A stretch of 64,000 nt of DNA from Blautia schinkii DSM 10518 (lineage in GTDB: Bacteria; Bacillota; Clostridia; Lachnospirales; Lachnospiraceae), in the NCBI GenBank assembly GCA_000702025.1, contig JNKJ01000008.1:124001-188000 (forward strand). The letters are read 5' to 3'. The position numbers and the translations under genes are program-made. Under the pieces are notes generated by a model. It searched no databases. It had not been told where the DNA came from and was given only the letters and a program-made list of their open reading frames with translations. This document shows positions 1 through 64,000 of the stretch, piece after piece. Each line of letters opens with the position of its first letter. The first letter of the stretch is position 1.

Positions 1-828
1 ATCATATCCGATGATCATTACATCTTCAGGAGAACAGAAACCATAATCCTCCAAAGCCATCATTCCGCCGTATGCACTTCCACCGCCGAAATAGAATGCA
101 TCCGGAAGCGTTTTACCACGGCTCCTGCTTAAATATGCAGCAACAGCCTGATATCCCCCATCAAACGTAAAATCGCCTTCAATTACGTCCTCTTCTAAAA
201 CAGGAAGTCCAAACTCTTTCATTGCAGCAAAATACCCGTCTCTTCTTTCAACTGCTGCTTTTACTGCCAGATTTCCGGTTACATGGCAGATTTTTCTACA
301 TCCACAGCGAATTAGGTAGTTAACCGCTATACGTGACCCAAAAAAATTATCAACCGTAACATTATTGATATTATATTTTTCTAACGTATGCTCTACTGCC
401 ACAACAGGGCAGGTCGACGCCAGCATACTTTCTGCAAATGCCTTCTCTTCCAGATTGGAACCATAGACAATGAAACCATCTACCCGCCCCTGTGAAAGAA
501 AATTTATAGAGCGTTTTTTAGATATCAAATTGTCTCTGGAATCGCAGAAGAAAATATCATAGTCAAACAGATTGATTTCATCCTCTATTCCATGAATCAA
601 TTCAGTCAGAAACGGGTCACATAAATTATCTAAAATAACACCGATTACGTTTGTACGTTTTGTTACAAGAGATCGTGCAATAGGGTTTGGATGATAATCC
701 AATTCTTTCATTTTCTCAAGGATACGTTCCCTGGCCTCCGCACTTACGCCCTCTTTTCCATTTATCACTCTTGAAACCAATGCAGGAGAAACTCCCGCCG
801 CTTTAGCAACTTCTTGTATGGTAGACAT
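1..828 (-). CDS. LacI-family transcriptional regulator, C-terminus cut by window edge
   Basis: Reading the minus strand from ATG at 828 gives 276 uninterrupted codons that run off the window. The N-terminus STIQEVAKAAGVSPALVSRV is a classic LacI helix-turn-helix, followed by the hinge region (YHPNPIARSL) and a periplasmic-binding-protein-like effector domain ending in IIGYD, which normally lies about 60-70 residues before the C-terminus. GGAGG sits 6 bases before the ATG. A palindromic operator lies directly upstream (841-856), so autorepression is likely. The ligand is unknown; the targets are probably sugar genes beyond the left edge. Confidence 0.93.
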   Translation of the reverse strand, partial: MSTIQEVAKAAGVSPALVSRVINGKEGVSAEARERILEKMKELDYHPNPIARSLVTKRTNVIGVILDNLCDPFLTELIHGIEDEINLFDYDIFFCDSRDNLISKKRSINFLSQGRVDGFIVYGSNLEEKAFAESMLASTCPVVAVEHTLEKYNINNVTVDNFFGSRIAVNYLIRCGCRKICHVTGNLAVKAAVERRDGYFAAMKEFGLPVLEEDVIEGDFTFDGGYQAVAAYLSRSRGKTLPDAFYFGGGSAYGGMMALEDYGFCSPEDVMIIGYD

Positions 829-840
829 TATATACCTCCG

Positions 841-856
841 TGTAAATCGTTTTACA
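841..856. promoter_or_regulatory. LacI-type operator
   Basis: TGTAAATCGTTTTACA is a near-perfect 16-bp palindrome with the central CG typical of LacI-family operators. It lies between the -10 element (866-871) and the start codon (828) of the LacI gene, covering the expected transcription start, as expected for autorepression. A partial second copy (TAAATCGTTTTCG) occurs near 995-1008. Confidence 0.7.
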
Positions 857-865
857 TCTAAACAG

Positions 866-894
866 AGAATAACACATATGATTGTTGGAATCAA
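866..894 (-). promoter_or_regulatory. Sigma-A-type promoter of the LacI gene
   Basis: On the minus strand TTGATT (889-894) and TATTCT (866-871) are separated by 17 bp. The operator at 841-856 follows immediately downstream. Confidence 0.6.
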
Positions 895-1034
895 TTCGCT
901 TTTTGTACAAATAATTCAATTATATTTCATGTATATTTCCTAAATATAATGGTATATGTAAAATATTTCCAATAATTCAGAACTGATTTCTGTATAAATC
1001 GTTTTCGAAATTGGTGTAAATTTGAACAAGTAAA

Positions 1035-1059
1035 AAGGCTATGTATTTCACCATAGCCT
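1035..1059 (-). terminator. Rho-independent terminator of the twelve-gene cluster
   Basis: On the minus strand AGGCTATG pairs with CATAGCCT across an 8-base loop and is followed by a T run. It begins 17 bases after the stop of the last cluster gene and separates the cluster from the LacI gene. Confidence 0.85.
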
Positions 1060-1075
1060 CTCCATGAAATCAAAA

Positions 1076-2302
1076 TTACGTTATTACATTAACCATCCTA
1101 AAATTCAATTCCGCCTTTATTATCTTCAGCCACTCTCTCTGCGCTTCCGTAATCCACTTATTATCCGGAAACAGTTCACAATATGCCAACAGCTGTCCAA
1201 CACGCCGAAGATTCTTCTTTCTGTCAGCCACACAATTTTTCGTTTTTACAAGCACAGAGAATTCCTGCTTAATCCTATCCGGTGGAATCATTGTACCCTC
1301 CTCAAACATATAGATATCCGGATATTCCTTGAGATTCCTGCAGTATTCCTCTGGAACTGTTCCCCATTGCTCCACTGTCTCCTGCGAATATAGGCCTTTT
1401 TCTTCATCATTGTCATCATTGGCCTCGACCGCTGACTCGGAAGCCCCGCATATCCGTCCAACCTTGTTACCCTCTTTGTCGCAAATCAGCAGCGGCCCGG
1501 AGTGGCATTCTTTTTCTCCTAAATATTTATTATGCGTAAAAAACAGGCGCTCCTTTTTCATAGCGACAGCTTGTAATCCGTTTTTATCTATCTCCGCGTT
1601 CATAATAACAAGACACCGTGCCATTTTCCCCTGAGCCGCCGCAGCAGAAACCTTGTGGTGTCCGTCGAGCAGAAGGCACATACAGCCGCTCAAATAGTAT
1701 GCAATCGCCCTGGGAAAATGTATGCCTTCTTCCAATCTATCAATATACTGTTTTACACATTGGGCATTAAATAAAGCCGCCCGCTCTGTCGGGAAAAGAA
1801 ACCCGGGAGCATCATAAAATTCACTCTCTCCTCCATACACACAATAAAGGTAATGCAAAAGGGAGCCTTCCTGGTATTTTCCGTTCCAGAAATGCTCCCG
1901 ACCATATACAGGAAACAGTTCAAAATCAGCTATCACATAATATCCGTCAGGCAGCAGGCCTATGACCGGGGAAATCGCCTCTATGGAATCCGGCAGATTT
2001 CTAAATCCACTGTTGATACGGTCCCGTACAGAAAAACATTCATCCAGTGAAATATTTTCCGCGCCATATCCCCTAAAGAGCAAATCGCTGGTAGTACCGG
2101 CAGTTTCTATACGGGCACTTGCAAGGTAGTGTGTTCCAAGACAGATATCATAATACTGTCCCGGAAGTTCAATACAGCTAAGCTTATCTTTCCCACCCGT
2201 CAGCCTCAACAGTGCAGCATCACGGCAAAAATGTACATTAGAATCCAACCGGCAGATTTGTGTAACCACCGGACGACTGTGTGTATTTTTTGTTTTTTTC
2301 AA
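1076..2302 (-). CDS. Hypothetical protein with ParB/Srx-like DGHHK motif
   Basis: A 408-residue protein of no family I can name firmly. Residues 205-225 contain CLLLDGHHKVSAAAAQGK, which resembles the ligand-binding loop (DGHHR type) of the ParB/sulfiredoxin fold; that fold occurs in CTP-binding partition proteins, DNA nicking enzymes and serine kinases. The preceding segment with a helix and HFPRAIAYYL fits the same fold. The start is TTG at 2302, overlapping the TGA of the LRR gene by one reading step (TTGA) with GGAGG 7 bases upstream, so the two genes are translationally coupled. It is the last gene of the cluster and is followed by a terminator. The activity is unknown; the ParB-like reading rests on one motif. 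Confidence 0.6.
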   Translation of the reverse strand: MKKTKNTHSRPVVTQICRLDSNVHFCRDAALLRLTGGKDKLSCIELPGQYYDICLGTHYLASARIETAGTTSDLLFRGYGAENISLDECFSVRDRINSGFRNLPDSIEAISPVIGLLPDGYYVIADFELFPVYGREHFWNGKYQEGSLLHYLYCVYGGESEFYDAPGFLFPTERAALFNAQCVKQYIDRLEEGIHFPRAIAYYLSGCMCLLLDGHHKVSAAAAQGKMARCLVIMNAEIDKNGLQAVAMKKERLFFTHNKYLGEKECHSGPLLICDKEGNKVGRICGASESAVEANDDNDEEKGLYSQETVEQWGTVPEEYCRNLKEYPDIYMFEEGTMIPPDRIKQEFSVLVKTKNCVADRKKNLRRVGQLLAYCELFPDNKWITEAQREWLKIIKAELNFRMVNVIT

Positions 2303-3129
2303 TTACATTCCTCCCTATATATATTCAGCCCGCAGCATCCGTTAAAAGTATCTTCTCCCATATTTCTGAGATTTTCAGATAAATATATTTCCTCCAGATT
2401 TTCACATCCAAGAAATGCATTCCTGCCGATTTTCTCTACGTTGTCAGGTACCCACAGCTTTTTCAGCCCGGACTCTGAAAAGGCAAAGTTCTCTATACAC
2501 CTTAGTGAATCGGGCAGGATAACCTTCTCCAGCTTTTTACATAAATAAAAGGAATCCTCCCCGATTACAGCAGTTCCGGGCGGTATGGTATAATATGCCT
2601 CATCTCTTAGTGGCGGATAGCAAAGTAATGTTTTCATATTCTTGTCAAACAAAACGCCATTCTCCGAAGTGAACCTTAAATCCCCATCTGACACACTGAT
2701 TTTTTTCAAGCCCTGCCTTGTAAACACTTCAAAACAATCCCCATCATCCTGATACATAAGCGGCACGTGCTTATCACCTATAAACAATTCCCTGAAACTG
2801 TTTTTTAACTGTGAAGGCAAATAAATCTCTTGTAACGGACAGGCATAAAAAGAACCCGCTCCCATATATTCCAAGCTATCCGGGAATTTCACCTTCGACA
2901 GATGGCTGCAGCCCCAAAATGCACAGGTTTCAATACGTTTTATTGTGTGCGGCAGCATAACATGCTCCAGATACTCACAGCATTCAAATGCATACCCGCC
3001 TATTGCAGTGACAGGACAGTAGCCGTCAAAGCTTTCAGGAATCTCAATATACGAAGCGCGCCCTGAAAAACCATCAATCACACCATTTCCAGCTTTATCC
3101 ATATGCCAGATGAATCCATTACCGTTCAT
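2299..3129 (-). CDS. BspA-like leucine-rich repeat protein (LRR_5 type)
   Basis: A 276-residue protein built from LRR_5 repeats, seen as recurring IGGYAFECCEYLEHVMLP, IETCAFWGCSHLSKVKFP, IENFAFSESGLKKLWVP and IGRNAFLGCENLEEIYL units. Such repeats form a solenoid used for protein binding. Many BspA proteins are exported, but this one has no signal peptide, so it is probably cytoplasmic and an adaptor for the surrounding system. The start ATG has GGAGG 9 bases upstream. It overlaps the following ParB-like gene. The middle section (about residues 95-150) does not fit the repeat pattern. Confidence 0.85.
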   Translation of the reverse strand: MNGNGFIWHMDKAGNGVIDGFSGRASYIEIPESFDGYCPVTAIGGYAFECCEYLEHVMLPHTIKRIETCAFWGCSHLSKVKFPDSLEYMGAGSFYACPLQEIYLPSQLKNSFRELFIGDKHVPLMYQDDGDCFEVFTRQGLKKISVSDGDLRFTSENGVLFDKNMKTLLCYPPLRDEAYYTIPPGTAVIGEDSFYLCKKLEKVILPDSLRCIENFAFSESGLKKLWVPDNVEKIGRNAFLGCENLEEIYLSENLRNMGEDTFNGCCGLNIYREECN

Positions 3130-3223
3130 ATTGCAATTCCTCCAAAAATTACAATTCCTTGAAAATTATAATTACTTCCAAAATTGAAATCACTTTGGTT
3201 AGAGGCATCCCTGACCTTCTGCA

Positions 3224-3682
3224 TCATCCTGCATATAACCTCTTATGTTCAAAAGGAACCATCTGCATGAGCAGTGAATGATAGCTCGTCAATCTCTCCT
3301 GCGTCACCGTACCATCTGTTTCGTACTGCTTTAAAACATCATCCAGTCTTTGGAATAAAAGCTCCGCCCGATTCTTCATAACTGCTGCATTTTCCTCAGT
3401 CAGTGAGAGCCAGCCTGGTTTCTCCCCCTGACACTCTTTTCTGTAAGATAAATCCTCCAGCAAAACCACATGCCGGAAGGGAAAGGAAAGCTTAAGCACA
3501 TACCCCGGAAAATCCACACGCATATATTCACCTGAAAGCTGGGTGCGGCAGAAATAGAATCGGGCACAAAGCTTATCGTTTTCAATTGTCAGCTGCGGCC
3601 ACTGTAATTCAAGCTGCAGAGGAACAGTGGCTGTCACTACCGGATGTCTCTGTATATTTTTCATTAATTCTCTGCCTGTCAT
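3224..3682 (-). CDS. Hypothetical 152-residue cluster protein
   Basis: I do not recognise this family. The protein is soluble, without signal peptide or membrane segment, and mixes beta-strand-like stretches (VPLQLELQWPQLTI, YVLKLSFPFRHVVLL) with a helical C-terminal half. Its ATG overlaps the TGA of the C39-like gene (ATGA, 3679-3682), implying translational coupling and probably a physical or functional partnership. Genes this short sitting directly after a protease-like gene are often chaperones, inhibitors or substrates, but nothing in the sequence decides that. Confidence 0.6.
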   Translation of the reverse strand: MTGRELMKNIQRHPVVTATVPLQLELQWPQLTIENDKLCARFYFCRTQLSGEYMRVDFPGYVLKLSFPFRHVVLLEDLSYRKECQGEKPGWLSLTEENAAVMKNRAELLFQRLDDVLKQYETDGTVTQERLTSYHSLLMQMVPFEHKRLYAG

Positions 3683-4329
3683 ATTGCTGTACCTCCCTCT
3701 ATGGGCCTATAGGCACTTACCATATAGTTCCCTCCGGTTTCCCAAGCCTTCTGAAAATCATTCCATTCATGTACTTTTCCTGCACCGTCAAGAACACCGG
3801 AATCATTTACAATGACCTTCACATGTTCCGGATCTGTCTTGTCAATCCCTGTAACCTCAATCATGTGATTGGCACTTAACCATGGAAAGGATGCCAGCAG
3901 AGGATTTTCCAGCACAGCATTATGTACCGAGACAAGCGGCTTACCGCCGTTTTCCAGCACCTGTTCTATATCCTCCAGCTCCGCGTCATACTCCCTCTCC
4001 ACCAAAAGCCCCATAGCTTCTAAAAGCTTGCCTGCATCCTCAGGTGAGGTTCCGTTTTCGTACCACCCCTGCCGCTCGGCAAATTCCACCATCTTCTCTT
4101 CACTGAATTCCTTGTTCAACAGGCTTTCTGCAACAAATTCCTGACTCACAACAGCACAGCTCATTTCCTCTTGCTGCAGATGCCAGTGTTCGGCCTCCTC
4201 CTTGGGCTCACCTATTATTTCCCTGCTGCCCTCCTGCTCCTGTTGCTCCAAAGCTTCCACGTTCATCGGGATTTCTTCTATTTCTTGTATTTCTTCTATT
4301 TCTTCTTCATCATCAAATTCCCATCCCAT
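3679..4329 (-). CDS. C39-like papain-fold protein with acidic leader
   Basis: A 216-residue protein. The ATG at 4329 is chosen because AGGAGGAGG lies just upstream; a longer reading to 4410 would overlap the ATPase gene and lacks a site. Residues 1-40 are a strongly acidic low-complexity leader (EFDDEEEIEEIQEIEEI). The rest resembles the peptidase C39-like family: Cys58 in SCAVVSQEF, His155 in NHMIEVTGI and Asp176 in VNDSG would form a Cys-His-Asp triad, so catalysis is possible. No transporter domain is fused, unlike bacteriocin-processing C39 proteases. It sits between the HerA-type ATPase and the 152-residue protein. Substrate unknown; it could process another cluster protein. Confidence 0.75.
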   Translation of the reverse strand: MGWEFDDEEEIEEIQEIEEIPMNVEALEQQEQEGSREIIGEPKEEAEHWHLQQEEMSCAVVSQEFVAESLLNKEFSEEKMVEFAERQGWYENGTSPEDAGKLLEAMGLLVEREYDAELEDIEQVLENGGKPLVSVHNAVLENPLLASFPWLSANHMIEVTGIDKTDPEHVKVIVNDSGVLDGAGKVHEWNDFQKAWETGGNYMVSAYRPIEGGTAI

Positions 4330-4388
4330 AGCAGTCCTCCTCCTAATATACCAGTGCAGGGGGTTCATGACAACATTCCCCGCTTCGG

Positions 4389-7070
4389 TTATCTCCTGAT
4401 CTTCACCCAAGCAGCGGCATCATCCATGTCTCCGCAGACAATTGCCTGGCCTACGCCTAAAGCCGGGATCATGGAATATTGATCCGGGCGAAGGGCCATG
4501 CTGGCTGCCATAACCTCACAGTCGTCGGGGTGTGTAAGGCGGTGGCTGATTTTGTAATTCGTATTTTTCAGCACATCAGGGATAAGCCTTGTGGGAATCT
4601 GATCCACTATCATAAGTCCCTGACCGTATCCACGAATTTCCGAAAGAATATTACTGAAAAGGTCGGCCGCTGCCTGGTGAGGATTACCTGCACCTGAGCC
4701 TGTGGTCTCTGTTTTCGTGAGAACATTGTGGGCTTCCTCCACAACCATCAGATGAAGCAGCTTATTCTGCTGGGCCTTTTGACGGTAGGTAATGTCACTG
4801 GAATAAGCGGAAATACGATACTCATACATAGCCAGTAGGAGCAGCGACATAATAAGCGCCTTATCACTGCCGGAAAGGCGGCTCACATTAATGATACATT
4901 TCCGGCTGAACAGCTCCGGATAGTCCACGGATTTCTTCGTGTTTAGAATCTGTCCCCGTGTTCCTCTCTTCAAAGACTTAAAACGCGTATTGAGGATCTC
5001 TACAAAATTATCCTTATTTTTTTGCGCATACGTTTTTTTCTTCATTACCTCCGCAGACATGTTTATGATATCATCCACATCGGGATACCAGGGTAGCGGA
5101 AAAGCCCGCTCTTGTTCATAACCTGGCCCTGTGAATTTTGTGAGCGTCTCATAGATTGTTTCCTCAATCAGAATCGGGATCACTTCTTCTGAGGGCAGCA
5201 CGGAATTAAGTAAGGTGGTCATGCTCTCGCAGTGGTTGAGCAAATCTGTCTTTGCCCCCGGTGCGGCTGCCGGTTCGAAGAGGTTGATACGAAGAGGATT
5301 TATCACGGCTCCCTTGTATTCCTCAGGGTCTGTTCCCGGCATGAAAATCAGAAAACGCTCCTCCTCAGGAAGTCCCTTATTCTTTTCGATTGCCCAGCGT
5401 ACATAATCATCCTTTGCCGGTTCCAGAATCATGACTGGTACTTTTCGTTCTATTACCTCGTTAATAATGCGCTTACAGGTGGTGGATTTACCAAAGCCTG
5501 TTCCTCCTGCAACCAGACAGTGACGTACCAGGGCATCGGGGTCGATTTTGTATTCATTATTCTGTTCCACACCCATGTCCATCACGCGCCCCAGAGATAT
5601 GGAATCCCCCTCTAAAAACGCCGGGTTGTTTGCAAATCGCACAGCCGTTTTTGTCAGCCGGAGCCCGGGTACATCCCTTCTGGGCAGCGAGGTGGCCAGG
5701 CTGAGCTCCGCAGTGTTCATCGGTGTGCTCAGATATTGATACCGCCGTCCCAGAATATGCCATACATCATTTTTGTAATCGTATCCTTCCAGGTGCCTTG
5801 CCTCCTCATTCACAAGAGGAATAAGGTCAAACTGATCCCTGACAATGGGAAGCGCACCGGAGTCCTCTCTTAAAAGATGCAGGCGGATTGGCTCCAGGTA
5901 GGATTCTTTCCCTGAGTAAATGGAACGCAGCATACCCATGACCGTCAGTACATCTTTAGAAGTCGCGCCCAGGACATAAACGCCTGTGTTCCAATATCCA
6001 AGGTTCCTTCCCTCTTTCAGCCGTTCAATATGTTTATCGGTACACTCCTCCGCATACTGAGCGAATTTGTCAAGATACTGAGTAGTCATAGAGCTTGAAT
6101 ATGTCATCGTAATGGATTTATGGGTATCGGCTCCCATGGCACCTCCCAGGATACTGCCCACAATGGGAAGTGCACCACCCAGCACACTTCCTAACATTCC
6201 GCCAAGAGGACCACCCAGTAAAGCTCCTGCACCGGCAAGCCCTTCGCCGATTGCTTTTCCGATGCCCATACCTGCATATCCGCCGATTCCTTTGTCCTTC
6301 TGCTCACTCTGTCCCCTGGATTCATTCACACTGCGGTTTACTGCCGTATGTATCTCACTTCCCAGCTTACGAAGCTTTTCTATGATCTCAGAAATTTCCA
6401 AATCCTGCATAGGGTCAGCAATCACCAGCATGGCATAATCCTTCTCATAACCATATTCATCACGGATTCCGAAAGCGAGCTGGTCAAGCGTCTGCAGCAG
6501 TCCTGCATCTGTACCGTCACGAAAAGAGGGAATGCCAGTGACCGCACCAATAGAGCGCATGGAGCCTAAAGGCAGAGCGATTTTCTGATACATTTCTCCG
6601 CTTTTTATGTCTAAAGCCTTTAAATCCATACCCGGCATACTGGCAAAAGCAGCCTCCTTAATCTGCTCAATCGCATCAGAAGCACTCACTGTCTGCTGCA
6701 GGGAGGTGGTGCCTATGTATAAATGCGTCTCTCCTTCATGGCGGAGAAGAAGAAACAAGAGCCGGTAATTCCAGGCGTGCAGAGTCGAGAGAACTCCCTG
6801 CCATCTGCTGAGCAAGTCGTAGTTTTCGGAAAAATCAGGATGAATGGGCAGCCTTATGACCTGCAGCCATGTGATAAAGCCATGTTCACACGGAAGCTCC
6901 AGGAAACGCCGCTCACCCGAACGGTTCAGATAACTGCGCTCCAGAAAATGGTCCAGCAGACGCTGGTAAAATTCATCCGGAACCCGGATTTCGTTTGGAA
7001 TTTCCAGGTTTTTCATATCAATGCCTTTGAACAGGTCTTTAAAATAGATATCTCTGTATAAATCTGCCAT
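4389..7070 (-). CDS. HerA/VirB4-type ATPase with glycine-rich hydrophobic segment
   Basis: An 893-residue protein. The C-terminal half is a FtsK/HerA superfamily motor: Walker A GGTGFGKST at 522-530, Walker B LMVVEEAHN at 774-782, and a later MIVDQIPTRL segment typical of VirB4/HerA (DUF87) proteins. The N-terminal 250 residues are unassigned. Residues 261-314 are a dense glycine/alanine/leucine stretch (GGPLGGMLGSVLGGALP) resembling a glycine zipper and possibly membrane-active. Relatives pump DNA or protein or assist DNA end resection, but no nuclease gene (NurA type) or conjugation gene is adjacent. AGGAGG precedes the ATG. It lies 19 bp after the Hsp70-propeller gene, suggesting cotranslation with the chaperone-like proteins. 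Confidence 0.88.
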   Translation of the reverse strand: MADLYRDIYFKDLFKGIDMKNLEIPNEIRVPDEFYQRLLDHFLERSYLNRSGERRFLELPCEHGFITWLQVIRLPIHPDFSENYDLLSRWQGVLSTLHAWNYRLLFLLLRHEGETHLYIGTTSLQQTVSASDAIEQIKEAAFASMPGMDLKALDIKSGEMYQKIALPLGSMRSIGAVTGIPSFRDGTDAGLLQTLDQLAFGIRDEYGYEKDYAMLVIADPMQDLEISEIIEKLRKLGSEIHTAVNRSVNESRGQSEQKDKGIGGYAGMGIGKAIGEGLAGAGALLGGPLGGMLGSVLGGALPIVGSILGGAMGADTHKSITMTYSSSMTTQYLDKFAQYAEECTDKHIERLKEGRNLGYWNTGVYVLGATSKDVLTVMGMLRSIYSGKESYLEPIRLHLLREDSGALPIVRDQFDLIPLVNEEARHLEGYDYKNDVWHILGRRYQYLSTPMNTAELSLATSLPRRDVPGLRLTKTAVRFANNPAFLEGDSISLGRVMDMGVEQNNEYKIDPDALVRHCLVAGGTGFGKSTTCKRIINEVIERKVPVMILEPAKDDYVRWAIEKNKGLPEEERFLIFMPGTDPEEYKGAVINPLRINLFEPAAAPGAKTDLLNHCESMTTLLNSVLPSEEVIPILIEETIYETLTKFTGPGYEQERAFPLPWYPDVDDIINMSAEVMKKKTYAQKNKDNFVEILNTRFKSLKRGTRGQILNTKKSVDYPELFSRKCIINVSRLSGSDKALIMSLLLLAMYEYRISAYSSDITYRQKAQQNKLLHLMVVEEAHNVLTKTETTGSGAGNPHQAAADLFSNILSEIRGYGQGLMIVDQIPTRLIPDVLKNTNYKISHRLTHPDDCEVMAASMALRPDQYSMIPALGVGQAIVCGDMDDAAAWVKIRR

Positions 7071-7089
7071 ATTCCTACCTCCTGCTTTC

Positions 7090-9582
7090 TCAGCTTTCCA
7101 GTCTCAGCCTCTCCCGCTCATCGTCAAGCCGGGTACGGCTTGTATGGCCATCTTCAAAATCATACATATAATCTCCGATGAAAGTGATCATTTCCGGCTC
7201 ATGGAGATTGGCTCGTACGATTCCCTGCCTGCAAAGTGACGGAGTAGTGCCAATTGGCTGACAAAAGATATAATCACTTTGGTTGTATTCCTTTTCCGTG
7301 CTTTCGTTTTCCCGTGTCTGATAATACATACATCCGTTTTCAACCCAAAGCCTGCCTGTTCTGTATTGATTAGGAATTGTTTCCGGCAAAAAAATTCTAT
7401 CTCCTGCATCTGGATAGGAGTATACAGAACCGTCTTTTTGAAGAAGATAGAGTATTTCTATGCTACCACGGCGGTCAATACAAAAGCCGGATATGCTGTC
7501 ACCAATTTTACGAAACTGCATTTTATCCTTAGGTGGGAAGGACTGTACCGGCATGTAGACCAGATGCCTGAACTTATCGTCACTTAACATATTGTGGATT
7601 CTTGCCTGATTTTCATAATAATCAATGACAATCTTATCTTCCCAGATAGCGATTTGACGAATATCACCAATTCCAATCTCAAAATTTCTGCCGCTGGAGG
7701 TTTCAAGAACCCGAAGCGTTCTTTTATACGTTTTCATAAGTCTCATGGCAGTGAACCCAAGTTTTGCAAAGGGGAATAAAAGCTCACCCGCAGTCTGTAA
7801 AGGTGTCTGTTTTTTGGGAATTTGTACTGTTGTGTAAAAAACTTTTCCATTTAGTTCACGGACAAAGCTGCCTATAATCAACCCATCCTCAGCCTTTAAT
7901 GAAACCAGCACCTGCGTTTTCCAGGTATCACTCTGTATCTGAAGAATGCGGGTGGGAGAAACCAGATAGATATATCCCTGACCTGCATAAAGGGAGCTGC
8001 CCTCATACTGCCCATTTTCCTGGTAGACCTTTTGATTGTCCGATCCATTTTCACGCATACGGCGGATTATGACACAATATTTACTACTCTCATGAAGATA
8101 GTAAACCCACCCATGCAGCCAAACCGCACAGCCTTGGCGGTTAGAATCATAATAATTGGCCCGTGTAGAATGGCTTCTTGTGTCTCTGCCTGGTATATGT
8201 GATATGGATTCACGATTTGCCGTCTGTTCATAGATTATATTTTGAGACTCTGAGTATGTATTCTGAGGCTCTGAGTGTGTATTCCGAGGCTCTGAATACC
8301 TATTTCCAGACTCAGAGTGTCTGCTGTCAGGCTTGTATGTTTCTGCGTGTGCTGCCAGGGGCTGGTACACAAGACCTAGAGACACAATTTCCTGAGGACG
8401 GGGCATGACGAACAGCCGGTTCACATCTCCGGTAATCCTGGGTAATACTACATCTCCATATTTTGTCATAATGCCGCAAAGTATATCATGTACAAAATAC
8501 CATTGACTGTGTCCTCCAGTCAGTATGACCATATCAATGTCCCCGGGGGTAAATCCCGGAAGTTTTTGTGCTGTATTTGACATGCATCCCCAGATTAGCT
8601 CCGGAAGCTGGCGGAGGTAGTCTGAGAGCAGCTTTTCGAAGTTATCCCGTCCAAAAGAGAAGGATGGAACAGGAATGCCAGTCATATTAAAATATGTGTT
8701 CAAAAAGCTGCAATAGGTAACCTTATCCCCGTTATTGAGCGTACCGGACAGAACACGTTCTTTCCATTCCTTGACCTTATCGGACTGCTCCTTGGATACA
8801 GAAGCTGCCATTTTCTCAGGGATTCCATTATCTTTGAGCATAGATGCAAAAAAATTTCCAAGCCGTATGTCTATCTCACTGCCACCGAATAAAATCGAAT
8901 TATCTGACTGTGGCCAGGTGGTGATGATTTCATTTTTGGGCGATGGCCCGGGTGTATATCGGCAGACTGCCAAATCCGTTGTTCCTGCTCCCATATCTAC
9001 AACCATAAAAAGAAATGGCTGATTTCCCTTGAGCATTCCCAGACGTTTCATCTCCTCCTGCTTCTGCACCAGTACCGCACTGATAGAAGCTGCCGCCTCA
9101 TCCATTCCCGTCACATTTTGAAAGCCTGCTTTTTGAGTTGTCTCTATCATAAAGCGCTGGGTTTCCGCGCTCCATTTGGCGGGATAGCTGACAATAGTTT
9201 CCTCCTCATCGTCAGCCTCCCCCAGAAAGAGTCTTTGCTCCTGGTACTTATGGAAAAGGTAATTAAAAATCTGCTCTGTCAGAGAACGGGCCATTGCTCT
9301 TTTCTCTTTGTCTTTACTTTCCAGATCAACCTTGAAGCTACGGTGCAGTATACCCCCGGGACGCAGCGCCTCCGCTTCCACACCAAACCAGGTATGCTGT
9401 CCGCCGCCATCACCCATCGTCTGTATCACGGTTGGCAGTGCAGAGCTTCCGCTTCCGCTGTCAAAAATAACAGATTTAAAATCTAACTGCCCGCCCTCTA
9501 TAGGGCAATTATCCTTATATCGTTTTACTTTAATAAAGGTTGAACTGGTTCCAAAATCAATTCCTATGATTCGTTTAGCCAT
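7090..9582 (-). CDS. Hsp70-like protein with C-terminal propeller-like domain
   Basis: An 830-residue protein. The first 410 residues form an actin-like Hsp70 ATPase: phosphate-1 IDFGTSSTF (8-16), phosphate-2 VVDMGAGTTD (194-203) and adenosine motif LTGGHSQ (354-360). No canonical DnaK substrate-binding domain follows. Instead there is a repetitive linker (420-447) encoded by 21-bp repeats, then about 350 residues of short beta-strands (AVWLHGWVYYLHESSKY, LYAGQGYIYLV) resembling the DUF5050-type beta-propeller. The start is taken as ATG 9582 (AGGTG 5 bases upstream) rather than GTG 9588. It is a close paralogue of the Hsp70 at 9976 over the ATPase domain. Probably a nucleotide-controlled client or scaffold protein; clients unknown. 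Confidence 0.9.
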   Translation of the reverse strand: MAKRIIGIDFGTSSTFIKVKRYKDNCPIEGGQLDFKSVIFDSGSGSSALPTVIQTMGDGGGQHTWFGVEAEALRPGGILHRSFKVDLESKDKEKRAMARSLTEQIFNYLFHKYQEQRLFLGEADDEEETIVSYPAKWSAETQRFMIETTQKAGFQNVTGMDEAAASISAVLVQKQEEMKRLGMLKGNQPFLFMVVDMGAGTTDLAVCRYTPGPSPKNEIITTWPQSDNSILFGGSEIDIRLGNFFASMLKDNGIPEKMAASVSKEQSDKVKEWKERVLSGTLNNGDKVTYCSFLNTYFNMTGIPVPSFSFGRDNFEKLLSDYLRQLPELIWGCMSNTAQKLPGFTPGDIDMVILTGGHSQWYFVHDILCGIMTKYGDVVLPRITGDVNRLFVMPRPQEIVSLGLVYQPLAAHAETYKPDSRHSESGNRYSEPRNTHSEPQNTYSESQNIIYEQTANRESISHIPGRDTRSHSTRANYYDSNRQGCAVWLHGWVYYLHESSKYCVIIRRMRENGSDNQKVYQENGQYEGSSLYAGQGYIYLVSPTRILQIQSDTWKTQVLVSLKAEDGLIIGSFVRELNGKVFYTTVQIPKKQTPLQTAGELLFPFAKLGFTAMRLMKTYKRTLRVLETSSGRNFEIGIGDIRQIAIWEDKIVIDYYENQARIHNMLSDDKFRHLVYMPVQSFPPKDKMQFRKIGDSISGFCIDRRGSIEILYLLQKDGSVYSYPDAGDRIFLPETIPNQYRTGRLWVENGCMYYQTRENESTEKEYNQSDYIFCQPIGTTPSLCRQGIVRANLHEPEMITFIGDYMYDFEDGHTSRTRLDDERERLRLES
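8240..8323 (-). repeat. Four 21-bp tandem repeats encoding the Hsp70 linker
   Basis: Four contiguous 21-bp units (8240, 8261, 8282, 8303), the first three about 80 percent alike and the last more diverged. They encode heptads of the form YSEPxNT between the ATPase and propeller-like domains. Confidence 0.85.
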
Positions 9583-9590
9583 ATACACAC

Positions 9591-9908
9591 CTACCGTTTT
9601 TCTTTGTCAGCCTCCGCTTTGGCTTTTTCCAACTCATTGGCATCATGATTCGTCCAGTAGCGGGACGGATTGTTGCTGTTGATGTCTCTCTCCAGCTTGT
9701 CAGAATAGTAGCGCACATTATCGCTGGCGCTTCCAAATGCCACACCCGAGTGCTTACGGGAATCCAGCTCACTGCGCTCCTCCGCTTTTTCTTCTGATTC
9801 CTCGATTTCCTTTGTTTCCGAATCCTCTTCTAAAAGCTCCTGCACCTCTTCAGGCTCTAATTCTTCTGCCTCTTCCAACTCATCCATCTCATCATAATCT
9901 TCGTACAT
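9591..9908 (-). CDS. Small highly acidic protein
   Basis: A 105-residue protein starting MYEDYDEMDELEEAEE. The ATG at 9908 is preferred because the codons just upstream spell AAGGAGGAATTTATT, an ideal ribosome binding site; a longer reading to 9926 would put that site inside the gene. The first half is almost entirely Glu/Asp, the second half is a mixed-charge helix with SGVAFGSASDNVRYYSD before it. There is no cysteine and no double-glycine cleavage site. It lies between the two Hsp70 genes, 8 bp before the second. It could be a regulator, a client or a co-chaperone-like partner. No family recognised. Confidence 0.75.
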   Translation of the reverse strand: MYEDYDEMDELEEAEELEPEEVQELLEEDSETKEIEESEEKAEERSELDSRKHSGVAFGSASDNVRYYSDKLERDINSNNPSRYWTNHDANELEKAKAEADKEKR

Positions 9909-9975
9909 AATAAATTCCTCCTTCATTTTTTACTATTCTTTATGTCCACTTTGCTCAAGGTCATGACAGCTATAA

Positions 9976-12501
9976 TTATATTTCTTTTGTCAACAACGTT
10001 ACAGAATATGGAATATAGCCATGCTGTTTCCTATAGCGGAAATACGCTGCATAAATCATACGTATCGCATGGTCAGACCATCGGTCAAGCCTGCCTGTCA
10101 ATCCCAGCAGGATATTTCCGGAAGCATCTGTAAAGCCCACCTTCCATATTTTTCCGTTACCTTTCAAATATACCTGTAAAAGAGCAGAGACATCTTGGAA
10201 TTTCAATTCTTCGTCTTTGAAATATCGATTGGTAATAGCCTTTCTTCTGATTTTAACAATACGTAGGTTTGTGAAGATATACACATCATAGTAATTCAGA
10301 ATATTTTTATACTTATCAGGAGAGCCATAATTTGTATAAAATAATAATTCTTCACCTTCCAGCAGGTTAGCTGCAGAATGAAATATAGCACTTATTTCCG
10401 GATTCAACGCTTCGGGACTGCACATAGGCGTATCCCACAGAGTATCTCGGATAATTGAATTGACTGTTTTTTTTGCTTCACCTTTAAACGCTGTTCTCTG
10501 AATAAAAGCGGCATTGCTCTCATTTACCATTTCCTTATAAACGGTTTCCAGTGCGCAATCCGCATCCTTATTACAATTCAGAAATAATTCTGTCGCCTGA
10601 ACTGCGGGGAGTCTTGACAGAAGCCTCACTTTCTCTGCGCCAGTAACAATACTATTACTTTTTACCTCAGAAGCTGTCAATTCCTCTAATGCTCTCGCGG
10701 CATCTTTGTCACCTTGTGCGGCAGCCTTTTTAAGCCAGTTTTTCGCTTCTACATGATTTTGCTCAACACCCCTCCCAAGAATGTACATACGGGCCAAGTT
10801 GTATTGCGCCATTGGCAGCCCCTGTTCCGCCGCCCTTTTACACCAGGCGAAGGCCTGCTCATAGTTTTTAGAAACCCCTTGTCCTTCCGCATACATGGCT
10901 GCCAGGTTGCTCTGGGCAATTACGTGGCCCTGGTCTGCGGCCTTAAGGAAATATCGCGCGGCTGTCCGGTAATCATCTTCTGTTTGCTTGTTATAGTAGA
11001 ATGAGCCTAAGGCAAACAGGCGGTCAGGGCTTTCCGGGATAGTACCATCTTGTACGGAATCCGACGGTTCTTGAGAAGCTGTTGGCTGCTGCGGATGAAC
11101 CTGATGTTGCGGGCGGTCTGGTTGCTGCGGACGAAACTGCTGCTGCGAATAATCTGGTTTCTGCGGATGGACCGGTTGCTGCGTGTGAGCCGGCTGCTTA
11201 GAATATGCCGTTTCTGCGCGCCGCGGCTGCCGGTATTCTGTAGATTGTCTTTGGTAATCGTTGGGTTTCTTCAGCAGGGGCTGATAGACAAGCCCCAGTG
11301 ACACGATTTCCTGAGGCCTTGGCATAATAAACAATCTGTTTTTGTCGCCTGTGATTTTGGGCAGTCTTATATCCCCATATTTCGTCATAATGCCGCTCAG
11401 CATTTCTCTGACAAAATACCACTGGCTGTTGCCGCCGGTAAGTATAACCATATCTATATCTGTGGGAGTAAATCCTGGAAGCTTTTTTGCCGTATTTGAC
11501 AGACATCCCCAAATCAGTTCCGGAAACTGGCGCAGATAGCTTGACAACAATCCCTCAAACTCTGTTCTGTCAAGACAGAAAGCAGAAGGTGAAATACCAA
11601 GCATATTATAGAAAGGCACCAGGAAACTGCAATAGGTAATCGCCTCCCCTCGATTGAGCGCGTCGGATAATGTACGCTCCTTCCATTCTTTTATCTTCTC
11701 ACTTTGCTGCTCAGGTATTGATTGTGCAATCTGCTCCGAAATCCCGTTACGCCTCAGCATCTGAACAAAATAGCCACCTAACCGAGAATCAATTTCTCTG
11801 CCTCCTAAAAGAATAGGATTATTATCTCCCGGCCAGGTCGTGATCACTTTGTTTTGAGGATTTATTCCCGGGGTATATTGGCACACAGCTAAATCAGTTG
11901 TTCCGGCTCCCATATCCACCACCAAAAATAAAAAGGGATGATTTCCGTTTAATATTCCAATCTGCTTCATCTCTTCCTGTTTCTGCACAAGAACCGCATT
12001 GATTGACGCTGTTGCCTCATCTGTTCCCCTCACATGGGGAAAACCCGCCTGTCTTGCTGTTTCCACCATAAATCTCTGGGTATCTTCGCTCCATTTTGCA
12101 GGATAGCTGACAACCGTCTCTTCTGTATCATCCGCCTCCCCCAGAAACTGCCGCTGTTCCTGATATTTCTCAAAAAGATACAGAAACATCTGTTTTGTCA
12201 ATGCGCGCGCTTCCGCACGCTTTTGCGAATCATAGCTTTCCAGTTCCACCTTAAAATTACGGTGCAGTACACCTCCTGGCCGAAGGGTTTCCGCCTCCAC
12301 ACCATACCAGCTATGCATTTGCGAGCCTTTTCCGGCTGTCTGGATAATGGTTGGCAACGCGGCGCTCCCGCTTCCACTGTCAAAAATCACCGGTTTGAAA
12401 TCAAAACGGCCGCCATCGACTGAGCCGTCATTTTTATATCGTTTCACCTTCATAAATGTAGAACTGGTACCAAAGTCAATACCAATTAATCTCTTTGCCA
12501 A
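9976..12501 (-). CDS. Hsp70-like protein with Sel1 repeats and PH-like C-terminus
   Basis: An 841-residue protein beginning at TTG 12501 with AAGGTGGTGA upstream. Residues 1-410 are an Hsp70 ATPase domain very close to the one at 7090 (shared IGIDFGTSSTF, VVDMGAGTTD and LTGGxSQWYFV). A Pro/Gln-rich repeat linker (about 415-490) follows, then Sel1/TPR-like repeats (NLAAMYAEGQGVSKNYEQA, NLARMYILGRGVEQN) at about 500-610. The last 120 residues (YDVYIFTNLRIVKIRRKAI) resemble a bacterial PH domain. It probably works as an ATP-dependent scaffold with a protein-binding solenoid. With its paralogue it likely forms a pair with different partners. Confidence 0.9.
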   Translation of the reverse strand: MAKRLIGIDFGTSSTFMKVKRYKNDGSVDGGRFDFKPVIFDSGSGSAALPTIIQTAGKGSQMHSWYGVEAETLRPGGVLHRNFKVELESYDSQKRAEARALTKQMFLYLFEKYQEQRQFLGEADDTEETVVSYPAKWSEDTQRFMVETARQAGFPHVRGTDEATASINAVLVQKQEEMKQIGILNGNHPFLFLVVDMGAGTTDLAVCQYTPGINPQNKVITTWPGDNNPILLGGREIDSRLGGYFVQMLRRNGISEQIAQSIPEQQSEKIKEWKERTLSDALNRGEAITYCSFLVPFYNMLGISPSAFCLDRTEFEGLLSSYLRQFPELIWGCLSNTAKKLPGFTPTDIDMVILTGGNSQWYFVREMLSGIMTKYGDIRLPKITGDKNRLFIMPRPQEIVSLGLVYQPLLKKPNDYQRQSTEYRQPRRAETAYSKQPAHTQQPVHPQKPDYSQQQFRPQQPDRPQHQVHPQQPTASQEPSDSVQDGTIPESPDRLFALGSFYYNKQTEDDYRTAARYFLKAADQGHVIAQSNLAAMYAEGQGVSKNYEQAFAWCKRAAEQGLPMAQYNLARMYILGRGVEQNHVEAKNWLKKAAAQGDKDAARALEELTASEVKSNSIVTGAEKVRLLSRLPAVQATELFLNCNKDADCALETVYKEMVNESNAAFIQRTAFKGEAKKTVNSIIRDTLWDTPMCSPEALNPEISAIFHSAANLLEGEELLFYTNYGSPDKYKNILNYYDVYIFTNLRIVKIRRKAITNRYFKDEELKFQDVSALLQVYLKGNGKIWKVGFTDASGNILLGLTGRLDRWSDHAIRMIYAAYFRYRKQHGYIPYSVTLLTKEI
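11083..11210 (-). repeat. Repetitive Pro/Gln-encoding linker DNA
   Basis: Irregular 15-21 bp units built on TTGCTGCGG (plus strand) encode QQPxxP-like peptide repeats between the ATPase and Sel1 domains. It occupies the same position as the 21-bp array in the paralogous Hsp70. Confidence 0.7.
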
Positions 12502-12546
12502 AGTCTCACCACCTTATATTTAGAAATAGCTTCCGCTCCGCCAAGT

Positions 12547-13431
12547 TTAATATAGCACACTATTCTCCAAAATCTTTCCGTCAAAGACATAGGAATCTTC
12601 AAAAACTCCATCCATATCCCGGTCGTATTCTGTTTTCATACTGTCATCCACACCGTCGTAATTTGTGTCATACCAAGTCCACCGAACCATCTCATCCACA
12701 TATCCGTCCCCATTCAGATCACGGAAAAACTGCGAAATTTTCAAGGGAGAATACACAGGGACACTGTCCATTATAGCAATTTGAATCTTCCCGATATTCG
12801 TGTAGTCACAGCTCCCCGTATTCCAATCAGTCACCTGGAAATCAGCATAGGTGTACTTGACAGAAAATCTGGAGTTTTCCACATCATCCGGAAAAGCGAT
12901 AACGGTTTCAACCTGATCGACCGTCCCGTTATAATCAGCGTCTGTCCAAACGGCCTGAAAGTCGTTATGAACTCCGTCGTTACATTCATCGATGCTCCAC
13001 CTGTCGTTAATTCCGTCACCGTTATTATCACTGATCAGCAAGGCATGATTACCAGGGAAGGTATAAAAAACGGATTCATAAAGACCGTCATTATTTCTGT
13101 CCTGATTTGTCTCTGTCTGAGCCTCTCCATATAGGCGGGGGATGATTGATTCTATATCAAAAGCTTCATAATCAATCATGGACATTTTGTCATAATAATT
13201 ACCATCTTCCACATAAAACCGTGCAATTTCATTCCCCGGATACAGATACTCCCGTATGCTTGGAATAATTCCGTTGTCAATTAAGTAGGCTTCATATGCC
13301 CGTTCCTCCTCAGCATAGATATCCTCAATGCCATAATCATTAGATGCCAGGATTGTACTGTACCCTGACAGGGAAATTGAAGCAGCCGATACCATCATAA
13401 TAAAATAATGCAATCTGGATTTCCTTTTCAT
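12547..13431 (-). CDS. Secreted protein with EF-hand/dockerin-like calcium loops
   Basis: A 294-residue protein. ATG 13431 is chosen (AGGAG 9 bases upstream) because it yields a clean signal peptide: basic MKRKSR, a hydrophobic core and SGYSTILAS. From about residue 100 there are six or seven acidic loops of the DxDxDG type (DRNNDGLYES, DNNGDGINDR, DADYNGTVDQ, DLNGDGYVDE, DTNYDGVDDS, DRDMDGVFED), typical of calcium-binding EF-hand-like or thrombospondin type 3-like repeats. The protein should act outside the cell. It is encoded between the radical SAM gene and the Hsp70-Sel1 gene, an unusual position for a secreted protein. Possibly it is what the kinase's outer domain senses. Confidence 0.8.
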   Translation of the reverse strand: MKRKSRLHYFIMMVSAASISLSGYSTILASNDYGIEDIYAEEERAYEAYLIDNGIIPSIREYLYPGNEIARFYVEDGNYYDKMSMIDYEAFDIESIIPRLYGEAQTETNQDRNNDGLYESVFYTFPGNHALLISDNNGDGINDRWSIDECNDGVHNDFQAVWTDADYNGTVDQVETVIAFPDDVENSRFSVKYTYADFQVTDWNTGSCDYTNIGKIQIAIMDSVPVYSPLKISQFFRDLNGDGYVDEMVRWTWYDTNYDGVDDSMKTEYDRDMDGVFEDSYVFDGKILENSVLY

Positions 13432-13466
13432 TAACATACACTCCTCTCTTTTTGAAAAATTCCGGT

Positions 13467-14624
13467 TCACCTCGGTAATGGAGGTCCGGCATAGAGCAAT
13501 ATATGCTCCCTTTCGTGAATACACGGGTAGGCATCACACGGCTTGTCCAGGTATGGCAAGGGACCGGCAGTAAGTACCATAGGAGGCTCTTCATGTGCAG
13601 ACGGATAGAGCATCTTACCCGTTATATTGTATTTGCATATACAATTTGAATGTTCATACAGTGAGCCTTGATAAAGGTTAAAGCTTCGGCAGCCTCCCGC
13701 ACAGTCAGCGCCCATACCACAGGTAAGACACTTTCCGGTTAACCAGTTAGGGACAAACTTTCGGTTATAAGCAAAGCTTTCTGAAGATTCCCAGATTTCC
13801 TTCAGTGAAACTTCCCTTAGATTTCCTTCTATATAGCGCTTGTCACAGAGTGAGGCACACCCCCGTACATTCCCCTTGCTGTCCAGGCCGATTGCACTGA
13901 GCCCGGCCGCGCAGCCATGAAACGTATGGAGGAGTTTTCCTTCTCTTTCCACATAATACCCCAGATTATCACCTAAAATGATGGGGAGTTTTTTTTTGTG
14001 TGACAGAGTTGTATAGAAATCAAATACTTTTTCGATATCCTCCGCCTCCAAAGACGGAAGCCTGTTGTCTCTGGCGTTTCCCATCATAGTTACCTGCTGC
14101 CACTGCCACGCAAGAATCTCATGTTCTGCCATCCAGTCATACATTGCGCCCAAAACTTTCACACATCTTTTGGTTATGGTCGTTACTGCCGTCAGTGGAA
14201 TTTTTATTTCTGCCATCCTCCGGCAGAATCGTTCTGACTCCTCAAACGCATCTTTCCTGCCGCGTATCGTATTATGTAATTCTTCCGTTCCATCTATAGA
14301 AATCGCTGCGGACACAATATGAGAATCCTGGAAATCAAGAAAATCCTGCTCTGTTTTCTGATAGCCGTTTGTCACAATATCACAGATGATGCCATTATCA
14401 GAAAGATACCGGGCCAATCGCGACCAGTAAGGGCAAAGTGTGACTTCTCCGCCTATAAGAGTCACTCTTTCACAGCCCAGATCAATCAGCTGGTCCGCAA
14501 TATGAAACGCCTCCGGCTCGCTTAATTCATTTTCCCGGCCCTCGCCTGCCTGGGAACCGCAATGCAAACAACGCATGTTACAGGTTTTCGTAAGCTCCCA
14601 TACACAGGACTTTAACTGGTACAT
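13467..14624 (-). CDS. Radical SAM/SPASM domain protein
   Basis: A 385-residue protein. CNMRCLHC at residues 15-22 is the CxxxCxxC motif that holds the radical SAM 4Fe-4S cluster. The C-terminal SPASM region has cysteines in GCASLC, CLTCGMGADCAGGC and CIC, sufficient for auxiliary clusters. SPASM enzymes mostly modify peptides or proteins (sactionine or other crosslinks, cofactor maturation). A further roughly 50-residue tail carries CDAYPC. ATG 14624 is preferred over the GTG codons at 14636-14639. This is the first gene of the second transcription unit of the cluster and has the shared motif promoter. Its substrate is unknown; no obvious cysteine-rich precursor peptide is nearby. Confidence 0.9.
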   Translation of the reverse strand: MYQLKSCVWELTKTCNMRCLHCGSQAGEGRENELSEPEAFHIADQLIDLGCERVTLIGGEVTLCPYWSRLARYLSDNGIICDIVTNGYQKTEQDFLDFQDSHIVSAAISIDGTEELHNTIRGRKDAFEESERFCRRMAEIKIPLTAVTTITKRCVKVLGAMYDWMAEHEILAWQWQQVTMMGNARDNRLPSLEAEDIEKVFDFYTTLSHKKKLPIILGDNLGYYVEREGKLLHTFHGCAAGLSAIGLDSKGNVRGCASLCDKRYIEGNLREVSLKEIWESSESFAYNRKFVPNWLTGKCLTCGMGADCAGGCRSFNLYQGSLYEHSNCICKYNITGKMLYPSAHEEPPMVLTAGPLPYLDKPCDAYPCIHEREHILLYAGPPLPR

Positions 14625-14697
14625 TTTAACTACCACCACCCTACTTTTTAATATGAGTTTTCACTCTATTTTATGATCCTGCCATTATAGTTCTTCT

Positions 14698-14740
14698 ATT
14701 ATAGCAATACAAAGCATTCAATTCCGAAAACTTTTTTCCG
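14698..14740 (-). promoter_or_regulatory. Cluster promoter 2 with shared 16-bp motif
   Basis: An extended -10 (TGCTATAAT on the minus strand, TATAAT at 14698-14703) lies about 75 bp before the radical SAM gene. No good -35 is present. Instead CGAAAACTTTTTTCCG (plus strand, 14725-14740), identical to the copy at 17974-17989, sits 21 bp upstream of the -10. This is where a class II activator or an unusual -35 element would lie. Confidence 0.7.
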
Positions 14741-14808
14741 TTTAAAATAGATATAAGCCAGTAAAATCTGCCAGAAACCTCAAGCCGACAATAGGAATCC
14801 ATACAAAA

Positions 14809-14833
14809 AGACCACCATAAAAAGCGGTGGTCT
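14809..14833 (-). terminator. Terminator after the kinase gene
   Basis: On the minus strand AGACCACC pairs with GGTGGTCT across a 9-base loop and is followed by TTTT. It ends the kinase unit and separates it from the promoter of the radical SAM unit. Confidence 0.85.
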
Positions 14834-14840
14834 AATAATT

Positions 14841-16745
14841 TTACTGTATGGCTGTTTTAACCCTTACCAGCATTTGTGTACGTTTTACCTCTTTTGTTGT
14901 CTTGTCAGTTATGGTTGCGGTAATGGTAGCCCATCCCTGCTGGTTGCCGGTGATACGGCCTTTTTCATCCACAGAGGCTACCACCGGGTTATCACTTTCC
15001 CAGGAAACCTCTAAAATGGGGTCTAAAAAGCCAATCTCTGCATCTACAATCAGCTTACCTCCATAAAGGTCAGCAAAGGTCTTTACATAATCCAGGCATT
15101 GTTCGCTCAGGAGATTCCACTGCCAGTTCTCCTCATCAAAGTAAAGAATATGGCTCCCCTCCAAGTCAGTGATTTTATGGCTTTCTCCATTTCCGTCAAT
15201 GAGAGTACAGTTCTTGATATCCAGCAGTGCGGAAGTCTCGGTATAATTGTAATTGGCAAATATCACCCCTATATATTCCAGATTAAATTCGTTTGTGTCC
15301 TGAAAGGGCAGTTCCATATGCATGACATTATCCGGGGTATAAAAAGGATCATAAGTTAATCCGGCATTTTGCCATCCGCGCTTGTCTCCCTCCCCGTTAT
15401 AAATGGAAAATATCCCATAGGTTTCAAAGACTTCCGTGGTATCCCTGGGGTGGAGGTAATCCTTTAAATTGATTCTGACAGACATAGAAGTCTGTACTAA
15501 CATTTCCATAATATTATGCTCCATAGGATGCCGGACATTTTGTTCTGTGAGCACAATTGAAGCATCGGTTTCCAACGGAAATTTTGTCAAATCCAGTTTC
15601 GTGTGCTCCATAGACTGCTGTGTATCTCCGAATCCCGGAATGATTCTCCCCATCAGAAATGCTCCGCCTGCTCCTCCGCAGAGAAAAACACATAAAAGTG
15701 CAAAAGGAAGCATCTTCTTTTTATATTTTTTCTTTGCCATGGGAGACTCTTTTTCCCTTTGAGCAGGTTCTCTGAGAACACCTGACACAATGTCGTATAA
15801 TTTCTGAACATCCTTTTGCATTTCATTTACACTTTGATATCGGTTTTCAGGAAGTATCTGGAGTCCCTTTTTTAAAATTTCGTTGAGATATTGAGCAGAC
15901 CGCTCCTTTTCATGCAAGAGCAGTTTTGAATAAGGAGAAATCAGATTATTGACATTAAGAAGCTCCCTGTCCTCCGGAAACTTTTCCCCTTCCAGAATCT
16001 CATACCAAAGTACACATACGGAATACAAATCCGTCCACGGACCTAGTTCATCCCGTTTATGCAGCATCACCTCCGGTGCCATATATCCAGGTTTTCCAAT
16101 GTAATAATCATTTTCAAGCATCAACCCATCTTTTATTGAATATACACTGTTAAAATCAAGCAAAAGGATTCCTGAAAACAGCGTCCCCTTATCGTCAGGA
16201 GCCAGTAGAAAGATATTGTCCGGACTGATGTCAAGATGAAGCAGTCCATGACTATGAAATGGCTGCAGAGCCTGCAGTAAACTCTGTATAAACAGAATCG
16301 TATCGGTGAGCGTCAAAAACCCGAACTCATCTTTCAGCAGTTCAGAAAGAACCTGTCCTTTCCGGGATGTCAAAACCGTATAAACTGTATGGTTCGCCTC
16401 AAAGGAATCCAAATTTTCGGCGATATGCCGGCTTTCATCCTCAGACAAGGTCAGGTGTGCATGATTTCCTTCTACAAAGCTTTTTTTATGGCAATGAAAG
16501 AAGTCCTCCGCACTGTCTTCGATTACCAGATTCCACTGAGAATCCCGGGTAATCCTTCCCTGTTCATCCAGGGGATAGAGTTCCTTCAGCAGCACAATAT
16601 GCTTGTGTTCCGGCATGTAGGTATCTGAATAATATGCCCGGTAAACAATAGAATTGGAACCGGAACCCACATAATCCTCAATGATGTAGGTGCGGCTCTC
16701 GCTCTTCAATTGATATCCCTTTGGGAGAAGTGTTCTTTGGCTCAT
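14841..16745 (-). CDS. Membrane Ser/Thr protein kinase with extracellular Big_2-like domain
   Basis: A 634-residue eukaryotic-type kinase. Motifs: glycine-rich loop VGSGSNSIVYRA (26-37), probable catalytic Lys54 in LLKELYP, catalytic loop HLDISPDN (170-177), metal-binding DFN (197-199) where most kinases have DFG, and APE (223-225). A single transmembrane helix spans about 345-367 after a KKKYKKK stop. The outer part ends in a bacterial Ig-like Big_2-type domain (NPVVASVDEKGRITG, WATITATITD). The topology is a cytoplasmic kinase with an outside sensor. AGAGGGG precedes the ATG. It follows the regulator gene by 43 bp. Likely targets are the Hsp70, ATPase or regulator proteins of the same cluster, but this is inference. 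Confidence 0.88.
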   Translation of the reverse strand: MSQRTLLPKGYQLKSESRTYIIEDYVGSGSNSIVYRAYYSDTYMPEHKHIVLLKELYPLDEQGRITRDSQWNLVIEDSAEDFFHCHKKSFVEGNHAHLTLSEDESRHIAENLDSFEANHTVYTVLTSRKGQVLSELLKDEFGFLTLTDTILFIQSLLQALQPFHSHGLLHLDISPDNIFLLAPDDKGTLFSGILLLDFNSVYSIKDGLMLENDYYIGKPGYMAPEVMLHKRDELGPWTDLYSVCVLWYEILEGEKFPEDRELLNVNNLISPYSKLLLHEKERSAQYLNEILKKGLQILPENRYQSVNEMQKDVQKLYDIVSGVLREPAQREKESPMAKKKYKKKMLPFALLCVFLCGGAGGAFLMGRIIPGFGDTQQSMEHTKLDLTKFPLETDASIVLTEQNVRHPMEHNIMEMLVQTSMSVRINLKDYLHPRDTTEVFETYGIFSIYNGEGDKRGWQNAGLTYDPFYTPDNVMHMELPFQDTNEFNLEYIGVIFANYNYTETSALLDIKNCTLIDGNGESHKITDLEGSHILYFDEENWQWNLLSEQCLDYVKTFADLYGGKLIVDAEIGFLDPILEVSWESDNPVVASVDEKGRITGNQQGWATITATITDKTTKEVKRTQMLVRVKTAIQ

Positions 16746-16788
16746 AAATACCCCTCTTTTTCAATGCTCTATCTGTTTTACTTCAGAT

Positions 16789-17931
16789 TTACTTCCGTTT
16801 TTCTTCAATATATGCGGTTTTGCCGTTTTTCCCAAACAGCCTGCATAAGAGCCGCTCCATTTTCCAGCTCATAAAATCATCCTCGTTTTTTAAATGCAGA
16901 GATTGTATGATGAGATAATCAAATGGATTGTGTGGATTCAGCAATGTCATCCCACAAGCGGAAAGCATGAGATTCATTCTCTGGTAATGCTCTGCGGCAA
17001 AGCTATTTTCTGATACCTCAACACCCATACCTTCTGTGGCAAGATATAGAAGCAGCAGAGTTTTCCTGTTCACATCCCTCTTCCGGGAATACATTTCCTG
17101 CATGAACTTGGGCGAAGGCCAGTTCTTTTTAATAAGCTTTTGAAGCTTCGTATGAGAACCACTTTTTTTCTGGTAAGGAATCCCCATTCTGAGATAATCT
17201 TCCGTTGCCTGTTCGATACTGAGTTTTTTCTCCCTTGGAGCTCCGGCGTAATCAGTGTTAACATTGCCGTCTAATAAATAATCTACCATCAGTACAAACT
17301 TCCGGTACGCTGTATTATGATGAAGTCCGAATTGATACTCATACTGTTGCAAAAATTCCTTCAGCACATCTAAATCCTGTATGGTTTTAAACTCATCCTT
17401 GATTGAAACAGTGGTGTACTGTTCCGGCTCCGAGTTACTTAGCTTTCTCACTGCCTGTTGGGTTTCCAGAGAGCTTGTGGGTGACTGCTGATACCCTGAT
17501 TCCAGAAGAAGCTCCTGCGCTTTCGGATAATCGTATCCTTTCCTGAGACAGAATGCATAAATCAGCTCTTTGGGATTCCTGTAATGAATTCCGCTTTCTG
17601 CTGTGGAGAAAAGTATTTTCTCTGAGTTCTTTTCGTCTAAGCCTAAAGCAAAGCATATCTTAAATAATTCCTCTCTGTTTCCCGGCTGATTGCAGCCCTT
17701 CAGCCAATTCCGTACCTTTCTGGATATCGTCTCTTTGCTGTCTCCCGAAGCTGCTTCATATTCCGTCAATTTATCAATCAACCTGCTTTGCAGAGGTTCT
17801 TCCCCATGATAAGTCTCCTTCAATAAGGCAGAAAAACTGATGCCCTCCACCTTCTTTTCAATAAAAGAAACAATCTGATTTTCCTTTGTATCCTGCCCCT
17901 GAACCAGACAAAACACCTCCTGTTTCAACAT
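16789..17931 (-). CDS. Putative cluster regulator or hypothetical protein
   Basis: A 380-residue soluble protein of no family I can name. Residues around 50-90 (SKETISRKVRNWLKG...NREELFKICFALGLDE) look like a helix-turn-helix or small DNA-binding helical domain; the remainder is helical. It is the first gene of the cluster. Translation may not begin at ATG 17931, because the -10 at 17948-17953 would leave a leader of about 10 bases and no ribosome binding site, while AGGAGG lies inside the reading frame 8 bases before CTG 17907. Its own promoter contains the shared 16-bp motif, so it is the natural candidate for the motif-binding protein. Confidence 0.6.
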   Translation of the reverse strand: MLKQEVFCLVQGQDTKENQIVSFIEKKVEGISFSALLKETYHGEEPLQSRLIDKLTEYEAASGDSKETISRKVRNWLKGCNQPGNREELFKICFALGLDEKNSEKILFSTAESGIHYRNPKELIYAFCLRKGYDYPKAQELLLESGYQQSPTSSLETQQAVRKLSNSEPEQYTTVSIKDEFKTIQDLDVLKEFLQQYEYQFGLHHNTAYRKFVLMVDYLLDGNVNTDYAGAPREKKLSIEQATEDYLRMGIPYQKKSGSHTKLQKLIKKNWPSPKFMQEMYSRKRDVNRKTLLLLYLATEGMGVEVSENSFAAEHYQRMNLMLSACGMTLLNPHNPFDYLIIQSLHLKNEDDFMSWKMERLLCRLFGKNGKTAYIEEKRK

Positions 17932-17947
17932 ACAATTGTTCTTTTTG

Positions 17948-17989
17948 ATTATACCATTTAATTCGAGATAAAACGAAAACTTTTTTCCG
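17948..17989 (-). promoter_or_regulatory. Cluster promoter 1 with shared 16-bp motif
   Basis: On the minus strand an extended -10 (TGGTATAAT, TATAAT at 17948-17953) is preceded, after 20 bp, by the motif CGAAAACTTTTTTCCG (plus strand, 17974-17989). The motif is identical to that at 14725-14740 and at nearly the same distance from the -10. No consensus -35 is present. Confidence 0.7.
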
Positions 17990-18058
17990 GATTTCCATAT
18001 TATTACACGGATTACTAAAACGTATCTGCCACAACATGATAATCATAATCCGAGAAAA

Positions 18059-18088
18059 AACGGATTCGTCTGCTAAAACGAATCCGTT
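18059..18088 (-). terminator. Terminator of the ABC exporter operon
   Basis: On the minus strand AACGGATTCG pairs with CGAATCCGTT over a 10-base loop, followed by TTTT. It lies about 32 bp after the exporter stop codon. Confidence 0.88.
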
Positions 18089-18119
18089 GATAATAACCCA
18101 AATGCTTACATGTATTTAT

Positions 18120-19955
18120 TTACTGAGTACCTGCAAACACCTTCATCGCAGACTCTTCCTCAAACTGCTTATAATACAGCTCGTGATAATATCCCTTCTG
18201 TGCCAGCAGCTCCTTATGCGTACCTCTCTCAATAATCTTACCATCCTTCACCACCAGTATCAAATCTGCGCTGCGAATCGTGGAAAGCCTATGTGCAATG
18301 ACAAAGGAGGTATGCCCTTTCAAGAGCTTTTGCGTTGCCTGTTGTATGAGCTGCTCCGTCCCTGTATCAATAGACGACGTAGCCTCATCCAGAACAAAGA
18401 TTGCTGGGTCCGCCAGGATTGCCCTGGCAAAGGAAATAAGCTGCTTTTCCCCGGTTGAGAGTCTTCCGCCGCTTTCGCCTACATCACTGTCGTATCCACC
18501 CTTGAGTTTTTCCACTACCACATCCGCAGATACACTTTTGGCTGCCTGAATGATTTCCTCATCCGTAGCGTCCAGTCTTCCGTACCGGATATTTTCCCTT
18601 ACTGTACCCGAGAAAAGATGAGGATTCTGCAGCACATATCCAATCTGACTGTGAAGCCAGAGCTGTGACCGCTCTCGATAATCCACTCCGTCAATCAAAA
18701 TCCGGCCCTTTGTGGGCTCGAAAAACCTTCCGGCCAGGTTGACCAGCGTGGATTTTCCGGCGCCTGTCTCACCCACGATTGCTACATTCATTCCCGCAGG
18801 CACATGGAGATTAAAATGCTCCAAAACATATTCCTTGCCGTCAGGATACATGAAAGAAACATCCTCAAATACAATATCTCCCTGTATCTTTTCCCAGTTT
18901 TCCCACTTGGGATTGAAAGCGTCACCGTACTTTTCCACCACGTCCGGACGGTCTGTCACATTCGGCTCCTGCGCCAGCAGATCCATCACACGCTCTATAT
19001 TTGCCTGGCAGGAGATCAGGTCTGCCAAAAGCCGCGCTAACTGCTGGATAGGCTCAAAAATTACCACTGCGTAAGATATAAACACAGAGAGTGTGCCGAG
19101 CTGGATCAGGTCATTCTGCACCATGTATCCGCCCCTTGCCAACACCATTGCCGCAGCCACAGAGCTGAAAAACAGAATCATGGGAATATAAATCGCATTG
19201 AGCTTAGCAGCCCTGCTTGCCGCGTGATTCATCTCGCCGGTACGACAGTAAAAGTCCTGCTCATTATGCTTCTCAATCACCATACTCTTTGATGTTTTTA
19301 CCCCTGTAATTCCCTCATTGTAGGAACTGGTTATCTGGGAATTGATCCTTCGTACCTTCCTGTTCCAATGCAGGATTTTGTTCTGGAAAATCACGGTGAT
19401 CACTGCAATACAAGGCACGATCAAAAGCAGAAGAAGCGCCAGCTTCGCATTCAAAAAGAACATGATCACAAACACGCCGACCACATAAATCAGCGCCCAA
19501 AACATATCCACAAGCCCCCAGGCAATCATGCCCGCAATCTTTAATGTATCGCTCATAACTCTTGCATGGATATACCCCACCGGAGTCGTATTATAGTAAG
19601 AAAAAGACAGCCTCTGGAGATGCTCAAACTGTGCCCATTTCAAATCCTTGCCAACATTCATCTCAATGGTCGTGGCCGCATGTACAGACACATACACACA
19701 AAGCGCCTGGGCAGCGATCACAGCCACATAAGCAATGGCAAAGGGAGAAAGTCCGTTCAGATGATTAGGTGTTATAAAATGATCAATGGCATAGCTCTGA
19801 AAAAGCGGCACCACAATATCCACTCCTGCCAGAAAAAGATTCAGGCTGAAGGTAATAAAGAAAAACTTCTTATACGGCTTAAAAAAGGGCAGCATTTTGG
19901 CCCAAATCCTGAACTGAAAGGGTTTATTATATTCCTGTTCTTCATAAGCTGCCAT
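18120..19955 (-). CDS. ABC exporter half-transporter (consensus ATPase site)
   Basis: A 611-residue fused permease-ATPase. Six transmembrane helices occupy about residues 20-320. The nucleotide-binding domain has Walker A GETGAGKST, signature LSTGE (rather than LSGGQ) and Walker B FVLDEATSSID with the catalytic Glu. ATG 19955 is preferred to ATG 19964 because AGAGGTGA is then 9 bases away; the gene overlaps the end of its partner by 14 bp. Together they should form a heterodimeric drug or peptide exporter of the BmrCD/TM287-288 type. The exported compound is unknown. Confidence 0.92.
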   Translation of the reverse strand: MAAYEEQEYNKPFQFRIWAKMLPFFKPYKKFFFITFSLNLFLAGVDIVVPLFQSYAIDHFITPNHLNGLSPFAIAYVAVIAAQALCVYVSVHAATTIEMNVGKDLKWAQFEHLQRLSFSYYNTTPVGYIHARVMSDTLKIAGMIAWGLVDMFWALIYVVGVFVIMFFLNAKLALLLLLIVPCIAVITVIFQNKILHWNRKVRRINSQITSSYNEGITGVKTSKSMVIEKHNEQDFYCRTGEMNHAASRAAKLNAIYIPMILFFSSVAAAMVLARGGYMVQNDLIQLGTLSVFISYAVVIFEPIQQLARLLADLISCQANIERVMDLLAQEPNVTDRPDVVEKYGDAFNPKWENWEKIQGDIVFEDVSFMYPDGKEYVLEHFNLHVPAGMNVAIVGETGAGKSTLVNLAGRFFEPTKGRILIDGVDYRERSQLWLHSQIGYVLQNPHLFSGTVRENIRYGRLDATDEEIIQAAKSVSADVVVEKLKGGYDSDVGESGGRLSTGEKQLISFARAILADPAIFVLDEATSSIDTGTEQLIQQATQKLLKGHTSFVIAHRLSTIRSADLILVVKDGKIIERGTHKELLAQKGYYHELYYKQFEEESAMKVFAGTQ

Positions 19956-21906
19956 GTGTCTCATTCACCTCTTTTCTGTCGTCATGACTCATCTGGATAT
20001 TATAAATCCGACGGTAAATACCGTCCTTTTCGATCAATTCGTAATGCGTTCCCATCTCCTCAATACGGCCCTTGCTCAGCACCATAATATTGTCCGCTGT
20101 CATGAGCGTCGTGATTCTGTGGGAGATTAAAATCACAGTTGCATCCTTCATGTGCTCTTTCAACGCTTTTCGGATAAGAGAATCTGTCTCCGAATCCACG
20201 GCAGATAAGGAATCATCAAATACCATAATAGGAGCCTTCTGCAGAAGCATTCTGGCGATTGCCACCCTCTGTCTCTGTCCGCCGGAAAGCGTCACGCCCC
20301 TCTCTCCCACCAGGGTATCGTATCCGTCCGGAAAACTCATGATCGCGTCGTCCACACAGGCAACCTTTGCCGCACTGCGTATCTCTTCAAGAGATGCGTC
20401 CGGATTAGCGGCAGCGATATTTTCCCGGATAGTACGGGAGTATAGAAACGGCTCCTGAAGCACGATTGCCACGTCACGGCGGAGCTGTTCAAGAGGAATA
20501 TCCTTGATGTTTTTTCCACCGATTGTGATGGCGCCCTGCCCATCTGCCAGCTCATAAAAACGGTCAAGAAGCTGCACAACCGTGGATTTTCCGCTCCCTG
20601 TGCCGCCCAGAATACCAAAGGTAGCGCCTTGGGGGATGTCAAAGTTGATATCCTTTAGAACCGCTTCCCCGTTTTCATAAGCAAAATTCACGTGAGAAAA
20701 TCGGATGCTATACTGATCTGGTGCGAAAGAATTCTGTACACTCTCGCTTGAATCCTGTATATTCTTCAATGAATTCTGCTCATTTCTAAGTGAATTTTGC
20801 ACATCCTTAAACAAATCATTAGGTGAATCCTGCACATTCTTAGATACATCTTTGGCACCGTAAGCCTCTTCCTTACCTCCGATAATATAATCCACACGTT
20901 CAAAGGAAACCCCTGCCTTGCTCATATCCGAAAGAATACGTCCCAGCCCTCGGATAGGCCACACAAGCGTCGTATTATAAGAAGCAAACGCAATAAATTC
21001 ACCCACAGAAATATTCCCGTGCACAGCCTCCGCTGCACCCAGAACAATGACTGTGATTACCTGGAAACCTGTGATTAAATCGCCTATACCCCAGTACAAA
21101 CCGGACAAGCTTCCCAGCCGGATCCATAGCTTCGCAAACGCGTTATTTTTCTCCCGGAACCGCTCCATTTCAAACTTTTCCCGGCCAAAAGCACGCACCA
21201 CCCGCACGCCGGTCGCATTCTCCTGCACCACTGTGGAAAGCTCTCCCTCCGCTTCATCCGCGTACTGGAACCGGGATGCAATAAGACGGTAGAAAATGCC
21301 AGAATAAGCCGCCACGACAGGTACAAACAGAAGCACAATCAGTGAGAGTTTCACATTCATTGATATCATCATAGAAAAAGAAACCACAATCAAAAAGACG
21401 GTGCGGAATACCTCTAAAAACTGAGTAACCACAAAGTTACGGATAACCTCCACATCAGAGGTACAACGCTGAATAATATCTCCTGTTTGGTTCTTATCAT
21501 GCCAGCTCATAGGCAGCTTCTGCACGTGGGCAAACAGGGCATTGCGCATGTTTTCCGCAAAATTCTCTCCTGCTCTGGCAGTGAAATATCTGCTCACAAA
21601 CATAGCGGCCCCGGACAGCAGGGCCACAACAACAAGAACCAGCGCGATCATCCAAAGATGCTCGGAAAGATAAGGATACGCCTTCCCGCTCAACACAGAA
21701 TCGATAGTAAATCGAAAAATCTGAGGCGTCAGCGCATTTAAAATCGTAGTAAGAAAAGACGCGATCACCGCAGCGACAAAATATTTCTTCGCTCCGGTGA
21801 AAAAACGCCTGATAATTAGTAGTTTTCTGCTTTTCCTTTTCACAATTCTTTCATCCATTTCTACATGTTCATATTTTAAACCTATGCCAGAATTTCTATC
21901 TTGCAC
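19942..21906 (-). CDS. ABC exporter half-transporter (degenerate ATPase site)
   Basis: A 654-residue fused permease-ATPase, partner of the downstream gene. Walker A GGTGSGKST and signature LSGGQRQR are intact, but Walker B is MVFDDSLSAVD, with Asp in place of the catalytic Glu; this is the usual degenerate site of heterodimeric exporters. Between the membrane domain and the ATPase is an extra linker of heptads (QNSLRNE, QNSLKNI, QDSSESV) encoded by 21-bp repeats. The start is uncertain: GTG 21906 has no binding site and lies inside the remnant of the upstream pseudogene, while ATG 21858 begins MDERIVKRK. Confidence 0.9.
   Translation of the reverse strand: MQDRNSGIGLKYEHVEMDERIVKRKSRKLLIIRRFFTGAKKYFVAAVIASFLTTILNALTPQIFRFTIDSVLSGKAYPYLSEHLWMIALVLVVVALLSGAAMFVSRYFTARAGENFAENMRNALFAHVQKLPMSWHDKNQTGDIIQRCTSDVEVIRNFVVTQFLEVFRTVFLIVVSFSMMISMNVKLSLIVLLFVPVVAAYSGIFYRLIASRFQYADEAEGELSTVVQENATGVRVVRAFGREKFEMERFREKNNAFAKLWIRLGSLSGLYWGIGDLITGFQVITVIVLGAAEAVHGNISVGEFIAFASYNTTLVWPIRGLGRILSDMSKAGVSFERVDYIIGGKEEAYGAKDVSKNVQDSPNDLFKDVQNSLRNEQNSLKNIQDSSESVQNSFAPDQYSIRFSHVNFAYENGEAVLKDINFDIPQGATFGILGGTGSGKSTVVQLLDRFYELADGQGAITIGGKNIKDIPLEQLRRDVAIVLQEPFLYSRTIRENIAAANPDASLEEIRSAAKVACVDDAIMSFPDGYDTLVGERGVTLSGGQRQRVAIARMLLQKAPIMVFDDSLSAVDSETDSLIRKALKEHMKDATVILISHRITTLMTADNIMVLSKGRIEEMGTHYELIEKDGIYRRIYNIQMSHDDRKEVNETHGSL
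20729..20845 (-). repeat. 21-bp tandem repeats in the ABC exporter linker
   Basis: Five units beginning GAATYCTG (plus strand) at 20729, 20750, 20771, 20792 and 20825. The first four are contiguous at exactly 21 bp, and a 12-bp insert precedes the last. They encode heptads in the linker between membrane and ATPase domains. Confidence 0.85.
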
Positions 21907-23355
21907 CGATGCACTTTTTTATCTCTGTCATAGCTGATTCCAACAGCCAGGATTTTGCCTGTATATTTCGTTTTTTCCCCTGCCTTGCCCTGGAATTTCA
22001 GGGCGTATTTTTTATCTTTAATCTGCTGGATGGCTTCCTCCGGGGCGGCATCTATCTTTAACTCCAGGATGATACAGTCTAAGAAGTGGGACCTCTGTAT
22101 CATGTGCCATTTCCAAAATTTCCGCCATTGTATCGGTGTCTCCTGCTATTGTTGCCTGCAGCATACGGTCAGACTCTCTGGCCAGACGATACACATAGCC
22201 TAAAGATGGCTCTTTTCTCAACATGACAGCAAATTTATCCAGCAGCTCCTTGTTAGGGATTGACACTTTTCCATCTTGGTATGTCAAAAAGCCATATACC
22301 ACCATGGCGGAAAAAATCTCTTCCTTTGTCTGCAGCTCCATGGAGGTCGCTGCGTATTCCTGGATTCTTACGGGAACGGCGATTCCGGCGGCCATTAACG
22401 CCAGTTCATCACGGACTGCAGCCACATTGTGCCTGATATAGTAATAAATCTCATCGTATGGTCCCGAGCTGGTCCAGTAATTCCCTAAATTGTCATTCTC
22501 CAACGCTGTGACGACAGAACGGGGATTGTATAATCTGCTTCCCGATTTTGTGTAGTATCCGTCATACCAGTTTTTTAATTCCTCCCGGGTCAGGTGCGGC
22601 CTTGGCGTATTGCAGAGGTACTTTTCAAACAGAACATCCACTTCATCCTCTGTGAACCCGAAATATTGGGAGAATTTCTTTTCTTCAGCCATGGTATACT
22701 CCCGGAACATGTTAAGTTCGGAACCACTTGAGTACTTCGCGATGGGAAGGATTCCCGTCATATAGGTCATGAGCACATATGGTCTGTCTTTTAAAAGGCT
22801 CCGCAAGAAGCGAAGATATGTCTTTTTTTCTTCTTCTGTGACGAAATTCTGATGAAAAATGAAGTCCCACTCATCCAGTACAAAGATAAAACGCTGCTGA
22901 GGATTGTCTGTGCAAATGTCCATCAATACATCTATCACACCTGCATTTTCAAAATGCTGAATATCTGGATATTCCTTTGCCAAATCTTTAAGAAGCCTGT
23001 TCTTAATTCTCCCGATGTACTGCTCATATGAGCTACAGCCTTCTGAAACATCATTAAAAACAATATGAATGACAGATATCTGATTTCTATACTTATCATA
23101 GTCTTCATTCTTCCCTATCTGGAGCTTATCAAAAATATCACTCGCATCGCATCCCCTGGAAAAGAATGAGGCAATCATATTTGCCATCACTGTTTTGCCG
23201 AACCTGCGGGGTCTGGTGATGCAAATGTGCCTGTTTCCTGTCCTTATCAACGGAAACAGCTCCTCAAGCATTTGCGATTTATCCACGAAATAAGGGGATT
23301 CCGTTTCACTTTTATATAACGTATAGGCTGTTGTGCCGTTTAAATAGACACCCAT
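21882..23355 (-). pseudogene. AAA-ATPase / PD-(D/E)XK nuclease gene with out-of-frame internal deletion
   Basis: The 5' part (23355 down to about 22085) encodes a pfam09820-type AAA-ATPase: YFVDKSQMLEELFPLI and Walker A-like RPRRFGKT. It runs to HDTEVPLLR and then leaves the family sequence, ending in a foreign tail at 22018. The family's C-terminal nuclease end (CIILELKIDAAPEEAIQQI...TGKILAVGISYD) continues in a different frame down to a stop at 21882. In intact relatives about 50 residues carrying the catalytic Asp lie between these two parts, and they are missing here. So the gene has lost a segment and its frame. These genes are common, often multicopy, in Lachnospiraceae; the role is thought to be mobile or toxin-like but is uncertain. 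Confidence 0.82.
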
Positions 23356-23494
23356 GATTCATCCGCCCTCTCTTCTGCATAATACAGTTTTTCTAAATCC
23401 CGAATCAATTGACTTTCACAATTATACCAGATATTCTGCCCCAATCATACCTTATATTTTCACCCAACACTATAAAAACCCCAAAGTTTGTCTT

Positions 23495-24625
23495 TTATTT
23501 TCCTATGTTTTTCTGCCATCCGTCTCCTATTTTCCTCTCGAGTTCTGAAAACCGCTTCAGACCGCTCAAGGCATCATAGGCTGCTACGCAGGAGGCTCCG
23601 GTGGCAGCGGATAATTGAAGGGCTTTTGCAGGTGGATATTCTTCCAGCATGGCGGTAAGAAATGCGGCGATGCTCGTATCCCCGGCTCCGGTTCCTGAAA
23701 GCACTTTTTCCGGTAGATAGCTTCTTTCAAAGCCTTCCTGGTCTGCCCAAACGTCCGGGTTTAAGCCGGCGCGTTCCCCAACGCCTCTCAGGGTGAGTCT
23801 GTCTGCGGTGCGGTAGTACATACCGGGTGCTCCGCATTTGATCAGTAGGACTTTTGCCCCATAATCCATACACTGCTCAGCTAGAGGCTTGATATCATTT
23901 TCAATATCCAGGATTTCCGTAATATCTTTTCCTGCGGCCCGTCGCTGCCACTCTTCAAATCGTTCCCGGTCCAACATATAGCAAAGCTCCTCCACACTTG
24001 GCACAAAGAAATCCACATATGGAATCACCCTCTCCAGGATTTTGTTCCAGTCCGCACGTCCGGCTTCTGATTCTGCGTCGACTGCGGCCATATCCAGGGA
24101 GGTGGCCGCCCCTGCATCTTTTGCCCGCTTCATGATTTTTACAAGCTCTTCGCCATCATTTTCATACATGGATTTCATGACCGGCGGGTATCCGAAATGA
24201 AATAATGCTGCGTCCGCGAGAGCGGCTTGCGGGATATCATCTGCACGAAATGTATTGTTTGCCCCTGGACAATGTAAGAAAATCCGGTCTATACCGGGAA
24301 CGGCAAGTACCACGGAATAAGAGGTTGTCTCCTCTTCCGAGACGATCATGCCGCTGTGTGCGTCATATTCTTTTAGAAGATCTAAGACAATGCTTCCAAA
24401 CGCATCATCACCAATCTTTCCCATCAGAGTCACATCTGCGCCCAGGAACTTCATGGCAAGCCCAGTATTCGCTACGGAGCCGCCGGTATGTATGTCAGCT
24501 TCACCCATCTGTATCAGCCTGCCCGGGGCCAGCACGTCGCCCAGAGAACTAACCTTACGCTCCGGAAACTTGGGAGTTATATCCAGGCAGATATGCCCGG
24601 CAGCAATTACTTTTTTCATATGCAT
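23495..24625 (-). CDS. PfkB-family carbohydrate kinase
   Basis: A 376-residue ribokinase/PfkB-type sugar kinase that phosphorylates a sugar or nucleoside hydroxyl with ATP. The signature GTGAGDTSIAAF (anion hole and catalytic Asp) is near the C-terminus, and the N-terminal GGSVANTG motif is present. GGAGG lies 9 bases before ATG 24625. It is monocistronic. It is not next to a transporter, so its substrate cannot be deduced. The insert at about residues 220-250 (EEWQRRAAGKDITEIL) is not typical of ribokinase itself. Confidence 0.88.
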   Translation of the reverse strand: MHMKKVIAAGHICLDITPKFPERKVSSLGDVLAPGRLIQMGEADIHTGGSVANTGLAMKFLGADVTLMGKIGDDAFGSIVLDLLKEYDAHSGMIVSEEETTSYSVVLAVPGIDRIFLHCPGANNTFRADDIPQAALADAALFHFGYPPVMKSMYENDGEELVKIMKRAKDAGAATSLDMAAVDAESEAGRADWNKILERVIPYVDFFVPSVEELCYMLDRERFEEWQRRAAGKDITEILDIENDIKPLAEQCMDYGAKVLLIKCGAPGMYYRTADRLTLRGVGERAGLNPDVWADQEGFERSYLPEKVLSGTGAGDTSIAAFLTAMLEEYPPAKALQLSAATGASCVAAYDALSGLKRFSELERKIGDGWQKNIGK

Positions 24626-24766
24626 CTTTTGGCACCTCCAGTCACTTTTATGAGCAACTTATCTATTAGTTTATTATAACAGATTTCATATTTTAGGAAA
24701 TAACAATTTTGTGATTTTACATGCCTGATTTGGGGCAAAATTTAGCTGCTGAGCAGTAATCAGGAT

Positions 24767-24796
24767 TTGACTTTTTCCACAGAATATATCATTATA
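24767..24796 (+). promoter_or_regulatory. Candidate promoter of the Big_2-like secreted protein
   Basis: TTGACT (24767-24772) and ATTATA (24791-24796) are separated by 18 bp, about 55 bp before the start codon. The -10 region is AT-rich and its register uncertain. Confidence 0.4.
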
Positions 24797-24849
24797 TAGA
24801 TAAATACTACATGGTCAGTATTATACAAAAGAAGAAGGAGAAAAAGCCT

Positions 24850-25545
24850 ATGAAAAAGATGAAGAAACTACTATTATTGGTGTTGATTGCCTTGTCTCTC
24901 ACTGCCCCTTCCACTGTTCCCATAATCGGAAGTGTAGAATCCGTGCAGGCAGCGGCGCAGATCAGCAAAAAAAACGCTGTCCTGCTCACCGGACAGACAA
25001 TGCAGTTAAAGGTTAAGGATGCAGACAGTAAAATAAAATGGTCAAGCAGTAATAAAACAGTTGCGACTGTCAAAAATAACGGCTTAGTCACCGCTAAGAA
25101 AAAAGGCACTGCAGTCATTACCGCTGAAACCGACAAAACGGTTCTCCAATGCAAGGTCACAGTACAGACTCCGCGTATCAGCCAGAGTTCCCGGACACTC
25201 AACAAAGGTAAAACCGTTCGGTTAACAGTAAGCGGAACAAATCAGAAAATAACGTGGAAAACCTCCAATTCCAGGGTAGCCACAGTTTCAGCAAGCGGGG
25301 TTGTCGCGGCCAAAAGCGCCGGTACTTGCAAAATATATGCAACAGTTTTAGGAAAAAAATTCACTTTTACGATAACCGTTAAATCAACTCAGCCAAGCGT
25401 CACAACAGTTTGGCTTTCTGCCACCGGATCAAAGTATCATAAGATACCGAACTGTGGGAGAATGAACCCGAATAAGGCAAGAAAGGTAACTATTACATAT
25501 GCCAAACAATGCGGGTACGGAGCCTGCAGTAAATGTTTTAGATAG
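24850..25545 (+). CDS. Secreted Big_2-type Ig-like protein
   Basis: A 231-residue protein with a signal peptide (MKKMKKLLLLVLIALSLTAP). ATG 24850 is selected because AGGAG lies 9 bases upstream. Two bacterial Ig-like Big_2 repeats follow (KIKWSSSNKTVATVKNNGLV; KITWKTSNSRVATVSASGVV). The C-terminus has KYHKIPNCGRMNPNKA and GYGACSKCF, a short cysteine-containing domain found at the end of many secreted Lachnospiraceae proteins. There is no sortase motif, so it is probably released or loosely wall-bound. Function unknown. Confidence 0.85.
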   Translation: MKKMKKLLLLVLIALSLTAPSTVPIIGSVESVQAAAQISKKNAVLLTGQTMQLKVKDADSKIKWSSSNKTVATVKNNGLVTAKKKGTAVITAETDKTVLQCKVTVQTPRISQSSRTLNKGKTVRLTVSGTNQKITWKTSNSRVATVSASGVVAAKSAGTCKIYATVLGKKFTFTITVKSTQPSVTTVWLSATGSKYHKIPNCGRMNPNKARKVTITYAKQCGYGACSKCFR

Positions 25546-25616
25546 AATTTAATTTGTGATCAGCAATATTCAGGCATGTTCGTGTGTTTCATGTGTTGTG
25601 CTGTTCGATTGAAAAA

Positions 25617-25669
25617 ATGAGCTGCTTCAAAGGTAGACGAAAAATCAATCTGCCCATGTAGCAGCTCAT
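25617..25669 (-). terminator. Terminator of the SH3 protein gene
   Basis: On the minus strand ATGAGCTGCT pairs with AGCAGCTCAT and is followed by TTTTTT. The long loop contains a second, nearly perfect stem (GGCAGA with TCTACC), giving a tall hairpin. Confidence 0.75.
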
Positions 25670-25756
25670 TGTATTTAAATATTTTTACATTCTATTTCAT
25701 TTATGACGCTCCCAAGCCTGATGACTATAATATGTACGCCCTTGTATTTCTTAATT

Positions 25757-26572
25757 TTACTGAACTGCCGCCATATACTCATCGGAAACATACCCGATTC
25801 TGCCGTCTGAGAGGGAGAAACGTAACCATCCATTCTCGTCTGCACTGGCTTTGATAATATCGCCGCCGACTAATGTACCAATGATTGTAGCGTTTCCGTC
25901 TGCTGCGTCATGAATATTCAGAGAGCTTCTGACTGTACAAGACATAGTCTGGGGGAATTCCGGAGTAAGATAGTCGTCACAAATGTAAGCAGTCTCCCCG
26001 TTGTATTCACACTGGTACCATTCCGTATTCAAAACATTTCCTGTCACATGAACCTCATCGCCCTCTTTTACCACACCGATGATAGAACCGCCTGTTGTCG
26101 GAGCCGTCCGTACATTTACAGAGGAAGCCCCGGTCACGTCCATCATCATATCCAGGGGACGGATATTTCTGCCATGGTCCGAATTGCTGTTGGTGCTTGA
26201 ATTATAATCAGAAGCCGGGACCAGATAGCTGGCATATACATAGCCGGAAGTATTGCCGGAAATTTTATACCACATACAATCCGGACACTCTCCTACCACA
26301 TAATAAGTCTCGCCCGGTGTGGTGCTGTCCAGAATATCACCAAAGGGTGACTGACGGATCATGGCCTGGGCAGTTGCCACATAATTAGCCCCAACCGGTA
26401 TCAGCTCAGAATCATCGTAGGAGGCTCCCCCATTCGTATGAGCATAAGGATCATACCCCTCCTCAGACACTGCTTCGCGAATATCAGACGGCATAGCCAT
26501 CGTAGTGGTGGACACTGCTGCCATTGCCATTACGGCCATGAAGCTTCCTAAGATTAGTTTCTTTTTCGACAT
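25757..26572 (-). CDS. Secreted protein with three bacterial SH3 domains
   Basis: A 271-residue protein. ATG 26572 (AGGAGG 8 bases upstream) gives a signal peptide with a hydrophobic core and a TTTMAMPSD cleavage region. Three SH3_3-type domains follow: ANYVATAQAMIRQSPFGD, SVNVRTAPTTGGSIIGVV and SLNIHDAADGNATIIGTL. Such domains bind peptidoglycan or target a protein to the cell wall. There is no hydrolase domain, so it is probably a wall-binding or envelope stress protein. It is a single-gene unit with its own terminator. Confidence 0.88.
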   Translation of the reverse strand: MSKKKLILGSFMAVMAMAAVSTTTMAMPSDIREAVSEEGYDPYAHTNGGASYDDSELIPVGANYVATAQAMIRQSPFGDILDSTTPGETYYVVGECPDCMWYKISGNTSGYVYASYLVPASDYNSSTNSNSDHGRNIRPLDMMMDVTGASSVNVRTAPTTGGSIIGVVKEGDEVHVTGNVLNTEWYQCEYNGETAYICDDYLTPEFPQTMSCTVRSSLNIHDAADGNATIIGTLVGGDIIKASADENGWLRFSLSDGRIGYVSDEYMAAVQ

Positions 26573-26689
26573 AAACATATCCTCCTGTTTCCGGCATCTT
26601 CTGTATTTATTTACTTTTTAAATGGATTGCCGTATTTTTCTATATTGTACTCTTTTTGTATAAAAATGGCAATCAAAAGCAGATAAAAA

Positions 26690-26711
26690 GAGGATGCGTT
26701 TCCGCATCCTC
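26690..26711 (-). terminator. Terminator of the rnfC2-metV-metF operon
   Basis: On the minus strand GAGGATGCG pairs with CGCATCCTC over a 4-base loop and is followed by TTTTT, 9 bp after the metF stop. Confidence 0.9.
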
Positions 26712-26720
26712 CATAAAATA

Positions 26721-27599
26721 TTAGATTTCAGCCAGCTTAAGAAGATCCGGTATCTTGGACTCCCAGCCTAATGCCATGATATGTACGCCCTGGCAGTATG
26801 GTTTACATTCTTTGATGATACGTGCAGCAATCTCAATACCTGTGATTCCTGCTTTTGTTTTTTCTTTATCAGCTTTCAATTCCTCGATCATGGAATCCGG
26901 AACATGTACGCCGGCAACGTTTGCGTTCATGAATCTTGCCATTCCCACAGATTTCGGAATTACGATACCAAGCTGAACCGGTTTTCCGAACTGTTTCGCT
27001 TTTTCCATGAATTTGATAAATTTCTCAGGCTCGTAAACTGCCTGGGTCTGGAAATAATCAGCGCCTGCCATTACCTTACGTTCCATTTTTGCAAGCTGTG
27101 CATCAACGGAATCACTGCACGGTGAAACAACTGCGCCCTTTGCAAATTTCGGAGGCTCGCCTACCAGTTCGTTTCCGCCAAGGTCACGGCCTGATTCCAG
27201 AAGCTTCACTGTATGGATCAGGGAAACGGAATCCAGGTCGAAAACAGGTTTTGCCTGGGGATGGTCGCCCATTTTTGTATGGTCACCGGTTAAAAGCAGC
27301 AGGTTTTCGATTCCTAACATCGCTGCGCTTAAAAGGTCAGACTGCAGTGCGATACGGTTTCTGTCACGGCAGGTTAACTGATAGATCGGGGTAAGTCCTT
27401 CATCCTTCAGAACCTTACAGGTTGCCAGAGAGCCAAGACGCATAACGGAGGACTGATTATCTGTTACGTTCACTGCGGTAACACCTGTCAGATAAGTCTT
27501 TGCTTCTTCTACAAGATGGTCGATATTTGTTCCTTTCGGCGGTCCTACTTCTGCTGAAACTACAAATTCACCACGTTGAAATAATTCGCTAATATTCAT
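26721..27599 (-). CDS. metF: Methylenetetrahydrofolate reductase
   Basis: A 292-residue MTHFR that reduces 5,10-methylene-THF to 5-methyl-THF with a flavin. The N-terminus has the conserved catalytic Glu region (VVSAEVGPPKGTNIDHL), followed by AVNVTDNQSS and LLLTGDHTKMGDHP, typical of the family's TIM barrel. It lies 19 bp after metV and downstream of the rnfC-like gene. This arrangement is known from acetogens, where MetF works in a complex with MetV and sometimes RnfC2 to pass electrons, and feeds the methyl branch of the Wood-Ljungdahl pathway. Confidence 0.95.
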   Translation of the reverse strand: MNISELFQRGEFVVSAEVGPPKGTNIDHLVEEAKTYLTGVTAVNVTDNQSSVMRLGSLATCKVLKDEGLTPIYQLTCRDRNRIALQSDLLSAAMLGIENLLLLTGDHTKMGDHPQAKPVFDLDSVSLIHTVKLLESGRDLGGNELVGEPPKFAKGAVVSPCSDSVDAQLAKMERKVMAGADYFQTQAVYEPEKFIKFMEKAKQFGKPVQLGIVIPKSVGMARFMNANVAGVHVPDSMIEELKADKEKTKAGITGIEIAARIIKECKPYCQGVHIMALGWESKIPDLLKLAEI

Positions 27600-27618
27600 T
27601 CTCCCTTACTCCTACTCA

Positions 27619-28245
27619 TTATAAATTTTTCACTTCGTCATCAGTTGCGAAATTGCGTATCTGTACCGGGCATTTCAGCGCATCCTGACGTCCAAGCTGT
27701 GCCAGACGTCTGTAAATGCGTTCCCAGCCGCATTCCATATCTCCGTCTACTTCGCATTTGCCGTTCTTCGTACCGCCGCACGGTCCGTTTACCAGGCTCT
27801 TGGAGCAGGCAGTGATCGGGCAGATTCCGCCGGTAATATTCAGATAACACTCACCGCACTGATCGCAGTCATATTCTAACGGGGTCACACCCTGGAATCC
27901 CGGTAATGGATATGTATCACAAGCTGCACATACTTTTTTATCCTCCAGGTACTCGGCAATCGTCTGTACGCCGACACCACAGGAGAATACCAGTACTACG
28001 TCTGCAGCTTCAATCGCACTCATATGCTTCTCAAGGCGCAGCTTCATATTTTCCGGATTACATATGTAGTCAGTTGTAATGATCCCGGTCACATTCCCGT
28101 CCTCAGCCAGCTCTTTCTGGAATTCTGCGGCCTCTTTTTCCGGGAAATGGACTTCTTTGCATCCCTGGCAGTTAATGATAAAGACTTTCTTTCCGTCCAC
28201 CAGTGATACGATAGTTTCCTTAGATTTTAATTGGGTAATTAACAT
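27619..28245 (-). CDS. metV: MetV, zinc/iron-sulfur partner of methylenetetrahydrofolate reductase
   Basis: A 208-residue protein with the MetV (MTHFR C-terminal-like, pfam12225) pattern. CDQCGECYLNITGGICPIT and CGGTKNGKCEVDGDMECGW are the conserved cysteine clusters that bind metal or Fe-S. The first half has a flavodoxin-like look (VLVFSCGVGVQTI). It is required for MTHFR activity in acetogens. It sits one base after the rnfC-like gene stop (28247), so translation is coupled. The N-terminal part of the rnfC-like product is a paralogue of this protein. Confidence 0.92.
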   Translation of the reverse strand: MLITQLKSKETIVSLVDGKKVFIINCQGCKEVHFPEKEAAEFQKELAEDGNVTGIITTDYICNPENMKLRLEKHMSAIEAADVVLVFSCGVGVQTIAEYLEDKKVCAACDTYPLPGFQGVTPLEYDCDQCGECYLNITGGICPITACSKSLVNGPCGGTKNGKCEVDGDMECGWERIYRRLAQLGRQDALKCPVQIRNFATDDEVKNL

Positions 28246-28246
28246 A

Positions 28247-30250
28247 TCACTTCATCTCCCTTATCGCATTTTTTCCAGCCTTAATCTTGCTGACAATCGG
28301 AATCTTGGAGGAACAGATGTAATCACAGCACCTGCACTCGACACAATCTAAGACATTTCTGTCACGCATACCTACCCAGTCTTTCTCATCTGCAAGCTTC
28401 GCAAAGTACAGAGGAGTAAGCTCCATCGGGCAGACATCGACACAGCGTCCACATTTGATACATGCCACTTCCTGAGTCTGGTCTGTATTAATGGCAATGA
28501 TTCCATTGGAGCCCTTCATCATAGGCACATTCAGATCAGAAAGCACAAATCCCATCATAGGTCCGCCCATCTTGATCAAAACATCATCATCTGTCACACC
28601 ACCGCAGTAGTCGATCAGTTCTTTTACACTGGTACCAATCTTAACGATGTAGTTGCCCGGATTTTTAATCTTTTCTCCGGTTACGGAGGCAACACGCTCG
28701 ATGAGAGGCATGCCTTTCTGAATTGCATCAGAAATAGCCTTAACGGTACTGATATTGCTCACTACAACACCTACATCTGCGGGAAGTCCGCCGCGGGGTA
28801 CCTGTCTTCCCATCACGCGCTTGATGAGCATTTTCTCAGCGCCCTGTGGGTATTTCGTCTTAGCTGTTACAACTTCAATGTTATCACAGTCTGCAATCTT
28901 CGCTTCCATAAGCGCAACTGCGTCCGGCTTGTTATCCTCAATTACAATGATACCCTTCTCGGCATCTACGGTTTTAATCATTGCTTTAAGACCGTAAATA
29001 ATGTCATCTGCAAATTCCATAAACACTTTGTGGTCCGCGGTAAGATATGGCTCACATTCGCAGCCGTTAAGCAGGATTGCTTCAATCGGCTTATTTGGTT
29101 TTAATTTGACTGATGTGGGGAAACCGGCGCCGCCCATACCAACAATTCCGGCTTCACGAACGATTTCAATAATTTCGTCCGGGGTAAGGTCTTCATAACC
29201 TTTATTTGGTTTCACTGATTCGTGCAGAGTATTTTTTCCGTCGGATTCAATGACCACAGCCATTACCTCGCTGCCTCTTGTGGCATGCATGCGCGGCTCA
29301 ACTGCGATTACGGTTCCGCTGACACTGGAATGAACAGGTGCACTGATAAAGCCTGCGGCTTCACCAATCTTCTGTCCGACCTTCACTGTGTCTCCCACTT
29401 GTACAATGGGATTCGCGGGTGCGCCTAAATGCTGTGACATGGAAATCACGGCAACCTTCGGCTCAGGGAATCTTTCCAGTGAAATATGCTCACTGAATTC
29501 CTTGTTCTCTGTTGGATGAACACCGCCATAGTAGCCGGCAAATCTCTCCTCACGGATGGATTTTACATAGTCATTAACAACCTTAAAATTAACCTTGGAA
29601 TAATCGCGAACCTGGACAGGCTGATTTAAGAACTCTTCTGTACGGCCCTGTTTCTCCAGTTTTTTATTGATTTTTTCCCAGGCACAGTCTTTGTCCGGAT
29701 CCACTTCACATTTACCGTTCTTTGCGCCGCCGCACTGTCCGTTGATCAGGCTCTTGGAGCAGTCAACGATGGGACAGACACCACCGGTAATATTCAGGTA
29801 ACACTGGGCACATGCATCGCAGCTCTTCTTGGTGAGAGCCATGCCGTGATGTCCTGTATAATTCAAAGAATTGCTGGCCGCATATACAGGTACCTTTGCA
29901 ATGTCCGCAACTGTCTGGATTCCCAGGCCGCAGGAAATTACAAAAATCTGCTCCGTACCTTCGGGAATCATATCCTGTAACTTTTTCTCAGTCTGCGTTT
30001 TGTTGCACAAAAAATCAACCTTTGCGCTGCCCGTGATTGTCTTGCCCTGCTCGGCCGCGATTTTCTCAAACTCGCCGCAATCCGGTTCATCAATGGTCTC
30101 AAATTCCTTGAAGCATTTGTTGCAGGCAATGACGAACACTTTATCCTTATCGGCCAATAATGAAACCAGCTCGTCGTTCCCCTTTAGCTTATACTTGGTA
30201 TAGTTCTCCAATTGCTCACCTTCCTTATGAAATTGATTTACAGATTTCAT
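28247..30250 (-). CDS. rnfC2: RnfC-like electron transfer protein with MetV-like N-terminal domain
   Basis: A 667-residue fusion. Residues 1-215 are MetV-like: CDACAQCYLNITGGVCPIV and CGGAKNGKCEVDPDKDCAW match the adjacent MetV. From about 240 on it is RnfC-like, with a biotinyl-lipoyl-like segment (GFISAPVHSSVSGTV), a glycine-rich nucleotide/FMN site (GIVGMGGAGFPT), and two 4Fe-4S motifs, CIKCGRCVDVCP and CVECRCCDYIC. It probably links NADH oxidation to the MetF/MetV reductase. The start may be ATG 30250 or TTG 30211; the latter has GGAAGGTGA just upstream and removes 13 residues. No other rnf subunit is encoded here, so it is a soluble RnfC2 rather than part of the membrane Rnf complex. Confidence 0.9.
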   Translation of the reverse strand: MKSVNQFHKEGEQLENYTKYKLKGNDELVSLLADKDKVFVIACNKCFKEFETIDEPDCGEFEKIAAEQGKTITGSAKVDFLCNKTQTEKKLQDMIPEGTEQIFVISCGLGIQTVADIAKVPVYAASNSLNYTGHHGMALTKKSCDACAQCYLNITGGVCPIVDCSKSLINGQCGGAKNGKCEVDPDKDCAWEKINKKLEKQGRTEEFLNQPVQVRDYSKVNFKVVNDYVKSIREERFAGYYGGVHPTENKEFSEHISLERFPEPKVAVISMSQHLGAPANPIVQVGDTVKVGQKIGEAAGFISAPVHSSVSGTVIAVEPRMHATRGSEVMAVVIESDGKNTLHESVKPNKGYEDLTPDEIIEIVREAGIVGMGGAGFPTSVKLKPNKPIEAILLNGCECEPYLTADHKVFMEFADDIIYGLKAMIKTVDAEKGIIVIEDNKPDAVALMEAKIADCDNIEVVTAKTKYPQGAEKMLIKRVMGRQVPRGGLPADVGVVVSNISTVKAISDAIQKGMPLIERVASVTGEKIKNPGNYIVKIGTSVKELIDYCGGVTDDDVLIKMGGPMMGFVLSDLNVPMMKGSNGIIAINTDQTQEVACIKCGRCVDVCPMELTPLYFAKLADEKDWVGMRDRNVLDCVECRCCDYICSSKIPIVSKIKAGKNAIREMK

Positions 30251-30305
30251 ATTTATCTGCCATTGTTATTTTTTTCACCCTCTGCACACATATGTAAAAA
30301 TAGCA

Positions 30306-30341
30306 ACAGATAAATAGCATCTGTAATTAAAGCATATTATA
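30306..30341 (-). promoter_or_regulatory. Extended -10 promoter and leader hairpin of the metVF operon
   Basis: On the minus strand TGTTATAAT forms an extended -10 (TATAAT 30336-30341). Just downstream ACAGAT and ATCTGT (30306-30324) could form a small hairpin at the 5' end of the transcript. The leader is about 80-120 bases. Confidence 0.5.
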
Positions 30342-30420
30342 ACACATAATAGTTATATTATCTATTAAAAACATGTTTTTTTATAAAAAATATATGATAA
30401 TGCACAAGGAATTTCTTGCT

Positions 30421-30448
30421 ATATTATTAACATATGTGTTAATAATAT
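30421..30448. repeat. Perfect 12-bp inverted repeat
   Basis: ATATTATTAACA and TGTTAATAATAT flank TATG, about 80 bp upstream of the metVF operon -10. It could be an operator. Its half-sites are in the opposite order to the Rex consensus. Confidence 0.6.
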
Positions 30449-30472
30449 AACTATAAGAATCCTTTCTTATAT

Positions 30473-30524
30473 AAAATATCCTGCAGCTATAATATCCTAC
30501 AGCTGTAAAATCCTGTAGCAGGAA
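30473..30524. repeat. Three imperfect 17-bp tandem repeats
   Basis: Three adjoining units share the core ATCCTRYAGC (AAAATATCCTGCAGCTAT, AATATCCTACAGCTGTA, AAATCCTGTAGCAGGAA). They lie 24 bp past the stop of the downstream LacI gene and could fold into alternative stems that act as its terminator. Confidence 0.55.
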
Positions 30525-30547
30525 TAGTTGTTGCGAGTTCTTTTGTC

Positions 30548-31558
30548 TCAGGGCATAATTACATCGACTACTGAGCTTTTATCATAAAATATTGAAGGAA
30601 CATGTAAATGCTGAAGGGGCTTTTCGTCTTTCTCCCTTATTCTCATTATGAGCAGTTCAACCGCTTTTTTTCCAAGAAGCTCATAATTTTCTTCAATCGC
30701 AGTTACATTGGGTATCAATGCGTCAAACAGCGTATCGTGGTCAAAACAAATGAAAGACAACCTTCCGGGAACGGTAATCTGAGAATTTACAATTTCCGCC
30801 AGACATCCCAGCGAAACCAGGTAATTCAAAAATACAATTCCTGTGGGCGGTTTTTCGAGAGATAATATTTTTTTCAGAGATTCCTGGGCAGATTCCAGAG
30901 AATCCACATTATAAACACAGTATTCAGACCGGGGAATAAGCCCGGCATTTTTCAGTGTATCTAAAAAACCTTTCTTTCTCTGCTGTATGCTGTAAGAGTT
31001 CACATCTCCTCCAATCACTGACAAATCCTGATGTTTATGCCGGATAAAAGACTGAGCTGCCTCGCAGCCCTTTTGGTAATTATCTGAACATACAGTATCG
31101 ACGCCAATATATTCAGGTATGTAGTCAATGCACACAACCGGAATTTCATTGTCTGCTAAAATACAGATAGTCTCGGAATCCAGAGAATGGTCTACGGCTA
31201 TCACACCGCAAACCTGATTATGGAGAAGGAAATTCAAAAGGGTGGTTTCATATTTTTCATTAGATTTGCTGGTACATACAATGGACATAAATCCCAAGGA
31301 TTTCAGGGAAATCTCAATGGGATTGACGATTTTTCCCCAAAGACAATTTTCCAGAGCAGGCAGGATAAGTGCGATTGTTTTCGTCTTTTTGGAACGAAGG
31401 CCCTGGGCGACCTGATTTGGGACGTAATGGAGTCTGGCAATGGATTCTTCAATCTTTTTCATATTTTCAGGGAGAACTGGCTTGTGATTTAGATATTTAG
31501 AAATCGTTGCTAAGGACAACCCTGTATCTTTTGCTATATCGGTGATTGTTGTTTTCAA
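30548..31558 (-). CDS. LacI-family regulator of the adjacent sugar operon
   Basis: A 336-residue LacI protein. TTG 31558 is chosen because GAGGGG is 8 bases upstream and the protein then starts directly with the HTH (KTTITDIAKDTGLSLATISKY). The hinge YVPNQVAQGLRSKK and the effector domain ending with SFICFDHDTLFDAL are typical; the last two thirds bind the sugar effector. It is transcribed away from the ABC sugar operon at 31833, and two similar operators lie in the shared promoter region. It is related to the LacI gene at 35028, which has a similar DNA-reading helix (ATISKY / STISKY). Confidence 0.92.
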   Translation of the reverse strand: MKTTITDIAKDTGLSLATISKYLNHKPVLPENMKKIEESIARLHYVPNQVAQGLRSKKTKTIALILPALENCLWGKIVNPIEISLKSLGFMSIVCTSKSNEKYETTLLNFLLHNQVCGVIAVDHSLDSETICILADNEIPVVCIDYIPEYIGVDTVCSDNYQKGCEAAQSFIRHKHQDLSVIGGDVNSYSIQQRKKGFLDTLKNAGLIPRSEYCVYNVDSLESAQESLKKILSLEKPPTGIVFLNYLVSLGCLAEIVNSQITVPGRLSFICFDHDTLFDALIPNVTAIEENYELLGKKAVELLIMRIREKDEKPLQHLHVPSIFYDKSSVVDVIMP

Positions 31559-31611
31559 TGAATGTACCCCTCTTCTATTCATTCAGTAATATGGTCATAA
31601 CAGCCATTTTT

Positions 31612-31664
31612 AGTATAACACATACAAAAAAAGAATTACAACATTCGTAAAACGTTTCGTGTAC
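31612..31664 (-). promoter_or_regulatory. LacI gene promoter and operator O1
   Basis: On the minus strand TTGTAA (31636-31641) and TATACT (31612-31617) are 18 bp apart. TAAAACGTTTCGTGTAC (31648-31664), the first LacI operator, lies directly upstream of this -35, between the divergent promoters. Confidence 0.6.
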
Positions 31665-31751
31665 AAAAAATATCATATATTAAATATGCACATATTTTAC
31701 CTTGCATTTCCGTATATAATAAACAATTATTCCATGATATTCAAAAGATTA

Positions 31752-31780
31752 TTGACTAAACGTTTCGCGTATGGTAATGT
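31752..31780 (+). promoter_or_regulatory. Sugar operon promoter with operator O2 in the spacer
   Basis: TTGACT (31752-31757), a 17-bp spacer, and TAATGT (31775-31780) preceded by TGG. The spacer holds AAACGTTTCGCGTA, matching operator O1. A repressor bound here would block RNA polymerase directly. Confidence 0.7.
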
Positions 31781-31832
31781 TGTTTCATAAAATCGAACGC
31801 AAATTACGTTAAAAAGCGAAAGGAGAACGACA

Positions 31833-33149
31833 ATGAAAAAGAAAGTGATAAGTTTATTGTTAACAATGGCAATGCTTAGTACAATGGGTGTTTCTGCCGT
31901 ATCTGCAGCAGAGCCTGATTACACATTAAAGGATGCGAAATTAGAAGGTGTAGAATTAAAATTATATGCAAACCTGAATAACAATTCCGAGAAGTATTTT
32001 AAAGAAAAGCTTGCAGATTTTGAAGGAGATACCGGTATTAAGGTTGAGCTCACCAATATCAATACAGAAGCAGATTACATAGATAAATTAAGTACGGATT
32101 TTGCTTCCGGTGATATCCCCAATGTTTTTATGGAATACGGCGGTGCAAGATGTCTCGATTATATGGACGCAGGCGCTCTTCTGAACTTGCAGCCATATCT
32201 GGAGGCTGACACGGAATGGTACGATAATTTCATGGAATCCTGCTGGGAACCGGCACATTTTGAAGATTACGGATACGAAGGCTTGTACGGCGTACCATAT
32301 TCCAGCTATCAGGTTGTACTATACTACAATAAGGAAATCCTTGAGGAAAATAAAATAGAAGTACCGACTACCTGGGACGAATTGCTGGCAGCATGTGCTA
32401 CATTAAAAGAAAATGGGGTACAGCCTTTTGATGTAGGCGAAAAAGACAATTATCGTTTTGGTCATCTTCATACCGTACTTTCTCTGAAAACATACGGACC
32501 GGAAATCGGCGCAAAGCTTGGAAGCCGTGAAGTTACGTATGACGGAGAAGAAATGCTTGATATTTATGCCAAAATCAAGGAACTGACAGATAAAGGCTAT
32601 CTTGGTGACAATCTTCTCAGCACAGATGCCAATCAGGAAACTGCATATTTCCAGGAGGGGAAATCTGCATTCCAGTATAATGGTTCCTGGGGAGCAACAT
32701 CCATTGAGAGCTCCGGCTCTGAGTTATACGCCAATCAGACCATCGGTGTGGCAAGATTCCCGGCAGTAAACGAAGAATATGCAAAGGTGGACATGGGCGG
32801 CGGAAACGATTCCTTCTACGTATCCCAGATGAATGTCAGCGATGAAGAAATCGCAGCCTCTGTTTTACTTCTGAAATACATCACAGGCAGGGAATTCTGT
32901 ACCGGTTTAATGGAAGTGAACCCTAATACCATGGCAATCAAAACGGACGCAAATGTAGACAACTATTTATTAAAGGATATTATGGCAATCATGGCAGATA
33001 CCGAGGCAACAAAATCCGACCTTCAGAATTACGATTCTCAGGCACACATGATTAACACCGTCCGCGCTGCACTGCAGGGAATTGCAATGGGCAACACCCC
33101 TGAGCAGGTTGGCGAAGAAATCATTTCAACTATGGCACAATACGAATAG
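31833..33149 (+). CDS. Sugar ABC transporter solute-binding protein
   Basis: A 438-residue extracellular solute-binding protein (family 1, MsmE-like) that captures an oligosaccharide outside the cell. The signal peptide (MKKKVISLLLTMAMLSTM, then AVSAAEPD) has no lipobox cysteine, unusual for a Gram-positive binding protein. Typical features are LKLYANLNNNSEKYFKEKL and FQEGKSAFQYNGSWG. AAAGGAG is 7 bases upstream. It is the first gene of a plus-strand operon (binding protein, two permeases, LacI regulator, glycoside hydrolase) under LacI control. No ATPase is encoded, so a shared MsmK-type ATPase elsewhere is expected. Confidence 0.93.
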   Translation: MKKKVISLLLTMAMLSTMGVSAVSAAEPDYTLKDAKLEGVELKLYANLNNNSEKYFKEKLADFEGDTGIKVELTNINTEADYIDKLSTDFASGDIPNVFMEYGGARCLDYMDAGALLNLQPYLEADTEWYDNFMESCWEPAHFEDYGYEGLYGVPYSSYQVVLYYNKEILEENKIEVPTTWDELLAACATLKENGVQPFDVGEKDNYRFGHLHTVLSLKTYGPEIGAKLGSREVTYDGEEMLDIYAKIKELTDKGYLGDNLLSTDANQETAYFQEGKSAFQYNGSWGATSIESSGSELYANQTIGVARFPAVNEEYAKVDMGGGNDSFYVSQMNVSDEEIAASVLLLKYITGREFCTGLMEVNPNTMAIKTDANVDNYLLKDIMAIMADTEATKSDLQNYDSQAHMINTVRAALQGIAMGNTPEQVGEEIISTMAQYE

Positions 33150-33170
33150 ACTCAACTGATTAACGTGCAT

Positions 33171-33203
33171 GAAAAGGGACTGTCGCTGGCACAGTCCCTT
33201 TTC
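33171..33203 (+). terminator. Intercistronic hairpin after the binding-protein gene
   Basis: A perfect 13-bp stem (GAAAAGGGACTGT with ACAGTCCCTTTTC) around a 7-base loop begins 21 bp after the stop codon and precedes the first permease. It probably stabilises the binding-protein mRNA or partly terminates transcription, raising binding protein over permease. Confidence 0.75.
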
Positions 33204-33230
33204 ATATTTATCGAAACGAAAGGAAAAACC

Positions 33231-34121
33231 ATGAAGGCAAGAAAAAAAGATTATATCATCGGCATTTGTTTTCTTTTGCCGGCATTGGCACTCATACTTT
33301 GTTTTATCGTATACCCAGTGATCGATGCTGCATTTTTGTCATTTCATTCCTGGAAGGGGATTTTCGGACAGCCAAAAAAATGGGTTGGCCTGGATAACTA
33401 TACAGGCGTTTTAACCAGTGAACTTTTCTGGAATTCCATGCTGAATTCTTTTTGGTTCATAGTGGGAAGTTTCCTTGTACTTATGCCTCTTTCCTTCTGC
33501 CTGGCTCTTTTAATTACCTCAAAATTAAAATTTACCCGGTTTATGAAAACCGCTTTTTTTATGCCGGTCATTTTGGGCACCACCACAGTTGCTTTGATGT
33601 GGACTTACATATTGAACCCGGAATGGGGAGCCTTGACTCAGATTCTACAATGGCTGGGGCTTGACAATCTTGTGATGGACTGGCTTTCCAAGCCCACGAT
33701 TAATGTCTGGTGTGTTGTACTGGTAAATGAATGGATGTATGCGGGTTATAATATGCTGATTTTTGCTGCAGGATTGGTTGCCATTCCACAGGATCTTTAT
33801 GAAGCAAGTGTAATTGACGGATGCAACGGCTGGCAGAAAATCAAATACATTACTCTCCCGCTGTGTAAAAATTCCTTTAAGATATTCTCTGTTCTTGCGG
33901 TGACTGGGTGTCTGAAGGTATTTGATATTGTATGGGCCATGACAAGGGGCGGTCCGGTCAATTCCAGCTCCACTCCTGCCATTTTGTTATATACGCAGGC
34001 ATTCCAGTATAAGCTTTTTGGACGCAGCAGCGCATACAGTATCATCCTGTTAGTATTCGGAGTTGCACTTAGTCTGGTCATGAACCGGGTTTTCCGCCAG
34101 GAAAATGACCTGTATTCATAG
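33231..34121 (+). CDS. Sugar ABC transporter permease (MalF/UgpA type)
   Basis: A 296-residue inner-membrane permease with about six transmembrane helices. ATG 33231 is chosen because AAAGGAAA is just upstream and it gives the usual MKARKKDYIIGICFLLPAL start. The EAA loop, which contacts the ATPase, is seen in DLYEASVIDGCNGWQKIKYI. It pairs with the permease at 34138 to form the channel. Confidence 0.93.
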   Translation: MKARKKDYIIGICFLLPALALILCFIVYPVIDAAFLSFHSWKGIFGQPKKWVGLDNYTGVLTSELFWNSMLNSFWFIVGSFLVLMPLSFCLALLITSKLKFTRFMKTAFFMPVILGTTTVALMWTYILNPEWGALTQILQWLGLDNLVMDWLSKPTINVWCVVLVNEWMYAGYNMLIFAAGLVAIPQDLYEASVIDGCNGWQKIKYITLPLCKNSFKIFSVLAVTGCLKVFDIVWAMTRGGPVNSSSTPAILLYTQAFQYKLFGRSSAYSIILLVFGVALSLVMNRVFRQENDLYS

Positions 34122-34137
34122 AAGGAGGGAAGAAAGC

Positions 34138-34962
34138 GTGAAGAAAAAAACGGTTCATGGAATTTTATATTTTCTGGCATTTTTGTGGTGTGCGATCACA
34201 CTTCTGCCCTTATTGATCACATTTATTTCCTCTTTTAAAAATAATAATGAGATTTATTTGGGACTTTTCCGTCTGCCATCTGTTTGGAGAGCCTCTAATT
34301 ATGCCAATGCCAGTGAAACGGCAAACGCTTTGAAGGCAATTGGAAATTCTCTTTTTATGGCTGTGGCAACCACCATCACTGTGACGATCATTGGTATGAT
34401 GGCTTCCTATGTATTATCCAGAAAGAATTTGTTCTTTATCAAACCGCTTAATATCTTTTTTATGATAGGAGTAATGGTCCCGGTACACTGTACCCTGATT
34501 CCGATTTCCAATATTGCCAGCTCTCTTCATGCAAAAGACCATTATTGGTTCCTGCTGCTGGTGTACACTACCTTCAATCTGGCGCAGGCAATCTTTTTGT
34601 ATACCGGATTTATGAATGGGATAGACAGAGGGTTGGATGAAGCGGCAATCATTGACGGGTGCGGTGATATCAAGCTTCTGACGAAAGTGCTGATGCCTAT
34701 CTGCAAACCTATTATTGCGACTGAAGCGATATTTGTATTTATTTATGGTTACAGCGAATTAATCTTCTCGCTCACATTAATATCAAGCGATATAAAATAT
34801 ACGGTTTCCAGGGCAATGTTAAACTTTACCGGCAACCATACCATTGATTTAGGCGCCCAGTTTGCCTTTGTCATTATGGCAATGATTCCTACCATTATTA
34901 TTTATCTGTTATTCCACGAGAAGGTGGAGGCAGGTATGTTATCCGGTGCAGTAAAAGGGTGA
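34138..34962 (+). CDS. Sugar ABC transporter permease (MalG/UgpE type)
   Basis: A 274-residue permease. The start is GTG 34138, with GAAGGAGGG 8 bases upstream; the GTG lies 16 bp after the stop of its partner. The EAA loop reads GLDEAAIIDGCGDIKLLTKV. The C-terminus FHEKVEAGMLSGAVKG is typical of the second permease of these systems. Confidence 0.93.
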   Translation: MKKKTVHGILYFLAFLWCAITLLPLLITFISSFKNNNEIYLGLFRLPSVWRASNYANASETANALKAIGNSLFMAVATTITVTIIGMMASYVLSRKNLFFIKPLNIFFMIGVMVPVHCTLIPISNIASSLHAKDHYWFLLLVYTTFNLAQAIFLYTGFMNGIDRGLDEAAIIDGCGDIKLLTKVLMPICKPIIATEAIFVFIYGYSELIFSLTLISSDIKYTVSRAMLNFTGNHTIDLGAQFAFVIMAMIPTIIIYLLFHEKVEAGMLSGAVKG

Positions 34963-35027
34963 TAGCTTTTTTCCAGTCTTGCTTTTATAATAGAAGATAT
35001 AAAACTCAAGGATTGGAGAAGATTATA

Positions 35028-36044
35028 ATGCCAGTGACGATCAAAGACGTAGCGAAAGATACAAAATTAGCTGTTTCTACCATATCAAAATATATGAACG
35101 GCGGAAACGTCCGGCCGGAAAATAAAGTTGTTATAGAAGAAGCCGTAAAGCGGCTGGGATATCGTCCCAATCACCTTGCAAGGGGACTCCGAAACTCAAG
35201 AAGTTATATCATAGGACTTCTCATTCCATCCTTAATTGGTGCCCATTCAGGAAAAATGGTGGCTGCTCTGGAGGCACAGATGCGCAAAACAGACTGCTTT
35301 TTGACCATTTGCTGCTATCAGGACTCTGTAGAACTGGCAAAAGAATACGTCGATTTTCTGGTGGAAAAGGGCGTGGACGGCATTATCGTCAGTCCTATAC
35401 AGACTAAGGAAAACTATTTAAAATCAGCAAATGACGCAAGGATACCAGTTGTCATTCTGGAGGATACCTACGGAATCGAAAACTGCGACGTAGTCCAGGT
35501 AGACTGTGCCTCCGCCTCTTATGAATTGGTAGAATGTCTCATAAAAAAGGGGCATAAGCATATTGCCATTATCAAGGGTATCGAAGGGATGACCACCTCA
35601 AGGGAACGTCTCAACGGATATCTTCGGGTTATGGAGGACTATGAGCTTCCTATAAATCAAGAATATTTAATATCCGGAGCCTATGATTACCAGTCAGGTT
35701 ATGAAGGGGTCCAAAAACTTTGGCGGTTAGAGAAAAAGCCTACTGCCTTGTTTATTACCAATTATCATATGAGTGTCGGAGCCATGGTTGCGGTCAGACA
35801 TCTGAATATTCACATACCTGAGGACTTATCTATTGTGGCATTTGATGATATGGAGCTTTCTACAATTACCAACTGCCGTATAACTGCTGTCCGCCAGCCC
35901 ATGGATGAAATTATGGAACAGGCATGTGAATTTATTGAACGGCGGCTGAATGGTGATTTTCGCAGTTATCCGGACAAGAAAAGGATAAAGGCCCAAATTA
36001 TTTACCGTACTTCCGTAGCTCAAAAAGAGGATTTTGATGAATAA
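35028..36044 (+). CDS. LacI-family regulator inside the sugar operon
   Basis: A 338-residue LacI protein. ATG 35028 (TTGGAGAAGA upstream) starts directly with the HTH VTIKDVAKDTKLAVSTISKY. The hinge RPNHLARGLRNSR and a full effector domain (SIVAFDDMELSTI) follow. It is transcribed with the transporter and hydrolase genes. It and the divergent LacI (30548) share recognition-helix sequence, so both may act on the same two operators, perhaps with different sugar ligands. Confidence 0.92.
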   Translation: MPVTIKDVAKDTKLAVSTISKYMNGGNVRPENKVVIEEAVKRLGYRPNHLARGLRNSRSYIIGLLIPSLIGAHSGKMVAALEAQMRKTDCFLTICCYQDSVELAKEYVDFLVEKGVDGIIVSPIQTKENYLKSANDARIPVVILEDTYGIENCDVVQVDCASASYELVECLIKKGHKHIAIIKGIEGMTTSRERLNGYLRVMEDYELPINQEYLISGAYDYQSGYEGVQKLWRLEKKPTALFITNYHMSVGAMVAVRHLNIHIPEDLSIVAFDDMELSTITNCRITAVRQPMDEIMEQACEFIERRLNGDFRSYPDKKRIKAQIIYRTSVAQKEDFDE

Positions 36045-36064
36045 AAAAATCAAGGAGAAAAATT

Positions 36065-38143
36065 ATGTCAAAAAAATACAAAGAAACTTTCCGGGGGTAT
36101 TTGGTTGATAACCATTCACCTGATGCCCCTGTAGTAACCTTGGAGCACTTAAATGCAGAAGAATTTGAACGATTCTTCCTGGAATCTAACATTAATCATT
36201 TGATGCTCTATTGTAAAGATCACTGGGGCAACAGCTATTATGATACAAACATCGGAAAACTGCACAATGGCCTTAAAGAGGACTGGGTTGGCAGAATTGT
36301 GCCTATTCTCAGGAAACATGATATTGAATTCAATGCATATTACTGCTTTGAATATGATCAGTACGCCCCCACCTCCCACCCGGAATGGGCTACAAGAATG
36401 AGAAACGGAGAACCTTTGATCTGCGGCGCACAAAATCCTGATGCCACTGCTAAATGGGGGATTCCTTGTTATGAGACAGGGTATCGTGCTTATGTCCTGG
36501 GTCAGTTAAAAGAAATCATAGAGAAGTACCGTCCCGACAGCCTTTTTATTGATATATTTGGGAAATCATTGTGCTACTGTGACGTCTGCCGCAGGCAATT
36601 CAAAGAAAAATACGGTTATGAGCTTCCAGAGAATGATCAGGGATTAATGAAGAATAATGGCGACATTGTGCAATTCCTGGACCATCAGGCAGAAGAAATG
36701 CTGGATGAGGTAAAGGATACCCTGAAAAAGATTGACCCTGACCTGGCAATCACTGTAAACTTCGCTTCTCACTATCCAAAAGAAATCAGGGATAAGCTGG
36801 ATTATATTTTCACAGAACCGTGGGCCGGAAATTGGCTGTCCGGGGCTTATGCCAGAGATACCTCCGGCGGGAAATACCCCCAGTTAGGCCCTGGAGATGT
36901 GTCCCAGGTATACAATTATAAGAATGATGCGGTTTATGAGCTGGCCGCCGCAGAAATTGCCGCACAGGGCTGCCGTGTGTTTATGTATAGTGAACCAATG
37001 CATTACGATGGTTCCCTGGATTTTACCGAGGCACAAAAAATCGGAAAGGCCTACCGGGAAGTAGAAAAATTCGAGTCCTGTTTAAAGGACCGTGAATTGT
37101 TAGCCGATATTGCCATTATCCAAAGTGATTCCGCAGATTCCTTGATTATCGAACATCCCGTAATTGCGAGATCGATCGGACGCGCCAAAGAAGGGGGACT
37201 TCATCGGAAAGCTTTGCTTGGTGCCATGCAGATATGTGATTATTCAAAATACACCTGGCAGGTGGTGCCTGAATTAGAATTAAGTCTATCTAAAATGAAA
37301 CAGTATAAAATGATCATACTGCCGAATCTCTTCTACATCAGGTCAGAGTTGAAGCATGATTTGGAGGAGTACGTTAAGGGCGGCGGATGCATTTTTGTAT
37401 CAGGAGAAACAGGTACATATGATCAGAATGGGGAGCTGTTGGAAGATTTTGCATTATCAGAAATGCAGGGCTGCCATTTTATCCGAAAGAATACGAAATA
37501 TCAGAGAAATGTATGGAGTGCATATATCACCCAGACCAACGGCGAGGTTTGGAAATATTGTGAGAAAACAACACCTCCGGTCTGGCATTATATATTGGAG
37601 ACAGAGTCTGCCGGAGCAAACATCCTTGGCACCTTCCGTTTTCCTGCTGTGGAACTTACCGATACACAGTGGGTAAACTGGGGATACCCTCTACCTGGTA
37701 AGGAGACAGCTATCCCTGCGGTCTATCAAAATTCCTATGGACGAGGAACTGTACTTCAGTGTTGTTTTGCATTTTTCGATATGCAGACTGAGGAGTTTGC
37801 ATGGGTTAAGAAATTTTTCCAGGGAGTTTTGGAAAAGTATATAGCTCCTTCTGTTTATTTAGATACAGAAAACAAAAATATACTGGAATATACCTGCTTT
37901 GACAGGAAGTCTTCCAATGAGCTGATTTTACATGAGTTGTCCAAAATGGCGGAAATTGCCTTTGGTGATACACCTGCTATACCGGGCGGCGAGCTGATAT
38001 TAAATATACCGGATAAACAAATAAAGGCCGTCCAGATGTTTTATCCTGAAAATAAGGAAATTACGTTTATTCAAAAGGAAGGCCGGATTCGCTGCAGGCT
38101 GGAAGATGTAAGAATACATTCCGTTTATAAAATCAAGTATTAA
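36065..38143 (+). CDS. Putative glycoside hydrolase (GHL6/GH42-like)
   Basis: A 692-residue cytoplasmic protein (no signal peptide). The N-terminal 350 residues look like a TIM barrel of the hypothetical hydrolase GHL6 type (FNAYYCFEYDQYAPTSHPEW, FIDIFGKSLCYCDVCRRQF, IFTEPWAGNW). The following segment resembles the beta-galactosidase trimerisation (GH42 middle) domain (YKMIILPNLFYI, EEYVKGGGCIFVSGETGTYD). The conserved Glu/Asp in FTEPW and FIDIF could be catalytic. It presumably degrades the sugar imported by the upstream transporter. Substrate unknown; other GH families are possible. Confidence 0.75.
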   Translation: MSKKYKETFRGYLVDNHSPDAPVVTLEHLNAEEFERFFLESNINHLMLYCKDHWGNSYYDTNIGKLHNGLKEDWVGRIVPILRKHDIEFNAYYCFEYDQYAPTSHPEWATRMRNGEPLICGAQNPDATAKWGIPCYETGYRAYVLGQLKEIIEKYRPDSLFIDIFGKSLCYCDVCRRQFKEKYGYELPENDQGLMKNNGDIVQFLDHQAEEMLDEVKDTLKKIDPDLAITVNFASHYPKEIRDKLDYIFTEPWAGNWLSGAYARDTSGGKYPQLGPGDVSQVYNYKNDAVYELAAAEIAAQGCRVFMYSEPMHYDGSLDFTEAQKIGKAYREVEKFESCLKDRELLADIAIIQSDSADSLIIEHPVIARSIGRAKEGGLHRKALLGAMQICDYSKYTWQVVPELELSLSKMKQYKMIILPNLFYIRSELKHDLEEYVKGGGCIFVSGETGTYDQNGELLEDFALSEMQGCHFIRKNTKYQRNVWSAYITQTNGEVWKYCEKTTPPVWHYILETESAGANILGTFRFPAVELTDTQWVNWGYPLPGKETAIPAVYQNSYGRGTVLQCCFAFFDMQTEEFAWVKKFFQGVLEKYIAPSVYLDTENKNILEYTCFDRKSSNELILHELSKMAEIAFGDTPAIPGGELILNIPDKQIKAVQMFYPENKEITFIQKEGRIRCRLEDVRIHSVYKIKY

Positions 38144-38144
38144 T

Positions 38145-38179
38145 AAAGTTGGGGACGTTTACAGAACGTCCCCAACTTT
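38145..38179. terminator. Bidirectional terminator between convergent genes
   Basis: A perfect 15-bp stem (AAAGTTGGGGACGTT with AACGTCCCCAACTTT) around a 5-base loop directly after the hydrolase stop. T runs lie in the arms on both strands. Confidence 0.82.
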
Positions 38180-38257
38180 GCAGATTCACCTTCAAGTAAA
38201 CCTCTTATAGGTTGATACCTGAATTTTTAATTGTTTACTATGCCTTGGCAAGAACCT

Positions 38258-38914
38258 TTACACGGTACTTAGATATTTTTTCCTGTTTGCAATGGTATTA
38301 GATAATAATTTGAAGCTTTTATTCTTAGCATTATTTGTCAGTTTTCTTATATATGTATTATAGACTTTTTTACTAACAGTCTTACCTTTTACATAGTAAG
38401 TAGTTTTGGTAGAGACAACCTTTTGGTTTTTATAAATGCTATATTTATAACTCTGGGCTATTGTCTTTATTTTTCCATTGCTGTATGAATTGTGGCTGAT
38501 GATAGTGGTCCCCATTTTTGAGGTATAGGTTGTAAATATTTTTTTACCCGGATATATTTTTGTGATTTTATCTGCCATATTTGGAACCATCTCAGCTTTT
38601 CCGTTTTTGTATTTGAATAACCGGTAATGTGACTGGTATCCATAGGCTTTTTTATGATAAATATATAATTCGGGTACTTTATCATTATCCAGGTCCAGAA
38701 GGGCAAACTGCATCTGTGCAGTGGGCTGCATATTATTTTTATCACTTGGTCTGGTCCAGGAAATATATTTTTGAGTTAACAAGCGATAATATGAATTTTT
38801 TGCCTGTGTGGCCATCGAGGCTGCCTGCGGCGTTGCCTTAAACTGGAACAGGACTACAATGATAACATTGAAAATCAGCAATCCTTTAAATATTAATTTT
38901 TGTTTATGTCTCAT
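38258..38914 (-). CDS. Secreted hypothetical protein
   Basis: A 218-residue protein. ATG 38914 is preceded by AAGGAGG; it begins with a signal/anchor helix (LIFKGLLIFNVIIVVLFQF) ending near PQAAS. The segment FALLDLDNDKVPELYIY is typical of exported Lachnospiraceae proteins with calcium-loop-like motifs. The remainder is Lys/Tyr-rich beta repeats. No enzyme domain is recognised. It stands alone, convergent with the hydrolase gene. Confidence 0.75.
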   Translation of the reverse strand: MRHKQKLIFKGLLIFNVIIVVLFQFKATPQAASMATQAKNSYYRLLTQKYISWTRPSDKNNMQPTAQMQFALLDLDNDKVPELYIYHKKAYGYQSHYRLFKYKNGKAEMVPNMADKITKIYPGKKIFTTYTSKMGTTIISHNSYSNGKIKTIAQSYKYSIYKNQKVVSTKTTYYVKGKTVSKKVYNTYIRKLTNNAKNKSFKLLSNTIANRKKYLSTV

Positions 38915-39122
38915 TATGAACCTCCTTGGCACTGCAACTGATAATCAAAACTGCCATTGGTAAATTTATAGATTTACCTTTCCTCTTATTCCAGTTTATC
39001 ACATATTCACACTAAATTCTTTACAATATCACTGTTATTTTTTATGAGAATTAACTAATTGTAACAGTTCAGGAAAAACGAAAAGATAAAGATTGTCCAT
39101 TCCAGCAAGTAAATATCAATTA

Positions 39123-39164
39123 AGGACAGGATACCTGTTATCATCATCTCGGATATCCTGTCCT
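39123..39164. terminator. Hairpin after the alpha-mannosidase gene
   Basis: An 11-bp stem (AGGACAGGATA with TATCCTGTCCT) spans a 20-base loop. It lies 45 bp past the mannosidase stop and probably ends that operon, though the T run is poor. Confidence 0.6.
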
Positions 39165-39208
39165 ATTATCTCATTTTTATGGTACCTGAGGCCATTCTAT
39201 ATCCGGTA

Positions 39209-42200
39209 TCAAGAAACCTCGTTTTGTTCTCTGTAAATCACCTTAAATGTGGAAATTTCATAGGGTTTCATTTCATAGCGTACCATTGTACCGCTGCAGG
39301 GGATTTCGTATTCTGTATCTTCCAGCATATTACATACATATACAGACTTCAACAGCCGGCTGAAACTCACCGTCACATTTGTTCTGCGGTTAAATGCCTC
39401 ATACAGGCGCAGCACCGTACCTATTCCATTCTCTGACGCTTTTACAACCTCCGTGATAACATTAGGTTCATTGACGCTGACTACCGAATATTCTCTGGGC
39501 AGCGTGCCTGAACTATTTGTTTTAACCACACATTTCAGCGGATTGTTCAGCGCATATGCGCGCCCAATCGTCCCCGCCTCACGGAAACCCTCTGCATGAG
39601 GATATATCGCGAAGCAAAAGCTGTGATGTTCCCGGTCTGCTGAAGGATTCGGATACACAGCAGACTTCAGCAGTGAAATACCAATTACACCATCGTGTAC
39701 ATTTGCTCCGTATTTACAGTCATTTAATACACTCACCCCATAACCGTCTTCCGACACATCAAGCCATTTGTGCATACATACTTCAAATCTCGCGAAATCC
39801 CAGGAAGTATTGTAGTGGGTTTTCCTTGTTACATTGCCATACTGAATTTCGAACGATGCTTCATCCGTGTGGATATCTACCGGGAACAGGGCTTTCAGCA
39901 GGAGCTTCTTTTCCATCCAGTCAATTTCATTTTGTATACGGATTTCCGGGCTGTCTGCGCCAAGTGAAATATACTGGACGATAGTGGAATCCAGATAACG
40001 TCTGCATACGCGGATGGATGCTCTTACGGGCCCTTTTTCCATCACTGCTATCTCCTGCACGTCTGTTATTTCCCAGGATTTTTCTGTATAATAATTGTTG
40101 ATATCCCATGCATCCCAGTTGTGAGGACGGTCCTCATACGTCATCAGGACATTTCCTTGTTTTCCATATTTCAAAAGCTGACGATGATGTTTTTTATCAT
40201 AAATGGAACAGAATTGGCCCTTATCTGAAAGTTCCACACGGACAAAAGCATTTTCAAGGCTATATTCAGACACCGAAAGCATTGATTCCGTTCTGATATC
40301 TTTTTCATCTGTGAGAAAATATGTTTTGTAGCCTTTCGCGGGTACAGCCGATGCAGTGAAGAGATACCTTCCGTCTGAAAGCCGCTGAAGCGGACAATCT
40401 GTATTTCCGTCACTGACCGCAGGCGCCTGGATTCTCTCCGGGCATTCAAAGATAACCTCGTCCGTGCACGACATACCATTGGGGTTAAACACGGTAAGCG
40501 TATTCTTTGGTCCGTCAATTTCTGCTGTGATTGCCTCCAGTGCCGCTGTTTCAAGGGCATACCCCTTCGCCAGCAGCCGCTCATATTCAGTTCTTGAATC
40601 GTCATATACCTCTTTGATGGAGGAACCGGGAAGAATATCATGGAACTGGTTGCGCATAGCTATCTCCCAGAGTTCTTCCAGAGCCTTTTCCGGATACGTA
40701 AGCTGCACAAGTTCTCTTCCCATGCTGAAAAAAAGTTCTATATTTTGAAGCAAAAACTCTGCCTGACGGTTAAATTTTTTATTTCTGGCCATAGAAGTAT
40801 ATGTGCCGCGGTGATACTCAAGATATAGCTCTCCAACCCATACCGGAAGCTGCTTCTGTCCTCTCACATTTTCCTCAAGGGTATGAAAAAACTCTGCTGA
40901 TGTACTCATTATAGTCTGGGGGCAGCCGGGAAGCCCTTTTGACAGTCGGCGCTGATTTTCCAGCATATCACGTACCGGGCCGCCGCCGCCGTCTCCGTAG
41001 CCGAATGACATGAGTACCTCATCATTCAAATATTTCTGGCTGTAACGCTCCCATCCTCCCTTGACCTGGGAGGGATTGAGATACGCATTGTATGTAGTAA
41101 AATGCTCTGTCTCTGTCCCGCTTTCCACTGCACTTTTGTTATAGTCACGGCTGGGACTAAAATGTGTCAGAATTCTGGTGCCGTCGATGCCCTCCCACTC
41201 AAAAGTATCATAAGGCATTTTGTTAAATTCATTCCAACTAATCTTGGTAGTCATAAAATAACGGATTCCGCACTTTTTCATAATCTGCGGCAGTGCCGCT
41301 GAATAGCCGAAAACATCCGGCAGCCAGAGAATTTCATTATCCTTCCCGAACTCCTCCCTGAAAAATCTTTTTCCATAGAGAAACTGGCGTACCAGAGATT
41401 CACCGCTGGTGAGGTTACAGTCAGCCTCCACAAACATACCGCCCTCTACTTCCCAACGGCCCTCCTTCACGAGCTCCCTGATTTGTGTATATAACTCCGG
41501 CGCATTTTTCTTTACATATTTATAAAGCTGTGGCTGGCTGGACATAAACACATATTCCGGATATTGTTTCATAAGCTCAAGTACTGTAGAAAAGCTGCGT
41601 ACTGCCTTATCTTCCGTCACTGCTAATGTCCACATCCACGCAACATCAATATGTGTGTGACCCACACAATAGACCTTTTCCCGGCTCTGCCCTGTATGCT
41701 TTTCATAGAATTCCTTCTGAAGATATAATTGTGCCTGCTGAAGCGTTGCGTTATATGAGGGCGAATGCTCCCGGCGCAGATCCAGCAGATTCAAGGAATC
41801 ATTCAAGGTTTGAATGATTGTCCGAAAGTTCCGGTCAGACGGAGAGAGCAGCCGTGCAACCTCATACGGAACAGACAAATCATAAAAATATTTCTCCGTT
41901 GGCCGGTGAAGCGCCTTTATGGCAGAATCCATTATTAACCGGAAGTTATTATCTCCGGTGAATGCCGAGAGCACGATTCTGTAGCATTCGCCGGCCCTTG
42001 CGCATTCACTTAAAATAACTTCACGATGATTTACATCAAGTCCCTGTTTTCTGACATTGTTGACAAAAACCGTAAACTGCGGATTTGTGGCATCCCATTG
42101 CCCCTCGCGGCCGGTCTTCAATTCAAACACCGTACATTTTCCGTCAAACTCCTGGGGAATCGTCACAAAAGTTTCAAACCAGAAATACTCTCTGTGTCCG

Positions 42201-42376
42201 CTAAAGAACTGAGTGTCGCTTAATATATCCCATGAATCTGTACAGATATCCGCAATATTTTCAAATCTCTCCTTTGATTTCAAAAAGCGATACTGCCTGA
42301 TCGGCGTAACATCTGTATAAATCAGCTCCTTGATATCGCTTATTAGCTTTCCCACTCGCTCTTTCATTAGAATCAC
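39209..42376 (-). CDS. Alpha-mannosidase, glycoside hydrolase family 38
   Basis: A 1055-residue GH38 enzyme that releases alpha-linked mannose from oligosaccharides. The zinc motif HTHIDVAWMW and the nucleophile region LPDVFGYSAALPQ are clear, followed by WVGELYLEYHRGTYTS. The GTG at 42376 has GGAGG 7 bases upstream; the ATG at 42367 is out of position, and the longer reading would overlap the GH172 gene. No signal peptide, so it acts on imported sugars. It is the last gene of operon B (binding protein, two permeases, DUF2961, GH38), pointing to mannose-containing glycans such as N-glycans. Confidence 0.93.
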   Translation of the reverse strand: MILMKERVGKLISDIKELIYTDVTPIRQYRFLKSKERFENIADICTDSWDILSDTQFFSGHREYFWFETFVTIPQEFDGKCTVFELKTGREGQWDATNPQFTVFVNNVRKQGLDVNHREVILSECARAGECYRIVLSAFTGDNNFRLIMDSAIKALHRPTEKYFYDLSVPYEVARLLSPSDRNFRTIIQTLNDSLNLLDLRREHSPSYNATLQQAQLYLQKEFYEKHTGQSREKVYCVGHTHIDVAWMWTLAVTEDKAVRSFSTVLELMKQYPEYVFMSSQPQLYKYVKKNAPELYTQIRELVKEGRWEVEGGMFVEADCNLTSGESLVRQFLYGKRFFREEFGKDNEILWLPDVFGYSAALPQIMKKCGIRYFMTTKISWNEFNKMPYDTFEWEGIDGTRILTHFSPSRDYNKSAVESGTETEHFTTYNAYLNPSQVKGGWERYSQKYLNDEVLMSFGYGDGGGGPVRDMLENQRRLSKGLPGCPQTIMSTSAEFFHTLEENVRGQKQLPVWVGELYLEYHRGTYTSMARNKKFNRQAEFLLQNIELFFSMGRELVQLTYPEKALEELWEIAMRNQFHDILPGSSIKEVYDDSRTEYERLLAKGYALETAALEAITAEIDGPKNTLTVFNPNGMSCTDEVIFECPERIQAPAVSDGNTDCPLQRLSDGRYLFTASAVPAKGYKTYFLTDEKDIRTESMLSVSEYSLENAFVRVELSDKGQFCSIYDKKHHRQLLKYGKQGNVLMTYEDRPHNWDAWDINNYYTEKSWEITDVQEIAVMEKGPVRASIRVCRRYLDSTIVQYISLGADSPEIRIQNEIDWMEKKLLLKALFPVDIHTDEASFEIQYGNVTRKTHYNTSWDFARFEVCMHKWLDVSEDGYGVSVLNDCKYGANVHDGVIGISLLKSAVYPNPSADREHHSFCFAIYPHAEGFREAGTIGRAYALNNPLKCVVKTNSSGTLPREYSVVSVNEPNVITEVVKASENGIGTVLRLYEAFNRRTNVTVSFSRLLKSVYVCNMLEDTEYEIPCSGTMVRYEMKPYEISTFKVIYREQNEVS

Positions 42377-42417
42377 TTTATATCCTCCCCCAGACCGCTT
42401 TATCAAATTTTTTTTAA

Positions 42418-43518
42418 TTAATCTTCTGTTTTCCCTTCCCACTGGTATATATCCTCATCAATGGGAAGCCTCTTTTCCACCGGCAGAATTTCTTCAAAGG
42501 GTTTGTGAGGCTCTGTCTGATACCAATATGCAGTAGAAGACCAGTCATCGCTCCTGTGATTGTCATGGCCATGCTCAATTGTGACCTTAATTGACTTTTC
42601 AAACATTACCGGATCTGTAATATGATATCTGTAATAACTGATTTTGCCCTTCCAGTTATCCTTTCCGCCAAGCAGCAGACCGTGATACGGTGCACAGTAT
42701 TCCTGTGTGGGACACCATGCCATATTGACATAATCCTCTGTACCGGTTCCGTGCAGCCTTGGTGGCCATGGTTCATTATCAATGAAGATCATGTCATCCC
42801 CTTCGCCCGGCCAGTCCCAAAGTGCATTTTTGTTGAGATTGTGGATATTTACATTACAGCCGACATAGTGTCCTTTGCCCTCTGCTTCCATTACAACATA
42901 ATTATCCTCTCCGGTAAGATTGGAACGGCCAAAACACCATTCCCGGTGTGTCTCAAACTCACTCTCATCCACGCCCTGAGTCGGCATCTCGCGGTGCCAT
43001 TTTGCATGAAAACGCAGCATTTCTTCCGGCAGAGACTCATATTCCTCATAATCCACATAATAATATAGCAGTAATTCTCTGTCACTCTCATTGGTGATAG
43101 TCATACGCGCCTGTGAAGCAAATGGCATAGGGAACCAGCAGTTAAAACCTTTTCCATCCTCCGGACTCATCTGCAGAGGTTCGCTGACAAAATTTTTGCT
43201 CATAGCATGACCCATGCCGAAGAAATCACCGGTGGGAGCCAGAACACTCGGTTCTTCTTCCCCGTCCCAATAAAATCTCAGAACTGATTTTCTCAAATAA
43301 TCTTTCACTTCGCTCACGTCGTCATTTGCCAGTGTGAACCAAATATGATTGATACAGCCGGCGGTTTTAATATCACAAATAGTAAAGATGTCTCCTGGCT
43401 GAATATGTACCCTGTCGTCATTACCGCCGCTCCTGTCATAGCTGGATACACGCATTCTTTTTGAATCTCTGGCAACCGCTATCGTTGACAGTGATGCCGG
43501 TAAATTTGTTTTTCCCAT
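42418..43518 (-). CDS. DUF2961 protein, GH172-type glycoside hydrolase
   Basis: A 366-residue protein with the DUF2961 pattern (SSYDRSGGNDDRVHIQPGD, GCINHIWFTLA, LHGTGTEDYVNMAWCP). The family is classed as GH172 and includes fructofuranosidases and arabinofuranosidases, working as oligomers. There is no signal peptide, so it probably acts on imported glycans with the GH38 enzyme 41 bp downstream. Which sugar it cleaves cannot be told from sequence. Confidence 0.88.
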   Translation of the reverse strand: MGKTNLPASLSTIAVARDSKRMRVSSYDRSGGNDDRVHIQPGDIFTICDIKTAGCINHIWFTLANDDVSEVKDYLRKSVLRFYWDGEEEPSVLAPTGDFFGMGHAMSKNFVSEPLQMSPEDGKGFNCWFPMPFASQARMTITNESDRELLLYYYVDYEEYESLPEEMLRFHAKWHREMPTQGVDESEFETHREWCFGRSNLTGEDNYVVMEAEGKGHYVGCNVNIHNLNKNALWDWPGEGDDMIFIDNEPWPPRLHGTGTEDYVNMAWCPTQEYCAPYHGLLLGGKDNWKGKISYYRYHITDPVMFEKSIKVTIEHGHDNHRSDDWSSTAYWYQTEPHKPFEEILPVEKRLPIDEDIYQWEGKTED

Positions 43519-43571
43519 AATAAAACCTCCAGTATTTTGTATTTATTTTTTTAGTTAAACCCTGTCAATGG

Positions 43572-44396
43572 TTATCCCTTAATTCCGGCAGTTTTTACCC
43601 CTTCTGTAATATGTTTCTGGAAGATGAAAAACAGAATAATAATAGGCAGAGCAGATACACAGGATGCTGCCAACACGAGATTCCATTCCACTGACTGTGA
43701 ACTTTTGAAATTTGCTATCGCAATTTGTACCAGCCAAAGCTTCCTGTCCTGAGCTACGATCAACGGCCACAGATAATTATTCCAGTTCGCCAGAAAGAAC
43801 GCAACTGCAAGGGTGACTGCAATTGGTTTGGACAGCGGAAGAACAATTTTCACAAACACTCCAAAATAAGATGCCCCGTCAATCTTAGCTGATTCCTCCA
43901 GTTCCTTGGGAATACCAAGAAAAAACTGATGAAAGAGAAAAATCCCATAGGCGTTGGGAATCATGGGAATAATAATGCCCCATAGATTATTGATCAGCCC
44001 CATCTGCTTAATAATGATAAAAAGCGGAATCATGATAACTGAAAACGGAATCATCAATGTGCTGATAATCCAGGTGAAGATTGCCTTTCTTCCTGTGAAA
44101 TTAAGCCTTGCCAGCGCATACCCCGACATGGCATGGAAGAAAAGAGCCACCACAGTGACAATGGTTGCTACAAAAAACGAATTGAAAATATATCCGCCGA
44201 AATTTTCCTCCATAAACACAGTCTTATAATTATCCAATGTCAACGATGAAACCGACGGAAACAGATTCATGTTGAATACATCTTTTGCTTCCTTGAATGA
44301 GCTGATAACCAGCATATAAACAGGGAAAGCAATCATGATTGCCAGTATGACTGCTATCACCAGCAGCAGCCCCTGACTTATTTTTCTTTTTTTCAT
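43572..44396 (-). CDS. Sugar ABC transporter permease (MalG/UgpE type)
   Basis: A 274-residue permease with about six membrane helices. The EAA loop reads ELEESAKIDGASYFGVFVKI and the C-terminus QKHITEGVKTAGIKG is typical. It is in operon B, directly after its partner permease and before the GH172 gene. Confidence 0.93.
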   Translation of the reverse strand: MKKRKISQGLLLVIAVILAIMIAFPVYMLVISSFKEAKDVFNMNLFPSVSSLTLDNYKTVFMEENFGGYIFNSFFVATIVTVVALFFHAMSGYALARLNFTGRKAIFTWIISTLMIPFSVIMIPLFIIIKQMGLINNLWGIIIPMIPNAYGIFLFHQFFLGIPKELEESAKIDGASYFGVFVKIVLPLSKPIAVTLAVAFFLANWNNYLWPLIVAQDRKLWLVQIAIANFKSSQSVEWNLVLAASCVSALPIIILFFIFQKHITEGVKTAGIKG

Positions 44397-44407
44397 GGCA
44401 TTTCCTC

Positions 44408-45298
44408 CTAATCATCCCTGCTCTTCAGCAGTTTCATCTGAGCCAAAGTCAACACCATGATAATCAGGAACAGCACAAATGCCAACGCAGAAGAATATCC
44501 CATTTCAAATGTTTCAAAAGCTTCCCGATAAATATAAAGCACAGATGTTGTTGTTGCATTCGCCGGTCCCCCGCCTGTCATAACCTTAATTTGGTCAAAT
44601 GCCTGGAAGGATGCTATCGCGCACATAACCAGAACAAACACACTGGTATCCTTGATAAGCGGCACCGTGATTCTGAAAAATTTCTGCACCGGTCCTGCAC
44701 CGTCAAGCTCCGCTGCCTCATAATAGCTTTTCGGAATATCCTTGATTGCCGCCAGGAACAGGATGGTATTGTAACCCAGTACCAGCCAGATTCCTACGAC
44801 CACTGCCGAAGGCAATGCCTGGGAAGGAGATGCCAGAAATTTCATCTTCTCCCCTCCGGCCAGTACAATGATCTGGTTCAGAAAACCGTTCATCGGATTG
44901 TACATGAATGACCAGACAATACCTGCGATAACCGTGGATATTGCATAAGGCAGGAAATAAGCTGTACGAAAGAAGGACTGTACCTTCCCATGCAGAGCAT
45001 TTAATAGATTTGCCATCAATAGTGCCATGACAAAAACACCCGGCACATACATAAGCGCATACTTCGCAGTTACCCAAATACTTTTTATAAACATTCTGTC
45101 CTTTGTCATTTTTATATAATTATCAAAACCAATAAATTGCATATCTGACAGACCTGTCCAGCTGTGCAGACTTATGTAAAACGCATAGATAATAGGGATA
45201 AAAACAAAGACCAGCAATCCAAGTACGTCAGGCAGCAGCATACAGTACGCTGTCATCGCTTCCTTAGTGAGCCTTTTGGCTCCTTTCTTTTTTCTCAA
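44408..45298 (-). CDS. Sugar ABC transporter permease (MalF/UgpA type)
   Basis: A 296-residue permease. TTG 45298 is selected because GGGGGAAC is 7 bases upstream; it gives the usual basic N-terminus RKKKGAKRLTKEAMTAYCML. The EAA loop is YYEAAELDGAGPVQKFFRI. It follows the binding-protein gene after a 121-bp gap that holds RNA hairpins. Confidence 0.92.
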   Translation of the reverse strand: MRKKKGAKRLTKEAMTAYCMLLPDVLGLLVFVFIPIIYAFYISLHSWTGLSDMQFIGFDNYIKMTKDRMFIKSIWVTAKYALMYVPGVFVMALLMANLLNALHGKVQSFFRTAYFLPYAISTVIAGIVWSFMYNPMNGFLNQIIVLAGGEKMKFLASPSQALPSAVVVGIWLVLGYNTILFLAAIKDIPKSYYEAAELDGAGPVQKFFRITVPLIKDTSVFVLVMCAIASFQAFDQIKVMTGGGPANATTTSVLYIYREAFETFEMGYSSALAFVLFLIIMVLTLAQMKLLKSRDD

Positions 45299-45317
45299 AA
45301 CAGTTCCCCCTTTATGA

Positions 45318-45390
45318 AGGGCCGAGGCTGATGCAAATATCTTACCCAGACCCGGCCCCTGCATATGTACCAGTCAAAACGGTCACTGGT
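45318..45390 (-). terminator. Hairpins between the binding-protein and permease genes of operon B
   Basis: On the minus strand ACCAGT pairs with ACTGGT (45369-45390), and AGGGGCCG pairs with CGGCCCT (about 45318-45360) just before the permease's ribosome binding site. They probably have the same role as the hairpin at 33171. Confidence 0.55.
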
Positions 45391-45419
45391 AATATCACAG
45401 CAGTTATGCTGATATTGGA

Positions 45420-46688
45420 TTATAATGCGCCGTCATAACCGCTAAGGAAATCATTGAGACTTTCCTCTGCTATCAGGACACTGTCCTCCACACTGATACC
45501 GGTATCAAAATACGCGGACTGCAGCATATCCTGAAGAATAGTGGATACCTCTGCCGGAAGTCTCATCTCCGGTTTTTCTGTTCCGAGGATTTTATCCGTG
45601 AATTCTCCATTCAAACCTTCATGGTATAGTTCTTCATTTGCGTCAATAACAGACTGTCTCGGTGAAAAAGCAAATTTGATATCTGTACACCATTTCTCCG
45701 TTCTTGCAACATCATCCCCAAACATCCATACAGCGAATTTTGCGGCTTCATCCGCGTATTTGGAATTGGCATTGGCACAGATTTTCCATCCTCCGGCAAC
45801 AGTTGCCGCCTCGCCGTCTTCAGGTACAGGAACCGGTGCTACACCAATATTATCCATGGAATCGGGATAGTTATTTTTCATCTGGGAAATTGCCCAGCTT
45901 CCGTTTAACTGCATTGCAGTCTCACCCTCGCAGAGCATACCGATTTCAGTATTAGGACGGCTTGGCTTAATGTTTGCATAGCCTTCCTCAAACATCTTAC
46001 GTTTTATTTCCAGATTTTCCAGTACGCCTTCTGTGTTGATTGCTGCTGCATCCTGGCTCTCGCTATATACGTCATTACCACTCTGCCACAGGAAAGGATA
46101 CCACTCAAATAGCTGATGAGTGCCTTTTGTTGTCTCCATTGTGAAACCATAACGGGAATCTGTGGTCAAAGCCTTAGCGGCATCATACAGCTCGTTCCAT
46201 GTTGTGGGAACTTCCAGCTCTTCTTCTGCAAAAACTGACTTGTCATAATACAGTCCCAACAGCTCCATTTCAAAAGGAATCGCAAGAATCTTGTCGTCTA
46301 CGCTCACTCCTTCGATAGATGATTCAGAAAAGTCAGCAAGAGCTTCAGGTGCAATATAATCGTTCAACGGCATGAGTACGTCAGAGTTTGCATATTTGAG
46401 AAACAGGCCCGGTGCAATAAGAAATACATCAGGTCCCTCTCCGGAAGCAAAAGCCGTAGCCATTTTTGTTCCATTGTAATCATCCCACGGAACCTGTTCC
46501 AGCACGACCTCAACAGAATCCTGCTCCTCATTGTACTGGTCCACACATTCCTGGAAAAACTCCAACTCCTGGTCAGAATGGAACACCCAGAACTTCAACT
46601 CTTCCTTTGCTTCTGCTGCCTGTACACTTATTGTCGGCATTACCATAGCTGCACATAAAATCAAACTTACAATTGCCTTTTTTTTCAT
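45420..46688 (-). CDS. Sugar ABC transporter solute-binding protein
   Basis: A 422-residue extracellular binding protein. ATG 46688 (GGGAGG 8 bases upstream) gives a signal peptide MKKKAIVSLILCAAMVM then VQAAEAK. LILC does not fit a lipobox because the residue before Cys is Leu. LKFWVFHSDQELEFFQECV, FASGEGPDVFLIAPG and MQLNGSWAISQM are family features. First gene of operon B, with GH172 and GH38. Confidence 0.92.
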   Translation of the reverse strand: MKKKAIVSLILCAAMVMPTISVQAAEAKEELKFWVFHSDQELEFFQECVDQYNEEQDSVEVVLEQVPWDDYNGTKMATAFASGEGPDVFLIAPGLFLKYANSDVLMPLNDYIAPEALADFSESSIEGVSVDDKILAIPFEMELLGLYYDKSVFAEEELEVPTTWNELYDAAKALTTDSRYGFTMETTKGTHQLFEWYPFLWQSGNDVYSESQDAAAINTEGVLENLEIKRKMFEEGYANIKPSRPNTEIGMLCEGETAMQLNGSWAISQMKNNYPDSMDNIGVAPVPVPEDGEAATVAGGWKICANANSKYADEAAKFAVWMFGDDVARTEKWCTDIKFAFSPRQSVIDANEELYHEGLNGEFTDKILGTEKPEMRLPAEVSTILQDMLQSAYFDTGISVEDSVLIAEESLNDFLSGYDGAL

Positions 46689-46762
46689 TGATCTTTCCTC
46701 CCAATTTTTACTGTGAAGCAAAATTGGCGCCTTCTCATTTGCTTCTTGTTTTTGATGATTTT

Positions 46763-46791
46763 ATTATAGGGTGTGTTTGTTCATATTTCCA
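46763..46791 (-). promoter_or_regulatory. Promoter of operon B
   Basis: On the minus strand TATAAT (46763-46768) lies 17 bp from TGGAAA (46786-46791). The -10 is perfect, the -35 weak, which suggests activation, perhaps by the adjacent YesN-like regulator. Confidence 0.5.
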
Positions 46792-46868
46792 TTTCAATTA
46801 TTCTATTTTTATTATAATTTCTTTATCTTTCACACATTTGCACAACTTTTTTCTATATACATCAAAAA

Positions 46869-46890
46869 AACCGCCATATTTCCGACGGTT
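46869..46890 (-). terminator. Terminator after splB
   Basis: On the minus strand AACCGTC pairs with GGCGGTT (one G-U pair) and is followed by seven T. It lies about 57 bp after the splB stop. Confidence 0.75.
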
Positions 46891-46947
46891 TTTCCTGCTC
46901 ATTATATTTATTTTGTTGAACCTTTTTTGCGGTCTGTACCTTTCATT

Positions 46948-47943
46948 TCAACTGATATATAATATTTGAACATCCCCAAGAATCCTTTTTATCTCTGACC
47001 TGAGAAAGCTTTCTGCTTCTTCACGCACTTCTGCCCGGTAACAATATTTCCCTCTGCCCCGTCCTGTCATTTTATCCTTACTGTAAAGGTCCGGGCTGTT
47101 GGGGAATGCTTCACTGTTGATCGCCCTGTGAATATAAGAATAAGTCATTAAGATAATTTCCAAAAACATCTGCTTTTTTACCTTTTCTGTAAGTCCGGCT
47201 TCCAGTTCCTCCAGAAGTTCCGTGTAAAGCTCCTTCCATCCATCTGTCAATATTACCGGAGCGATTAAAAGACCACACGGATAACCAGCTTCACACATTT
47301 CATTGACAGCCTTTATCCTTTTTGTAAGGCTGGAGGTACCTAACTCTACCCGTGAAACGAGCTTTTGGGGATTTACACTCATACGAAAAATTGTCTTTCC
47401 CTTGTGAGGAAGCTTTAGAAGAGGTTGTACCATATCAAATTTCGTTGGGAAAGTCAGCTTTCCGGTCCCTTCCTCCGCAAATCTTGGAATTGTATACATA
47501 AGATTTCCGGTAATGGTATTCTCAAGCACAAGGTCGCTGTTGCTCCCAATCTCAAAAGTCAGAAGCCGCTCACTTTTTTTACTCTGTTTTATCAAGCGGT
47601 CCAGCATCTGTTCCCGGTTTACAAAAAGCCTGAGATAAGAACATTTGTTATAATTGCATACAAGGTAGCAATACAGACACATCGCTGTGCAGCCGGATGA
47701 GGTATAAGGAACAAGATAATCTGATACCTTGTGGTTCTCTACATATTTATGAGTTTTCCTGATACCAACGATTAAATTACGTTTCATATGCCCAAATTCC
47801 GAATTGGGTTTTTCCTGCATTTCCTTTATTGAATTATGACTGTCTACAGGTATCCATGGAAGGCCGGAAAACTGTTCCTTTAATTCTTTCCCAAGTGCAT
47901 ATGTTAAACTTTCAGGTTCATAATATACAGCATTAAATTTCAT
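46948..47943 (-). CDS. splB: Spore photoproduct lyase
   Basis: A 331-residue radical SAM enzyme that repairs the spore photoproduct in DNA. CTAMCLYC is the CxxxCxxC motif, followed by YLVCNYNKCSYLRLFVN, and the length matches the family (about 340). It implies that the organism forms endospores. It is in a single-gene unit between the YesN gene and operon B. The expected sigma-G promoter was not identified in the 80-bp gap upstream. Confidence 0.9.
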   Translation of the reverse strand: MKFNAVYYEPESLTYALGKELKEQFSGLPWIPVDSHNSIKEMQEKPNSEFGHMKRNLIVGIRKTHKYVENHKVSDYLVPYTSSGCTAMCLYCYLVCNYNKCSYLRLFVNREQMLDRLIKQSKKSERLLTFEIGSNSDLVLENTITGNLMYTIPRFAEEGTGKLTFPTKFDMVQPLLKLPHKGKTIFRMSVNPQKLVSRVELGTSSLTKRIKAVNEMCEAGYPCGLLIAPVILTDGWKELYTELLEELEAGLTEKVKKQMFLEIILMTYSYIHRAINSEAFPNSPDLYSKDKMTGRGRGKYCYRAEVREEAESFLRSEIKRILGDVQILYIS

Positions 47944-48026
47944 ATTGTTCTTTTCTCCAATCCTGTGCAGGTGTGCGGCAATATTATCAATAGTATGTAC
48001 TGTTTTGGAGAAAATTAATTATATAT

Positions 48027-49538
48027 TTACTTTGTTAGGCATTTTCTATATTCTGCCGGAGTCACTCCGGTTTTTTTCTTGAAAATCGTGACAAAATATT
48101 GAGAATTTTGGTAACCCACCAGCTCAGCCACCTTATATATCTTCTCATTGGTGTGAATCAGAAGTTCCTTCGCCTTTTCAATGCGAAGCTGTGTGATATA
48201 ATCCACAAAATTCATTCCCATTTTTCCCTTGAAATAGTTGCTCAGATAACCCACAGACAAATTCACATGCTCTGCTACGTCATCAAGAGACAAGTCACGC
48301 ATGAAATTATCCTGCATATAACGGAGTATCTGATTCATATAATAGGAATTCATCCTTCTCCCGGCAATGGCATTTGCCTCCTCCGCCATCCCTTTAAGAT
48401 TTTTGTTTAAGACTTCTTCCACCTCGCTGAAATTACGGATTTCTTCAATATTTCCCACGAAACTCAGGATAGCGCTGCTGTAATTTGAATCCATCCCAAA
48501 TTCCTCTGTCAGTGCCTCCACTCCCCTTTGCAGTAACATCAGGTGACGTTTCAGCTTTATGATTCCGCACCGCTTATCCTTATAATAGCCAAGGAACTCA
48601 TCCAGCTTCTCTTCCGTCAGCTGACCGTTTCCCGTCTTGACCGCATTGATAATTCTCTCACATGCCTGATCGGAAAAAACAATATTCTTTTCATCCGGAA
48701 GTTCATCAGCCAGATTCACACTCTTACTCCCAGGGTAAATATACTGCTTAGCCGCATCCAATGCCTGAAAATACAGTTCCTTCAGGTTTCTGCAGCTCTC
48801 TGATTTCTTGCTGATGCCAAGATAAAGTCTGCCGTTCAGCTGTTCCTCCAACTTTTCCAGTGCTGGCTCAAGACTTTCCCAAATCGGCTCCTTTTCCCAC
48901 ACCATACTTAGCTGATAGCCAAAACAAGTATACATATGCGAGACACCCGGCATCAGGTTCAGTACCTCTGCCTTCAGCCGGCCTGACTCCTTAAGTCTCT
49001 CCGGAGGGATTTCTCCCATGTCAAGAACTGCTGCACGGCAGTTTCCCGTATGCTGATAAAGGCCCAGTTTTTCCAAATTATTCTTTTCCTCCTGGAGATC
49101 GGATGACCTGATAAGATTGAAAAAATAATTATCCTCAAGGCTTTCGCTTTTTGTGATGCGGCTGCTCTGTCTCTTCTGATTCACTCCATCCAGCGCTTCG
49201 TACAGTTCCTCTGCCTTCAGCGGCTTTAACAGAAAATCAAAGACTCGATACTGCAGAGCCTTCTTGGCATACTCAAAATCTCCGTAACCGCTCAGTATGA
49301 TGAAATCCAGATTATGATAGCGGTGCTTCAGATGGTTGATCAGCTCAAGGCCATCCTGATTTGGCATACGGATATCTGTAATGATCACATCTGGAACCAT
49401 CCGGCTTAAGAAATCAATTACACCATGTGCATCCGAACAACTCCCCATAAGTTCATACTTGTCCGGATGTGCCTCAATGAGTCTCGATACACCTCTCCTT
49501 ACCTTCGGCTCATCATCTACCACCAATACTTTCAGCAT
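48027..49538 (-). CDS. Two-component response regulator, YesN/AraC type
   Basis: A 503-residue regulator. The receiver domain has VDDEPKVRRG and the phosphorylated Asp in VIITDIRMPNQDG; the C-terminus is an AraC HTH pair (SLDDVAEHVNLSVGYLSNYFK and KVAELVGYQNSQYFVTIFKKKTG). ATG 49538 (GGGGGAT upstream) is chosen over the overlapping TTG 49559. Its sensor kinase is just upstream. Likely targets are the neighbouring operons B and/or C. Confidence 0.92.
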   Translation of the reverse strand: MLKVLVVDDEPKVRRGVSRLIEAHPDKYELMGSCSDAHGVIDFLSRMVPDVIITDIRMPNQDGLELINHLKHRYHNLDFIILSGYGDFEYAKKALQYRVFDFLLKPLKAEELYEALDGVNQKRQSSRITKSESLEDNYFFNLIRSSDLQEEKNNLEKLGLYQHTGNCRAAVLDMGEIPPERLKESGRLKAEVLNLMPGVSHMYTCFGYQLSMVWEKEPIWESLEPALEKLEEQLNGRLYLGISKKSESCRNLKELYFQALDAAKQYIYPGSKSVNLADELPDEKNIVFSDQACERIINAVKTGNGQLTEEKLDEFLGYYKDKRCGIIKLKRHLMLLQRGVEALTEEFGMDSNYSSAILSFVGNIEEIRNFSEVEEVLNKNLKGMAEEANAIAGRRMNSYYMNQILRYMQDNFMRDLSLDDVAEHVNLSVGYLSNYFKGKMGMNFVDYITQLRIEKAKELLIHTNEKIYKVAELVGYQNSQYFVTIFKKKTGVTPAEYRKCLTK

Positions 49539-49555
49539 ATTATCCCCCATATCTT

Positions 49556-51298
49556 TCAAATGTCCAAAGATTCTTTCGGAAATCTTAATATGACTTCCGT
49601 TCCCTGTCCTTTTTGGCTTATTATTTTCAGTCCGTAATTTTCTCCATACAACAGCTTTAATCGCTGGTTGATATTGCTCAGTCCCACCCGGTCACTGTCC
49701 TTGGACAGAATATATACAATCCGCTCCTCTGATATCCCCACTCCATTGTCACGGATGCGTACCACTGCCTCGTCTTCTTCAATCTGGGCAGACACGTTTA
49801 TACAAGCCTGTTCCATATTCTGGGAAAATCCATGTACAATACAGTTCTCCACAATGGGCTGCAGCAGCATCTTAAATGTTCTATAACAGTAGACAGCCTC
49901 GTCAACCTGAAATCTGGCAAAATCCATTTCGTATCGTTCATCATATATGTTGATGTAATTTCTAATACATTGAAGTTCTTCCTTCAATGTGACGATACTC
50001 TCTTTCTTGCTGATGGAATACCGAAGAATTTCGGAGAAGGAATTTATTAATTTACAAATCTCCGGAGCGGGAATATCCAATGCCATCCAGTGAAGGGTAT
50101 CCAGTGTATTATAGATAAAGTGCGGATTGATCTGGGCATTCAGGGCCTGAATCTGGTACTCTTTTTCCTTTTCATTCATTTCATTGTTTTTCTCAATAAA
50201 TTTCTCAATTTTTTCATTCATTTCATTGAAGCTTTGGTAAAGCTTACCGATTTCGTCCTCCTGATTAATATACAGCCTCTTTCCCACCAGTTCCTTTTCA
50301 GGTACACTCATAGCCACAACCATCTTCTGAATGGGATAGATGATGTAGCGTTGAATCATAAAAGCGCCCAACACGGAAAACATCAAAATAAAAAACAGCT
50401 GTGCAATGGTTGTGGTCAGAACCCAGCGCCCTGTCTGAAGAACCTCAGCCCTGTTCTTCATGGAAATATAGTTCCATCCGTTGTACTGGGAGGTGAGCTT
50501 GGTAACGACATACTGTTCCTCCTCATAAACCTGTTCACTGCAGGTCTCCTTCGAATTCTGAACGGACAGAAAAAACTCATCATCCAGATGCTGTGCCGCT
50601 GTCAGATGATTGCTCCAAATGATTGAGCCTTCATCATCGGCAATTACATATGTTGTGTGATCGTCCTGCTGTCCCAGCAATTCAAAAAGATTGCCAAACA
50701 ATGACAAATCTATATTCAACACCAACACACCCAGCGGCTCCCAGGTAGAAGTGATATCCTTTACTACAATTGCACACGAAAAATACTGCTTCTGTTTCCT
50801 GCTATTCTGAATATTATATGTAGAAATCCAGGTCACCGCGCCATTATTCTCCTTAATCTGTTCTTGCCAGCCTGTGTTTTCTTTGTATAACTCCTGGAAA
50901 ACTCCGTTAATCATGGAATCCTGAAAAAAAACTTCCCCGGTGTCAGAAAATAAATATGACGATTCCACATATTCGTTTTCGGTCTGAATGCTGCGCAGAT
51001 AATTAGTCATTTCCACATAATCAAGTGGTATCCTATCTTTTGGATCTGTTTTCAGGGTTTTCACAATATCCCCATCCTGATAAATTTCATAGATGATATT
51101 TTCATGCTCCTTGATCTGAAGCTCCGTCGTCTTCAATATATTTCCCAGCTCATTCGACTGATTGCTGTACTCCTTCTGAATCCAGATACTGCTTACCTTT
51201 GTATACATCCAGCCTGAAATGGCACATGTGGGAATGACCATAAAAATAATCAGTACCAATACAAATTTCTTTTTAATTGATAGTCCCTTAAGTTTCAC
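49556..51298 (-). CDS. Sensor histidine kinase, YesM type
   Basis: A 580-residue membrane kinase starting at GTG 51298 with GAGGGGG upstream. Transmembrane helices lie at about 10-30 and 290-315, with an extracellular sensor between them (double Cache-like). HAMP follows (YIIYPIQKMVVAM), then the phosphorylated His in NAQINPHFIYNTLDTL and the ATP-binding VRIRDNGVGISEER. Similar kinases sense sugars or their binding proteins. It pairs with the YesN-type regulator downstream, 17 bp away. Confidence 0.92.
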   Translation of the reverse strand: MKLKGLSIKKKFVLVLIIFMVIPTCAISGWMYTKVSSIWIQKEYSNQSNELGNILKTTELQIKEHENIIYEIYQDGDIVKTLKTDPKDRIPLDYVEMTNYLRSIQTENEYVESSYLFSDTGEVFFQDSMINGVFQELYKENTGWQEQIKENNGAVTWISTYNIQNSRKQKQYFSCAIVVKDITSTWEPLGVLVLNIDLSLFGNLFELLGQQDDHTTYVIADDEGSIIWSNHLTAAQHLDDEFFLSVQNSKETCSEQVYEEEQYVVTKLTSQYNGWNYISMKNRAEVLQTGRWVLTTTIAQLFFILMFSVLGAFMIQRYIIYPIQKMVVAMSVPEKELVGKRLYINQEDEIGKLYQSFNEMNEKIEKFIEKNNEMNEKEKEYQIQALNAQINPHFIYNTLDTLHWMALDIPAPEICKLINSFSEILRYSISKKESIVTLKEELQCIRNYINIYDERYEMDFARFQVDEAVYCYRTFKMLLQPIVENCIVHGFSQNMEQACINVSAQIEEDEAVVRIRDNGVGISEERIVYILSKDSDRVGLSNINQRLKLLYGENYGLKIISQKGQGTEVILRFPKESLDI

Positions 51299-51478
51299 CT
51301 GTTCCCCCTCACAATATTTTCTTTTGAACAGCTATCTTTATTATACCTTCCTGTATTGTTAATGTCCAGAATACAGTGGAATTCGATTGAAACTCAGTTT
51401 TTGAAGGAATCGTAACATATGCATTGTCCTGCTATTGTGAGAAATGCATTTGCAAAATAGTTTGAGTCTGTAATAGTA

Positions 51479-51518
51479 AAAATGCCGGGAACTATAATTT
51501 TACAGTTCCCGGCATTTT
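51479..51518 (-). terminator. Terminator of operon C
   Basis: A perfect 15-bp stem (AAAATGCCGGGAACT with AGTTCCCGGCATTTT) with T runs in the arms, 52 bp after the dehydrogenase stop. Bidirectional in form. Confidence 0.9.
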
Positions 51519-51570
51519 ATAAGACACCTATAGTTTATTTATGATTTTGTTTAAATAAGATTCCATACAC

Positions 51571-52659
51571 TCATTCAAATGTCAGCGCAACCTTAAAATC
51601 TCCATATTTTCCAGACGCATACTCGAATCCTTTTTCCCATTCTTCAATAGGAAAGATACTGGATACGACCCCTTTTGTAGCAAGAACTCCATTCGCAATA
51701 TTTTCGATTACGTAGGGATATGCATACGGACTTAAATGTGCTCCAAGTATATCAAGCTCCTTACGGTCACCAATAATAGACCAATCCACTGTTGTCGGAG
51801 CTCCGAATACACTGAATTCCACCATTCGACCAAGCTTCCTAAGCATACTCAGTCCTTGGATTACGCTGGAAGGATGTCCGGTAGCTTCTATATATACATC
51901 ACATCCATAGCCATCGGTTAATTCATTGACAGCCTTTAAAACATCCATTTTTCCCGGATTCCATACATAGTCAGCCCCGAATTCTTTTGCCTTTTCAAGA
52001 CGTGCATCTATCATGTCTAATACGATTAGCTTTTTTAACGTTTTTGTTTTCGCGTAGGTTACCATTCCAAGTCCCAGAGTTCCGGCACCGGAAATCACCA
52101 CGATATCCTCCGGACTAATGCTGCCTCTGTCCACTGCATGCTTGGAGCACCCATATGGTTCTATGAGCAGTGCTTTTTCCAGGGATAAATTATCGGGCAC
52201 TCTGCTGATTACCGCATTTTTAGGAAATCTGACATATTCAGCCATACCGCCGTTGTTTGTGTTCTGAAAGCCAAAGATATTGTGAGGCTGACACATCCAA
52301 TAATGCCCGTCTTTACAGAACCGGCATTCACCGCAAGGTACAATTTGATCCGCAATAATTCTATCACCCAAGGTAAAATCCTTTACATTTTCTCCCAGCT
52401 CCACAATATGTCCGAAAAATTCATGTCCCGGTATAAATGGCGGCTTCACCCAGGAAGGCTGAGTTTCATCCCCCCAGAACATCGCGGCGCCGTGTCTGCA
52501 TTTCAAATCTCCTGCACAAATACCACAGGCCTCAGTTTTTATGATAATATCATCAGGCCCGCATTCCGGAGTTGGATATTCCTGTTCTAAAACATACCTG
52601 TCTTTGTCATAAGCTACCAGAGCTTTCATTGTTTTCGGAACTCCACCGTTAATCTTCAT
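51571..52659 (-). CDS. Zinc-dependent alcohol/polyol dehydrogenase
   Basis: A 362-residue medium-chain dehydrogenase (NAD(P)-dependent oxidation of a hydroxyl group). Catalytic zinc ligands: Cys in CGICAGD and GHEFFGHIV. Structural zinc: CGECRFCKDGHYWMC. Rossmann motif GAGTLGLG. ATG 52659 has GGGAGG upstream. It is the last gene of operon C and probably oxidises a sugar or polyol released by the upstream hydrolase. Threonine dehydrogenase-like substrates cannot be excluded. Confidence 0.92.
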   Translation of the reverse strand: MKINGGVPKTMKALVAYDKDRYVLEQEYPTPECGPDDIIIKTEACGICAGDLKCRHGAAMFWGDETQPSWVKPPFIPGHEFFGHIVELGENVKDFTLGDRIIADQIVPCGECRFCKDGHYWMCQPHNIFGFQNTNNGGMAEYVRFPKNAVISRVPDNLSLEKALLIEPYGCSKHAVDRGSISPEDIVVISGAGTLGLGMVTYAKTKTLKKLIVLDMIDARLEKAKEFGADYVWNPGKMDVLKAVNELTDGYGCDVYIEATGHPSSVIQGLSMLRKLGRMVEFSVFGAPTTVDWSIIGDRKELDILGAHLSPYAYPYVIENIANGVLATKGVVSSIFPIEEWEKGFEYASGKYGDFKVALTFE

Positions 52660-52689
52660 AAGTCCTCCCAGCTTTCTTTATGTATATTT

Positions 52690-55600
52690 TTACTTATCCT
52701 CTTCTATTTCAATCATGACTGCGCCGTTAAGTCCATAGGGAATCAAATCATATTCTTCAGGCGATGGTTCCCTGATTACAGGCGCTTTTTTCCACATATC
52801 TGGCCATGCGGTTCTTCTTGGCTTCTCCGGATTAAAGTGCGGACCAAGATAATTTTTCATACTGGCGCAGACCTTAATTTGAATAAGATTTTCTCCTGCA
52901 TGGAGGCTGCTGCTGATGTCCATACCTTTCACACCGTTAATATTTGCCACGCCCAGATAATTCCCGTTTATTCTGACAGAGGTGGACGGAGCTTCTGAGT
53001 GAGGAACATATAAATAACCTTTGGGATTTTCCCCGAGTGCAACAGGGCTTTCATACACCATACTTCCGCAGTAGAACGGATACCCTTGTGTAAGCCAGTT
53101 ACCTGTGTTGAGCTTTGGTGCAGCATCCATTTCCCAGTGGCCGTTCCTTGCAAAAACGCCGAAATTTCCGCGCAAGGTCACTGCCTCAAGTTCAAGCTCC
53201 ACATCGAATTTATGAGCTGTCAGAACAATTTCATTCTCTCCGGCTTGGACTAGTGAGGTGATATCATACTGTGTGACCAAGTAATCCAGGAAATATTCTT
53301 TCACCTCTTTATCGGCAGCTTTTCCGTTCACTGTTATCTCATACCGCGGTCCGTACTCTACCGCAAGCAAAAGCTCCTCGGGCACAAATCCTTCTGTCAC
53401 TTTGAAGTGGTATGCTGCGGAAAAACCACTCATATCTTGATAGAACCGGTTTCTGTCATAGGTCCTTGTCTTGTACTGTACCTCATTGTCCCAGGGATTC
53501 GCCGGGAAACCTCTCTTCTTAAATATTCTTGCACCTGCGGAAATAACTGAATAGTCCTTATACGTATCTCCGTCAATCATCAGGTCACAATACTGCAACG
53601 GCCAAATATTTCTGTCTTCAGGAATAACACGTGAAATATTAAGCTCCGTTTTGTTACTATGTTTTGATGTGGGCGATTTTGATATCGGTGCGGTTTTAAC
53701 GCATATCTTTTCCGATAATTGTTTTCCATTGTCCGTATCATCGCATATATCCGAACCATGACAGATATCCAAGTGATGGCAAACACAAAACAGCCTGGAT
53801 TCCCCATCCTTTAATAAAAGCGGTACGGAAATATTACCGTGGTCATCACTGTTTGCTATAACTTCCGTGCATCCATCCCACAGATTCCATTCCTCAAGGT
53901 AACTACCATGAAACAAAGCTTCTGCAGCAACATCTTTTTTACTGTGATTCGTAATAAAATACAGCTCGCGTCCATCCTCCAGCAGTCTGCGGATGCTCTC
54001 TACACCCTCCGGGAGTTCCTGGTTTACATTAAAATACCGCTCATAATTCTCATTTAAATATGCCAGCATCTCTTCTGCTTTATCAAAGATAAGGAAGTTC
54101 TGTGAGGCAAACAATTCCTCATACAGCGCTTCATTGATCACCCCGCTCACGAAGCTGCCCGGGTGCCCCACACTGAGAACCTTTCCCCCCTGCAGCATGA
54201 ATTGCTTTAACAGTTCAATCGTTGACGGCAGCATATTCTTGATACATTCATGAAGAATAACAATCTGGTATTTCTGACATTTGATTTCAAGCTCTCCCTC
54301 CACTGCCCGGCCATGCCGCTTCAAAATCACCTCGTCTCCCAGATTAATATCCCACTGCATCCGCCTTAAATCCTGAATCATTGCTAAAAATGGCCGCATG
54401 TCCGGTTCCCTTGCAAGAATATTGTCTACAAGCTGGGAGGTATCTTCATTTCTTGGACTGATATAACCGGTCATCGTAGGATTCATTACCAGCACACGTT
54501 CCTGCGAAACACCCTGGGAGAGCACTGCGGAGAGTCTGCCAAGATAGTCATTCAGGCCCGTATAATCTTCCCACCATGCCTGTCTCCAGTCAAAGGATTG
54601 AGGGTGATCCCTTTTCCTCGCCCCTGTGTAGGAGGTATAGGAAAGGTGCTCATTAATAAAATTGACACCATTTACAAATAGATAGTCTCCCATCCTCTTA
54701 TAATCCTCAAGCCCGGAATCATATCCTCCGGCCCCATATGCCTCACAGAAAACTCTTTCCTTGCCGAACTGATGGGCAGCGCTCATTAATTCAAGCATAC
54801 TGATTTCCTGGACCTCACTCGGCTGGTTCAAAAGACGGCCTGTCTGTAATAAATCTATCCCTGGCCAGTCCTGATATTCGTAATTAGACATAACGCTGGG
54901 GGAGACCACCACATAATAAGGCTTCGGCCATCCATCCTCCATAAAATGTCCGGTAAACGCAATTTCATGCTCTTTACACCACTTATGGATTGGTATCACA
55001 AAGTTATCTGTCCACAGCTCTTGGGTTACCTCATAGTAGTCATGGCGTATTTTTTCATTGTCAAAATCCGCCCAATCCTCAAACAATGCAGGCAGATATT
55101 TTAAGATATCATACCCTTTTTTCTTCTGAAATTCATAAGCAAACCAATGATTAACGGGAAGTGTGCCCTCTCCGCCTCTTCCATAAACCGTACTTCCCGG
55201 CAGGGACGGTTCATCTGTAAAAATCGCCTGTATGGTATCTCCGAAATCCTCCTGAAAATGCCCGGCATATGGATCATAAACCTTTTCCAGAAACTTCTCT
55301 GTCACCTCGGGCCGAAGCCTGTCGATATCTGCAAATCCGGCTAGCCAGCCCGCAGTTTGTGAGGATAAATGTGTCATGACCGCAAAATACTTACCAGCCC
55401 CTTTCCACATACTCCGCGGCAGTTCAGAGACGTCCTTTTTAAATACCATTTTTCCTTCATTTTTGTCACAGGCATACACTGCAATCAAGGTATTGTCACC
55501 AAGCCAGTCTGATTTCGCATCCGTAAAATCCATTTCTTCCTCAGGAATCACCTCATAACGCACAGACTCTGAAAGGCAGTCCGGCAGTTCCGAAGAAACA

Positions 55601-55893
55601 TGCCCGCCTCCAAACCCGGATGGGTAGGAATTTTCATCATAAATATTTAATTTGAGTCCCAGTTTTTTCGCTGTGTCCAATGCTTTTTTCCAGGCAGAGA
55701 AAAACGGCTGATCCAGATAAGAAACCTTCATACCAGGTCTTGGATGTACAAATGCGCCACCAAATCCGTGTGTCTTTAACTCTGTGAGCATTTTTTCTAT
55801 TTCCTCATCTGTCATATCAGCGTTCCATACCCACAGCGGAGCCGTACGATATTCAGCTCCCGGATTGAAAAACAGTTCTTTCATCTTTTCCAT
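52690..55893 (-). CDS. Large glycoside hydrolase, GH106-like (alpha-L-rhamnosidase type)
   Basis: A 1067-residue cytoplasmic protein. The N-terminus (PLWVWNADMTDEEIEKML, GGAFVHPRPGM, LNIYDENSYPSGFGGG) is that of the large GH106-like hydrolases, whose characterised members remove rhamnose. IFTDEPSLPG and FTGHFMEDGW hold candidate catalytic Asp/Glu residues. The C-terminal half has beta-sandwich domains that often contact carbohydrate. Around residues 705-755 is a low-complexity stretch with HGSDICDDTDNGKQ and SKSPTSKHSN not typical of the family. It lies 4 bp after the second permease and before the dehydrogenase. Confidence 0.8.
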   Translation of the reverse strand: MEKMKELFFNPGAEYRTAPLWVWNADMTDEEIEKMLTELKTHGFGGAFVHPRPGMKVSYLDQPFFSAWKKALDTAKKLGLKLNIYDENSYPSGFGGGHVSSELPDCLSESVRYEVIPEEEMDFTDAKSDWLGDNTLIAVYACDKNEGKMVFKKDVSELPRSMWKGAGKYFAVMTHLSSQTAGWLAGFADIDRLRPEVTEKFLEKVYDPYAGHFQEDFGDTIQAIFTDEPSLPGSTVYGRGGEGTLPVNHWFAYEFQKKKGYDILKYLPALFEDWADFDNEKIRHDYYEVTQELWTDNFVIPIHKWCKEHEIAFTGHFMEDGWPKPYYVVVSPSVMSNYEYQDWPGIDLLQTGRLLNQPSEVQEISMLELMSAAHQFGKERVFCEAYGAGGYDSGLEDYKRMGDYLFVNGVNFINEHLSYTSYTGARKRDHPQSFDWRQAWWEDYTGLNDYLGRLSAVLSQGVSQERVLVMNPTMTGYISPRNEDTSQLVDNILAREPDMRPFLAMIQDLRRMQWDINLGDEVILKRHGRAVEGELEIKCQKYQIVILHECIKNMLPSTIELLKQFMLQGGKVLSVGHPGSFVSGVINEALYEELFASQNFLIFDKAEEMLAYLNENYERYFNVNQELPEGVESIRRLLEDGRELYFITNHSKKDVAAEALFHGSYLEEWNLWDGCTEVIANSDDHGNISVPLLLKDGESRLFCVCHHLDICHGSDICDDTDNGKQLSEKICVKTAPISKSPTSKHSNKTELNISRVIPEDRNIWPLQYCDLMIDGDTYKDYSVISAGARIFKKRGFPANPWDNEVQYKTRTYDRNRFYQDMSGFSAAYHFKVTEGFVPEELLLAVEYGPRYEITVNGKAADKEVKEYFLDYLVTQYDITSLVQAGENEIVLTAHKFDVELELEAVTLRGNFGVFARNGHWEMDAAPKLNTGNWLTQGYPFYCGSMVYESPVALGENPKGYLYVPHSEAPSTSVRINGNYLGVANINGVKGMDISSSLHAGENLIQIKVCASMKNYLGPHFNPEKPRRTAWPDMWKKAPVIREPSPEEYDLIPYGLNGAVMIEIEEDK

Positions 55894-55897
55894 AAAT

Positions 55898-56746
55898 TTA
55901 CCCCTTTACTCCGCCGGCGGTCAGTCCGGCTACAAAATATTTCTGTAGTGCTACAAATATAATAAGAAGCGGTACTATCACCGTAACAATTGCCGCGGTT
56001 AGAAGCGGCCAGTTGGTGCCATATTGTCCCTGGAAATTCAAGAGTCCCACCGTAATGGTAACACCCTTATCCGTCAGCAGTGTCGTTACCTGTGCCCACA
56101 TCAGTTCTCCCCAGACATAAGTAAAATTCATGATCAGGCAAGTCACCATCGGTGCTTTCATCAAGGGAAGAATGATCTTTGTCATTGTCTGGAATTCACT
56201 GCTTCCGTCAATCCTCGCGGCTTCCAGCAGGTCAATTGGCACTGTATCAAAATAGTTCTTCAGGATAATGATAGTTCCCGGCAGTGACCAGCCCACATAT
56301 CCCAGTATAGTGGCCAGATACGGTACACTTAAGAGATGAAGCTTGGACACGATAATATACAAAGGAATGATCACTGATTCTGTCGGAAGTACCTGTAAAA
56401 GCAGCAATACCAGCAGAAATGCTTCCACATGAGGGATTTTCAGTCTGGAAAGTGCATATGCGGCAAGCAGTGCAAAAACCTGGATACTTACCAATGAAAC
56501 CGCGCTGATAATAATACTGTTTATCATATAAGCGCCGATTTTTCCTATCTGGAATGCTTCTATATAATTTGAATAAAGAAACTCTTTGGGCAGTGCCCAT
56601 ATACTTTCATAAAACTCTTCTGAGGATTTCAATGATGTAACCACAGAAAATATCAGCGGGAAAATATATACCGCAAGACATGCAATGATTATAATGCACA
56701 GGATGATATAGGGCATTTTAAGTCTTGTTTTTGTCTTAGTATTCAT
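55898..56746 (-). CDS. Sugar ABC transporter permease (MalG/UgpE type)
   Basis: A 282-residue permease. ATG 56746 has GGGGGAG upstream and overlaps its partner by 11 bp. The EAA loop is LLEAARIDGSSEFQTMTKI and the C-terminus QKYFVAGLTAGGVKG is typical. Part of operon C. Confidence 0.93.
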   Translation of the reverse strand: MNTKTKTRLKMPYIILCIIIIACLAVYIFPLIFSVVTSLKSSEEFYESIWALPKEFLYSNYIEAFQIGKIGAYMINSIIISAVSLVSIQVFALLAAYALSRLKIPHVEAFLLVLLLLQVLPTESVIIPLYIIVSKLHLLSVPYLATILGYVGWSLPGTIIILKNYFDTVPIDLLEAARIDGSSEFQTMTKIILPLMKAPMVTCLIMNFTYVWGELMWAQVTTLLTDKGVTITVGLLNFQGQYGTNWPLLTAAIVTVIVPLLIIFVALQKYFVAGLTAGGVKG

Positions 56747-57644
56747 AATTCTCCCCCTTTAAAACAGATCTTCCGAAAATAATACATAGACCGATCAATA
56801 CCGTACAGATTATCCCGATTGCGGCCGCATACCCGTATTGATTATAGGAAAATCCGGTTTTGATCATCATAATAGGAGCTGTCATAGACAGATTCGCAGG
56901 TCCGCCCTGGGTCATAGTCCATACCAGATCATATGTCTTGAATGCCCATACTAAGGTCATAGACAGTGCCAGCCGTACGGTCTGTTTAATGAGAGGCAGG
57001 ATAATATATCTTGACTTCTTAATGAAACCGCAGCCCTCCAGTTCTGCACTTTCAAAGAGGGAAGATGGTATGTTCAGCATAGCTGTGTAGCTTAGCATCA
57101 TGATGGTACCGCTGCTTCTCCAGCCCTGGATAAAGGCAATTACCCATAGTACCGTGTTTCTGTCTGACAGCCATGCATGTTTCAGAGACTCCAACCCCAT
57201 TGCAGCCAATACCGCATTTAGCAGGCCTTTATCTGAAGCTGCAAAAATAAAGGTAAAGAGAAGTCCTAAGACAGTCATTGGTATCATGCTGGGGCTGTAA
57301 AAAATCACTCTTGCAGCGCCGCTTAATTTTCCCTTAATCCTATAGAGCGCCAGGGCAAAGCCAACACCAAGAAAAACAGATACAAGAGTTGAGATAATGC
57401 CGATAAAAAGTGAATGCGCGATGGCATCCCTTGTCCCTTTGGTTGTAAAGGACTGAATGTAATTGGCCAATCCCACAAAACTCGGCGTACCTCCGCCCTT
57501 CCATTCACAGAAGGAAAGATAAATATTCCATAAAAGCGGTATTATAATAGTAACTAATATGATCAAAAAGGCAGGAAGCATAAACAAAAATCCAGCCAAT
57601 ACAATTTTTCGATTTACACCTTTTTTCTTTACTTTACGATCCAC
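56736..57644 (-). CDS. Sugar ABC transporter permease (MalF/UgpA type)
   Basis: A 302-residue permease. The basic N-terminus MDRKVKKKGVNRKIVLAG precedes the first helix. The EAA loop is LFESAELEGCGFIKKSRYI. It follows the binding-protein gene of operon C across a 60-bp gap with a hairpin. Confidence 0.93.
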   Translation of the reverse strand: MDRKVKKKGVNRKIVLAGFLFMLPAFLIILVTIIIPLLWNIYLSFCEWKGGGTPSFVGLANYIQSFTTKGTRDAIAHSLFIGIISTLVSVFLGVGFALALYRIKGKLSGAARVIFYSPSMIPMTVLGLLFTFIFAASDKGLLNAVLAAMGLESLKHAWLSDRNTVLWVIAFIQGWRSSGTIMMLSYTAMLNIPSSLFESAELEGCGFIKKSRYIILPLIKQTVRLALSMTLVWAFKTYDLVWTMTQGGPANLSMTAPIMMIKTGFSYNQYGYAAAIGIICTVLIGLCIIFGRSVLKGENYEY

Positions 57645-57664
57645 AAGCCATCCTCCTTTTTAAA

Positions 57665-57693
57665 GAAGGAGGAAGATATTTTCTTCCCCCTTC
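57665..57693 (-). terminator. Intercistronic hairpin after the binding-protein gene of operon C
   Basis: On the minus strand GAAGGGGGAAGA pairs with TCTTCCTCCTTC (12 bp, one G-U) around a 5-base loop, 13 bp after the stop. It contains part of the next gene's ribosome-binding region, so it may also affect permease translation. Confidence 0.7.
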
Positions 57694-57705
57694 CACTCCT
57701 TAGCC

Positions 57706-58959
57706 TTATTTGGCGATTGCTGCTTCTCTTAATGTCTCCAGCTCATCAATAGCCGCTTCCCCATTGTAAAGATAATTGGACGGCTGATTATACACGATAT
57801 TGTCAAAAATTTCAGAAGAAAGATTGATGATCTCGTCAGGATAAATTTTATCTGCATCCTTGCTGTACAACTGATAGTTTACATCATCGGAAGTAACGTT
57901 CTGGTTAACGACGATTCCTCCCTTATCAGCCACCATCTGCTGAACTTCATCGCCTGTGATATATTTCAGGACCTCAACTGCTTCTTCAGGATATTTCGTG
58001 TTAGACATTACCATATAACCGAACGCGGAACCAAGAAGATGATTCATCTCATCATTTTCAGCCATTCCGGGCCAGCTTACGACGCCGATTTCAAATTTAT
58101 CACCAACTTTATCTGCTGCATTCGCAGAGTTTCCGTTTACGTTGCAATAGATTGCTACATCTCCGTTTACAAACGCTGATAAGGCATCATCTGCGGAAGT
58201 GGTAACTGCTTCTTTTCCGCCTGGGTAAACATAATCATTATTGTATAAATCTGCTACATTCTCGATAGCCTTTACAACTCTTTCATCCTTAAATGATATT
58301 TCTCCTGCAATGAAAGAATCAAGCTCTGCATCATCCTTCCAGCACTGCATCAGGCCATTGCGAACAAACCAGGCAGCCCAGTCCGACTGAACCGACAGAG
58401 GAGTTTTCCCGCTCTCCTTGATTTTTGCACAGATTTCTGTGAATTCATCCCAGCTCATCTCGTCCGGAATTTCAATTCCGGCTTCTTCAAAAATAGATTT
58501 GTTAATCTGGAAAAGCGGATAGCTTGTATTGACAGGAACTGCCAGAATTCCTTCATCTGTAGTTCCTACTTCCAGAGCGCTTTCTCCAAAAGAGGCCTTC
58601 CATGCTTCATCCTCCTCCAAATATTTGGTGAGGTCCATGGGAATGCCTGTACCTTCGAATTTTTTCATGTATGTAGGCCAGTAACCAACCACATCAATGG
58701 CCTGGTCTGCCGCATAGGCTGTTTTGATAGTTTGTTCTGCGGTTCCTTCATCCCAAGTTTTTAATGTTAAATCATACTCCGGAAATTTTTCTTTTACCAT
58801 ATTGCCAAGCTCTTCCTGCCAGGGATCTACAGGGCTTTGAATCATAAGAGTAAGCTCTACCTTATCTGCATATGCTTCCTGTGTTGTTCCGGTAATTGCT
58901 GTGCCCATTGCCATAACTCCTGCTAAACCAAGACTTGCAGCTTTCATTATTTTTTTCAT
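57706..58959 (-). CDS. Sugar ABC transporter solute-binding protein
   Basis: A 417-residue extracellular binding protein. The signal peptide MKKIMKAASLGLAGVMAMG, then TTQEAYADK, has no lipobox cysteine. LTLMIQSPVDPWQEELGNMV and AFVNGDVAIYCNVNG are typical. TGGAGG precedes the ATG. First gene of operon C, divergent from the AraC gene at 59350. Confidence 0.92.
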   Translation of the reverse strand: MKKIMKAASLGLAGVMAMGTAITGTTQEAYADKVELTLMIQSPVDPWQEELGNMVKEKFPEYDLTLKTWDEGTAEQTIKTAYAADQAIDVVGYWPTYMKKFEGTGIPMDLTKYLEEDEAWKASFGESALEVGTTDEGILAVPVNTSYPLFQINKSIFEEAGIEIPDEMSWDEFTEICAKIKESGKTPLSVQSDWAAWFVRNGLMQCWKDDAELDSFIAGEISFKDERVVKAIENVADLYNNDYVYPGGKEAVTTSADDALSAFVNGDVAIYCNVNGNSANAADKVGDKFEIGVVSWPGMAENDEMNHLLGSAFGYMVMSNTKYPEEAVEVLKYITGDEVQQMVADKGGIVVNQNVTSDDVNYQLYSKDADKIYPDEIINLSSEIFDNIVYNQPSNYLYNGEAAIDELETLREAAIAK

Positions 58960-59349
58960 ATTGTACCTCCATTTTTGTCATTGCCGCGACGATAGTGTTT
59001 ACGTTACATGTTCGTTGATTTTTGAACTTACCATGGCTTTTCATATCTTCATTCTAGCATAATTCCGGGAGATTACATCCTTGACGGTTGCTGAAAAATA
59101 CCAGAATATTGCTTCTTTGCAATTTGTGTTTGATTTTATTTCCGGGAGTCCTCTCTTATCTTATCAGACAATTCAGGAAAATAAAAGAAGTGTCATATTT
59201 TACCATTTTTTTCGTAAATTGCATTTGAAACCTGATAATATACTGTTATAATAGGATAATAAAAGTCAATACCATTTCGGTTCTTATCTAAAAAGATAAC
59301 CCTATTAACCTTTTACATAGGTTAACAATGTGCAAGGAGGCTTTGCATT
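58960..59349. promoter_or_regulatory. Divergent promoter region of operon C and the AraC gene
   Basis: A 390-bp gap without a gene. For AraC: TTGAAA (59225-59230), 16 bp, TATAAT (59247-59252). For operon C on the minus strand: extended -10 TGCTAGAAT (ATTCTA at 59051-59056, plus strand), with no good -35, suggesting activator dependence. In the AraC leader, TTAACC (59305-59310) and GGTTAA (59320-59325) form an inverted repeat that could be an operator or leader hairpin. Confidence 0.6.
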
Positions 59350-60228
59350 ATGAAACAATATCTGGAACGCGCTTCCTATACCTGGAGCGAAGATTCTATC
59401 CGACTGATCAACACCCCTTCCCAGGCAGTACGGCAGAAGTTTTTCTATGTACAGGAGGTGGGCTATTTCAAAACCTCTCCGCCATATTTTACTGAACGTG
59501 CAAACCTGAACAGCTATCTGATCGTGTATACACTCTCAGGAAAAGGTGTTTTGCAATATAATTCAAAAAAATATGTGATATACCCCGGACAGGCCTTTTA
59601 TATTCACTGTATTCCGAATCACTTGTATTCTTGTGCAGATAAGGCCGGCTGGGAAATATTGTGGCTTCATTTTAACGGCGTAACGGCAAGGGGATATTAT
59701 GATGAATTTACCAAAAATCAGTTTGCCATAACCAAATTTCAGGACACCTTTTTTATTGAAAGTACCATGCGGAGGATACTTTCCCTTACCATAAAAAAAG
59801 ATGTCCACTCAGAAATTATTACATCCAATTTAATTGTTAATCTGCTCACAGAATTGATTATCCAGAATAATAACGAGAGCCTTGCGCTGTCCTTTATACC
59901 GGATTATATTAAGCAGACGCTCAAGGAGCTGGAAAAACACTTTTTAGAACCGTTTTCTCTTGAAAATCTTGCTGCATCAATAGGAATCAGTAAATATCAT
60001 CTTTCCAGAGAATTCAAAAAATATATTGGAACGACGCTAAACGAATATGTGATTACTTTAAGACTCAATTATGCGAAGGAGCTGCTCCGGTACTCCCAAA
60101 GCTCCGTCGGAGATATTGCTTACGCCTGTGGTATCAACCAGGTGAGTCATTTTATCAATCTTTTTAAAAGCCGTGAGGGAATGACACCTCTGCAATACCG
60201 CAAGGAGTGGAATGTTCTTTCTTCGTAA
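59350..60228 (+). CDS. AraC-family regulator
   Basis: A 292-residue protein. The N-terminal cupin-like domain (YLIVYTLSGKGVLQYNSKKY, YPGQAFYIHCIPNHLY) binds a sugar; the C-terminal 100 residues hold two HTHs (LENLAASIGISKYHLSREFK and VGDIAYACGINQVSHFINLF). AAGGAGG lies upstream of the ATG. It is divergent from operon C and is the likely activator of it; a weak -35 for the operon supports that. Confidence 0.92.
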   Translation: MKQYLERASYTWSEDSIRLINTPSQAVRQKFFYVQEVGYFKTSPPYFTERANLNSYLIVYTLSGKGVLQYNSKKYVIYPGQAFYIHCIPNHLYSCADKAGWEILWLHFNGVTARGYYDEFTKNQFAITKFQDTFFIESTMRRILSLTIKKDVHSEIITSNLIVNLLTELIIQNNNESLALSFIPDYIKQTLKELEKHFLEPFSLENLAASIGISKYHLSREFKKYIGTTLNEYVITLRLNYAKELLRYSQSSVGDIAYACGINQVSHFINLFKSREGMTPLQYRKEWNVLSS

Positions 60229-60235
60229 TAGAAAA

Positions 60236-60265
60236 CAGCCGGCAGAAAAAAATTTCAGTCGGCTG
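60236..60265. terminator. Hairpin between the convergent AraC and isomerase genes
   Basis: CAGCCG pairs with CGGCTG over an 18-base A/T-rich loop. It lies between two convergent stop codons and may serve both. Confidence 0.6.
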
Positions 60266-60285
60266 ATATATTTCAAACATAAGTA

Positions 60286-61785
60286 TCAAAATATTGCATA
60301 AGGTATGTCCATAAGCTGTGCTACTTTGGCAAACAGTGCTGCATTGTGTCCTATTGACAGTGCCAGATGATGAGTTGGAGCCTGTGCAAACCATTTATCC
60401 ATATATTCCGCCGGCTTTTCTGCAAAGCGTATATGTGTGGAGGTGTTGCCGTTTAAAAGAATGGGAGCGTCAATTGCTTCTCCCTCACTGATATTGAACT
60501 TAAGCCTCCCATCTCCAGTCTGTGTGATTCCCAGAGTGGTGACCGCACCGGGGCGAACCTTGGCTTCCACAGAAACGCCGCTCCCCCGTTTGCCATGGTA
60601 TACGCCCATGCCGCGAAGAATCGGCCTGCCCTTGGAAATAGCAAAATGGAATGGCCCGTCGTGTCCCAGTATTATAGTGTCTCTGTTAAAGTCTGCCGCC
60701 ACGATTTCGCAGAAGCTTCCGCCTTTATTGCAGATATCCGCGATTTTCATAGCCAGAGCTGTCTTAATATCACCCTCACCGGAGCAGGCAATTCCCTGCG
60801 CATTTAAAAGAGAAAAACCAACTATAAATCCACTCTGTATTTCTTCAAAATAATCCTCACGTCCATGATAATAATACGAAACACTATCCAGGTCCCTGTC
60901 ACGCACCATTCGCTCCTGTGCCGCAGCCACCTTCGCAGCCCAGGCTAACTGCTGCTCTGTAGGCTTTCTGGCAATGGGATCAGAGGGAGAATCTCCTGAT
61001 ATTTCAAAAAAACCTTCAATCTGATGCCTTTTATCTGTAACCTCTTTTTCTTTTACGGCATCGAGATAGGCACCCAGATCACTCATCTCCAATATATCCA
61101 CATTCATTCCTGTCTGTGCCTGAAGCATGGTAAGGTCGCTGTACATATCCAACATTCCGCTATAATATCCGCCCAGAAATCCAAACCTGGCATGTTGCAG
61201 TGTGCGTTTCACAGTAGCTGCCATACACCATTCTTCAATCTCTTTCCATGCCTTAACTGCCTCAGGACGGTCGTAAGTAACCTCATCAGCCTTCGCAAAA
61301 GCCGGCGTTTCACAAAGCCCCAGAAGGCCATTAACAGCCCGGAAGGGAATGCCCGCTCTATTGAAAGCATTGGAAATCTCCGGGATTGAACAGCCCACAC
61401 ACTGTGCGAGCCAGCGGTCGGTCCCTGTTGTCTCGTATGCCATCTCCGGAGCTGGTTGCAGATTCAAAATAATTACAGGGGCATTATTGATTTGATGTAC
61501 AGGCAGTACACATGCGCTTGTATAATAAGTTGCTGCATGGGAAAAGACAATGTCCACGTTATTGGTGTTAAAGTATTCCCCTGCCTGTCTTCCTTTTTCC
61601 TCAGTGTCTACTAATCCGAAATTATATACCTCTCCGAATTCTGTCAGCCTCTTTTCAATAAATCGGTTATATCCTTTCAAGCATTCGTAAAGTCCGTCGA
61701 ATTGCTCCCAATAAGCGTTCAGCCCCGCACTATAAAACCCAATCCGCGCTTTCTTGGGTTCTTTGATTTTTTTTAGTTGTACCAT
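60286..61785 (-). CDS. L-fucose/L-arabinose isomerase-family protein
   Basis: A 499-residue protein of the sugar isomerase superfamily (aldose-ketose isomerisation, metal-dependent). ATG 61785 (GAGGAGG 8 bases upstream) is used. KARIGFYSAGLNAYWEQFDG, VDIVFSHAATYYTSACVLPV and RPILRGMGVYHGKRG fit the family. Fucose and arabinose isomerases cannot be separated by eye. It may act on sugars released by the adjacent operons. It is a single-gene unit with no kinase or aldolase next to it. Confidence 0.82.
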   Translation of the reverse strand: MVQLKKIKEPKKARIGFYSAGLNAYWEQFDGLYECLKGYNRFIEKRLTEFGEVYNFGLVDTEEKGRQAGEYFNTNNVDIVFSHAATYYTSACVLPVHQINNAPVIILNLQPAPEMAYETTGTDRWLAQCVGCSIPEISNAFNRAGIPFRAVNGLLGLCETPAFAKADEVTYDRPEAVKAWKEIEEWCMAATVKRTLQHARFGFLGGYYSGMLDMYSDLTMLQAQTGMNVDILEMSDLGAYLDAVKEKEVTDKRHQIEGFFEISGDSPSDPIARKPTEQQLAWAAKVAAAQERMVRDRDLDSVSYYYHGREDYFEEIQSGFIVGFSLLNAQGIACSGEGDIKTALAMKIADICNKGGSFCEIVAADFNRDTIILGHDGPFHFAISKGRPILRGMGVYHGKRGSGVSVEAKVRPGAVTTLGITQTGDGRLKFNISEGEAIDAPILLNGNTSTHIRFAEKPAEYMDKWFAQAPTHHLALSIGHNAALFAKVAQLMDIPYAIF

Positions 61786-61964
61786 TACTGATTCCTCCTC
61801 AATCATCCTTTGTCTATGAAGATACTGATGTTTACCTGTGATTAATTCAATTATATTCTATCCAACTTCATATTACATCAAATGATATTGACGAAAAATA
61901 TCAGTATCTTGCCCATAAGAAAGGAATTTAAAATATGTGGAGAAAAACAGCAATCACAAATTTT

Positions 61965-62171
61965 TTAGCCATCACTTTCTCGCGCGCCTAAAAGCTTCCA
62001 AGTCTTAGACGGCCTTACCTGCGCCACTATATTTCCCATCCTTTTACAATTCTTGCATTGGCCGGGAAACTCATAAATGAATACGTCCTCTTTTTTGAGA
62101 TTAAGTCCATAAACATCGTTGATGCAGCTGCGGCAATAACCAAGGTTTTTTATCTTTTTATTATTTAGCAT
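61965..62171 (-). CDS. Small CxxC zinc-binding-type protein
   Basis: A 68-residue protein. CRSCINDVYG and CKNCKRMG give two CxxC pairs, suggesting a zinc ribbon or rubredoxin-like knuckle. GGGAGGG stands 6 bases before the ATG, which supports its being a real gene. Probably a small regulator or an RNA/protein-binding protein; function unknown. Confidence 0.65.
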   Translation of the reverse strand: MLNNKKIKNLGYCRSCINDVYGLNLKKEDVFIYEFPGQCKNCKRMGNIVAQVRPSKTWKLLGARESDG

Positions 62172-62216
62172 CTTTGGCCCTCCCTCTGTAATTCGAACTT
62201 ATTCTCTTTAATGGCA

Positions 62217-62248
62217 AAGTGCAAACACGTAAGCACGCGTTTGCACTT
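62217..62248. terminator. Hairpin between the YesN-type and small CxxC genes
   Basis: AAGTGCAAAC and GTTTGCACTT form a 10-bp stem (the inner ACGT and ACGC parts extend it). The T run is short, so it may be a terminator or a regulatory hairpin. Confidence 0.55.
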
Positions 62249-62381
62249 CCTTTTGTTGTATGTATTATAGTAAAATTTACATGAAATTGCAAGACAAACA
62301 CATGGATTCGTCATTAATATCACTTAATTTGGCATTTATGGTAATGTGCGCGTTCTGTAGTTTTCTGGCATCGTCTCTGAG

Positions 62382-63953
62382 TTATATTCCTTTATCCTTC
62401 TCCTGGTTCCGGTATTCTGAAGGTGATTGTCCTGTATAAGTCTTAAAAGCTCTGGAGAAATTTTTTACATCCATATAGCCCAGTTCTTCAGCAATTACAC
62501 TCATGCGCACATTAGACCCGCGCAGCAGATGCTTTGCACGTTTAATTTTGTATCCCAGCACATAGTCTTTGAAGTTCATCCCAACTTTTTCCTTAAACAT
62601 AATACTCAGATAGTTGCGGTGGATATTGCATCGTTCCGCAATAGAATCAAGAGAAACATTGGCGCAATCCTCCTCCAGCATTTTGTCAGTAACGTACTGG
62701 ATAGAATCTACGTTTCGTACCATCTGTTTCTGAGCATTCCCATATAGGGATGTGATATATTCAAGGAAAATTGTCTCGATTTCCTGCAGAGTGTCACACA
62801 TACCGAAAATGTTATCAGGCATATTAATTTCACCGGCATCCACCCTGGAATCTGAAATCCGCACTAATCTGGAGGTGGTCAGTAATACGAGTTCTTGAAA
62901 GAAAAGAACGATTTCTTCTCTGGAATACGACATTTTAATTAGTTCACAAATCAGCTCATCTGCAGCGGAGTGTATTTCTTCTCTGTTGTTAGAATTGAAT
63001 AAAATGTCACTAATACGGTCTGCATAATTATGTACCAGTAGAAAGCTTTTGGTTGTTTCTTTTGTAATTTCAGCGGTCCGCCTTTTATATAGATAAATCT
63101 CATTTTGGCCGTGGAAAAATTTATCCTGTAAAGCTTCAATGGCCTGGCGGAACTGCTCCAGCAGACAATCAAGTCTTGTGCTGGAAAGACTCACCCCGAT
63201 TGTAATCTGGCAATCGTATTCCCGAGACGTAAAAATCAAGGTACGTATCCATTCCAAAAATGGATTCGTATTTCCGATAATGCAGAATGCAACACTGCCA
63301 TGACGTAATTCACTACAGATAATCTTATCAGGACAATTGTTTTCAATATACGCAATCAATGCTGTATATCCTTTGCTCTTCTCTTTATATTGTGTTTGTA
63401 CCACCTTTTTCATTGCCGAAAAATCATCGACAACAGCATACACAAAGGTATAGGACTCCTCCTCCATTTGTTTGCCGTAAAGGCCGACAAATTTTTGTAT
63501 AAATGCACCAGTATCCTTCCCAATATACAAACTTTCAAAAAATCCATTACGGATATTTAAGTTCAGCATTTTTTGTTCTGACTGTTCCTGCTGAATTGCC
63601 TGTAGTTCGCTGCAGATCAGCGTCATAAATTCTCCCTGATTGATGGGCTTAAGCACATAGTTGGAAACGCCAATCTGAATCGCCTCCTGCGCATACTGAA
63701 ACTTATCAAAGCCGCTGATGATAATGATATGCGGCCGGTATGCCTCACCCAACTTGCGGCAGAATTCAAGTCCATTCATCTCCGGCATTTCCACATCAGC
63801 AATAATAAGCATCGGCTTTTTCTTAAGTGCATAATCCAGTGCTTCGGTAGAGGATGAGAACAGTACTGTCTCTACATCACATTCCATCATACCAATCAAT
63901 TTACTTAATCCATTTAATACCCATTTGTCATTATCTACAATTAAGATTGTCAT
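62382..63953 (-). CDS. Two-component response regulator, YesN/AraC type
   Basis: A 523-residue regulator. Receiver: IVDNDKWVLNGLSKL, with the phosphorylated Asp in LIIADVEMPEMNG. C-terminal AraC HTH pair: SLDSIAERCNIHRNYLSIMF and MSVIAEELGYMDVKNFSRAF. CGGAGG is 6 bases before ATG. Its kinase is probably the gene cut by the right edge. Related in design to the YesN-type gene at 48027 but not close in sequence. Confidence 0.9.
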   Translation of the reverse strand: MTILIVDNDKWVLNGLSKLIGMMECDVETVLFSSSTEALDYALKKKPMLIIADVEMPEMNGLEFCRKLGEAYRPHIIIISGFDKFQYAQEAIQIGVSNYVLKPINQGEFMTLICSELQAIQQEQSEQKMLNLNIRNGFFESLYIGKDTGAFIQKFVGLYGKQMEEESYTFVYAVVDDFSAMKKVVQTQYKEKSKGYTALIAYIENNCPDKIICSELRHGSVAFCIIGNTNPFLEWIRTLIFTSREYDCQITIGVSLSSTRLDCLLEQFRQAIEALQDKFFHGQNEIYLYKRRTAEITKETTKSFLLVHNYADRISDILFNSNNREEIHSAADELICELIKMSYSREEIVLFFQELVLLTTSRLVRISDSRVDAGEINMPDNIFGMCDTLQEIETIFLEYITSLYGNAQKQMVRNVDSIQYVTDKMLEEDCANVSLDSIAERCNIHRNYLSIMFKEKVGMNFKDYVLGYKIKRAKHLLRGSNVRMSVIAEELGYMDVKNFSRAFKTYTGQSPSEYRNQEKDKGI

Positions 63954-63965
63954 TTTATCCTCCGT

Positions 63966-64000
63966 CTATTCTGTCTCACTTAGAAGCTGGTCAGGCAGAT
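63966..64000 (-). CDS. C-terminal end of the gene upstream of the YesN-type regulator
   Basis: An open minus-strand frame enters from the right edge and reads LPDQLLSETE then TAG (63966-63968), 12 bp before the regulator's ATG. By analogy with the 49556-48027 pair it may be the sensor kinase. Too little is present to confirm. Confidence 0.35.
   Translation of the reverse strand, partial: LPDQLLSETE

What the first reader, a model, noticed from the sequence alone, without database searches (positions are those of the whole stretch)
1076..17931. Twelve-gene cluster of chaperone-like, kinase, rSAM and HerA-type proteins: candidate undescribed system
Seen: one minus-strand block joining a possible DNA-binding protein, a membrane Ser/Thr kinase, a radical SAM/SPASM protein, a secreted calcium-loop protein, two Hsp70 paralogues, an acidic small protein, a HerA/VirB4-type ATPase, a C39-like papain-fold protein, an unknown, an LRR protein and a protein with a ParB-like motif. 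Several genes overlap (ATGA, TTGA) and the ends are closed by terminators. Known: each family alone is familiar; I know of no named system with this set. Inference: an ATP-dependent signalling or conflict/secretion machine in which an outside signal reaches the kinase and controls the Hsp70/ATPase complex.
Basis: partly seen in the sequence, partly recalled or inferred. Interest (0 to 1): 0.85.

Follow-up and report, generated by a model that had tools for sequence, protein, structure and literature searches.

The report
Hsp70–HerA–peptidase system of gut bacteria
Part of this gene block is a conserved and apparently unnamed bacterial system in which shortened Hsp70 proteins carrying swappable recognition domains sit beside a HerA-type motor and a peptidase, perhaps for conflict with phages or competitors; two of the twelve genes are an unrelated kinase pair.

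Summary
The block is real, but it is two units. g01-g02 (regulator-like protein plus membrane Ser/Thr kinase) is an independent pair: it recurs without HerA/Hsp70 nearby and is cut off by an internal terminator. g03-g12 holds a conserved core: HerA-type ATPase, Hsp70 nucleotide-binding domains lacking the peptide-binding half (with Sel1, LRR, RCC1 or unassigned C-termini), a C39/papain-like peptidase and a partner (g10). A scan found close HerA relatives in 23 other loci across Bacillota and Bacteroidota. The Hsp70 gene is near HerA in 22 of 24; the two misses are truncated contigs. A peptidase lies downstream of HerA in 21 of 22 readable loci: papain-like plus g10 (12) or a HExxH zincin (9), never both. 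Some wider HerA relatives sit with dynamin-like GTPases and toxin-immunity-like pairs, some on plasmids. Best reading: an NTP-switched conflict system in which Hsp70 proteins sense and HerA gates or moves a peptidase effector. Function is untested. The papers searched gave no description of this composition; nearest are the Hsp70-containing GTPase-centric conflict systems. The rSAM, secreted and LRR/ParB-like genes are not conserved core, although one relative fuses LRR to the ParB-like protein beside HerA.

The parts
16789..17931 (-). g01, 380 aa, regulator-like (by eye), no Pfam match; independent pair with g02
14841..16745 (-). g02, 634 aa Ser/Thr kinase, one hydropathy-predicted TM segment, C-terminal Big_2; independent pair with g01
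14809..14833 (-). intrinsic terminator separating g01-g02 from g03-g12
13467..14639 (-). g03, 390 aa radical SAM/SPASM; not conserved core
12547..13524 (-). g04, 325 aa, signal-like hydrophobic N-terminus and Asp-rich loops (by eye); not conserved core
9976..12501 (-). g05, 841 aa, Hsp70 nucleotide-binding domain + Sel1 repeats (core)
9591..9926 (-). g06, 111 aa acidic protein; five other core loci hold acidic proteins (cluster c9), homology to g06 not shown
7090..9588 (-). g07, 832 aa, Hsp70 nucleotide-binding domain + unassigned C-terminus, propeller-like by eye (core)
4389..7070 (-). g08, 893 aa HerA/VirB4-type ATPase with glycine-rich hydrophobic stretch about 262-312 (core)
3679..4329 (-). 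g09, C39/papain-like peptidase, likely start 4329 (MGWEFDDEEE...); Q, C, H and ND conserved in 10 of 10 aligned members (core)
3224..3682 (-). g10, 152 aa, neighbour of the C39 gene in all 12 C39-bearing core loci (core); candidate inhibitor or partner
2299..3129 (-). g11, 276 aa BspA-type LRR protein; accessory
1076..2302 (-). g12, 408 aa, conserved DGHHK motif (ParB-like by recall); an LRR-g12 fusion sits beside HerA in L089
1031..1059 (-). terminator hairpin and T-run after g12

Best explanation
g05 and g07-g10 are the core of an NTP-driven conflict (defence or competition) system. Shown: the gene linkage, the mutually exclusive peptidases, conserved peptidase and ATPase motifs, Hsp70 proteins with a nucleotide-binding domain and diverse C-terminal domains in place of the peptide-binding half, and a patchy distribution over two phyla. 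Inferred: the Hsp70 domain works as an ATP/ADP switch as in DnaK, and the fused Sel1/LRR/propeller part binds the trigger or a partner, in the way STAND-NTPase receptors use repeats. Inferred: the switch engages the HerA ring, probably membrane-associated through its glycine-rich stretch (and, in 17 of 24 loci, not the window, the small TM protein c2). Inferred: HerA then releases, threads or exports the peptidase (C39-like or zincin), which does the damage, while g10 holds it in check. g03, g04, g06, g11 and g12 are local accessories or neighbours; g01-g02 is a neighbour.
For: Hsp70 near HerA in 22 of 24 close-HerA loci, the 2 misses on truncated contigs; C39 in 12 and downstream zincin in 9, mutually exclusive; g10 in 12 of 12 of those C39 loci. 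Same genomes: of 200 family genomes, close HerA is in 2 (own and one other) and strong Hsp70 hits are in the same 2; of 341 class genomes, Hsp70 >=480 bits in 3 and HerA >1400 bits in 2 of these 3, the third being 73% complete with a 3,246-base contig. HerA and Hsp70 distances correlate (r=0.75, 15 loci, 0 of 5000 permutations). Pfam HSP70 matches in the 15 core proteins scanned end at or before position 352 of 599; recognised C-termini are Sel1, LRR_5, RCC1. The HerA model resembles HerA, VirB4, Sir2-HerA and DUF4297-HerA. Conflict flavour: ADP-ribosylglycohydrolase or Macro genes near at least 6 of 24 loci, five by Pfam and L072 by clustering; both Hsp70s match the PADLOC candidate PDC-M61B weakly (E about 5e-6, some 90 residues); distant HerA loci with dynamins and nuclease plus small-ORF pairs; a HerA-Hsp70-GTPase locus on an Anabaena plasmid.
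Against: No experiment. Apart from PDC-M61B, PADLOC gives generic kinase, HerA and rSAM matches (ten of twelve proteins). The genome samples hold few carriers: outside the window's own genome, close HerA in 1 of 199 family, 1 of 59 genus and 1 of 340 class genomes. The peptidases are conserved (mean identity 51% for C39 where HerA has 63%; 39% for zincin where HerA has 59%), not hypervariable as polymorphic toxins usually are. L073 has Hsp70 and HerA but no peptidase hit; L139 has a C39-profile hit without g10 and without HerA. G015 has a third, orphan Hsp70 on another contig from its HerA. G456 has an intermediate HerA (462 bits) without this Hsp70 type. The immunity role of g10 rests on position only; its confident model matches no known fold significantly. 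No close relative in viral contigs or phages. The HerA model is of middling confidence (mean pLDDT 63).
Confidence: 0.48

Rival explanations
1. An effector or peptide export machine: HerA is a membrane secretion motor, Hsp70 proteins are dedicated cargo chaperones, and the C39-like enzyme processes or is the cargo, as in polymorphic-toxin and RiPP export.
For: HerA resembles VirB4/TrwB; glycine-rich hydrophobic stretch; some distant HerA loci carry nuclease plus small-ORF pairs, annotated HNH endonuclease on Lactococcus pB26B; unrelated proteins share an acidic-aromatic N-terminus, 16 of 27 in the peptidase/acidic families against 15 of 390 other ORFs; some HerA-zincin loci carry DUF692 or rSAM maturases.
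Against: No channel subunit is conserved with it; the window lacks c2; the N-terminal rule was chosen after looking and family members are not independent.
Confidence: 0.27
2. A housekeeping chaperone-protease module: Hsp70-repeat adaptors select damaged proteins, HerA unfolds them, the C39-like peptidase cuts.
For: Hsp70 domain, Sel1 repeats and peptidase together; a DnaK gene (fragment in L074) directly upstream of HerA in L074, L092 and L093.
Against: Very patchy: outside the own genome, close HerA in 1 of 199, 1 of 59 and 1 of 340 genomes sampled; no peptide-binding domain; peptidase fold swaps between clades; plasmid relatives.
Confidence: 0.13
3. A chance row of unrelated genes.
For: True for g01-g02 and not excluded for g03-g04.
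Against: Core linkage holds in 22 of 24 loci over two phyla; one expected hit in the control DNA.
Confidence: 0.02

Closest known systems
GTPase-centric conflict systems with HSP70 (Kaur, Burroughs, Iyer, Aravind 2020, PMC7159879; passages read)
   Same: Hsp70 proteins including ones without the peptide-binding domain; repeats; peptidases; rSAM and zincin peptide-processing add-ons; NTPase switch; the Anabaena plasmid relative encodes a DO-GTPase-like protein (Pfam 25.5 bits, cut-off 27)
   Different: Here the constant partner is a HerA ATPase; in that paper's text the one occurrence found is a reference title. No GTPase family match in the window's twelve proteins; the C-terminal repeats are fused to the Hsp70 domain itself
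Sir2-HerA (Nezha) and DUF4297-HerA defence complexes
   Same: HerA-fold ATPase model match
   Different: No Sir2 or DUF4297 match in the window's twelve proteins; Hsp70 and a peptidase instead
Polymorphic toxin systems (Zhang et al. 2012, PMC3482391; passages read)
   Same: C39-type papain toxins (Tox-PLC39) are listed there; some distant HerA loci carry toxin-immunity-like pairs
   Different: The table passage read names HerA/FtsK for type VII (YueA-like); 'hsp70' has 0 occurrences in the held text (first 300,000 of 357,715 characters); peptidases here are conserved, not polymorphic
Type IV secretion ATPases VirB4/TrwB
   Same: Structural match
   Different: No mating-pair or relaxase match among the twelve window proteins apart from sub-threshold ATPase-superfamily hits of g08
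MADS (methylation-associated defence)
   Same: PADLOC mad6 and mad8 profiles match g02 and g08
   Different: Superfamily-level matches; NCBIfam MAD6 73.6 bits against a cut-off of 460
NCBIfam NF033849 ser_rich_anae_1
   Same: C-terminal half of g08 matches, E 5e-27
   Different: 93.7 bits against a cut-off of 650; no function given

Membership tests
Hsp70 (DnaK) chaperone | Hsp70 nucleotide-binding domain with phosphate loops | tested here: met
   A4 profile matches DnaK over positions 5-359 of 397, E 4.6e-20; GIDFGTS and DMGAGT invariant or nearly so in 18 rows
Hsp70 (DnaK) chaperone | C-terminal peptide-binding domain | tested here: not met
   Pfam HSP70 matches of the 15 core proteins scanned end at or before position 352 of 599; C-termini are Sel1, LRR, RCC1 or unassigned
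HerA/FtsK ATPase superfamily | DUF87/HerA core with P-loop and acidic Walker B | tested here: met
   DUF87 4.8e-11 above cut-off; TGxGK and EEAHN invariant in 18 rows; PDB match to HerA 1.6e-8
C39/papain-like peptidase | Q, C, H, D/N active-site residues | tested here: met
   conserved in 10 of 10 aligned members; Pfam score 22.6 against cut-off 24
GTPase-centric (GAP1) conflict system | DO-GTPase plus GAP1 pair | tested here: not met
   no GTPase family among the Pfam matches of the twelve window proteins; GAP1 itself was not searched for separately
Sir2-HerA / HerA-nuclease defence | Sir2, DUF4297 or NurA partner | tested here: not met
   no such match among the twelve window proteins
Polymorphic toxin system | toxin with adjacent immunity protein that neutralises it | tested here: inconclusive
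   g10 follows C39 in 12 of 12 core C39 loci; neutralisation not testable here
MADS | curated MAD6 score and the other mad genes | tested here: not met
   73.6 bits against cut-off 460; among the listed PADLOC rows only mad6 and mad8 appear (ten of twelve proteins, for g02 the best 25 of 32 rows)
any family above | anti-phage or anti-competitor activity | not testable with these tools
   needs experiment

The most novel reading that the evidence does not exclude
A bacterial immune receptor class built on an Hsp70/actin-fold ATPase instead of a STAND NTPase: Hsp70 nucleotide-binding domains with exchangeable LRR, Sel1 or propeller sensors trigger a membrane HerA ring that deploys a peptidase effector recruited through a shared short acidic-aromatic N-terminus and restrained by g10.
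Probability: 0.22. Interest if true: 0.92.

Novelty: new variant of a known kind. Interest (0 to 1): 0.66.

Why it matters
Hsp70 proteins are known as folding chaperones. A conserved family that has exchanged the client-binding half for LRR, Sel1 or propeller domains, and is tied to a HerA motor and a peptidase, would show the Hsp70 switch used for sensing or gating. It would give gut Bacillota and Bacteroidota a conflict or delivery machine that the defence library scanned here does not name, and it can be tested directly with a six-gene construct.

Tried and rejected

Limits: the 23 named loci come from a peptide-pattern scan, so they are not a full census, and some are near-duplicates (L071/L072; L074/L092; L076/L088). 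Profiles were partly built from the same loci. The genome samples share the window's own genome. The Mantel test ignores species phylogeny. Gene calls in relatives are longest-ORF calls and can hide genes on the other strand. The names SUKH, WHH and ParB-like and the DnaK switch logic are recalled, not from a call. The LytTR label is Pfam-tested in one member only (L088); others by clustering.
Full report
Observation. The block is not one unit. A strong hairpin with a T-run ends g02 at 14833-14809, and another ends g12. The likely start of g09 is 4329, behind AGGAGG.

Two units. g01 has matches at E<=0.001 in 13 of 200 family genomes, own included. I fetched seven other g01 loci; in 7 of 7 a g02-like kinase is the next gene (in one it runs off the stretch), and no Hsp70 or HerA homologue of the window was found in those stretches. 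Two of these genomes, G028 and G194, carry a distant HerA on another contig. So g01-g02 is an independent pair.

The core. The window's HerA (g08) has close relatives (best-segment identity 45-57%) in 23 named loci of Lachnospiraceae, Oscillospiraceae, other Clostridia and Bacteroidota. Six-frame profile searches of these 23 plus the window gave: Hsp70 domain in 22 of 24 (L078 and L093 lack it, and both contigs stop where it lies in their nearest relatives); C39-like peptidase in 12; HExxH zincin downstream in 9; never both. L073 has neither, and L091 and L093 end inside HerA. g10 is present in 12 of 12 of these C39 loci and in no other of the 48 loci profiled; L139, which has no HerA, has a C39-profile hit without g10. 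The small TM protein c2 is present in 17 of 24, not in the window. In control DNA (234,695 bases without HerA) only one profile hit appeared, the Hsp70 paralogue already known from that stretch. Not all loci are independent. By phmmer, g01 and g04 hit 0 of the 23 loci, g02 one (L092, E 2e-5), g03 one (L084), g12 one (L089).

Co-occurrence over genomes. Of 200 family genomes, close HerA is in 2 and the same 2 have strong g07 hits; a third has a weak hit, E 1.5e-4. Of 60 genus genomes, 2 have close HerA. Of 341 class genomes, Hsp70 of this type (481 bits or more; next 98) is in 3, HerA above 1400 bits in 2 of those 3, and an intermediate HerA (462 bits) in one without this Hsp70. The third Hsp70 genome is 73% complete and its contig is 3,246 bases. 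Each sample counts the window's own genome, so the independent carriers are few. HerA and Hsp70 distances correlate (15 loci, r 0.75; Bacillota only, 10 loci, r 0.83; 0 of 5000 permutations each).

The proteins. The Hsp70 proteins keep the nucleotide-binding domain (profile to DnaK E 4.6e-20; GIDFGTS and DMGAGT conserved in 18 rows); in the 15 core proteins scanned the Pfam match never reaches the peptide-binding half. C-termini carry Sel1 (g05, L073, L081), LRR_5 (L075, L076), RCC1 (L087) or nothing recognised. HerA models as HerA/VirB4, with Sir2-HerA, DUF4297-HerA and TrwB among the matches (mean pLDDT 63), and has a glycine-rich hydrophobic stretch. The C39 active-site residues are conserved in 10 of 10 aligned members, the zincin HExxH in 11 of 11. 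g10 models confidently (pLDDT 91.5) but matches no known fold significantly. In L089 an LRR is fused to a g12-like protein just upstream of HerA, which suggests that g11-g12 can belong to the system.

Wider relatives. Of 23 fetched loci with a more distant HerA, 7 have dynamin-like GTPases by profile; one (L068) has a full-length Hsp70 and one (L067) a diverged one. Some HerA genes are followed by a nuclease-like protein and a small ORF (Endonuclea_NS_2 E 5e-31 in L041). A Lactococcus plasmid typed as conjugative shows WYL, two dynamins, HerA and an annotated HNH endonuclease plus small ORF. On an Anabaena plasmid an Hsp70-GTPase fusion, a DO-GTPase-like protein (sub-threshold), HerA, a zincin-like protein with a Cys-rich tail (Pfam just under cut-off) and a DUF692 RiPP-type enzyme stand on one strand with other genes between. 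L139 has an Hsp70-like protein, a C39-like protein and dynamins within 20 kb without HerA.

Mechanism. Shown: linkage, conservation, mutual exclusion, domain make-up. Inferred: sensing by the C-terminal domains, an Hsp70 switch, HerA gating, a peptidase effector, restraint by g10. The shared N-terminus (M, one or two residues, E, bulky residue, then acidic) in 16 of 27 peptidase and acidic proteins against 15 of 390 other ORFs is a post hoc pattern over about three unrelated families. The main counter-evidence is that the peptidases are not hypervariable and that nothing is tested.

Novelty. Full-text searches listed no paper whose title or abstract start names this set. In PMC7159879 I read only passages: Hsp70, also without the peptide-binding domain, is a partner in GTPase-centric systems, and HerA occurs once, in a reference title. 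In PMC3482391 I read passages: HerA is named with type VII secretion, and C39-type toxins are listed. Other papers were seen as listings only. Most subscription papers and all bioRxiv preprints are outside that library, so a prior description cannot be excluded. I file it as a new variant of NTP-dependent conflict systems.

Noticed in passing
   Followed up: partly
L189 and L190 (Anabaena and Planktothrix plasmids): HerA, a 101-aa protein, a zincin-like protein with a Cys-rich C-terminus (CCDCSSYCSYDPNGCSP in L189) and, a little further, a DUF692 family enzyme: the peptidase itself may be a RiPP-type substrate. L136 has HerA, a 40%-identical zincin-like protein and an rSAM instead.
   Followed up: partly
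L139:8078-16871: LytTR-like (by clustering), Hsp70-like, C39-like and dynamin genes together without HerA, as if dynamin replaced HerA.
   Followed up: no
L074, L092, L093: A DnaK gene (fragment in L074) sits directly upstream of HerA; in L092 a tyrosine integrase precedes it.
   Followed up: partly
window 14841-17931: g01-g02: a recurrent pair of regulator-like protein and Ser/Thr kinase, 7 of 7 fetched loci.
   Followed up: yes
L192:532-11037 (Lactococcus cremoris pB26B): WYL regulator, two dynamins, HerA and HNH endonuclease plus small ORF on a plasmid typed as conjugative: a distant HerA system with a toxin-like cargo.
   Followed up: partly
L071, L075, L081, L089, L092: ADP-ribosylglycohydrolase, Macro or PARG-like genes near the core locus; L071 also has a vWA protein, dynamins and M48.
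   Followed up: partly
first 12 residues of c4, c3 and c9 proteins, for example window 4294-4329: Unrelated proteins share M-x(1,2)-E-bulky-acidic N-termini.
   Followed up: partly
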